DNA of 33,971 nt from an uncultured Lachnospiraceae bacterium (lineage in GTDB: Bacteria > Bacillota > Clostridia > Lachnospirales > Lachnospiraceae): positions 1-33,971 of the forward strand of contig CACYTU010000035.1 of NCBI GenBank assembly GCA_902777355.1, given 5' to 3'. The first letter of the stretch is position 1; each line of letters opens with the position of its first letter. Made by a program: the position numbers and the translations under genes. This document shows positions 1-33,971 of this stretch, one piece after another. Below the pieces are notes generated by a model. The model saw nothing but the letters and a program-made list of their open reading frames with translations, did no database searches and had not been told where the DNA came from.

Positions 1-234
1 TTCCAGGATATCCGCATCACCCTGAAGTACGGCGCAGACAAGAATGACAAGATCATCACCGGCCTTAAGAGAATCTCCAAGCCCGGTCTCCGCGTCTACG
101 CGAAGAAGGATGAAGTTCCGAAGGTTCTCGATGGACTCGGCACTGCCATTCTTTCCACCAACCAGGGCGTTATCACCGACAAGAAGGCCAGAGAGCTTGA
201 GGTCGGCGGCGAAGTTCTCGCCTTTATCTGGTAA
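1..234 (+). CDS. rpsH: 30S ribosomal protein S8 (uS8), C-terminal part
   Basis: The reading frame is open from the first base of the window and stops at a TAA at 232-234, giving the last 77 residues of S8. The end matches the conserved uS8 C-terminus: a serine-threonine-rich turn ([14 protein letters not shown]) followed by [10 protein letters not shown]8 is a primary 16S rRNA binding protein of the central domain and, in enterobacteria, the autogenous repressor of the spc operon. The start lies upstream of the window. It is followed by rplF, the normal spc order, but after an unusually long gap of 316 bases. Identity is certain; only the N-terminal half is missing. Confidence 0.96.
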
Positions 235-550
235 TACAGTGTGTTTCGGGGCTGCCGGCCTGAGGGCGGGCAGCAGAACGCAGCAAGACCAGCGGCCCGG
301 CTGGCGGGATACAGCTCGTATAAGCAGTATACCCCACCGGAAATCCCACATTTACACAGCGGTCAAAGATCACAGCCTTTCCGGAATTTCGCCGCTCATA
401 CCGGACAGAGCACAGCTGTAGATCTGAACAGGAGCTGAACAACAGCGGGAAACTGCTGCAGGATTTCAGCGATCGCTGATCTGACATTAAATAACACAAT
501 GGCGGCGGTGCCACAGGCGCTGTCAGCTGAATAAAACAGGAGGTACGGGC
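235..550 (+). other. Long spacer rpsH-rplF with hairpins
   Basis: This 316-base gap lies inside what is normally a compact ribosomal operon. I see no credible gene in it. It contains a hairpin at 251-274 (GCTGCC with GGCAGC, inner GCC/GGC), a second at about 292-307 (CCAGC with GCTGG), and a perfect 14-base palindrome at 466-479 (TCAGCGATCGCTGA). A Shine-Dalgarno sequence (AGGAGG, about 538-543) serves rplF. No run of T follows the hairpins, so they do not look like terminators. Confidence 0.5.
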
Positions 551-1090
551 ATGTCACGCATCGGTAAAATGCCAATCGCTATTCCGGCAGGCGTCACTGT
601 TGAAATAGCAGAAAATAATAAAGTGACTGTTAAGGGTCCCAAGGGAACACTTGAGAGGACTCTTCCGGGTGAGATGAAGATCACGCAGAACGATGGCGTT
701 ATCACCATCGAGAGACCCAATGATCTGAAGAAGGAAAAATCCCTTCATGGACTGACCAGAAGCCTGCTCCACAACATGGTGGTCGGTGTTTCAACCGGTT
801 TCGAGAAGAAGCTGGAAGTCAACGGCGTTGGTTACAGAGCAGCCAAGTCAGGTAATACGCTTACGCTTAGTTTAGGATATTCCCATCCCGTAGAGATGAC
901 AGATCCCGAAGGCGTCACCACCGAAGTCCAGGGCAATGTGATCATCGTCAAGGGGATTGATAAAGAGGCCGTCGGACAGTTCGCAGCGGACATCAGAGAC
1001 AAGCGCAGACCTGAACCTTACAAGGGCAAGGGCATCAAGTATGCCGATGAGCATATCAGGCGTAAAGTCGGTAAGACGGGCAAAAAATAA
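551..1090 (+). CDS. rplF: 50S ribosomal protein L6 (uL6)
   Basis: A 179-residue protein of the usual L6 length. It begins [12 protein letters not shown] and carries the two homologous L6 folds; the second contains the signature around residues 150-165 ([15 protein letters not shown]), which contacts 23S rRNA near the sarcin-ricin loop. The start is fixed by AGGAGG seven bases upstream. It sits between rpsH and rplR as in all spc operons. The 261-base gap to rplR is long for this operon and includes a small hairpin (GCCCG with CGGGC, around 1150-1175). Confidence 0.98.
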
Positions 1091-1351
1091 ATAGATCTTA
1101 ACTGGTCGCTTTATGACAGGTTTCGTGCGTCCGGCAAAGGCCGCGCCAAAAGGCCCGCGTAACAGAGACGGGCTTAGCCGAAGACCGGGCGGCAGCGGAG
1201 AATACTAATACAGCCATAATTCTGTTCTGGCTGCCGGAAGGCAAAGAAGGCAGATCTGATCACAGCAGACCGGATCGGGAGATTCGATTTACGGTGCAGG
1301 CTGGGACAGGATTTGCCGGAAGCATCCGGTACATATTTGGAGGAATTTAGA

Positions 1352-1720
1352 ATGGTTAAGAAAGCAAACAGGAAGGCGATCCGCGAGAAAAAGCACTCCA
1401 GAATCCGCAACAGACTCAGCGGAACAGCGCAGTGCCCTCGTCTTGCCGTTTATAGAAGCAATAAACACATCTACGCACAGATCATCGACGACGACGCCCA
1501 GAACACCCTCGTGTCCGCAGGCACCGTCGAAAAGGAAATCCAGGACGCTGTTGAGCACACTGATGATATCGCGGCAGCTGAGAAAGTCGGTGAGGTGATC
1601 GCTAAGAGAGCAGCCGAAAAGGGAATCAAAGAAGTAGTCTTCGACCGCGGCGGTTATATCTACATGGGTAAAGTTGCCGCTCTCGCAGATGCTGCCCGTA
1701 AGGCCGGCCTGGAATTCTAA
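1352..1720 (+). CDS. rplR: 50S ribosomal protein L18 (uL18)
   Basis: A 122-residue L18, a 5S rRNA binding protein of the central protuberance. The start at 1352 ([14 protein letters not shown]) is chosen because GGAGG at 1339-1343 is correctly spaced and the frame upstream of it is not L18-like. The basic N-terminus, the motif [19 protein letters not shown] and the C-terminal [20 protein letters not shown] are the family hallmarks. It is followed after 15 bases by rpsE, so this pair keeps the normal tight spacing. Confidence 0.97.
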
Positions 1721-1735
1721 GGAGGAGATTGAGCG

Positions 1736-2245
1736 ATGAAACGTACAATGATTGATACAAGCCAGATGGAGCTGGAAGATAAGGTTGTAGCCATCAAGCG
1801 TGTCACAAAGGTCGTAAAGGGCGGCCGCAACATGCGCTTCACAGCACTCGTTGTTGTCGGTGACAAAAACGGCCACGTAGGCTGCGGTCTGGGCAAGGCA
1901 ACCGAAATTCCGGAAGCTATCCGCAAGGGCAAAGAGGATGCATCCAAGAACCTCGTCAGTGTAGCGCTCGACGAAGTCGCCAGCATCTCCCATGACTTTA
2001 TCGGCAAATACGGCAGCGCTTCTGTCCTGCTGAAGAAGTCTCCCGATGGTACCGGTATCATCGCAGGAGGCCCCGCACGTACAGTGTGCGAGCTCGCCGG
2101 CATCAAGAATATCCGTACAAAGTCTCTTGGTTCCAACAACAAGCAGAACGTTGTACTGGCAACTATCAACGGACTCAGCCAGCTGAAGGTTCCCGAAGAA
2201 GTCGCAGCCAGACGCGGCAAAGCTGTCGCTGACCTCAAGGGCTGA
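1736..2245 (+). CDS. rpsE: 30S ribosomal protein S5 (uS5)
   Basis: A 169-residue S5, part of the mRNA entry channel and involved in decoding accuracy. The N-terminal double-stranded-RNA-binding-like domain includes [22 protein letters not shown], and the C-terminal domain includes [23 protein letters not shown] very good Shine-Dalgarno (GGAGGAG at 1721-1727) precedes the ATG. It lies between rplR and rpmD as expected, with a 35-base gap to rpmD. Confidence 0.98.
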
Positions 2246-2280
2246 AATGCTTGACATAATATCTGAAAGGAGAATAGATA

Positions 2281-2496
2281 ATGCCTACAGATGTGAAAGA
2301 AACTGCAGCTGAGCCGAAGAAGCTGAAAATTACTCTGATCAAGTCTGTAATCGGTGCTGTTCCGAAAAACCGCGCTATCGTCAAGTCCATGGGATTCAGG
2401 AAGCTCAACAGCTCCGTCATCCTTCCCGACAACGCGGCAACCAGGGGACAGATCAGACTGATCCGTCACATGGTCAAAGTCGAAGAGCTGGATTGA
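2281..2496 (+). CDS. rpmD: 50S ribosomal protein L30 (uL30)
   Basis: A 71-residue L30. The core (LKITLIKSVIGAVPKNRAIV, then MGFRKLNSSVILPDNAATRG and a C-terminal IRHMVKVEEL) is typical. It is about 12 residues longer at the N-terminus than the roughly 60-residue standard form; the extra PTDVKETAAEPKK is acidic to basic and probably disordered. The ATG at 2281 has AAAGGAG eight bases upstream, and no internal start is better placed, so the extension looks real. Confidence 0.95.
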   Translation: MPTDVKETAAEPKKLKITLIKSVIGAVPKNRAIVKSMGFRKLNSSVILPDNAATRGQIRLIRHMVKVEELD

Positions 2497-2659
2497 TTTA
2501 GAATGCGGCGGAAACAGGTCCGCAGGACTGCATATGCATGACGGCTGTTTTCGCGGAAACCGGTGCAGGAGCGCCATTCGTTTCCCGGATCATCCGGGGA
2601 TTCCCTGAGAGGATCACCCGGGACGATCCGCAGCCCGCGCTCCAGATTGTGAGGAAAAA

Positions 2660-3103
2660 ATGGATTTACATAATCTTAGACCTGCTGAAGGCTCCAAGCA
2701 TGACAACTTCCGCAGAGGCCGCGGCCATGGTTCAGGCAACGGCAAGACTGCAGGTTACGGACATAAGGGACAGAAAGCCAGGAGCGGAGCTCCCAGGCCC
2801 GGCTTCGAAGGCGGCCAGATGCCCCTTTACAGAAGACTCCCCAAGAGAGGCTTCACCTGCTATAACACCAAAGATATCGTAGCTGTTGACATCGAGGCAC
2901 TCAAGAGATTTGAGGACGGTGCAGTTGTAGATGAGCAGGCACTGCTCGAGAAGGGTGCTGTCAGCAAGATCGGCGATGGCGTCAAGATCATCGGCAATGC
3001 GGATCTCGACAGAAAGCTCACCGTCAAGGTTACAGCGTTCAGCGCCGCAGCCAAAGAGAAGATCGAGGCAGCCGGCGGCACAGCCGAAACAATTGGCCGC
3101 TGA
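2660..3103 (+). CDS. rplO: 50S ribosomal protein L15 (uL15)
   Basis: A 147-residue L15, a late-assembling 50S protein. The glycine- and arginine-rich N-terminal extension (about residues 11-45, [20 protein letters not shown]) that penetrates 23S rRNA is fully present, followed by the globular domain ending in [20 protein letters not shown]. The ATG at 2660 has GAGGA at 2651-2655. It is separated from rpmD by 163 bases and from secY by 198 bases; both gaps are longer than usual. Confidence 0.97.
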
Positions 3104-3122
3104 ATGACAAAGAAATAGTAAC

Positions 3123-3154
3123 GCCATATCGGAACCCTCAGGTTCCGGTATGGC
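3123..3154 (+). promoter_or_regulatory. 14-bp hairpin between rplO and secY
   Basis: GCCATATCGGAACC (3123-3136) pairs with GGTTCCGGTATGGC (3141-3154) with one G-U pair and a CTCA loop. The bases after it (TTGCCCTTTATT) are only moderately T-rich, so it may be a weak terminator, a processing site or an mRNA stabiliser that lowers secY expression relative to the ribosomal genes. A second hairpin at 3209-3242 (GGCA..GCATCCG with CGGATGC..TGCC) follows. Confidence 0.5.
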
Positions 3155-3301
3155 TTGCCCTTTATTCCACAGCAGCCTCCGTAATACCTGGCTCAGGATT
3201 AGGATTTTGGCAGGGCATCCGCATTCGAGTCCGGATGCTGCCCGGCATGTTGATCCGCAGGAGGTTTAAAGGGCACACAATTTCGGAAAGGCCTTAAAAG
3301 A

Positions 3302-4615
3302 ATGTTTGACTCGATCAAAAATGTATTCAAAGTAAAAGAAATCAGGATGAAGCTCCTGTTTACTTTTCTTATGATGATTGTGATCCGCTTTGGCTGCCAG
3401 CTTCCCGTCCCGGGTGTTGACAGAAACTATTTTGCGGACTGGTTTGCTCAGCAGACAGGCGACGCGTTCAGCTTTGTGGACGCCTTCACCGGCGGTTCTT
3501 TCCTGAACATGTCGATCCTGGCCCTGAATATCACGCCCTATATCACATCATCCATTATCATCCAGCTGCTCACCATCGCGATCCCCAAGCTCGAAGAGCT
3601 TCAGAGAGAGGGCGAAGAGGGCAGAAAGATGATGACAGCCATCACCCGTTATGTGACCGTTGCGCTGGCTCTGCTTGAGTCTTCCGCTATGGCAATCGGA
3701 TTCGGCCGTCAGGGTCTGCTGGAAGAATTCAATGCACTAAATGTGATCATGGTCATTGCTACACTGACCGCAGGAAGTGCCTTCCTGATGTGGATCGGTG
3801 AACAGATCACAGTCAAGGGAATCGGAAACGGTATTTCCATCGTACTGTGTATCAACATCGTGTCGAGGATGCCCCAGGATATCGCGGCGCTGTTCCAGCA
3901 GTTCGTGATCGGCAAAAATGTGGCGTTCGGCGCTCTTGCCGCAGTCATTATTATTGCAATCATCCTCGTGATGGTCATCATGGTCATTCTCCTGAATGAC
4001 GCGGAGCGCAAGATTCCTGTTTCTTACGCACAGAAGATTAATGGCAGACGCTTTACAGCCGGCCAGACTTCTGTCATTCCGCTCAAGGTGAACACCGCAG
4101 GTGTTATGCCTATCATTTTCGCTTCATCCCTGATGGAGTTCCCGACTATTATTTCTACTCTTGCAGGTTATAGGGGAACCGGCATCTGGTCCGAAGTACT
4201 CCGCTATCTGAGTTCTTCCTACTGGTGCAATCCCTCTTATTTCCAGTACACGGCAGGTATGCTTATCTACATCCTGCTCCTGATCTTCTTCGCATACTTC
4301 TATACTTCGATCACTTTCAATCCGATCGAGATTGCGGACAATCTGAAGAAGAGGGGCGGATTTATTCCCGGAATCAGACCGGGCAGGCCTACCATCGAGT
4401 ACCTCAGCAGGATTCTGAACTACATCATTTTCGTCGGCGCGATCGGCCTTACCTGTGTCGGCATTCTGCCCTTCATTTTCAGAGGGCTGTTTAATGCATC
4501 GATCTCGTTCGGCGGAACCAGCCTGATCATCGTTGTCAGCGTTGTGCTCGAGACGATCAAACAGGTTGAATCCATGATGCTGGTGAGAAATTACAGGGGA
4601 TTCCTGAACGATTAA
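3302..4615 (+). CDS. secY: Preprotein translocase channel subunit SecY
   Basis: A 437-residue integral membrane protein, the pore of the general secretion system. Ten hydrophobic segments can be followed; the plug region (PVPGVDRNYFADWF, about residues 36-49), the first pore-side helix region around NITPYITSSIIIQLL and the cytoplasmic loop before TM9 with KKRGGFIPGIRPGRPT (about residues 348-363) are all conserved. Length equals the family norm. A Shine-Dalgarno-like GAAAGG lies about 10 bases before the ATG and a stronger AGGAGG further upstream at about 3259. It is followed by adk, as in most Firmicutes, but after 345 bases. Confidence 0.98.
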   Translation: MFDSIKNVFKVKEIRMKLLFTFLMMIVIRFGCQLPVPGVDRNYFADWFAQQTGDAFSFVDAFTGGSFLNMSILALNITPYITSSIIIQLLTIAIPKLEELQREGEEGRKMMTAITRYVTVALALLESSAMAIGFGRQGLLEEFNALNVIMVIATLTAGSAFLMWIGEQITVKGIGNGISIVLCINIVSRMPQDIAALFQQFVIGKNVAFGALAAVIIIAIILVMVIMVILLNDAERKIPVSYAQKINGRRFTAGQTSVIPLKVNTAGVMPIIFASSLMEFPTIISTLAGYRGTGIWSEVLRYLSSSYWCNPSYFQYTAGMLIYILLLIFFAYFYTSITFNPIEIADNLKKRGGFIPGIRPGRPTIEYLSRILNYIIFVGAIGLTCVGILPFIFRGLFNASISFGGTSLIIVVSVVLETIKQVESMMLVRNYRGFLND

Positions 4616-4960
4616 AGAATGTATTCGTTACAGTTCAGGCCCACCTGATTCTTGGAGCGCCTTTTGTGCATTGCTGTAGAGGTGGGCCTTGAAAAACGCC
4701 GGTACTTGCTTTTTGCAAGCCCTATCGTCAAAGTATTAAACTGTATTCAGGCGTATCTTTTGACAGGTCAATCTGACGGCCGTCTGATGATACTGCATAT
4801 TTCAGGACCGGCGGACGGCTTCCCGAATGCGATCACAGAGATTTTTTAATTTTGCCTGATTCGCTTTGTGTATGGCCGCACGCAGGCGGCTGTTCATCTC
4901 CGTGCAAGAGCGTGAACGGCAGCGAGAACAATGCTGTATTCAGGGAAAGGGAGGAATACC
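4616..4960 (+). other. Long spacer secY-adk with long-range hairpin
   Basis: No credible gene is present; the short open frames here lack ribosome binding sites and similarity. A perfect 10-bp inverted repeat, AGGCCCACCT (4637-4646) and AGGTGGGCCT (4680-4689), could close a 33-base loop. A small hairpin CTTGC-TTTTT-GCAAG follows near 4707-4721. No strong T-run follows either one. A weak promoter candidate lies at 4760-4788, and the adk Shine-Dalgarno (GGGAGG) is just before 4961. Confidence 0.45.
4760..4788 (+). promoter_or_regulatory. Possible internal promoter for adk-infA
   Basis: A perfect -35 hexamer TTGACA (4760-4765) is followed after 17 bases by TCTGAT (4783-4788), which matches the -10 consensus at four of six positions but lacks the important A at position 2. 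It lies in the secY-adk spacer, where an adk promoter would make sense. The poor -10 keeps this tentative. Confidence 0.3.
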
Positions 4961-5605
4961 ATGAAAATCGTCATGCTTGGAGCACCCGGAGCAGGCAAAG
5001 GAACACAGGCCCAGATGATGGCCGAGAAGTTCGGACTTCCCCATATTTCGACCGGGGATATTTTCCGCGCCAACATCAAGAACGGCACTGAGCTTGGAAA
5101 AAAGGCCAAGGCATTTATGGATGCCGGAAAGCTTGTCCCCGATGAGCTGACAGTCGAGATCCTTCTCGACAGAGTGAAAGCCGATGACTGTGCAAAGGGA
5201 TATATCCTGGACGGATTCCCCAGGACCATTCCGCAGGCTGAAGTTCTCTCGGACACTCTTGCAAAGACCGGTGAGAAAATCGATTATGCGATCAATGTGG
5301 ATGTTCCGGACGCCAATATTGTAAAGCGCATGAGCGGCAGACGTTCCTGCCCCAAGTGCGGCGCTTCCTATCACATCGAATTCATTCCTCCCAAAAAAGA
5401 GGGTGTATGTGACAATTGCGGCAGCGACCTGATCCAGCGCGCGGATGACAATCCCGAGACAGTGCAGAACAGACTGACCGTCTATCACGAGCAGACACAG
5501 CCGCTGATCGATTTCTATGAAAAGAAAGGCGCTCTGCGCACAGTTGACGGAACGAAGGAAATGAAAGAAGTGTTCCAGGAAATTACAAAAATTTTGGAGG
5601 GATAA
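4961..5605 (+). CDS. adk: Adenylate kinase
   Basis: A 214-residue long-form adenylate kinase, which converts ATP and AMP into two ADP in the cytoplasm. The P-loop GAPGAGKGT is at residues 7-15, the NMP-binding part follows, and the LID domain holds four cysteines at 130, 133, 150 and 153 (CPKC and CDNC), the structural zinc site of Gram-positive enzymes. DGFPRT is also present. The ATG at 4961 has GGGAGG upstream, which rejects a longer frame beginning at 4931. The stop codon abuts the infA start without a gap. In many relatives map lies between adk and infA; here it is missing. Confidence 0.98.
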
Positions 5606-5824
5606 ATGTCAAAAGCAGATGTCATTGAACTCGAGGGTATCGTAATCGAAAAACTTCCGAATACAATGTTTAAAGTGCGTCTTGAAAATGATGCTGTGAT
5701 CCTTGCCCATATCAGCGGCAAGCTCAGACAGAATTTCATTCGCATTCTCCCCGGTGACAAGGTCACGCTGGAGATGTCCACCTATGACCTGACCAAGGGA
5801 AGGATCATCTGGAGAGACAAGTAA
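5606..5824 (+). CDS. infA: Translation initiation factor IF-1
   Basis: A 72-residue S1-like OB-fold protein, the full IF-1 length. It binds the ribosomal A site together with IF-2 and IF-3 at initiation. The sequence [18 protein letters not shown], the strand [18 protein letters not shown] and the C-terminal [17 protein letters not shown] are diagnostic. The ATG directly follows the adk stop, and the ribosome binding site TTGGAGG lies inside the 3' end of adk, so translational coupling is likely. The next gene, rpmJ, comes only after 437 bases. Confidence 0.98.
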
Positions 5825-5864
5825 AAGGCAACATCAGGATCGGATATATATCAGTAAAATACAA

Positions 5865-5904
5865 GAGTCATTCACCGCCTGGCTGGAGAATGACTCTAAT
5901 TTTA
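5865..5904 (+). terminator. Terminator-like hairpin after infA
   Basis: GAGTCATTC (5865-5873) pairs perfectly with GAATGACTC (5888-5896); CC/GG pairs across an A-A mismatch extend the stem inward. TAATTTTA follows, a weak U-tract. It probably ends or attenuates the adk-infA transcript just ahead of a new promoter. Confidence 0.5.
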
Positions 5905-6068
5905 TGACAAGACCCGGGAAGTGACTTTTCCGCCTTGCGGCGTACACGGGCCGGTCATGGGAGAGAGAGCGTCCCGACGAAACAGCGATGCACAAAAGGC
6001 CCATTGTTTTCAGCAGGTCTGAACTGTAACAGGTGCAAAAACACTGATAAAATTTGTAAAAAAAATCC

Positions 6069-6097
6069 TTGTATTTCAATGGATGACGTGCTATTAT
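6069..6097 (+). promoter_or_regulatory. Promoter for rpmJ and the alpha operon
   Basis: TTGTAT (6069-6074) and TATTAT (6092-6097) are separated by exactly 17 bases. The -10 matches five of six consensus positions and the -35 four of six. An A/T-rich segment immediately upstream could act as an UP element. It would give a leader of about 155 bases before rpmJ. Confidence 0.65.
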
Positions 6098-6112
6098 ATC
6101 TTGGTCTGTAAA

Positions 6113-6136
6113 TGAGCAGGGGGAAACCCTTGCTCA
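6113..6136 (+). promoter_or_regulatory. Leader hairpin upstream of rpmJ
   Basis: TGAGCAGGG and CCCTTGCTCA form a stem with one G-U pair around a GGAAA-type loop, close to the predicted 5' end of the transcript from the promoter at 6069-6097. It may stabilise the mRNA or bind a regulator. There is no U-tract. Confidence 0.4.
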
Positions 6137-6261
6137 ATTGTCCTGTCTTAAACCGTAACTACGCATTTCAAAGGACGGGGTGATTTCGGACGTACCCGAT
6201 CACAGGCACAGAAAATATCATACGGTATATTCTGATTTGCCTCAAAGGAAAGGAGCAGGAG

Positions 6262-6375
6262 ATGAAGGTTAGAGCTTCCGTAAAGCCTATTTGCGACAAG
6301 TGTAAAGTCATCAAGCGCAAAGGCATCGTAAGGATCATCTGCGAGAATCCGAAACACAAACAGAGGCAGGGTTGA
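6262..6375 (+). CDS. rpmJ: 50S ribosomal protein L36 (bL36), zinc-binding form
   Basis: A 37-residue protein starting [14 protein letters not shown] and ending NPKHKQRQG, exactly the size of L36. The zinc ribbon ligands C11, C14, C27 and H32 are all present, so this is the C+ form. L36 binds 23S rRNA near the base of the L7/L12 stalk. AAGGAGCAGGAG precedes the ATG. It is the first gene after the internal promoter and is followed by rpsM, the conserved order. A 231-base spacer with a hairpin (6412-6442, GCCCCG with CGGGGC) separates them. Confidence 0.97.
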
Positions 6376-6606
6376 GCGAGCTTGTAATGCTCTGATCATA
6401 GAATAGATGGCGCCCCGTTAACCCTATTTACCAGACCGGGGCAGCACATTACTCTTTGATACCATGCCGATCGTTTGTATCGCAGTGGAAAGGCCGGCTT
6501 AAAAACCGGTTGGGCAGAGATGAGAACAGCAGGAAAGGAATCCTGATCCTGACGGTCTGCCCCAGTCAATCAGTTTTGTATTATGTAGTAGAAGGAGAGT
6601 TTTACA

Positions 6607-6975
6607 ATGGCTCGTATCGCAGGTGTTGATTTACCCAGAGATAAGCGCGTTGAGATCGGTCTGACCAGCATTTATGGCATCGGCCGCACATCCGCTACAA
6701 AGATCGTCGAGAAGGCAGGCGTCAATGCAGACACAAGGTGCAGAGACCTGACCGACGAAGAAGTCAAGAAGCTCAGCGAAGTCATCGCTGAGGATTACAT
6801 GGTCGAAGGTGACCTCCGCAGAGAAGTCGCCATGAATATCAAGCGTCTCACTGAGATCGGCTGCTACAGAGGCATCCGTCACAGAAGAGGCCTCCCTGTC
6901 CGCGGTCAGAAGACAAAGACCAATGCAAGGACCAGGAAGGGCCCCAAGAAGACTATCGCCAACAAGAAGAAATAA
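6607..6975 (+). CDS. rpsM: 30S ribosomal protein S13 (uS13)
   Basis: A 122-residue S13 of the small-subunit head, which contacts the P-site tRNA and the B1 bridges. It begins [20 protein letters not shown], has the helix-two-turn-helix region [13 protein letters not shown], and ends with the basic tail [27 protein letters not shown] lies 7-8 bases before the ATG. It heads the classical alpha group rpsM-rpsK-rpsD-rpoA-rplQ. Confidence 0.98.
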
Positions 6976-7077
6976 TGATAATGAGTGTCCGCGCAGGGCA
7001 GCGTGAAGTCCGCAAGACCGGAGTGCTGTTCGCAGCGGAACGTATACCAGTATTGGGAAAGAAAGTAGGTTAGTTTT

Positions 7078-7479
7078 ATGGCAAAGCAGACAAATGCCTC
7101 CAGAAGGAAGCAGGTAAGACGTGTCAAGAAAAACGTTGAACGCGGACAGGCGCACATCCAGTCCTCTTTTAATAACACAATCGTTACCCTGACAGATACC
7201 CAGGGCAACGCTCTGAGCTGGGCAAGTGCCGGTGGTCTTGGTTTTAAAGGTTCAAGGAAATCTACTCCCTATGCAGCACAGATGGCTGCAGAGACGGCTA
7301 CAAAGGCAGCGCTCATCCATGGGCTGAAGGCTGTCGATGTTTTCGTAAAGGGACCCGGATCAGGCAGAGAGGCTGCAATCCGTGCGCTGAATTCCAACGG
7401 ACTTGATATCATCAGCATTACGGATGTGACTCCGGTTCCTCACAATGGATGCCGTCCTCCCAAGAGAAGAAGAGTCTGA
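7078..7479 (+). CDS. rpsK: 30S ribosomal protein S11 (uS11)
   Basis: A 133-residue S11, platform protein near the mRNA exit site. Typical stretches are [38 protein letters not shown] and the C-terminal [18 protein letters not shown], which is basic and contacts the 3' end of 16S rRNA. The ribosome binding site is weak (GAAAG and GTAGG upstream). It follows rpsM by 102 bases. Confidence 0.98.
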
Positions 7480-7548
7480 CCTGTATTTTTATATAACAGA
7501 ATGATGCAAGATTGGAAGAAGGCGCTTGATTTACATTATTTATATGTG

Positions 7549-7598
7549 ATCTGTTCCGCGGGAAGCAGGAAAAATCTGTTCCGCAGAAGACAGGAAGC
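7549..7598 (+). repeat. 25-bp tandem duplication before rpsD
   Basis: Two imperfect copies of ATCTGTTCCGCgGgAAGcAGGAA follow one another at a spacing of 25 bases (starts at 7549 and 7574). They lie in the 194-base rpsK-rpsD spacer, upstream of a hairpin at 7615-7649 (GCCCGC with GCGGGC) and of the rpsD ribosome binding site. Confidence 0.55.
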
Positions 7599-7673
7599 GC
7601 TGTAAACAACATGCGCCCGCACGATGTCTGTCGCGAAGATGCGGCGGGCCGCAGAAAAGAAAGGATTTTTACA

Positions 7674-8267
7674 ATGGCAGTAAACAGAACCCCGGTAATG
7701 AAAAGATGCAGATCCCTTGATCTCGATCCCGTTTTTCTTGGATATAACAAGAAGTCCAAGAGACAGCTGATCCGCAGAAGCCGCAAGCTCAGTGAGTACG
7801 GCATGCAGCTGCGCGAGAAGCAGAAAGCCAAATTCATCTACGGCATCCTTGAGAAGCCTTTCCGCAACTACTATGACAAGGCCGACAGGATGAAGGGCAT
7901 GACCGGTGAAAACCTTATGACCATGCTTGAGAGCCGCCTGGACAATGTCGTTTTCCGCATGGGCTTTGCCCGCACACGCCGTGAGGCACGTCAGGTTGTC
8001 GGACATAAGCATATCACTGTCAACGGCAGGATCGTGAACATTCCTTCCTACATCGTCAAAGCCGGTGATGTGGTCGAGGTCAGAGAGAAATCCAAGAGCA
8101 TCCAGAGATTCAAGGATATTCTTGAGGTTACATCCGGCAGACTTACACCCGAGTGGGTTGATGTCGATAAAGAGGCGCTCAAGGGCACAGTCAGCCAGCT
8201 GCCTAAGAGAGATCAGATCGATGTTCCCGTAAACGAGATGCTCATCGTCGAGTTGTACTCCAAGTAA
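7674..8267 (+). CDS. rpsD: 30S ribosomal protein S4 (uS4)
   Basis: A 197-residue S4, a primary 16S assembly protein. The start at 7674 ([19 protein letters not shown]) is preceded by GAAAGGA; a longer frame from 7611 has no such support. It has the N-terminal S4 domain, here without the zinc-type cysteine cluster (only C12 is visible), the S4 RNA-binding motif (about residues 89-150, [20 protein letters not shown]) and the C-terminus [12 protein letters not shown]4 represses the alpha operon in E. coli; whether that holds here is unknown. Confidence 0.97.
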
Positions 8268-8337
8268 TAGCTCCGTGAGGATGCCCACGCGTGCGGTGTG
8301 GAAAATGACGCCCTTACGGGTATCCGGCAGGCGTGAC

Positions 8338-8377
8338 CCCATGCTTCGCATGGGCGCAAGACTCCAAGTGAGTCTTG
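8338..8377 (+). promoter_or_regulatory. Twin strong hairpins between rpsD and rpoA
   Basis: Two adjacent perfect hairpins: CCCATGC-TTC-GCATGGG (8338-8354) and CAAGACTC-CAAGT-GAGTCTTG (8357-8377). No U-tract follows. The same 201-base spacer also contains GGCCGGCC, GCGCAAAGCGC and two copies of CCGCAAACAGT about 30 bases apart. They may stabilise or process the mRNA between the ribosomal and polymerase cistrons. Confidence 0.55.
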
Positions 8378-8468
8378 AACTCATAAGGCCGGCCGCAAAC
8401 AGTGATTTCGCGGCGGCAGATCCGCAAACAGTAAAAACTGTGCGCAAAGCGCAAAGGAGGATTTACGA

Positions 8469-9431
8469 GTGTTTGATTTTGAGAGACCGAGCATCGAAGT
8501 CGTTCAGATTTCCGATGATAAAAAATACGGCAGATTTGTTGTCGAACCTCTGGAGAGAGGCTACGGCATCACATTGGGAAATTCCCTCCGCCGGATCATG
8601 CTCTCTTCACTTCCCGGCGCTGCGGTGAGCCAGGTTAAAATTGATGGTGTACAGCACGAATTCAGTACGATTCCCGGTGTCAAGGAAGATGTCACTGAGA
8701 TCATTATGAACATCAAGAGCCTTGCGATCAAAAATGACAGCGAGTCCAACGAGCCCAAAACTGCTTTCATCGATTATGAAGGTGAAGGTGTTGTGAGGGC
8801 TTCCGACATCCAGATCGATTCGGATATCGAGATCATGAACCCTGATCTTGTGATCGCTACACTTAGCGGTAAGGAAACCAGGCTGTTCATTGAGCTCACG
8901 ATCACCAAGGGAAGAGGCTATGTCAGTTCCGACAGGAACAAGACACCTGACCTCAAAATCGGCGTGATTCCGATTGATTCCATTTATACACCTGTTGACA
9001 GAGTCAATGTGGCTGTGGAGAATACACGAGTCGGACAGCAGACTGACTTTGACAAGCTCACACTTGATGTCACGACGGACGGTACGATTGCCCCTGATGA
9101 GGCAGTCAGCCTTGCGGCAAAAGTCCTCAGTGAGCATCTGAGCGTCTTTATCAATCTGTCTGAGAAGGCGAGGACCGCAAAAGTGATCTCCGAGGAGAAG
9201 GAAAATCCCAAGGAGAAGGCACTGGAGATGAGCATTGACGAGCTTGAGCTCTCCGTCCGTTCTTACAACTGCCTGAAGCGCGCAGGCATCAACACGGTGG
9301 AAGAGCTTTGCAACAAGACTCCCGAAGAGATGATGAAGGTCAGGAACCTTGGCCGCAAGTCTCTTGAGGAAGTCCTTGAGAAGCTCAAAGAGCTGGGACT
9401 GAAACTCAATTCCAGCGAAGAGAACGCGTAA
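8469..9431 (+). CDS. rpoA: DNA-directed RNA polymerase subunit alpha
   Basis: A 320-residue alpha subunit with a GTG start; AAAGGAGG at 8453-8460 is perfectly placed and supports this start. The N-terminal domain (about residues 1-230) that dimerises and nucleates polymerase assembly contains [21 protein letters not shown] charged linker (EEKENPKEK) leads to the C-terminal domain (about 250-312) with [17 protein letters not shown] and [18 protein letters not shown], which binds UP elements and activators. It lies between rpsD and rplQ as expected. Confidence 0.98.
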
Positions 9432-9661
9432 TAAACAGATCAACCAAACCATCCGGCTGCGGTAAATCCGCGTGGTGCGTAGCAGGAGATGCCGGATTTG
9501 GAGGAGAGACGGTGCGATAAAATGCAATAATTGCCCGCCTTCCCTGTGCCGGGAAGCGGCAGAAGCTGCGAAAACGGACGCAAACCGGATCCGGAACCGG
9601 CGGCAGATAAGACCGAAGAGCGCTGCTGTCGGCATCATCATAAAAGTGGAGGAAAATAAAA

Positions 9662-10198
9662 ATGGCAATGTACAGAAAATTAGGCAAGAAGACCAAGCTC
9701 AGAAAGGCCCTGCTCCGCAACCAGGTCACAGCTCTGATCTATCATGGAAAGATCACGACTACCGAGGCCCGCGCCAAGGAAATCCGCAAGATCGTGGAGC
9801 CCATGATCACCATGGCTGCCAAAGAGTATGACAACTATGAGACAGTTACTGTCAAGGCTAAAGTTGCCCGCAAGGACAAAGACGGCAAGCGCGTCAAAGA
9901 GGTTGTTGACGGCAAGCGCGTGACCGTTTACGACGAAGTCGAGAAGCAGGTTACCAAGGATTCTCCCAGCCGTCTGCACGCCAGAAGGCAGATCCTTCGT
10001 TATCTCTATCCCGTCGTGGAAGTTCCCGCAGATGCCAAGGGCCGCAGGAAAGCTGCAAAGAAGGTTGACCTTGTGGACAAGATGTTCACAGAGTACGGCC
10101 CCAAGTATGCCGGCAGGAACGGCGGTTACACCAGGATCATCAAGATCGGTCAGCGCCGCGGTGACGGAGCGATGGAAGTCGTTCTTGAGTTCGTCTGA
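9662..10198 (+). CDS. rplQ: 50S ribosomal protein L17 (bL17), extended form
   Basis: A 178-residue L17 near the peptide exit tunnel. The N-terminus MAMYRKLGKKTKLRKALLRN and the C-terminal YTRIIKIGQRRGDGAMEVVLEF are conserved. It is about 50 residues longer than the 120-127 residues of B. subtilis or E. coli because of a charged insert at about residues 60-120 containing two related DGKRV blocks. Such long L17 proteins occur in Lachnospiraceae. GGAGGAAAA precedes the start. It closes the alpha operon and is followed by a terminator. Confidence 0.97.
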   Translation: MAMYRKLGKKTKLRKALLRNQVTALIYHGKITTTEARAKEIRKIVEPMITMAAKEYDNYETVTVKAKVARKDKDGKRVKEVVDGKRVTVYDEVEKQVTKDSPSRLHARRQILRYLYPVVEVPADAKGRRKAAKKVDLVDKMFTEYGPKYAGRNGGYTRIIKIGQRRGDGAMEVVLEFV

Positions 10199-10354
10199 TG
10201 ATAGTCTGATCCCATCATCTGTAAAGATTATCTGTATAGATTGATGAAAGCAGTCGGCAGAGGGATTTTGTCCTGCGCGTAGAACCTGTTGCCTGTTTCC
10301 GACGCGCAGCCATAACAGGTGGTTCTGCCGGTTGCCTGCATTGAGAAAAATAGA

Positions 10355-10386
10355 GCCTCCGGGAGTGTTTCCCGGAGGCTTTTTTA
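10355..10386 (+). terminator. Rho-independent terminator of the alpha operon
   Basis: GCCTCCGGGA (10355-10364) pairs perfectly with TCCCGGAGGC (10370-10379) around a five-base loop and is followed by six T. An A-run just upstream of the stem gives it some activity on the opposite strand as well. It closes the spc-alpha cluster. Confidence 0.92.
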
Positions 10387-10400
10387 AAGCAAAAAAATAT

Positions 10401-10535
10401 AAAGCAGAAAACTGTAAGTTGGATAATTCTAAAACAGAAAACTGTAAAGCAGAAAACTGTAAGTCGGAAAATTCTAAAACAGAAAACTGTAAAGCAGAAA
10501 ACTGTAAATCGGAAAATTCAAAAACAGAAAATAAA
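10401..10535 (+). repeat. 45-bp tandem repeat, three copies
   Basis: Three consecutive 45-base units start at 10401, 10446 and 10491. Each unit is itself three related 15-base blocks of the type AAAgCAGAAAActGT. The array is A-rich, contains no complete gene and sits between the rplQ terminator and ecfA1. Translated in one frame it would give K-x-E-N-x repeats, but a genuine start is lacking. Confidence 0.85.
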
Positions 10536-10608
10536 AGAAGAAAGCTGTAAAACGGAAACTATTAGACCGGGACTGGAGAGATCCGGTATTGTCTGAGAAG
10601 GGTGAGCC

Positions 10609-11463
10609 ATGATTAAGATCAGAGACCTGATTCATGATTACATAAAGAGGGACGAGGAGGGTAATCCCGCGGGAACCGTCCGCGCGATCGATGATGTCTC
10701 CCTGGATGTCAAACCCGGACAGTTTATAGCGATCCTGGGGCACAACGGCTCGGGAAAATCGACACTGGCCAAACACCTCAATGCCCTGCTGCACCCCACA
10801 GAGGGGACAGTATGGATCAAGGGGATGGACACAAAGGACCAGTCACTGCTGCTGGATATCCGTCAGACAGCGGGCATGATCTTTCAGAATCCGGACAATC
10901 AGATCATAGGCCAGGTTGTTGAGGAAGATGTCGGATTCGGACCTGAAAATATGGGGGTGCCCACAGAGGAGATCTGGGAGCGCGTAGAGGAGAGTCTGAA
11001 AGCGGTCGAAATGTATGAGTACCGCAAGAAGTCCCCCAATCGTCTGTCCGGAGGACAGAAACAGCGCGTTTCGATCGCAGGTGTCATCGCCATGCATCCC
11101 GGATGCATTATCATGGATGAACCCACTGCCATGCTTGATCCCTCCGGGCGAAAAGACGTCATCGATGCGGCCTGGACCCTGAACCGGGGCGAGGACATCA
11201 CCATCATCCTCATCACACATTACATGGAGGAAGCCATCCGGGCGGACCATGTTTTTGTCATGGATAAGGGCAGGATCGCCATGCAGGGGACACCGCGCGA
11301 GATCTTCTCAAAAGTGACAGAGCTCCAGCGGCTCCATCTGGACGTTCCCCAGGTCACTCAGCTTGCCTATATTCTCAGGGAAAACGGACTTGATATTCCG
11401 GAGGGAATACTGACCAAGGAAGAACTGGCAGAGGCACTTAAAAAGATTGGAAAGGCCGGGTGA
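10609..11463 (+). CDS. ecfA1: ECF transporter ATPase EcfA1
   Basis: A 284-residue ABC ATPase, one of two nucleotide-binding subunits of the energy-coupling factor module that drives uptake of vitamins and trace nutrients by interchangeable S components. Walker A is GHNGSGKST (about residues 44-52), followed by the Q-loop FQNPDNQIIG, the signature LSGGQKQR, Walker B CIIMDEPTAMLD and the H-loop THYMEE. The C-terminal stretch DVPQVTQLAYILRENG is typical of EcfA. The GTGAG before the ATG is a modest ribosome binding site. ecfA2 follows after 7 bases. No substrate-binding S component is encoded here, as usual for the shared group II module. Confidence 0.96.
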   Translation: MIKIRDLIHDYIKRDEEGNPAGTVRAIDDVSLDVKPGQFIAILGHNGSGKSTLAKHLNALLHPTEGTVWIKGMDTKDQSLLLDIRQTAGMIFQNPDNQIIGQVVEEDVGFGPENMGVPTEEIWERVEESLKAVEMYEYRKKSPNRLSGGQKQRVSIAGVIAMHPGCIIMDEPTAMLDPSGRKDVIDAAWTLNRGEDITIILITHYMEEAIRADHVFVMDKGRIAMQGTPREIFSKVTELQRLHLDVPQVTQLAYILRENGLDIPEGILTKEELAEALKKIGKAG

Positions 11464-11470
11464 ATCATCG

Positions 11471-12322
11471 ATGGGAATCAAACTGGAAAATGTGAGCTTC
11501 GTTTATGAGCAGGGTACTGCCATGCAGACGGCGGCTCTCAAAGATGTGAATCTGGAAATACCTGACAACCAGTTTATAGGCCTGATCGGCCACACGGGTT
11601 CCGGCAAATCCACGCTTGTCCAGCTCCTCAACGGACTTCTCCGCCCTACATCCGGGCGCGTGCTCTACAACGGGGAGGATATTTTCGGGGACAAGTATGA
11701 CAGAAAAGCACTGCGTGCCGCAGTCGGTCTGGTCTTCCAGTACCCTGAACACCAGCTTTTCGAGGTGGATGTTCTCTCGGATGTCATGTTCGGCCCCCGA
11801 AATCTGGGACTGGACGAAAAGACCTGCAAAAAGCGCGCCATAGAAGCCCTCGAGGATGTCGGGATTTCTGAAGAGTACTATAAGACTTCTCCCTTCGACC
11901 TCTCGGGAGGCCAGAAGCGGCGGGTGGCCATTGCCGGCGTAATCGCCATGCATCCCCATATCCTCATTCTCGATGAGCCGACCGCAGGACTTGATCCCCG
12001 TGGCCGCGACGAGATCCTCGGCCTGATCTCGGACATGAAGAAAAAACTCGAGATGACCATCATTCTGGTCTCACACAGTATGGACGATGTGGCCCGTTAT
12101 GTGGAGAGGATCGTGGTGATGGGAAAGGGGAAAAAGGTGTTTGACGACACTCCGTCAAATGTTTTCCGCCATTATGAGGAACTCGAGGAACTGGGTCTCT
12201 CCGCCCCTCAGATTGTCTACATTATGAACGAACTGAAAAAACAGGGGATCGATGTTCCTGCTGACGTTCTGACCGTGGAGGAAGCCGCAGGGGAGATCCT
12301 GAAATTGTATCAGAAGAACTGA
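11471..12322 (+). CDS. ecfA2: ECF transporter ATPase EcfA2
   Basis: A 283-residue partner ATPase of EcfA1. Walker A is GHTGSGKST, the Q-loop FQYPEHQLFE, the signature LSGGQKRR, Walker B ILILDEPTAGLD and the H-loop SHSMDD. The ATG at 11471 gives MGIKLENVSFVYE, the normal start; a TTG at 11447 inside ecfA1 would add eight residues but is less likely. Its ribosome binding site lies within the ecfA1 end, which suggests coupling. It is separated from ecfT by 260 bases that contain a tandem repeat array, which is odd because these genes usually abut. Confidence 0.96.
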   Translation: MGIKLENVSFVYEQGTAMQTAALKDVNLEIPDNQFIGLIGHTGSGKSTLVQLLNGLLRPTSGRVLYNGEDIFGDKYDRKALRAAVGLVFQYPEHQLFEVDVLSDVMFGPRNLGLDEKTCKKRAIEALEDVGISEEYYKTSPFDLSGGQKRRVAIAGVIAMHPHILILDEPTAGLDPRGRDEILGLISDMKKKLEMTIILVSHSMDDVARYVERIVVMGKGKKVFDDTPSNVFRHYEELEELGLSAPQIVYIMNELKKQGIDVPADVLTVEEAAGEILKLYQKN

Positions 12323-12353
12323 GTGATCGGTTCAAACCGGCAGAACTGAGTGA

Positions 12354-12511
12354 ACCGGCAGAACCATTCCGTATGAAAAGGGACCGGCAGAACCCGCTCC
12401 CTATGAAAAGGGACCGGCAGAACCATTCCGTATGAAAAGGGACCGGCAGAACCCGCTCCCTATGAAAAGGGACCGGCTGAAGCGTTCCGTATGAAATGGG
12501 ACCGGCTGAAC
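12354..12511 (+). repeat. Alternating 29/30-bp tandem repeat between ecfA2 and ecfT
   Basis: Units start at 12354, 12383, 12413, 12442, 12472 and 12501 (partial). They share ACCGGCAGAA and TATGAAAAGGG; copies 1 and 3 have CCATTCCG in the middle, copies 2 and 4 have CCCGCTCCC, so the array is a 59-base dimer present twice plus a diverged copy. The units are contiguous, so this is not a CRISPR. It lies inside an operon, between the two ATPases and the transmembrane subunit. Confidence 0.9.
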
Positions 12512-12582
12512 ACGCGCATGCACAAAGATCCTGCCCGGCTGCCCGGGAAAAAAGTTTTGTGAACGGAGGCATAACCGAGATT

Positions 12583-13398
12583 ATGTTTAAAGATATTACC
12601 CTCGGACAATATTATCAGACAGATTCTATCCTGCACCGGCTTGACCCCCGCGTCAAACTGGTCGGTACGCTCGTCTATATTATTTCCCTGTTCGTAGTGG
12701 ATACCTTTGTGGGTTACTTCCTTTGCGCAGCTTTTCTGATTGCCATGATCGCGCTCTCCAATGTGCCTGTCGGATACATCGTGCGCGGTATGAAGGGAAT
12801 CCTGATCCTGCTGCTCATCACTATGTCATTCAACCTCTTTCTGACGCCGGGCGAAGTTCTGGTCCGTCTGGGCTTTCTGAAAATCACGAAAGAAGGCCTG
12901 ATTTTTGCCGCCAAGATGGGCATCCGCCTTTCCCTGCTCGTGATCGGATCCTCCCTTATGACTCTGACCACGACGCCCAATCAGCTGACAGACGCGATCG
13001 AGAGCCTGCTCAATCCAGCCAAGCGCTTTCATGTGCCAGTTCACGAGATCGCCATGATGATGTCAATCGCTCTCCGCTTTATCCCGATCCTGATGGAGGA
13101 GACTGACAAGATCATGAAGGCCCAGATTGCGAGGGGAGCTGACTTCGAGAGCAAAAACCTGATCAAAAAAATGAAGAGTCTCGTGCCGCTGCTTGTGCCC
13201 CTCTTTATTTCGGCATTCCGCCGGGCCAACGACCTGGCAATGGCTATGGAAGCCAGATGCTACCACGGCGGCGTCGGCCGGACCAAGATGAAGCCCCTGA
13301 TTTATAAAGGGCGTGACCGCACTGCCTACATTGTACTCATTGCTTTTTTCGCGCTTTGTGTCATCCTGAGGGTGGTCCGTCTGCCTTTTCTGATTTGA
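12583..13398 (+). CDS. ecfT: ECF transporter transmembrane subunit EcfT
   Basis: A 271-residue integral membrane protein that couples ATP hydrolysis by EcfA1A2 to movement of the S component. The start at 12583 (MFKDITLGQYYQTDSILHRL) matches the family; GGAGG at 12565-12569 is 13 bases upstream. The family signature LDPRVKL is near residue 25. The two coupling motifs are AQIARGADF and AMEARCYHGG, the second with Cys replacing Gly, a common Firmicutes variant. Four or five hydrophobic segments precede them and one follows at the C-terminus. Confidence 0.95.
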   Translation: MFKDITLGQYYQTDSILHRLDPRVKLVGTLVYIISLFVVDTFVGYFLCAAFLIAMIALSNVPVGYIVRGMKGILILLLITMSFNLFLTPGEVLVRLGFLKITKEGLIFAAKMGIRLSLLVIGSSLMTLTTTPNQLTDAIESLLNPAKRFHVPVHEIAMMMSIALRFIPILMEETDKIMKAQIARGADFESKNLIKKMKSLVPLLVPLFISAFRRANDLAMAMEARCYHGGVGRTKMKPLIYKGRDRTAYIVLIAFFALCVILRVVRLPFLI

Positions 13399-13492
13399 AA
13401 TAATGACAGCTTTGCCCGCCGGCTGCGCCTCGAAGAGGAGCTCAGCTGCGGTTTTGCGCGGAGTGCTTCAATGCTTCAATATGGAGGGAAAA

Positions 13493-14368
13493 TTGAAAAA
13501 AAGAATCCTTCTGGCTGTTGCCTATGACGGTACGGATTATGCGGGCTTTCAGGCGCAAAAGAGCGGTGTGCCGACCATTGAGGGAGAACTGAACAGAGTT
13601 CTGACAGAACTGACGGGCCAGCCCGTAGAGGTGATCGGCGCCAGTAGAACGGACGCAGGTGTCCATGCTTACTGCAACCTGGCTGTTTTTGACACCGAGA
13701 GCCGCATTCCCCCTGAAAAGTTTGCCTACGCGGTCAATGTCCGCCTGCCTGAGCAGATCTGTGTCCCCGTATCCATGGAGGTTGCTGAAGATTTTCATCC
13801 CAGGCGGTGCAGCACGGTCAAAACCTATGAGTACCGTATTTATAACGCGCAGATGCCTGATCCCATGAAGCGCCTCTACTCATATTTTTCAAGGTATCAC
13901 TTTGATGTGGACGCCATGCGGGAGGCTGCGGAGTACCTGGTGGGAGAACACGATTTCAAAAGTTTCTGCAGCACATATTCTTCCGCGAAGACGACAGTTC
14001 GGGAAGTCCTCTCAGTTCAGGTCGAGGAAGTGCCGTGCAGCATGTCTTACAAGGGCTATACTGCCTCCTCTCAAACGGGGGCGGCAGCTGACGGGGTTAA
14101 TGATTGGACAGATGGCAGAAGCGGTATGCCCAGGGAAATAGTCATCCGTGTGAGCGGAAGAGGCTTCCTCTACAACATGGTGCGCATTATAGCCGGCACT
14201 CTGATGGAAGTGGGCCGCGGCTTTAAAAAGCCCGGAGATATTCCTGAGATCCTGCAGGCCTGCGACCGCCGGGCGGCTGGCGCAACAGCCCCCGCATGCG
14301 GACTTACCCTGGTCCGCTACGAGGTCCTGGAACCGGGATATGAGATGGTTTTCGGCAGCAGGCCCTGA
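13493..14368 (+). CDS. truA: tRNA pseudouridine(38-40) synthase TruA
   Basis: A 291-residue pseudouridine synthase that modifies positions 38-40 of the tRNA anticodon arm. The core motifs YDGTDYAGFQ, GASRTDAGVHA (catalytic Asp about residue 54) and GRGFLYNMVRIIAGTL are present. I chose TTG at 13493 because GGAGG at 13483-13487 is well placed; an ATG at 13481 would add four residues but has no ribosome binding site. A hydrophilic insert of about 35 residues (about 180-215) precedes the GRGFLYNMVR motif. It follows ecfT, the usual Firmicutes order. Confidence 0.93.
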   Translation: MKKRILLAVAYDGTDYAGFQAQKSGVPTIEGELNRVLTELTGQPVEVIGASRTDAGVHAYCNLAVFDTESRIPPEKFAYAVNVRLPEQICVPVSMEVAEDFHPRRCSTVKTYEYRIYNAQMPDPMKRLYSYFSRYHFDVDAMREAAEYLVGEHDFKSFCSTYSSAKTTVREVLSVQVEEVPCSMSYKGYTASSQTGAAADGVNDWTDGRSGMPREIVIRVSGRGFLYNMVRIIAGTLMEVGRGFKKPGDIPEILQACDRRAAGATAPACGLTLVRYEVLEPGYEMVFGSRP

Positions 14369-14409
14369 CCATTTTATTCATCCATGTTTGTAAATGCAGG
14401 ATCATGGGC

Positions 14410-14494
14410 ACATGTATGAAAGTCTTAAAAAGCATGATTGAGAAACATGTATGGAAATCTTAAAAAACATGATCGAGAAACATGTATGGAAAAA
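14410..14494 (+). repeat. 35-bp tandem repeat, 2.4 copies
   Basis: Units starting at 14410, 14445 and 14480 share ACATGTATGgAA and the tail CATGATtGAGAA. The third copy is truncated and runs straight into the rplM promoter region. ACATGT is itself palindromic. Confidence 0.8.
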
Positions 14495-14508
14495 AGTACA
14501 GGTTTAAG

Positions 14509-14537
14509 TTGACACTGCTATTTGTGTAAGCTAAAAT
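14509..14537 (+). promoter_or_regulatory. Promoter of rplM-rpsI
   Basis: TTGACA (14509-14514), 17 bases, then TAAAAT (14532-14537): a perfect -35, optimal spacing and five of six -10 matches. It would start transcription near 14544 and give a leader of about 300 bases before rplM. Confidence 0.85.
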
Positions 14538-14540
14538 GAT

Positions 14541-14630
14541 TTGGTGCGACGGCGGTATGCGCATGTTTTTTGCATGCACCCAAACTCCCCGGTTTTGGTA
14601 AAAGCCTGCTGCCACTGCGACTCGCACTTG
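14541..14630 (+). promoter_or_regulatory. Structured leader of rplM, candidate L13 autoregulatory element
   Basis: Starting near the predicted transcription start, GTGCGA (14544-14549) can pair with TCGCAC (14622-14627) to close a domain. It contains a hairpin GCATG-TTTTTT-type loop-CATGC (14561-14577) and a second, CCAAA with TTTGG, just after it. Position and overall architecture fit the L13 leader known upstream of rplM in low-GC Gram-positive bacteria, through which L13 is thought to control its own operon. The match was made by eye only. Confidence 0.5.
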
Positions 14631-14844
14631 TAATTTGAATAACAAATAAATTGAAGATAAGAGCAGATGAGACTGATTTTTGCGCAATCCGCCGCTGTTT
14701 TCCTGTTCAGGGAAACAGGTGATGCCGGATTTCTGCCGGGATCTGACCGATACGATGATCCCGTCTGTCCGGACCGGACATGTTGATGTGCGGCATGCCG
14801 GAAGAGCTGATTTCAGTGTATACGCTTCGGAATTGGAGGAAATC

Positions 14845-15273
14845 ATGAAAACCTATGTGCCAGGCGCAGCAGATATTCAGAAGAAATGGTATGTAGTGGA
14901 CGCGACCGATATGACTCTCGGCCGCCTTGCAAGCGCGGTTGCCAACGTTCTGCGCGGCAAGAACAAGCCCATCTATACTCCTTTTATTGATACAGGCGAC
15001 TATGTGATCATCGTCAATGCAGAGAAGATCAAAGTCACCGGCAAGAAGATGGATCAGAAGATTTATTTCCGTCACTCCGAGTATGTCGGCAGCGCGAAGT
15101 ACACAACTCTTCGCGAGATGCTCCGCACAAAGCCCGTCAGGGTTGTCGAGCACGCAGTCCGCGGCATGCTTCCCAAGGGAAGACTCGGCGACGACATGTA
15201 CAGGAAGCTGCATGTCTATGAAGGTCCTGAGCACAAGCACGCTGCACAGAAGCCTGAAGAGCTGAAGTTCTGA
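14845..15273 (+). CDS. rplM: 50S ribosomal protein L13 (uL13)
   Basis: A 142-residue L13, an early 50S assembly protein. The start at 14845 (MKTYVPGAADIQKKWYVVDA) follows TTGGAGG; the longer open frame upstream is the leader. Conserved parts are DMTLGRLASAVANVLRGKNK, GDYVIIVNAEKI, HAVRGMLPKGRLG and KLHVYEGPEHKHAAQKPE. It forms the universal pair with rpsI 103 bases downstream. Confidence 0.97.
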   Translation: MKTYVPGAADIQKKWYVVDATDMTLGRLASAVANVLRGKNKPIYTPFIDTGDYVIIVNAEKIKVTGKKMDQKIYFRHSEYVGSAKYTTLREMLRTKPVRVVEHAVRGMLPKGRLGDDMYRKLHVYEGPEHKHAAQKPEELKF

Positions 15274-15376
15274 TCGACTTTATCCGCCAGCCGGCGTCTG
15301 CCGGAGGCAAACGGAATAGATGGCCGGCAAATCCGCATGTGACCGGACGGCCTGAGTTTGAAAGGAGATATATACA

Positions 15377-15772
15377 ATGGCTAAAGAAGCGACATTCTAT
15401 GGAACCGGCAGAAGGAAATCCTCTGTTGCCCGTGTTTTTATTACACCCGGCACCGGTAATATGACCATCAACGGCAGAACCATCGACGATTATTTCGGAC
15501 TTGAGACCCTCAAGGTTATCGTCAACCAGCCCATCGTCCTGACCGGAACAACCGGCCAGTACGACTATAAGATCACCGTCAAGGGCGGCGGCACAACAGG
15601 TCAGGCAGGCGCGATCCGCCACGGCATCTCCCGTGCCCTGATCGAGGCTGATCCCGATCTCCGTCCCGTTCTCAAGAAGGCCGGATACCTGACTCGTGAC
15701 CCTCGTATGAAAGAGAGAAAGAAATACGGTCTCAAAGGCGCACGTCGTGCTCCTCAGTTCTCCAAGCGATAA
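15377..15772 (+). CDS. rpsI: 30S ribosomal protein S9 (uS9)
   Basis: A 131-residue S9 of the 30S head. Typical features are [16 protein letters not shown] near the start, [20 protein letters not shown] in the middle and the C-terminal tail ending FSKR, whose last arginine reaches the P-site tRNA anticodon. AAAGGAG precedes the ATG. A terminator follows, so rplM-rpsI is a complete unit. Confidence 0.98.
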
Positions 15773-15818
15773 TTTTTATTGCCGGGGGGACAACAGTCCT
15801 TCATATAGTAAAAACCGG

Positions 15819-15855
15819 ACCCGCAGAAATACTGGATTTCTGCGGGTACTTTTTG
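15819..15855 (+). terminator. Terminator of rplM-rpsI
   Basis: ACCCGCAGAAAT (15819-15830) pairs perfectly with ATTTCTGCGGGT (15836-15847) around a five-base loop; ACTTTTTG follows. A 12-bp stem with a U-tract is a standard intrinsic terminator. Confidence 0.88.
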
Positions 15856-15875
15856 TTTCGTGAAATTGTCGGATG

Positions 15876-15884
15876 TGGTATATT
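15876..15884 (+). promoter_or_regulatory. Extended -10 promoter for serine acetyltransferase
   Basis: TGGTATATT contains a -10 (TATATT, five of six) with the TGn extension directly upstream. A clear -35 is not visible at 17 bases (TTTCGT). It lies just after the rpsI terminator, where the next unit should start. Confidence 0.45.
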
Positions 15885-16088
15885 GGATAGGTACACGGAA
15901 GCTGTTCCCGAACGCGGCAGGAAAAGTGCACGAGGAGCCGGCTGAAACAGCATTGCAGAAAGTGCACAAAGGAGCCGGATTAAGCAGATCCGGACGGGCA
16001 GCCGGAGTACAGATGAAGATTATTGACAAAGGGTACGGGATGAAAGTGATGCGGCGGGCTGCCGGGACACTGGAACAGAGAGGGATAA

Positions 16089-17060
16089 ATGGATATGAAG
16101 GGCGATATCAATGCACGTGTTCAGAATGTGACGAAACTGATCCTGGAGGATTACAGACTGGGCAGGGACATAGATGACAGGAATGTTTTTAACCAGCCGG
16201 ACAGTGTGGTCGTCGTCGATCTTGTCAATAAACTGCTCAAGATTCTTTTCCCCGGCTATTACAGAGAGAAGGCCTTCCGCAGCTACAGCTATGACAGCCG
16301 GATCGCGGTGGTGATCGAGGATGTCATCTACAATCTGAAGAAGCAGATCGTGATCGCGCTCCGCTTCCGTGAGGAATATGCCGGGACTTCCTATGAGGAA
16401 CTCAGTGAAAGGGCAGAGGAGCTTACTATTGAATTCCTGGCCAGGATCCCCAAGATCCGCGCTCTGGTGAACACAGACATGCAGGCTTCCTTTGAGGGGG
16501 ATCCCGCGGCCTTCAATAAGGCGGAGATCGTTCTCTGCTATCCCGGTCTGCTGGCGAGCACGATCAACCGCCTTGCGCACGAGCTGTTTCTGCTCGGTGT
16601 GCCGCTCATTCCCAGAATGATGACCGAGTATGCCCACAGCAAGACGGGAATCGACATCCACCCGGGCGCTACGATCGGAGAATACTTCTTTATGGATCAT
16701 GGCACAGGCATCGTCGTCGGTGAGACTTCGATCATCGGAAAGCATGTCAAGATCTACCAGGGCGTCACGATCGGCGCGCTGTCGACCCGCGGCGGACAGC
16801 GCCTGCGCGGAGCAAAGCGCCATCCCACTATTGAGGACAATGTCACGATCTATGCCGGCGCGTCCATCCTGGGAGGCGAGACGACGATCGGAGAGGGATC
16901 GGTCATCGGATCAAACGTATTCATCACCAGTTCCGTGAAGCCGGGAAGCAGGATCAGCGTCAAGACCCAGGAGCTGATCATTCACAACACGGCTGACGAT
17001 ATTGAGATTCACGGATCCTTTGAGGAGACCAAGCCGGATGATACCTGGCTCGAGGAATAA
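16089..17060 (+). CDS. epsC: Serine O-acetyltransferase (EpsC/CysE family)
   Basis: A 323-residue serine acetyltransferase that makes O-acetylserine from serine and acetyl-CoA, the first step of cysteine synthesis. An alpha-helical N-terminal domain of about 190 residues is followed by a left-handed beta-helix of hexapeptide repeats, with HSKTGIDIHPGATIGEYFF, MDHGTGIVVGETSIIG and VKIYQGVTIGALS. The length fits the long EpsC form of anaerobes rather than the roughly 215-residue Bacillus CysE. The C-terminal tail is acidic (EETKPDDTWLEE). The start at 16089 has AGAGAGGG upstream; an ATG two codons later is also possible. No cysteine synthase gene lies next to it. Confidence 0.92.
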   Translation: MDMKGDINARVQNVTKLILEDYRLGRDIDDRNVFNQPDSVVVVDLVNKLLKILFPGYYREKAFRSYSYDSRIAVVIEDVIYNLKKQIVIALRFREEYAGTSYEELSERAEELTIEFLARIPKIRALVNTDMQASFEGDPAAFNKAEIVLCYPGLLASTINRLAHELFLLGVPLIPRMMTEYAHSKTGIDIHPGATIGEYFFMDHGTGIVVGETSIIGKHVKIYQGVTIGALSTRGGQRLRGAKRHPTIEDNVTIYAGASILGGETTIGEGSVIGSNVFITSSVKPGSRISVKTQELIIHNTADDIEIHGSFEETKPDDTWLEE

Positions 17061-17313
17061 AGCGAATGGGCAGAAGTTCTTCGGAAGTATGGCTGCGGGA
17101 ATTTTTTTCTGAGGACTAATTTGGAAATATATTTGGGAACTTTTTTGAGAACGTATTTTTGAGATCAGTTTTTCGGAACATCTTTTCAGGACTTCTTTAT
17201 TTCAGGAACCCTATCTGACAGATGGTTTCAGAGCATCTTTATGGGGCTGACCGGATTTTCATTCAAAATGATCGGTTCGCCTGCCATAGCAGTATTTTCA
17301 GGAGGTTTTTTTA

Positions 17314-17712
17314 ATGGCGATTCAGACAGGCATCAGGGGCCAAAAGACATTTGTCGTGAATGAGGACATGATCGCGTCCAGATTAGGCAGCGGGCTGGTA
17401 AACGTATTCGGAACTCCCGCCATGATTGCAGCGATTGAGAACACCGCGGCCATGTCGGTGCAGCCTCTGCTGGAAGAGGGAAAGACCACTGTCGGTATTT
17501 CGCTGAATGTTTCTCATGTGGCAGCAACTCCTCTGGGAATGGAGGTTCGTGTTGAGACTGAACTCACAGAACTGGCTCCCAACGGCAAGGTCATGACTTT
17601 CAAGACAGCCTGCTATGATGAGGCTGGTTTGATCGGCGAGGGCACACACATGCGCGCGATCGTGGACCTGGTCCGGTTTGAGGCAAAAGCAGAGGCAAAA
17701 AAGGCAAAATAA
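17314..17712 (+). CDS. Hot-dog fold thioesterase, fluoroacetyl-CoA thioesterase-like
   Basis: A 132-residue single hot-dog domain protein. The segment FGTPAMIAAIENTAAMSVQP with its glutamate, followed by TVGISLNVSHVAATPLGMEV, matches the FlK-like acyl-CoA thioesterase group common in Clostridia. The substrate is unknown; fluoroacetyl-CoA is only the best-known one of the group. The C-terminus is lysine- and alanine-rich (EAKAEAKKAK). A strong AGGAGG lies just before the ATG. The 253-base upstream spacer is T-rich with degenerate blocks of about 14 bases (GAGAACGTATTTTT type) and no clear promoter. Confidence 0.8.
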   Translation: MAIQTGIRGQKTFVVNEDMIASRLGSGLVNVFGTPAMIAAIENTAAMSVQPLLEEGKTTVGISLNVSHVAATPLGMEVRVETELTELAPNGKVMTFKTACYDEAGLIGEGTHMRAIVDLVRFEAKAEAKKAK

Positions 17713-17833
17713 ACAGGGAGATAATCCGGAGGAAATCCGGATCGCGATTATGGAAATAATCCCAAATGGTCCGGAGCGAAAGCGGAGCAGGCGGCTGAAG
17801 ACAGGGGCGGTAGTGCCTGGAGAGAGGAGATTC

Positions 17834-18247
17834 ATGGAGTATATTATTATGCACGAGACTTCCAAATACATGAGACTTCGCTTGAGAAAGGGCCATATCA
17901 CTGCCTCTCAGGCGGAAATTCTCAGGTATGTCCTGGAGGGGCAGCAAGGAGTCTCAGGGATCAGGATTTATCCCGCATCCGGCAGTATTTCTTTCTTTTG
18001 TGAAAAGGAGCGCGGGAAAATCCTCTACAAGCTAAAAAGACTTCAGTTCCATAACGTGGAAATGTTCGCCAGGGAACTGGATAACAGGATCAGCACAGAG
18101 GAACTCAGCCGCAGAAAACTCAGCCCTGAGGTAAAGAACAGACTCAGACGCAAAGTGCTGATCGAGACGGTGGCTGACTTACTGATGCCTGTTCCCCTGC
18201 AGGTAGGCTATCATGCCTACCAGCTGGTAACCCTGAGAGATCTTTGA
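17834..18247 (+). CDS. HMA_2-like N-terminal domain protein (P-type ATPase N-terminus alone)
   Basis: A 137-residue protein. Its order of elements, an initial MEYIIMHETSKYMRLRLRKG strand-helix, a ferredoxin-like fold with IRIYPASGSISFFCE, and a basic stretch leading to LLMPVPLQVGYHAYQL, resembles the N-terminal domain of clostridial heavy-metal P-type ATPases, where it is followed by the membrane segments and catalytic core. Here the protein stops right there and a terminator follows, so the ATPase core is absent. GAGAGGAG is well placed before the ATG. It may be a functional stand-alone protein or the remnant of a truncated gene. No CxxC metal motif is present. Family recall was by eye. Confidence 0.6.
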   Translation: MEYIIMHETSKYMRLRLRKGHITASQAEILRYVLEGQQGVSGIRIYPASGSISFFCEKERGKILYKLKRLQFHNVEMFARELDNRISTEELSRRKLSPEVKNRLRRKVLIETVADLLMPVPLQVGYHAYQLVTLRDL

Positions 18248-18254
18248 AAATCAG

Positions 18255-18298
18255 CCGGCGCATTCTCGTGATTTCAACCATGAGAATAGGCCGGTTTT
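18255..18298 (+). terminator. Terminator after the HMA_2-like gene
   Basis: ATTCTCGTG (18262-18270) pairs with CATGAGAAT (18279-18287) with one G-U pair; outer CCGG (18255-18258) pairs with CCGG (18291-18294). TTTTAG follows. A plausible intrinsic terminator. Confidence 0.65.
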
Positions 18299-18300
18299 AG

Positions 18301-18404
18301 TATGATTAAAGCAGCGAGCAAGCGGGCGCCGCGGGGCGGGGTGCGAATGGGTGGAGCGCTGTGAGAGCGCGGGATGCGCGAAGCAGCGCGTGGCTTTAAT
18401 CATA
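18301..18404. repeat. 104-bp GC-rich element with perfect 12-bp terminal inverted repeats
   Basis: TATGATTAAAGC (18301-18312) is the exact reverse complement of GCTTTAATCATA (18393-18404). The 80 bases between are much more GC-rich than the surroundings and contain further hairpins (GCGCT-GTGAG-AGCGC, 18356-18370; CGCG with CGCG, near 18377-18390). It looks like a small palindromic repeat element or a folded RNA; no coding capacity. Confidence 0.6.
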
Positions 18405-18490
18405 TGAGTCTGTGAGCCATGCTCATAACCACAAATATGAAAACAAATATCAGAGATTTTCAGGCAGATATTTTTGGCTGTCGAAAAAAC

Positions 18491-18519
18491 TTGACAAAGA
18501 CGGGCGATTGCGATTTAAT
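18491..18519 (+). promoter_or_regulatory. Promoter of the trp operon
   Basis: TTGACA (18491-18496), 17 bases, TTTAAT (18514-18519). Transcription would start near 18526. The inverted repeat CGATTT-AATG-AAATCG (18511-18526) overlaps the -10 and the start point and could be an operator. Confidence 0.85.
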
Positions 18520-18611
18520 GAAATCGATGAGGTAATTGTTTTTGCGAAGATATTCTGCTGAAAAAACATACCCGTCTCTACAACTTCATATTCTTATAAT
18601 TAATAAACCGT

Positions 18612-19000
18612 TGATGCGGAAGTAAAGCGTGAGGGGCACCCACAGAGAGTCCGGGCAGGTGAGAGCCGGGCGGTATGCTGACACGAATAATGGTCCGCGG
18701 AGGGCGCGTTGAAAGGGACGCCGGGAATCCGGCATATGTTTCGAGTATGGCGCGACGTGAGGCATACGTAAGTTGCCGGAAATTTGTTGGAATTTCGCAG
18801 AGTGTGCGCGTTTTGTTCGTGCTTTGCCGACAATGAACAGCCGGGCTTTTGAGGACCTGGATGTGAAGGATGTGGCTGAGTCCGATTGGAAATGCGTGAA
18901 CCGGGGTGGTACCGCGGGCATCTTTTTATCAAATCTGATGTTTCGTCCCCGGCAGAACAGTTTTCTTTTCAGGGAACTGTTCTGCCGGGGACTTTTTTTT
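18612..19000 (+). promoter_or_regulatory. T-box leader of the trp operon (tRNA-Trp sensor)
   Basis: The element has the T-box hallmarks: AGAGAG (18644-18649), the stem I distal motif GGTGAGAGCC (about 18658-18667), a specifier region with GAATAATGG in which TGG (18691-18693, Trp) is the probable specifier codon, and the antiterminator T-box TGGTACCGCG (18907-18916). It ends in a perfect terminator, GTCCCCGGCAGAACAGTT (18945-18962) with its complement (18975-18992), and eight T. Uncharged tRNA-Trp should stabilise the antiterminator and switch on trpDCFBA. The exact 5' boundary is approximate. Confidence 0.93.
18945..19000 (+). terminator. Regulated terminator of the T-box
   Basis: An 18-bp perfect stem (18945-18962 with 18975-18992), a 12-base loop and eight consecutive T (18993-19000). 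It lies just after the T-box sequence and before the trpD ribosome binding site, so it is the off-state structure of the riboswitch. Confidence 0.95.
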
Positions 19001-19080
19001 CGAACAGGATCGGTTGGATTTCCTGCAGAATCAAGTCCTCCGGAGGTCTGCGCACCAAGAACCAAAGGAAAGGAGCCATT

Positions 19081-20109
19081 ATGATCAAAGAAGCTATTAT
19101 CAAAATCGTCACTAAGCAGGACCTGACTTTTTCGGAGGCTGAGACCGTCATGAACGAGATCATGAACGGCGAGACAACGGCAACACAGAATGCCGCTTTT
19201 CTGGCGGCTCTCTCGACCAAGAGTACCAAGGCGGAGACGATCGATGAGATTTCAGGCTGCGCTGTGTCTATGCGAAGTCACGCCACACCTGTGGAACATC
19301 CGGGCATGGAGGTGCTGGAGATCGTGGGGACCGGCGGTGATAATGCCAATACATTCAATATCTCTACGACTTCCGCCATGGTGATCGCGGCTGCGGGGGT
19401 CAAGGTGGCCAAGCACGGAAACCGCGCGGCCTCTTCTCAGTGCGGCACGGCAGACTGCCTGGAGGCTTTGGGTGCAAATATTCACGAAGATCCGGAGCTC
19501 TGCCGCAGGCTGCTCAGGGAAGTCGGATTCTGCTTCATGTTTGCGCAGAAATATCACAGCGCCATGAAATATGTCGGCAGTATTCGCCGGGAGCTTGGCT
19601 TCAGGACAGTTTTTAATATTCTGGGTCCTCTCACCAACCCCGCAAAACCTGAATTCTTCCTGCTGGGTGTCTACGATGAATATCTCGTGGAGCCTGTTGC
19701 CAAGGTCCTCGATTCCCTGGGCGTCAGGCACGCGCTGGTGGTATACGGCAGGGACAAGATGGACGAGGTATCTGCTTCGGCTCCCACTACAGTCTGCGAG
19801 CTGCGCGATGGTTTTTACAGGACCTCAACGATCACACCCGAGCAGTTCGGACTGGCCAGGGGAGCAAAGGAGGAACTGCAGGGAGGGACTCCGGAAGAGA
19901 ACGCCCGGACCACCCGCGGCATTCTGTCGGGGGAGATCAGGGACGCCAGGAGAACCTCTGTATTGATGAACGCGGGCTGCGGCCTCTACGCGGGCAACGC
20001 CGCCGCATCTATCGAAGAAGGCATCAAAATAGCCGCGGATATGATAGACAGCGGCAAAGCGCTGGCTGTTCTGGATGCCTATATCGAAGCCTCCAACAGG
20101 GCAGTGTGA
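19081..20109 (+). CDS. trpD: Anthranilate phosphoribosyltransferase
   Basis: A 342-residue enzyme joining anthranilate and PRPP, the second committed step of tryptophan synthesis. The start at 19081 follows AAAGGAGCC; frames further upstream are T-box sequence. The PRPP loop [14 protein letters not shown] (Asn where Gly is common), [34 protein letters not shown] and the magnesium-binding DKMDEVS are all seen. There is no fused trpG glutamine amidotransferase domain, and trpE/trpG are not upstream. It is the first gene under the T-box; trpC follows after 31 bases. Confidence 0.97.
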
Positions 20110-20140
20110 TAGAAAGATACTTTTTAAGAGGTGACAGGCC

Positions 20141-21022
20141 ATGTCAACAATTCTGGATACAATTGCAGGGCACACACGTTTTCGTGTCGCTGAAAAAAAG
20201 AAAAAACTCCCCCTTGAGGAGCTGCGCGCCAGGGCTCTTGACCTGAGCCGGAATGCCGGCGGAGCCCTTGACCTGTCAACAGATGCGGCTCTGTCAGCAG
20301 ATGCAGCCATGTCAGCAGATAAGGTTCTGCCTGCAGATGCGTCCGAGGAATTCCCCTTCAGGAGGGCCCTGTCCGCGCCGGGAATCCAGTTTATCTGCGA
20401 GTGCAAAAAGGCCTCTCCTTCAAAAGGTCTGATCGCCCCGGATTTCCCCTATCTGGATATTGCTCTCGCTTACGAAGCAGCAGGCGCCGCCGCCATTTCT
20501 GTTCTGACAGAACCCCGTTGGTTCCGGGGTGAGGACCGCTTCCTGCAGGAGATCGCCCGGACAGTCAAAACCCCCTGCCTGCGCAAAGACTTCACGGTCG
20601 ATCCCTACATGATTTATGAGGCAAAAATCCTGGGGGCATCCGCTGTGCTCCTGATTTGTGCCATCCTGGATGATGGAGAGCTGAGGGAATATCTGTCCAT
20701 TGCCCATGAACTCGGCCTGTCCGCCCTCGTCGAGGCTCATGATGAAGAGGAGGTTTGCAGAGCACTTGACGCGGGAGCCGGGATCATCGGTGTCAATAAC
20801 CGCGATCTCCGGACATTTACGGTGGATATTAATAATTCCGTCCGCCTCCGCAGCCTGGTCCCCGATGACAAAATATATGTGTCCGAGAGCGGGATCCGCA
20901 ATGCGGAGGACGTCGAAGTCCTGTACCGCAGCCGGACAGACGCGGTTCTGATCGGAGAGACCCTGATGAGGAACCCTGACAAGGCGGCCGGTATCCGCGC
21001 GCTGCGAAGCAGATGCAGCTGA
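20141..21022 (+). CDS. trpC: Indole-3-glycerol phosphate synthase with repeat insert
   Basis: A 293-residue TIM-barrel enzyme that closes the indole ring. The catalytic parts CECKKASPSKG, LRKDF, ISVLTEPRWFRG, GVNNRDLRTF and VSESGI are intact. It is about 30 residues longer than the usual 255-265 because a low-complexity stretch (about residues 34-70) lies between the N-terminal helix and the first strand. Residues 46-69 are four 6-residue units (STDAAL, SADAAM, SADKVL, PADASE). The start at 20141 has GAGGTG upstream. Confidence 0.96.
   Translation: MSTILDTIAGHTRFRVAEKKKKLPLEELRARALDLSRNAGGALDLSTDAALSADAAMSADKVLPADASEEFPFRRALSAPGIQFICECKKASPSKGLIAPDFPYLDIALAYEAAGAAAISVLTEPRWFRGEDRFLQEIARTVKTPCLRKDFTVDPYMIYEAKILGASAVLLICAILDDGELREYLSIAHELGLSALVEAHDEEEVCRALDAGAGIIGVNNRDLRTFTVDINNSVRLRSLVPDDKIYVSESGIRNAEDVEVLYRSRTDAVLIGETLMRNPDKAAGIRALRSRCS
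20276..20347 (+). repeat. 18-bp in-frame tandem repeat inside trpC
   Basis: Four 18-base units start at 20276, 20294, 20312 and 20330, with the common pattern TCAGCAGATGCaGCcaTG. The unit is a multiple of three, so the frame is kept. Just upstream, GCTCTTGACCTG and GCCCTTGACCTG form another short duplication. Confidence 0.85.
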
Positions 21023-21108
21023 CCAGGTGATGACAGTCCGCCATCAGCCCTTACCGGTATACGAGAGCTGCTCTTCAGATGCAGCTGACAGGTGATGGCT
21101 GTCCGCTC
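21010..21108 (+). repeat. Direct repeat spanning the trpC end and trpC-trpF spacer
   Basis: CAGATGCAGCTGACcAGGTGATG and the following CTGTCCGC-type sequence occur at 21010-21042 and again at 21076-21108, a spacing of 66 bases. The first copy includes the last codons and the stop of trpC, so part of the gene end has been duplicated into the spacer. Confidence 0.75.
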
Positions 21109-21154
21109 ATCTGTTCCGGTGGTTTTTGAGAAAAGGTTTGAGAAAAGGAATGAA

Positions 21155-21859
21155 ATGAAAGAGAAGACACTTGTTAAAATATGCGGTCTGCGGCGTCCCG
21201 CAGATGCTCAGGCGGTAAACCGGGTCCTGCCGGATTTTGCGGGATTGATTCTTTCTCCCGGTTTCCGCAGATCCATCGGCCTGGAGCAGGCGGTAAGGCT
21301 GCGGGGGCTGCTCGATCCCCGGATCAGGACTGTCGGAGTATACGTAGACGCGGATCCGGAAGAGATTATAAAAGCTGCGGCCAGCGGCGCGGTCAATCTG
21401 ATTCAGCTGCATGGAAAGGAAGACGACGAGTACATAGAAAGGATCATTCTCCGCACATCCCTGCCAGTGATCAAAGCGTTTCGCGTCAGCGGGAAAAGCG
21501 ATCTGGAGCAGGCAGCAAAATGCTCCGCGCAATGGATCCTTCTGGACAGCGGGACCGGGACAGGAAAATCCTTTGACTGGGAATTACTGGCTTCTTTTCT
21601 GGAAGAACATGGATCAGCCGGGAAAGCAAAAAGTCCGGAATCCCTTCGGTACCGGGGAGACAGCAGGCCGGCCGGAGAAAACCTTTTCCCCGGAAATCAT
21701 CCCTGGCTGCTCGCCGGGGGCCTTTCACCTGAGAATGTGGCTGCCGCGGTTATGCGTTTTTGTCCTACTGCAGTAGATGTCAGCAGTAAAGTCGAGACGG
21801 ACGGATGGAAAGATCCGGAAAAAATCAGAGCATTCACGGAGGCTGTGAGGAGAAAGTGA
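21155..21859 (+). CDS. trpF: Phosphoribosylanthranilate isomerase
   Basis: A 234-residue TIM-barrel isomerase acting between TrpD and TrpC. The start MKEKTLVKICGLRRPADA at 21155 fits the family, with AAAAGGAA upstream; a longer frame from 21092 covers the duplicated spacer. VKICGL (catalytic Cys), GVYVDADPEEI, IQLHGKED, LLDSGTGTGKSFDW (catalytic Asp), LLAGGLSPENV and AVDVSSKVE are present. An insert of about 28 residues between FDWELL and PWLLAGGL is hydrophilic and unusual for this small enzyme. Confidence 0.95.
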   Translation: MKEKTLVKICGLRRPADAQAVNRVLPDFAGLILSPGFRRSIGLEQAVRLRGLLDPRIRTVGVYVDADPEEIIKAAASGAVNLIQLHGKEDDEYIERIILRTSLPVIKAFRVSGKSDLEQAAKCSAQWILLDSGTGTGKSFDWELLASFLEEHGSAGKAKSPESLRYRGDSRPAGENLFPGNHPWLLAGGLSPENVAAAVMRFCPTAVDVSSKVETDGWKDPEKIRAFTEAVRRK

Positions 21860-21927
21860 CAGACTGTCCGGAATGTTTTCTGTGACCGTATATGAGTCTG
21901 CGTCGGAACTGACATCTGAATATATTT

Positions 21928-22029
21928 GAGACTAATGTTTATATGAGGCAAGTGTTTATATGAGATTAATGCTTATGTGAGGCAAGTGTTTATATGAGAT
22001 TAATGCTTATATGAGGCAAGTGTTTATAT
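21928..22029 (+). repeat. 34-bp tandem repeat, three copies, before trpB
   Basis: Units start at 21928, 21962 and 21996, each GAGAtTAATGcTTATaT followed by GAGGCAAGTGTTTATAT. Within each unit the two halves are themselves similar. The array ends eight bases before a sequence (22037-22051) that also precedes ecfT and that carries the trpB ribosome binding site. Confidence 0.9.
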
Positions 22030-22056
22030 GGGACCATTGTGAACGGAGGCAAAAAA

Positions 22057-23241
22057 GTGAAAAAAGGAAGATTCGGAGTTTTTGGAGGACAGTACGTTCC
22101 GGAGACGCTGATGAATGAGCTGATCCGGCTCGAGGAGGCATATGAATATTATAAAAATGACCCGGGATTTACAGCGGAACTGACAGAGCTTCTGAACGGC
22201 TATGCAGGCCGCCCCTCGCTCCTCTACCCTGCGAAAAAAATGACAGAAGATCTTGGAGGGGCAAAGGTTTTTATTAAGAGAGAAGACCTCAACCACACAG
22301 GCTCCCATAAGATCAACAATGTCCTGGGTCAGGTGCTCCTTGCAAAGAAAATGGGCAAGACTCGTGTGATCGCCGAGACCGGAGCCGGGCAGCACGGGGT
22401 GGCAGCCGCGACTGCTGCCGCACTGCTGGGAATGGAGTGTGAAGTCTTTATGGGTAAAATCGACTGCGACCGCCAGCGTCTGAATGTATACCGGATGGAG
22501 CTGCTCGGAGCAAAGGTACACCCTGTGGAGAGCGGTTCTCAGGTTCTCAAGGACGCCGTCAACGAGACCATGCGCGAGTGGGCAGGACGCGTGGACGACA
22601 CTCATTATGTGCTGGGCTCGGTCATGGGTCCTCACCCTTTCCCAATGATCGTCCGCGATTTTCAGTCTGTTATATCCAGAGAGGCGCGCGCTCAGATTCT
22701 TGAGATGGACGGAAAACTGCCGGATGCGGTCCTTGCCTGTGTGGGGGGAGGGAGCAATGCCATGGGCATGTTCTACCACTTCATAGGCGATGAAAATGTG
22801 CGCCTTATCGGCTGTGAGGCTGCCGGAAAGGGAATTGAGACCGGGCAGCACGCAGCGACTGTCGCCAAAGGAAGCATCGGGGTGTTCCACGGCATGAAAT
22901 CCCTGTTCTGTCAGAATGAATACGGGCAGATCGAGGAAGTCTATTCCATTTCCGCCGGCCTGGACTATCCCGGAATCGGACCGGAGCACGCTTATCTCCA
23001 TGACATCGGCCGTGCCTCTTATGTGCCGGTGACCGACGAGGAGGCCGTGTCCGCCTTCGAATATCTGGCACGCACTGAAGGGATCATCTGCGCGATCGAG
23101 AGTGCCCATGCGGTGGCACATGCCCTCAAAATTGTCCCTGAGATGTCAGGAGACCAGAGTGTCATTATCTGCCTGTCGGGACGCGGAGATAAGGACGTCG
23201 CCGCCATAGCCCGCTACAGAGGAATCGACCTGAGTGACTGA
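22057..23241 (+). CDS. trpB: Tryptophan synthase beta subunit
   Basis: A 394-residue PLP enzyme condensing indole with serine. The GTG at 22057 is chosen because GGAGG at 22045-22049 is seven bases upstream; the GTG at 22039 lies before that site. [15 protein letters not shown] opens the protein; the PLP lysine is K85 in HTGSHKINN, the phosphate-binding loop is GGGSNAMG, and the monovalent-cation region and SGRGDKD end are normal. This is the TrpB1 type that partners with TrpA. Confidence 0.97.
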
Positions 23242-23318
23242 GCGGCTGAGCGGGCTGTGCCATAGGAGCAGCTCCGGGACCATGTCTGTACACAGATATG
23301 CTCCAGCATGGTCGGGAA

Positions 23319-23425
23319 GAGTGAGAAATATCGTCGATACGATATTTTTCACTCCGGATGTTTGTGCCGGAGCACAAACATCCCCTGATGTCAACGAGAA
23401 ATCGTCTTCACGAATTTTTCGTTGA
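23319..23425 (+). promoter_or_regulatory. Three successive hairpins between trpB and trpA
   Basis: Hairpin A: 16 bp, 23319-23334 with 23339-23354 (one G-U). Hairpin B: 11 bp perfect, GATGTTTGTGC (23357-23367) with GCACAAACATC (23372-23382). Hairpin C: 23391-23405 with 23410-23425, with one bulge and one G-U. The group is bracketed by related direct repeats of the type GCTCCaGCATG..GGAAGAGTGA (about 23300-23324 and 23446-23470). There is no proper U-tract after C, so attenuation, processing or an inserted repeat element are all possible. Confidence 0.7.
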
Positions 23426-23531
23426 CGATGCCTTTGCACTGAAGTGCTCCGGCATGATGCGGAAGAGTGAAAACCGGAGCAGAAAGCAGATCGAAACAGG
23501 ACTGAAAATACGAAATGGAGCGTCATGTGAT

Positions 23532-24311
23532 ATGAAATATAAGACAATTAAAAACGCCTTTGATCACGGGAAAGCGTTTATTCCTTTCATTACTGCAGGA
23601 GACCCCGATCTGGAGTCGACAAAAGAATTCATCCTTGCAATGGAAAAGGCAGGAGCAGACCTGGTGGAGATAGGGATTCCTTTTTCCGACCCTATAGCGG
23701 AGGGCATTGTGATCCAGGAGGCTGATATACGGGCTCTTGCTTCGGGTACGACGACTGACAAAATATTTGAAATGGTGGCTGAACTCAGGCGGGAGACAGA
23801 CATGCCGCTTGTCTTTATGGGCTATCTCAACCCTGTTTTTTATTATGGTTATGAGCGCTTTTTCTCGCGCTGCGAAGACGTGGGGATCAGCGGAATAATC
23901 ATTCCTGATCTCCCGTTTGAAGAAAAGGGCGAGTGCTCGGAGATTGCGGCCGCTCACGGGGTGGATGTGATCTCCATGATTGCTCCCACCTCCGAGGACC
24001 GCATCAGGACAATCGCCTCGGATGCCCGCGGCTTTCTCTACGTCGTGTCCTCTATGGGAGTCACGGGAGTCCGGTCCGAAATCAAAACAGACCTGGCTTC
24101 AATTCTGGCTGCGATCCGCCAGGCCACGGATATTCCCGCCGGAATCGGTTTCGGAATCAATACACCTGAGCAGGCTGCGGAAATGGCGGGACTGGCCGAT
24201 GCCGTGATCGTGGGCAGTGCGATTGTCCGCATTATAGCTCAGCATGGGAAAGAGGCGGCTCCCTTCATCAGTGAATATGTAGGAAAAATGAAGGCGGCCA
24301 TCAGAGGATGA
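23532..24311 (+). CDS. trpA: Tryptophan synthase alpha subunit
   Basis: A 259-residue TIM-barrel subunit that releases indole from indole-3-glycerol phosphate. PFITAGDPDLE opens the barrel. The catalytic Glu49 equivalent is E46 in VEIGIPFSDP, while the Asp60 equivalent is glutamate (E57, AEG), followed by Ile where Pro is usual. YVVSSMGVTGVR and GFGINTPEQA (phosphate site) are normal. Asp-to-Glu at this site is, as far as I recall, widespread in Clostridia. The ribosome binding site is modest (GGAG about 11 bases upstream). It is separated from trpB by 290 bases with hairpins, although the two subunits form a complex. Confidence 0.95.
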   Translation: MKYKTIKNAFDHGKAFIPFITAGDPDLESTKEFILAMEKAGADLVEIGIPFSDPIAEGIVIQEADIRALASGTTTDKIFEMVAELRRETDMPLVFMGYLNPVFYYGYERFFSRCEDVGISGIIIPDLPFEEKGECSEIAAAHGVDVISMIAPTSEDRIRTIASDARGFLYVVSSMGVTGVRSEIKTDLASILAAIRQATDIPAGIGFGINTPEQAAEMAGLADAVIVGSAIVRIIAQHGKEAAPFISEYVGKMKAAIRG

Positions 24312-24398
24312 AAAAAACAGGGCATATGTGTGAACAGCTGCAGTACAGACCCGCCTGAAACGTGAGGTGTTTCTGCGGCAATGCGAAGCTTTGAAGAT

Positions 24399-24462
24399 GA
24401 GGAGCTTTGCCAGTGAGGACCTCTGCCAGTGAGGAGCTATGCCGGCGAGGGGATATGCAGCA
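24399..24462 (+). repeat. 16-bp tandem repeat, four copies
   Basis: Units start at 24399, 24415, 24431 and 24447 with the pattern GAGGAgCTaTGCCaGt; the last copy has diverged. The array lies just downstream of trpA. Confidence 0.75.
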
Positions 24463-24500
24463 GTGAACAGAAACAAGGGATTGCTTCCCATGAAAATGCA

Positions 24501-24529
24501 TTGTCCGTGCAAAACGCATTCTATACAAT
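24501..24529 (+). promoter_or_regulatory. Promoter upstream of the 117-residue gene and STAND NTPase
   Basis: TTGTCC (24501-24506), 17 bases, TACAAT (24524-24529), matching four and five of six consensus positions. It would start transcription near 24536, only a few bases before the hairpin at 24541. Confidence 0.6.
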
Positions 24530-24540
24530 AATTCTGTAAA

Positions 24541-24579
24541 GATTCAGCACTGCTAAACAGCAGTGCTGAATCGGTTTTA
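24541..24579 (+). terminator. Hairpin, terminator of trp operon or 5' stabiliser
   Basis: GATTCAGCACTGCT (24541-24554) pairs perfectly with AGCAGTGCTGAATC (24559-24572); loop AAAC; then GGTTTTAC. The 14-bp stem is strong but the U-tract is short. It may end trpDCFBA, and for transcripts from the promoter at 24501 it would form the extreme 5' end. Confidence 0.6.
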
Positions 24580-24631
24580 CGAACACATAGAATCGCATAT
24601 GAATTAACCTGAGGTATACGGAGGTGTGTAT

Positions 24632-24985
24632 ATGAATGCTGTAATTGAGGATCCCATGGGACTGGAATCCGGAATCCGGATCGATATGGTTAAGACAGTG
24701 ACGGACCGGAAAGCCGGCAGGATCCTGATCCGGGGAAGGATGACCGCGTGTACAAAATCTCCCGCAGTGCCGGACATTGAGCCGGAAATCGAGTGTGCTA
24801 TAATAGATTTTAACGAGGCTATTGCGGAGATCGCCCTGAGCCGCCACAATGGGTGTTTCTGGACCAACAGACAGGCGCTCTGGACGATTGAGATCGATGA
24901 TGTCGACGCAAAGATTCCGTGGGAGGAAGTGTCCATGCTTCATCTGCGTCTGATTTACTGTAACGCCGGCAGGAAGACCGATTGA
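24632..24985 (+). CDS. Hypothetical protein, 117 residues, upstream of STAND NTPase
   Basis: I do not recognise the family. The ATG at 24632 has GGAGG at 24620-24624. The protein is soluble, without signal peptide or membrane segment, mildly acidic, and rich in alternating hydrophobic residues (GRILIRGRMTAC, ECAIIDF, ALWTIEIDDV, MLHLRLIYCN) that suggest a mainly beta fold. The next gene, a large STAND NTPase, begins within about 30-95 bases on the same strand with no terminator between, so the two are probably co-transcribed from the promoter at 24501. A role as partner, regulator or ligand of the NTPase is inference. Confidence 0.7.
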   Translation: MNAVIEDPMGLESGIRIDMVKTVTDRKAGRILIRGRMTACTKSPAVPDIEPEIECAIIDFNEAIAEIALSRHNGCFWTNRQALWTIEIDDVDAKIPWEEVSMLHLRLIYCNAGRKTD

Positions 24986-25079
24986 CAGTAAAGAGACCCG
25001 GGAAGGATCCACTGTGCCCCGGCGCTTTCGCAATGCTTATTTTTTTTTACTTTTTTATCAAGAGGACCTAAACGTAAAT

Positions 25080-28000
25080 ATGAGCAGGGACTACATTCTC
25101 ACGCTGGAAGCGATCGACCGGCGGCTTTATTCGAAAGACAAGACCAGACCGCTGGCCAGATTTTCGGCATCAGACCTTTCTTTGCCCAGAGGCAACCACA
25201 CCAAAGACGGGCTTTCGGAGGAATGCCTCACCTATATGACGGAACTGCTGACCAGGCACGGGCGCCCCAATCTGCAGATGAATCATTTTCTGTTTCTGCA
25301 TTTTGGAGGGTGGGACGCCCTGATGGACTATATTCAGGCGGATCCGAAACGCCGCGGTTTTTTGCTGCGCTGTGAAGAAAAAGGCTATTCTGTTGCCTCG
25401 GAGCGGGCTCTGTTTGACCGCATGCTGGTGGACGGCGATCCGGAGCAGGGAGAGGTCAGTGCGTCCGCTTCCATGCAGTGCATTCTGGAGGCCAACACAC
25501 TGATCGTGCATAAGTACTGCGGCATATACAGCGGAAAGACCAGGCAGGATCTGCGCGATGAGATCGAAGGCTTCCTGCAGAACAGTCCGGAAGAGGAGAA
25601 GAGTCTGGTACCTCAGATGAATCTCCCGGACCGCTACGCGATCTATCGCCACATCCGTTCCCTGCTGGAGGCTTTTGATGAATATTGCGCGAGAGGAGAA
25701 GATGAAAAGGCAGACCGCTCCCTGGGAACTGCCCTGACCTGGCTGCTGCTGGCGGCTCTTCTGCGCGACAGCTGCCGCTGTCTCTGCAGCCTTCTGCCCC
25801 AGAATATCCAGATCCTCAAAGTGGAGGAGAGGGAGTCCCGCCTCAGCGGCCTCCCGGCTGTGGCCTCTGTCTCACAGCCGCCCCGGAGCGGGCGGATCTT
25901 CAAGGGCAGGCAGAAGGAGCTGGAGTGGATCGGGGACCGTTTCAGACACAGACAGAGCCCTCTCTGGATCACCGGGGACGGAGGCTGCGGCAAGACCTCT
26001 CTGGCCCTGCAGTACGCGTCGGAGGAGGATAGTGCCTGCCTTTTTGCTCCTTTTCACGAAGACCTGTTCAATACTATCGCGGAGGTCCGCTTCCAGGACC
26101 GGCTGCGCTGGGAGGAAATAGCGCCGGAGGAGCTGTTTGAATTTCACATTTCCCGCATAGCGCGCTATGGAAGCCGGTTGCTGCTGATCATTGATAATTT
26201 TGACGCGGACCGGTACGACCGTACTTTTTTCGAGATGATGGGCGCGGTCTGCGAGGCGGATCCGGAGGGGAGAAGCAACGGAGACATACTGGATCTTCTC
26301 TGCCGGACAGGCGCAAATATCCTGTTTACGACGCGGCTCTTTGTTCCGCCCCAGTATCCATCGATCTGCCTCTCGGACGAGGAACATCTTCTGACGCGCG
26401 CACAACTGACAGAGCTGGCCAAAGAGATCTATGACGACGGGGAGTGGACAGAAGAAGAGGAAGTGATGATGGAAGAAATCATCCTCTCTGTCGGAAAACA
26501 TGTCATGGTCGTCGAGCTGATCGCGGCAGCCCTCAAATATAATGCAGGCTTCAGCACTGTCGAAGAGGTCCTGGCAAAAGTGCGCAGCGGCAGGTATGCC
26601 CGGATCAGCGCGGGCGATGGAGCCGGCAGGGGTCCTGGTTCGGATGTGTACAGCCGGATGACGCAGCTCTTTTCTTTTTCCGCTTACACAAGAGAACAGC
26701 AGCTTCTGCTCCGCATTTTGTCCCTGCTTCCCTCAGGAGGACTGGACCGGGGGCTTTTCATGGAATTGAGCCGGGGAACATTTCGCCCGGAGGTTCTGCG
26801 CGGAATGCTGCTCAGGTTCCGTGACCTGCATCTTGCTTCGGTCGGAAAAACTGTTTCCATGCACCCTGTGACGGCGGACCTGGCAGGGGACAAGCTGGTC
26901 CCGGATGCGGAAAACTGCGGGGATTTTATCCGCCGGGCGCTTGCTTATTATGAACAGTATTCGGAAAAAAATTACGACTATCGTCTGCTGGCCCAGATCT
27001 CCCGTCTGCTCATGCGCTTTTATTTCAGACTGAGAGAAAATGAACAGGCCCAGACAGCGGGGGAAGGCCTGGCTGAAAAATATCCTGCCCGGCATTCCTT
27101 TGGGGAGAGCGAGGAGCGCACTCTTGCTGCGTGGAAGGTTTCTCTGATCGAGTATGAACTCGGTCACCCGCTGACAGCATTGCAGTGGGCACTGGCGGCA
27201 GAGAGCCATGCAGATGCCGTACAGGCTGATCGGGACAGTTCAGGGGCGGACGCGCAGCGGGCACTGGCGGCGGAAAGCCATGCAGCCGCCGGACAGGCTG
27301 ATCAGGATAGCTCAGGAGCGGACACGCAGCCGGCACTGGAGGCAGAGAGAGCCGCCGGACAGACTGATCGGGACAGTTCAGGAGAGGACACGCAGCCGGC
27401 ACTGCCTGCGGGGGATCCGGCTTTTCTTGCATCCGTCTGCAAAGCGGCCGCCCAGGCAGAAGCGGCTCTGGGCCGCTTTGAAGACGCCCTCATGCATTAC
27501 CGGAGGGCAATCGCTCTGCAGCAGTCTTTGCAAAACGGAGGCATCCCGGAGATCGCTGTCACTTATAATGACCTTGCGGTCGCCCTGTACGAGATGGATG
27601 AGTTTGTGGAAGCGGAAGACCTTCTCGAAAGAGCGCTTCAGATTCAGACAGAATACTACGGATCTGACAGTATCCGGATCTCCACGACCTACAACAACCT
27701 GGGACTGCTGTTTTCCGCCCGCGGAGATCATGAACTGGCGGTGACCTATTATGAAAAATCACTGCAGCTGCAGAAAAAATGCTATGGGGAGATGCATCCC
27801 GGTACCGCTGTGATCTGCTGCAACCTGGGTCAGGAATACGGCGAATTATCACAGATGGACAAGGCCCGGGCCTTTTTTGACCGCGCCCTGAGGATCAATA
27901 TGGATCTCTTTGGTGAGGACTACTCAGGAAATGCCGGTATCTGTAACAATATCGGCTTTATGCACGACGAACTTGCCCGGCAGGCAGAGGAAGAGGGGCG

Positions 28001-28283
28001 CGAAGAAGATGCCCAAGCCCTGATGGACCATGCTTTTCACTGGTATTGGAAGGCCCTCTCCATTCTGGATAAGAATTACGGAACGGAAAACCCCCACAGG
28101 GCAGATCTGTACAGCAATCTTGCGGGCGCATATCTGTTCAGGGGAGATACAGAGAACGGATATCACTGCTTTGAGACGGCAGCCGCAATACTGGAGAAGA
28201 TATTCGGGTCTGACCATCCGCGCACGCAGGCGGTCCTGGGGGATTATGCCGCGGCCAGGGAATGGTTTGAGGAAAAATCCTGA
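25080..28283 (+). CDS. STAND-class NTPase with C-terminal tetratricopeptide repeats
   Basis: A 1067-residue multidomain protein. Residues 1-270 form an uncharacterised mostly helical domain with several cysteines. The NTPase domain has Walker A GDGGCGKTS (about 299-307), Walker B LLLIIDNFDAD (about 368-378) and a sensor-like ILFTTRL (about 411-418), as in NB-ARC/STAND proteins. A helical region follows, then a 24-residue tandem repeat (about 704-773), then at least six kinesin-light-chain-type TPRs of about 42 residues (about 785-1060). No membrane segment or signal peptide. The start is uncertain: ATG 25080 has AGAGGA 13 bases away; GTG 25014 has GGAAGGA at good distance but would add 22 odd residues. 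Such proteins act as ligand-sensing switches in regulation or in defence; which applies here is unknown. Confidence 0.85.
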   Translation: MSRDYILTLEAIDRRLYSKDKTRPLARFSASDLSLPRGNHTKDGLSEECLTYMTELLTRHGRPNLQMNHFLFLHFGGWDALMDYIQADPKRRGFLLRCEEKGYSVASERALFDRMLVDGDPEQGEVSASASMQCILEANTLIVHKYCGIYSGKTRQDLRDEIEGFLQNSPEEEKSLVPQMNLPDRYAIYRHIRSLLEAFDEYCARGEDEKADRSLGTALTWLLLAALLRDSCRCLCSLLPQNIQILKVEERESRLSGLPAVASVSQPPRSGRIFKGRQKELEWIGDRFRHRQSPLWITGDGGCGKTSLALQYASEEDSACLFAPFHEDLFNTIAEVRFQDRLRWEEIAPEELFEFHISRIARYGSRLLLIIDNFDADRYDRTFFEMMGAVCEADPEGRSNGDILDLLCRTGANILFTTRLFVPPQYPSICLSDEEHLLTRAQLTELAKEIYDDGEWTEEEEVMMEEIILSVGKHVMVVELIAAALKYNAGFSTVEEVLAKVRSGRYARISAGDGAGRGPGSDVYSRMTQLFSFSAYTREQQLLLRILSLLPSGGLDRGLFMELSRGTFRPEVLRGMLLRFRDLHLASVGKTVSMHPVTADLAGDKLVPDAENCGDFIRRALAYYEQYSEKNYDYRLLAQISRLLMRFYFRLRENEQAQTAGEGLAEKYPARHSFGESEERTLAAWKVSLIEYELGHPLTALQWALAAESHADAVQADRDSSGADAQRALAAESHAAAGQADQDSSGADTQPALEAERAAGQTDRDSSGEDTQPALPAGDPAFLASVCKAAAQAEAALGRFEDALMHYRRAIALQQSLQNGGIPEIAVTYNDLAVALYEMDEFVEAEDLLERALQIQTEYYGSDSIRISTTYNNLGLLFSARGDHELAVTYYEKSLQLQKKCYGEMHPGTAVICCNLGQEYGELSQMDKARAFFDRALRINMDLFGEDYSGNAGICNNIGFMHDELARQAEEEGREEDAQALMDHAFHWYWKALSILDKNYGTENPHRADLYSNLAGAYLFRGDTENGYHCFETAAAILEKIFGSDHPRTQAVLGDYAAAREWFEEKS
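27189..27419 (+). repeat. 72-bp in-frame tandem repeat inside the STAND NTPase gene
   Basis: Units start at 27189, 27261, 27333 (66 bases) and 27399 (partial), each beginning GCACTGgcGGC. They encode about 24 residues of the type ALAAESHA..GQADRDSSGADTQ. The array forms a hydrophilic linker between the helical region and the TPRs. Lengths are multiples of three. Confidence 0.9.
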
Positions 28284-28316
28284 CGGTCCGGATTCTCTGC
28301 AGGGAAAAAAACACGC

Positions 28317-28378
28317 AAAAAGCCATCCGCATATCAGGGCTCAGAACGCTCAGAACGTTCCCCGGCGGATGGCTTTTT
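28317..28378. terminator. Bidirectional terminator between converging genes
   Basis: AGCCATCCGC (28321-28330) pairs with GCGGATGGCT (28365-28374); flanking A-run and TTTTT continue the pairing and supply U-tracts on both strands. The loop is about 34 bases. It serves the STAND gene on + and the DUF6591-like gene on -. Confidence 0.85.
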
Positions 28379-28392
28379 AATTATCGGATGGT

Positions 28393-28470
28393 GACTTCCC
28401 CGGAAGACTGCTCCGGGAGACTTCCCCGGAAGACTGCTCCGGGAGACTCCCCCGGAAGACTGTTCCGGGA
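28393..28470 (+). repeat. 26-bp tandem repeat, three copies
   Basis: Units start at 28393, 28419 and 28445: GACTtCCCCGGAAGACTGcT followed by CCGGGA. Each unit contains the palindrome-like CCCCGGAAG..CCGGGA. The array ends two bases from the stop codon of the gene on the minus strand. Confidence 0.9.
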
Positions 28471-28472
28471 GA

Positions 28473-29147
28473 CTACTCAAGGGATGAGGCTAATTTGGTA
28501 TTGATCCTGCCCATCACTTCCGTGTAATATACAAGCTCTTCATTGGACATATCTTCGTCATCCTGGATCTTCTCCAGGGCTGCCATGGTTTCCGTGTAGT
28601 CCTTCATGTACTTGGCGTAATCCAGCATCATCGCGGCTGAGTCAGCAGGATCCGCACTGTTGTATTTGTCCATGAATTCGACGTAAGTGTCAATAAAATC
28701 TTCGTATTCATCCATTGCTTTTTTAAAGGAGGGACGGATTCCGTTTACAGGGGCATCATCTCCGGATCCATTGTCCTCAGAGGCCTCTTCTTCTGCCTGG
28801 CTGCCGTCTTCGGCTTCCGCTTCCTGCTCAGGTTCTGCGTCATTGTCCTCTGTTTCCGCTTCCGCTTCCTGCTCCGGGGCTTCTTCCTTTTCCGCTTCTT
28901 CCCGGTCTTCTTCGACAGAATCCTGCTGTGCCTCTTCTTTTTCGGGCTCTTCTGTTATTTCTTCTGTTTCTTCTTCTGTTTCTTCCTCTTTTTCTTCATC
29001 CGGCTCCGATTCCGCAGTCTGTGTTGCGGCGGCCGGTTCCTCTTTACTGTCTTTTGACTTGGAACCCTTTCCGCCCATCGTGGAAAAAGCGAAAATCAGA
29101 ATGAGAATCAGTATGATCAGGGGAAGCTTACTCTTTTTCTTTTTCAT
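28473..29147 (-). CDS. Membrane-anchored acidic protein with DUF6591-like C-terminal domain
   Basis: A 224-residue protein. The ATG at 29147 (MKKKKSKLPLIILILILIFA) is chosen because GGAGG lies just upstream, inside a longer frame from 29159. A single hydrophobic segment (about residues 8-24) follows the lysines; there is no cysteine, so it is an N-terminal anchor and not a lipoprotein. Residues about 35-130 are an extremely acidic Glu-rich stalk (EEETEEETEEITEE type). The C-terminal helical domain, starting at PSFKKAMDEYEDFIDTYVEF and ending in ELVYYTEVMGRINTKL, resembles DUF6591 of Firmicutes surface proteins. Function unknown; probably outside the membrane. Confidence 0.75.
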   Translation of the reverse strand: MKKKKSKLPLIILILILIFAFSTMGGKGSKSKDSKEEPAAATQTAESEPDEEKEEETEEETEEITEEPEKEEAQQDSVEEDREEAEKEEAPEQEAEAETEDNDAEPEQEAEAEDGSQAEEEASEDNGSGDDAPVNGIRPSFKKAMDEYEDFIDTYVEFMDKYNSADPADSAAMMLDYAKYMKDYTETMAALEKIQDDEDMSNEELVYYTEVMGRINTKLASSLE

Positions 29148-29291
29148 ATTATCCTCCATATGATAGTGATTGATGATAAATCTTTTGCCATATCTACTGC
29201 TTTGCAGATATCTCCAATATAGCTTTCACGCGAAATCTGCTCTATGCAAAACGCGGGGATTGCTGCCCCCGATCTTGCACCTGAAATGCAG

Positions 29292-29357
29292 AAAAAAGCC
29301 TCCCGGAAGCCCATCCAATGATGATCAGATCATTGAAAGGCTGCCGGAAGGCTTTTT
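29292..29357. terminator. Bidirectional terminator downstream of the M13 peptidase gene
   Basis: AAAAAGCCT near 29293-29301 pairs with AGGCTTTTT near 29349-29357; inside, CCGG/CCGG and AGCC/GGCT pairs and an AATGAT-type hairpin extend the stem. A- and T-runs on the two sides make it work in both directions. For the minus strand it is about 300 bases after the peptidase stop. Confidence 0.8.
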
Positions 29358-29493
29358 AATAGTGTGGTTATGGGCGGGTGCCCGCAAAATGTATGAAAAG
29401 ATATAGAATGATGTAAAGGTAAAAAGCCAGGAAAAGGCTCTGAGTCTCGTCAATATGCACATACAACCGCAGGACCATTGCGCAGCTCAGAAG

Positions 29494-29600
29494 GAGATGT
29501 TGCGTGCCTGGTACTTGGGCGCTGGTTTTTAGCGCCCTTAGTACCGCTGCCAGCGAGGATTGAGCGAGAGCGTGTCCAAGGTGTTTGTTTTTGACCCCGA
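29494..29600. ncRNA. Candidate structured element (strong hairpin plus conserved-looking flank)
   Basis: GGTACT-T-GGGCGCT (29510-29523) pairs with AGCGCCC-TT-AGTACC (29531-29545), a 13-bp interrupted stem, followed by a GC-rich segment with CCGCTGCCAGCGAGG and GAGCGAGAGCG. AAGGAG and an 11-codon frame ending in the hairpin loop lie at the left end. The block does not resemble the flanking AT-rich DNA. It could be a small RNA, an attenuator or one copy of a dispersed repeat family; strand unknown. Confidence 0.35.
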
Positions 29601-29657
29601 CATCATAGAATAATAATGCCTGATTATTTTAAATATGTATAAATGCAGGCAGGGGGC

Positions 29658-32198
29658 TTACCAAACGTCCAGCCTGTACTCCGGAGCAAGGTACATACCG
29701 TCGCCCTCTTTCGTGTTGTATGTCCGGTGGAATTCCTCAAACTGGACCACGATCGCGTTGGTGCGGAGATAGGCGAGGGGGTGGGAATCCTGCTCAATGC
29801 AGTAGGCCTCTGTCTCCAGGGTGGTCAGGGTCCGCCAGTTGGATGCCAGGGTGCGGAAGAAGATGTCGTAGTCAAAATCGGGCTCGTCGGCTGCGATCTT
29901 CAGCATGCATTTGACACCGGTGAGATCGGCGATGGCTTCAGTGTCCAGCATGGCGCCTTTTACTTTATAGCTGGGGATAGGCTCAAAACCGTTATAATAG
30001 TCGACCAGTTTCTGGGCGCGGGAGTGGAAGCGCCTGTAGTCGTCCTCTGTCCACCAGTTGCGCAGATTTCCTTTTTCATCGTACTGTCTGCCCGAAGTGT
30101 CGAAGGCATGGGAGATCTCATGGCCGATCATGATGCCGATATGTCCCAGTCTCTCCTCACGGGGCATGGAGTCGCTGTAGAAATTTCCGCCAAGGATACC
30201 GGCGGGGATATTGATGGAATTGTCCAGCGGATAATAGTAGGCGTTGACTTCCTGAGGCGCCGCGATCCATTCGCTGAGGTCGACTGACTGGTTGACTTCC
30301 GAAGCCATTTTCAGAGTGGTGTTTTTGGATATTGCGATGCGGGCCTCCACGAGACTGCCTCCATCGCCGGGACCTCTGAAATTGATCACCTGTTTTCTGA
30401 CCCTGCCGGTCCCGTCTCCCACAGACTTGCCGCCTGTAGAACCTCCGGAGGAGATAATGGTCGTGTCTTCGTCCATCAGGGTGAATTCATTCACCCGCTC
30501 CTCCGGACTGGCGACCCGGATCGTGAGATTGTCCAGCTTCCTGATCGCTTCCGCCTTGGTGGAGTCGGACAGGAAATCCTCGTCCTCCAGCATGACGCGG
30601 TAATAGCTGATGGCATCATTGATCAGTTCAGTGATGTCGCTGCGTGTCTTGTCGGTAATATAGGTTTCCGCATAGACATCTCCCAGTTCCATCTCGAGGA
30701 CAGAATTGACAGCGTCGCAGGCGGCCTTCCTGTCATCCAGCTGACCGGAGGATCCGGACAGAATATTGCGGACGTCAATCATGCGGTTGTAGCAGTCGTG
30801 ATCGAGCAGATCCATGAACTGCAGCACATCCTGGACCAGGAGATAGGATTTCATCTTTTCCAGATGGGCTTCATCGTAGAGACTGCTCATGGCCGCCAGC
30901 CAGTCGGGCTCCTGAAGAATAAATACATTTGAAGCAGCAAGGCCTGCTCCTTCCAACATGCCGATCAAAGGAAAATTCCCCTGCTCCTTTTCGAGTTCCT
31001 GCAGGGTGCGGGGATTGTTGGTGCGGATGGAGGAGTCCTCGGCATTTTGTTCCTCGGTGGTCATCATGTGCGCAGCCATCTCGCACTCGAATTCATAGCT
31101 CTGCTTAAGGACCGTATCCCGTTCCTCTTTGCTGTAGCCGAGACGCTCCAGCATATAGCCCGCCGCATACATGTAGCGGGGCTGGGTCTTCCAGCTGTCA
31201 GGATCCAGCTGCGAATAGTACATGGCATCCTGAAAGGTCAGTGAAGGCGGAGAAATATAGACTGCTATGGAGGAGGCGTCATTGGGATTTGCCGCCGTGA
31301 AAGAGGAACAGAGGGGAAGAGCCTCGATCGTCGTCAGCGGATCGGAAAGATATTGGGTCATCTGATCCAGACTGCTGACATTCTGCAGAGGCTCGAGGAT
31401 GTCTGCCAGAGGGGTCATGCCCGCCTTGTCCCGCGCGTCCCAGTCCAGCCACATCTTATAGTAATCCCGCACCAGCCTCTGGCAATGGGCGATATAGGGA
31501 TCCGAGAAGGTATCGTCGCTTTCCAGAATCTCCAGAAGCTCTGCGTCCACCTCGAGCTGACGCTCAGAGAAAGCGTCGTAGGAGACATATCCGGAAGGAA
31601 TGGAATTGGAAGAGAGCCAGTCTCTGTTTACCGCCGCGTGGAAATCCTCTGTCTCAGTGAGACCGTCCAGTTTCTTTGAGTTCTCGACCAGGTCGGAACA
31701 GATCCAGTTGTGGGCGCTTGCCATCTCCGCGGGATCGGATTTGTCATAGGGAAGGGTGAAAGCAGGCTCGGAGGACACCGGCTGTACCATGTTCCCGGAT
31801 GGATCCGAAGCAGGATCAAGCGGCCCTGCACCGTTTATGCCGATGCTTCCATCTGCTCCGCCATTTCCTTCCGGGACTGAACCGGCATTTCCGTCCTGAA
31901 CAGATCCGCTGCTGCCGCCGGGAATGGAACCTGCGGAAGTCTGACCTGCTGCCTGCTCTATACTGCCGGTTCCCGCCGGGGCTTGGGTTTCCTGTGTCGC
32001 ATTGACGCTCTGCCCCTGAGAACCGGGCAGGACAGATTTCATGCTGCAGCCCGCAAGACTTCCGATTGTGATACAGAAGGCGAGAAATGCCCCGATGAAG
32101 CAGGATGAAGCCAGATACATGTCAGTCTGACGCGCTCTGGAAGACATTTTTTTTCGGGGCGCTGTTTTCTTTCTCTTTGTACTGAATAGCTTTTTCAT
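29658..32198 (-). CDS. M13 family metallopeptidase lipoprotein (neprilysin-like)
   Basis: An 846-residue secreted zinc peptidase. A basic N-terminus of 27 residues, a hydrophobic stretch and the lipobox SLAGC (Cys51) indicate a lipoprotein; the basic region is unusually long, and M18 is an alternative start, but ACGGAG before the first ATG supports 32198. A Gly/Ser/Ala-rich linker (about 52-150) follows. The catalytic half has VNAYYYP, the zinc motif HEISH (693-697), the third ligand E754 with D758 in DTEAIADLTG, and the terminal YRLDVW. M13 enzymes cleave oligopeptides; here the substrate is unknown. It acts outside the cell membrane. Confidence 0.93.
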   Translation of the reverse strand: MKKLFSTKRKKTAPRKKMSSRARQTDMYLASSCFIGAFLAFCITIGSLAGCSMKSVLPGSQGQSVNATQETQAPAGTGSIEQAAGQTSAGSIPGGSSGSVQDGNAGSVPEGNGGADGSIGINGAGPLDPASDPSGNMVQPVSSEPAFTLPYDKSDPAEMASAHNWICSDLVENSKKLDGLTETEDFHAAVNRDWLSSNSIPSGYVSYDAFSERQLEVDAELLEILESDDTFSDPYIAHCQRLVRDYYKMWLDWDARDKAGMTPLADILEPLQNVSSLDQMTQYLSDPLTTIEALPLCSSFTAANPNDASSIAVYISPPSLTFQDAMYYSQLDPDSWKTQPRYMYAAGYMLERLGYSKEERDTVLKQSYEFECEMAAHMMTTEEQNAEDSSIRTNNPRTLQELEKEQGNFPLIGMLEGAGLAASNVFILQEPDWLAAMSSLYDEAHLEKMKSYLLVQDVLQFMDLLDHDCYNRMIDVRNILSGSSGQLDDRKAACDAVNSVLEMELGDVYAETYITDKTRSDITELINDAISYYRVMLEDEDFLSDSTKAEAIRKLDNLTIRVASPEERVNEFTLMDEDTTIISSGGSTGGKSVGDGTGRVRKQVINFRGPGDGGSLVEARIAISKNTTLKMASEVNQSVDLSEWIAAPQEVNAYYYPLDNSINIPAGILGGNFYSDSMPREERLGHIGIMIGHEISHAFDTSGRQYDEKGNLRNWWTEDDYRRFHSRAQKLVDYYNGFEPIPSYKVKGAMLDTEAIADLTGVKCMLKIAADEPDFDYDIFFRTLASNWRTLTTLETEAYCIEQDSHPLAYLRTNAIVVQFEEFHRTYNTKEGDGMYLAPEYRLDVW

Positions 32199-32310
32199 GA
32201 AGAACTCCGTAAAACAGGAATGATGTAAAAAAATGATTGTAACGAGTGTCCATGGGTGTTTCGGGTTTTGCCTTAAAAAACCGTTTCAAAACCAATGTAA
32301 AAACTTATGT

Positions 32311-32361
32311 AAAAACGTCTGCTGTCACGTATTGCGTGGCGGCAAGGGCAGAAACGTTTTT
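32311..32361. terminator. Bidirectional terminator downstream of hflX
   Basis: AAAAACG-TCTGC (32311-32322) pairs with GCAGA-AA-CGTTTTT (about 32348-32361), with an inner CACG/CGTG hairpin. The flanking A- and T-runs provide U-tracts on both strands. On the minus strand it ends hflX ahead of the peptidase gene. Confidence 0.75.
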
Positions 32362-32441
32362 CCAATCAATATTTTATCACGTTGCTGTAAGCCTGTGCAT
32401 GTTTAAATAGTGAATATACAATGGAAAAATGGTGTTAAAAA

Positions 32442-32590
32442 CAGTGCGAAAAACTGCACGAAATATGGCGTGAAAACCGCACGAAATATGGTGCGAAAAA
32501 CGACACAAAGACGGTGCGGAAAACGGCACGGAATTTAGTGCGGAAAACTGCGCGGAAAATGGTGCGGAAAACGGTGAGAAATATGGTGCA
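32442..32590 (-). repeat. 23/24-bp degenerate tandem repeat after hflX
   Basis: Units start at 32442, 32465, 32488, 32511, 32535, 32559 and 32583 (partial), of the type ATGGTGCGgAAAACgGCaCG. A further half-unit may begin at 32429. The array begins shortly after the hflX stop on the minus strand and lies between it and the terminator. Confidence 0.85.
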
Positions 32591-32614
32591 GGGTTACGGT
32601 TCAGGGTTTGTTCA

Positions 32615-33971
32615 TTATCTGACCAGCCGCTGGATCCGCTCCGCGTCATTTCTGCGGCATCTTGCTTTGACAGAGATTCCTTCCGGAAGATATTCTTCCC
32701 AGAGCAGGGCGCCGCAGCTGCGTATTTCATGCAGAAGCGACCCCTTTTTGTAGGGGATGAGAAACTCCGCAGTGATCCGGTCTTCTCCCAGAGCGTCGTC
32801 GATCAGCGTGAGGATTTCCGGGATCCCGACTCCTCTGCCCGCGGCCAGGAAGAGAATATCCCCCCGTCTGTAAGGGATAGACTCCGGGATCGGCCTGCTT
32901 TTCTGCAGGGGAAATCTTCCTGAAGGCTCCGCATCAGCCTTACCGCCCGCGGTGTTCCCCGGCTCATATCTGTCTGCCTGAAGATTTTGATCTTCCGGTG
33001 CATATCTGTCTGCCTGAAGATTTTGATCTTCCGGTGCATATCTGTCTGCCTGAAGTTTTTTTTCTTCCGGCTTATATCTGCCCTGAGGGCTGTCTGCCGC
33101 AGCAGGTGTCCCGCCCGCGGCCAGCATTGCCAGATCCGTCTTGTTGTAGAGATAGACGACAGGAATATGTCCTGCACCGATTTCAGACAGAGTTTTGGCG
33201 GTCACCTCGATCTGTTTGCGATAATCCGGATCGGAGAAATCGACTACCTCCAGAAGGAGGTCCGCACAGCAGACTTCATCCAGCGTGGACCGGAAAGCCT
33301 TGACCAGAGAATGGGGAAGATCACTGACAAAACCGACAGTGTCGGAGAGCAGGAAGGGAATATGCCCCGGGGCGTCGATCCTGCGGACAGAAGTGTCCAG
33401 TGTGGCAAAGAGCATGTCTGCCTCAAAGACCTGCTTCTTGTTCTCCTCGTCTGACTGTATGATATCCCGGCCGTTTGCCTGCTTTTTGGAACAATGACTG
33501 AGCAGGGCGTTCATGACGGTGGATTTTCCCGCGTTGGTGTAGCCGACCAGAGCGACCCGGGTCATGCCTGTCTGCATGCGGCGGCTCCGCTGAGTCGTGC
33601 GTTCGCGGCTGACGACCTCCAGTTCCCGGCGAAGCTCGGCGATCCGGTGCTCGATGCGGCGGCGGTCCAGTTCCAGCTTCTGCTCGCCGGCGCCCTTGTT
33701 TGAGAGCCGGCCGCTGCCGCCGCCCTGACGGGAAAGCTCAGCCCTCATGCCTACAAGACGCGGCAGCATGTACTGGAGCTGGGCGGACTCTACCTGGAGC
33801 CTGGCCTCCCTTGTCCTGGCGCGGGAAGCGAAAATCTGCAGGATCAGCCCTGTGCGGTCCAGGACCTCCGTGTCGAGAATCTTCTCCAGGTTGCGCATCT
33901 GCATGGGAGTGAGAGCCTCATTGAAAAGTACAATGTCCGCATCGTGCTCTTCGACTTCTTTTTTCAGGGAA
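32615..33971 (-). CDS. hflX: GTPase HflX, 3' part, with repeat insert
   Basis: The frame is open to the right edge of the window (first full codon at 33970), so the N-terminus is missing. The visible part begins in the HflX domain (VLFNEALTPMQMRNLEKIL, RTGLILQIFASRARTREARL, QYMLPRL), then the G domain: G1 GYTNAGKST, G3 DTVGF, G4 YNKTD. HflX is a ribosome-binding GTPase that splits stalled or hibernating ribosomes. Between G4 and the last part of the G domain lies an unusual hydrophilic insert of about 80 residues with three 12-residue repeats (LQADRYAPEDQN). The conserved domains on both sides are intact, so the gene is probably functional. Confidence 0.94.
   Translation of the reverse strand, partial: SLKKEVEEHDADIVLFNEALTPMQMRNLEKILDTEVLDRTGLILQIFASRARTREARLQVESAQLQYMLPRLVGMRAELSRQGGGSGRLSNKGAGEQKLELDRRRIEHRIAELRRELEVVSRERTTQRSRRMQTGMTRVALVGYTNAGKSTVMNALLSHCSKKQANGRDIIQSDEENKKQVFEADMLFATLDTSVRRIDAPGHIPFLLSDTVGFVSDLPHSLVKAFRSTLDEVCCADLLLEVVDFSDPDYRKQIEVTAKTLSEIGAGHIPVVYLYNKTDLAMLAAGGTPAAADSPQGRYKPEEKKLQADRYAPEDQNLQADRYAPEDQNLQADRYEPGNTAGGKADAEPSGRFPLQKSRPIPESIPYRRGDILFLAAGRGVGIPEILTLIDDALGEDRITAEFLIPYKKGSLLHEIRSCGALLWEEYLPEGISVKARCRRNDAERIQRLVR
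32965..33072 (-). repeat. 36-bp in-frame tandem repeat inside hflX
   Basis: Units start at 32965, 33001 and 33037; the first two are identical and the third diverges in its second half. On the minus strand they encode LQADRYAPEDQN-type units. The length is a multiple of three, and the array falls in a surface loop of the G domain. Confidence 0.92.

What the first reader, a model, noticed from the sequence alone, without database searches (positions are those of the whole stretch)
10401..33072. Unusual density of unrelated short tandem repeats in a core-gene region
At least ten arrays with different sequences and unit lengths (16, 18, 23/24, 26, 29/30, 34, 35, 36, 45 and 72 bases) occur within 23 kb, at most gene junctions and within three conserved genes. 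The units are unrelated to each other, so one mobile family cannot explain them; it points to a genome-wide process that creates or tolerates tandem duplications, for example slippage-prone replication or altered mismatch or recombination functions. Core-gene regions of Clostridia normally lack this.
Basis: partly seen in the sequence, partly recalled or inferred. Interest (0 to 1): 0.75.

Follow-up and report, generated by a model that had tools for sequence, protein, structure and literature searches.

The report
Gut bacterium swamped by tandem repeats
A rumen bacterium and its close relatives appear to keep duplicating short stretches of their own DNA in place, filling gene gaps and protein loops with unrelated repeat arrays, though the usual DNA-repair suspects look largely intact.

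Summary
The window holds 12 merged tandem arrays (0.35/kb) against 0.1 per shuffled window. Twenty other stretches of the same rumen Lachnospiraceae genome hold 183 arrays in 391 kb. 186 of 195 arrays share no sequence with another, so no mobile family explains them. High density (0.18-0.46/kb) marks eight sampled genomes that group together; eleven other genus members with 20 kb or more sampled have 0-0.13/kb. At three junctions examined, arrays differ between species. Inside genes 48 of 52 arrays have periods divisible by three, between genes 40 of 133: selection filters them. Isolated exact two-copy duplications: 37 in 1.0 Mb of the clade, 1 in 0.52 Mb outside; 18 of 37 have no junction homology. 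Best reading: a lineage-wide process makes or retains homology-poor short tandem duplications, which slippage then expands. The driver is unidentified. Closest precedent: Ehrlichia ruminantium.

The parts
7549..7596 (.).
   Evidence: TRF; ORFs
10385..10558 (.). 45-bp array (3.9 copies, built from 15-bp units), L17-ecfA1 junction
   Evidence: TRF; of 12 rows of relatives with both anchors, 3 have other arrays (39, 11 and 30 bp) and 9 none
12354..12515 (.). 29/59-bp array, ecfA2-ecfT junction
   Evidence: TRF; between anchors 261 bp here, 30-52 bp in 9 of 12 rows of relatives (two rows are the same genome), 111-256 bp in the other 3, of which G026 has a 27-bp array sharing the word CCGGCAGAA with this one
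14410..14492 (.). 35-bp array, truA-rplM junction
   Evidence: TRF; no 35-bp array in the 12 rows of relatives with both anchors, 3 of which have other short arrays
20272..20320 (+). 18-bp in-frame array near the N terminus of trpC (gene 20141-21022)
   Evidence: TRF; insert absent in 4 orthologues, one of which has a different shorter insert
21923..22030 (.). 34-bp array, trpF-trpB junction
   Evidence: TRF
24398..24458 (.). 16-bp array after trpA
   Evidence: TRF
27188..27411 (+). 72-bp array in a TPR/AAA protein (gene 25014-28283), period a multiple of three
   Evidence: TRF; Pfam
28393..28474 (.). 26-bp array, junction of TPR gene and DUF6591 gene
   Evidence: TRF
28853..28997 (-). 18-bp (score 49) and 12/24-bp arrays in the acidic part of the DUF6591 protein (gene 28473-29159)
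   Evidence: TRF; Pfam
32444..32589 (.). 24-bp degenerate array, junction of M13 peptidase gene and hflX
   Evidence: TRF
32959..33080 (-). 36-bp in-frame array in hflX (gene 32615-33904)
   Evidence: TRF; insert of about 70 residues absent in G017, replaced by a shorter stretch in G026, which has its own insert elsewhere

Best explanation
One clade of rumen Lachnospiraceae has a lineage-wide excess of short in-place tandem duplications. Step 1: a stretch of about 10-100 bp is copied twice in tandem, in about half of the cases with no homology at the junction, most simply by the replication machinery re-copying a short template stretch. Step 2: the pair gives homology for ordinary slippage, which expands it to 3-12 copies. 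Step 3: point mutation blurs the copies. Step 4: purifying selection removes arrays that shift reading frames or sit next to start codons, so survivors lie in gene gaps and flexible protein loops. Shown: genome-wide excess in 10% of the genome sampled, restriction to one clade among the genus members sampled, lack of sequence families, species-specific arrays at the shared sites examined, frame filter, excess of exact two-copy duplications, low junction homology. Inferred: the replicative origin, the order of steps, that exact copies are recent. Unknown: which gene or condition is responsible.
For: Own genome: 195 arrays in 424,586 b over 21 stretches, window included; 13 arrays in 2,122,930 shuffled bases. 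Clade G000, G026, G008, G017, G028, G010, G009, G013: 0.459, 0.386, 0.308, 0.271, 0.242, 0.222, 0.183, 0.176 per kb; 11 other genus members with at least 20 kb sampled 0-0.133. The RpoA gene tree groups the eight with one more relative, L002, at support 1.0. Exact tandem duplications per 100 kb: 19.1 own, 12.8 clade, 0.88 outer. Isolated exact two-copy duplications of 12 bp or more: 10, 27 and 1 in 424,586, 579,907 and 516,003 b; of the 37, 18 have zero junction excess and 10 have 3 or more. The 27 lie at 24 places; in the strictest subset of 22, 11 are zero and 5 are 3 or more. Simulated blunt duplications give 55% zero and 6% three or more. 48 of 52 genic arrays have periods divisible by 3, 40 of 133 intergenic (p 7e-19 and 0.46 against one third). 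Arrays thin out towards a downstream start codon (17, 19, 24, 14, 6 by fifths; p 0.025 against even) and are densest in convergent gaps (2.16 against 1.19 and 1.01 per kb, not tested). Units are no more hairpin-prone than other intergenic DNA (86 units, p 0.87). Median gene gap 279 bp own, 175.5 clade, 87 outer. In-frame inserts that differ between genomes in HflX, TrpC, M13 peptidase, MutS, MutL, PolA.
Against: No strain of the same species was available, so no copy-number change was seen. Raised retention could give the same picture. The own genome has the most arrays but not the most exact two-copy events: 5.3 per 100 kb non-coding against 16.1 in the other seven and 1.2 (one event) outside; G009 has none. 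10 of 37 events do have 3 or more bases of junction homology, more than blunt joining predicts. Among all exact tandem runs of 14 bp or more in the own genome only 4 of 50 have zero excess, but those include pieces of longer arrays. L002, inside the clade on the tree, has one array in 10.6 kb (0.095/kb). Ten of 36 genus relatives were not sampled, and G001 and G002, under 6 kb each, read 0.214 and 0.369/kb. Gap medians of single genomes overlap between clade and outer group. Outside the genus 4 of 9 genomes chosen for dense rpoA loci reach 0.17-0.25/kb, those loci counted.
Confidence: 0.62

Rival explanations
1. Relaxed selection: duplications form at a normal rate, but small effective population size or weaker deletion bias lets them persist, so gaps and loops swell.
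For: Gene gaps are longer in the clade pooled and most arrays are not fresh (median 88% match between copies). Five of eight clade genomes are 3.3-4.2 Mb.
Against: Exact two-copy duplications in non-coding DNA are also 4 and 13 times more frequent than outside, though the outer figure is one event. Frame and start-codon filters still act. G019 is 3.8 Mb with 0.025 arrays/kb.
Confidence: 0.25
2. Loss or weakening of a known repeat-stabilising factor (mismatch repair, RecD2, RecJ, SbcCD, PolA flap nuclease) raises slippage.
For: These are the classical suspects (recalled). Clade MutS, MutL and PolA, and SbcD of the own genome, carry loop inserts, which could impair them. Eight of ten outer genomes carry a DinB-type polymerase of 150 bits or more that none of the eight clade genomes shows.
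Against: MutS and MutL: 7 of 8 clade genomes, motifs kept in the six aligned. RecJ in 8 of 8, in two pieces in G013. SbcD in 8 of 8, split over frames or contigs in G013 and G009. PolA in 7 of 8, in pieces in G010 and G009 and missing in G026; its 5' nuclease motifs are kept in the five clade genomes where they could be read. RecD2 in 8 of 8. The DinB is also missing in low-density G015 and G019.
Confidence: 0.12
3. End joining of staggered breaks after fill-in makes the blunt duplications.
For: About half of the exact two-copy duplications have no junction homology.
Against: Ku was found in 0 of 37 genus genomes and in 2 of 61 genomes searched.
Confidence: 0.03
4. Arrays are selected functional elements (regulatory or phase-variable loci).
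For: Genic arrays are in frame. At ecfA2-ecfT, G026 has an array that shares a 9-base word with that of the window; the word also lies at 27 places outside arrays in the sampled own genome.
Against: Units are unrelated within the genome, arrays thin out before start codons and favour convergent gaps, and species differ at the three junctions examined.
Confidence: 0.04
5. Assembly or binning artefact.
For: The genome is a fragmented, incomplete record (84% complete, 5% contamination, 150 contigs).
Against: All 20 other stretches sampled contain arrays, the trait recurs in seven further assemblies, copies differ by point changes and genic arrays keep frame.
Confidence: 0.03

Closest known systems
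Ehrlichia ruminantium genome-wide tandem repeats in long intergenic regions (PMC10710844, two passages seen; Collins 2005 seen only in its reference list and not held; Frutos 2006 likewise only a reference)
   Same: Tandem repeats in unusually long non-coding regions, lowered coding fraction, described as active expansion and contraction.
   Different: That genome is about 1.3 Mb and about 64% coding, of an intracellular parasite. Here a 3.9 Mb gut bacterium has arrays in protein loops as well, and low-repeat sister species allow comparison. Activity is inferred, not observed.
Repeat-rich Burkholderia pseudomallei genome (PMC1853098, passages seen)
   Same: Tandem arrays mostly intergenic; those in coding regions mostly in multiples of three.
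   Different: 69.9 and 102.1 arrays per Mb there (TRF, over 30 bp, at least 80% similar). By my version of that cut, 391 per Mb here, 202 in the seven clade relatives, 48.5 in the outer group. Motifs there 3-16 bp, with 36.3% of arrays at least partly duplicated elsewhere; here periods of 10-150 bp (shorter ones not counted) and 186 of 195 unmatched in the sample.
Mismatch-repair mutators and contingency loci (recalled)
   Same: Repeat instability.
   Different: Those act on units of one to a few bases; MutS and MutL keep their motifs here.

Membership tests
E. ruminantium-type genome-wide tandem repeat expansion | Many tandem repeats concentrated in non-coding DNA | tested here: met
   Intergenic 1.171 arrays/kb, genic 0.167
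E. ruminantium-type genome-wide tandem repeat expansion | Long intergenic regions and low coding fraction | tested here: inconclusive
   Median gap 279 bp against 87 in the outer group, coding 73% by my own simple caller, which misses some genes; less extreme than 64%
E. ruminantium-type genome-wide tandem repeat expansion | Active expansion and contraction (copy number varies) | not testable with these tools
   One genome per species is held
Dispersed or mobile repeat family (MITE, REP, mobile minisatellite) | Copies share sequence across sites | tested here: not met
   186 of 195 arrays singletons, groups of 3, 2, 2, 2; shared 9-mers at the level of random segments
Mismatch-repair-deficient mutator | mutS or mutL lost or broken | tested here: not met
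   Open frames with motifs kept in the own genome and five clade relatives aligned; not found in G010, 75% complete. Activity not testable here
CRISPR array | Repeats separated by unique spacers | tested here: not met
   Units abut head to tail
Phase-variable simple sequence contingency loci | Units of one to a few bases that shift frame | tested here: not met
   The arrays described have periods of 10 or more and 48 of 52 genic ones keep frame. Shorter periods were not surveyed separately

The most novel reading that the evidence does not exclude
A heritable insertion-mutator state: a clade-specific change in replication or lagging-strand processing makes largely homology-independent 10-100 bp tandem duplications at high rate, inflating the genome and loosening protein loops, the repair proteins' own loops included.
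Probability: 0.35. Interest if true: 0.8.

Novelty: new variant of a known kind. Interest (0 to 1): 0.6.

Why it matters
How short tandem duplications are born is usually inferred from rare events. A bacterial clade with roughly 180-460 arrays per Mb in the samples, nearly all unrelated in the one genome compared, and sister species with far fewer, would give many natural events at every age and a ready comparison for finding the gene responsible. It also shows proteins gaining flexible loops by tandem duplication within one genus.

Tried and rejected
Mobile family: rejected by all-against-all comparison and shared-word counts; the largest group has three arrays, with a 'gacggttct' and 'gtctc' type motif. 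Hairpin-driven origin: 86 units of 18 bp or more fold no better than other intergenic DNA. End joining by Ku: absent from the genus. Losses of mismatch repair, RecJ, SbcD, PolA, PolA 5' nuclease domain, RecD2 or DinB: none tracks the trait, with gaps in incomplete genomes told under the rivals. Searches covered 18 of the 37 genus genomes. The DinB lead failed because two low-repeat genomes also lack the high-scoring copy. PolC, DnaE, LigA, SbcC, ExoVII and RecA were not searched.

One-copy ancestor of an array: not found; junctions in relatives are too diverged. Papers: searches for repeat-rich Lachnospiraceae, repeat-rich gut bacteria, prokaryote repeat density and flap-related duplications listed no title on this clade, and (short tandem duplications with microhomology in bacteria) listed nothing; only listings were seen. 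PMC12699852 was searched for five terms (Lachnospir, Clostridi, Bacillota, Firmicutes and one phrase) and held none. The library holds only open-licence papers, so this is no proof that nothing is in print.

Dropped rows: seven fetched stretches that read mostly N were left out of counts. G001 and G002 (under 6 kb each) are in the table but not in the outer group. The outer group had 15 genomes, and 17. Ten of 36 genus relatives were not sampled. One DinB frame (G015) was read in the wrong frame and not used.

None of this moved the odds.
Full report
WHAT WAS CHECKED. The window is a whole contig of 33,971 b from a 3.87 Mb genome of 150 contigs, 84% complete, 5% contaminated. Its nearest relatives by RpoA are Lachnospiraceae assemblies, several of rumen origin by name. 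Genes found by Pfam include ribosomal proteins L6, L17 and L13, secY, rpoA, a two-ATPase transporter set with a CbiQ-type protein, truA, trpD, C, F, B and A, an M13 peptidase and hflX. Shuffled controls give 0.1 array per window against 12 found.

IT IS GENOME-WIDE. Twenty further stretches of the same genome, 390,615 b, hold 183 arrays; every stretch has at least one (0.05-0.82/kb). With the window that is 195 arrays, 0.459/kb, 4.8% of bases. The window, at 0.353/kb, is below its genome's average. Scaled up, the genome would hold about 1,800 arrays (inference). By a cut like that of a published repeat-rich genome the density is 391 per Mb against 69.9 and 102.1 there (PMC1853098 passages). 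A 50 kb stretch of E. coli K-12 gave none.

IT BELONGS TO A CLADE. Among 80 homologous rpoA loci of other genomes, 37 have no array and one, only 5 kb long, exceeds the window's density. Like for like, the first 18.5 kb of the window has 4 arrays, 0.22/kb, and four of the 80 loci reach 0.2 or more. The two loci nearest by RpoA, L002 and L003, have one array each (0.095 and 0.048/kb). Sampling more widely, 26 of 36 genus relatives, shows eight genomes (own included) at 0.176-0.459/kb and eleven others with at least 20 kb sampled at 0-0.133. The eight, with L002, form a group of support 1.0 in the RpoA gene tree of 90 sequences; their RpoA is 94-97% identical to the window's, while no other genus hit passes 87%. 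Of nine genomes outside the genus group of that tree, chosen because their rpoA locus was dense, four reach 0.17-0.25/kb (those loci counted). The trait is the top of a continuum.

ANATOMY. Periods run from 10, the cut, to 150 bp, copies 1.9-12, median match 88%. 133 arrays lie between genes, 52 inside, 10 straddle. Genic periods are multiples of three in 48 of 52, intergenic in 40 of 133. Arrays between genes make up 10.8% of non-coding DNA, against 5.8% in the seven clade relatives and 1.4% in the outer group. Pooled gene gaps are longer (median 279, 175.5, 87 bp). These figures use my own simple gene caller, which misses some genes; with callers trained per genome the gap medians of single genomes overlap, for example 113 in clade genome G010 and 158 in outer G023. 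Arrays thin out towards a downstream start codon (p 0.025) and are densest in convergent gaps.

COMPARISON SITE BY SITE. At three gene junctions the relatives carry other arrays or none. Of four outgroup rows (G023, G032, L004, L006) only G023 has an array, at truA-rplM. At ecfA2-ecfT, G026 has an array that shares a 9-base word with the window's. HflX, TrpC and the M13 peptidase carry in-frame inserts that differ between species. So do MutS, MutL and PolA; SbcD of the own genome has an insert relative to G023.

MECHANISM. Isolated exact two-copy duplications are taken as the youngest events (inference). There are 10 in the own genome, 27 in the seven clade relatives and 1 in 17 outer genomes; none in 2.76 Mb of shuffled sequence. 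The 27 lie at 24 places. Of the 37, 18 have no junction homology and 10 have three bases or more; chance after a purely blunt duplication would give 55% and 6%. In the strictest subset of 22 the figures are 11 and 5. So about half show no homology, and a minority fits ordinary slippage at short repeats. Ku is absent from the genus, so Ku-dependent end joining is out. MutS, MutL, RecJ, SbcD, PolA, RecD2 and DinB-type polymerases are each found in at least seven of the eight clade genomes, with misses and fragments in incomplete assemblies. The driver remains open.

VERDICT. A real, strong, clade-wide trait with one close precedent in kind, Ehrlichia ruminantium (PMC10710844 passages), in a very different organism and with protein-loop growth added. 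Formation against retention is not settled.

Noticed in passing
window 14544-14627: A conserved element of 78-103 nt before rplM with a closing helix GTGCG...CGCAC, in 9 distinct versions across fetched loci; no Rfam match even at E up to 10. Perhaps an uncatalogued ribosomal-protein leader; covariation support is weak (3 of 15 pairs with a change on both sides).
   Followed up: partly
G023:C54 (L240) and clade genomes: A DinB-type polymerase of 150 bits or more is found in 8 of 10 outer genomes searched and in none of the 8 clade genomes; outer G015 and G019 lack it too.
   Followed up: partly
G000:C46:32385-33338 (L237): SbcD of this genome carries an acidic insert of some 60-70 residues relative to G023, inside the matched nuclease region.
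   Followed up: no
L090:440-521, L100:7389-7510, L100:11082-11208: Three arrays share a 'gacggttct' and 'gtctc' type motif, the only array group larger than two.
   Followed up: no
window 25014-28283: A 1,089-residue protein with AAA-like and TPR repeats lies between trpA and hflX; tblastn at 1e-20 found no relative in the loci held at that time.
   Followed up: no
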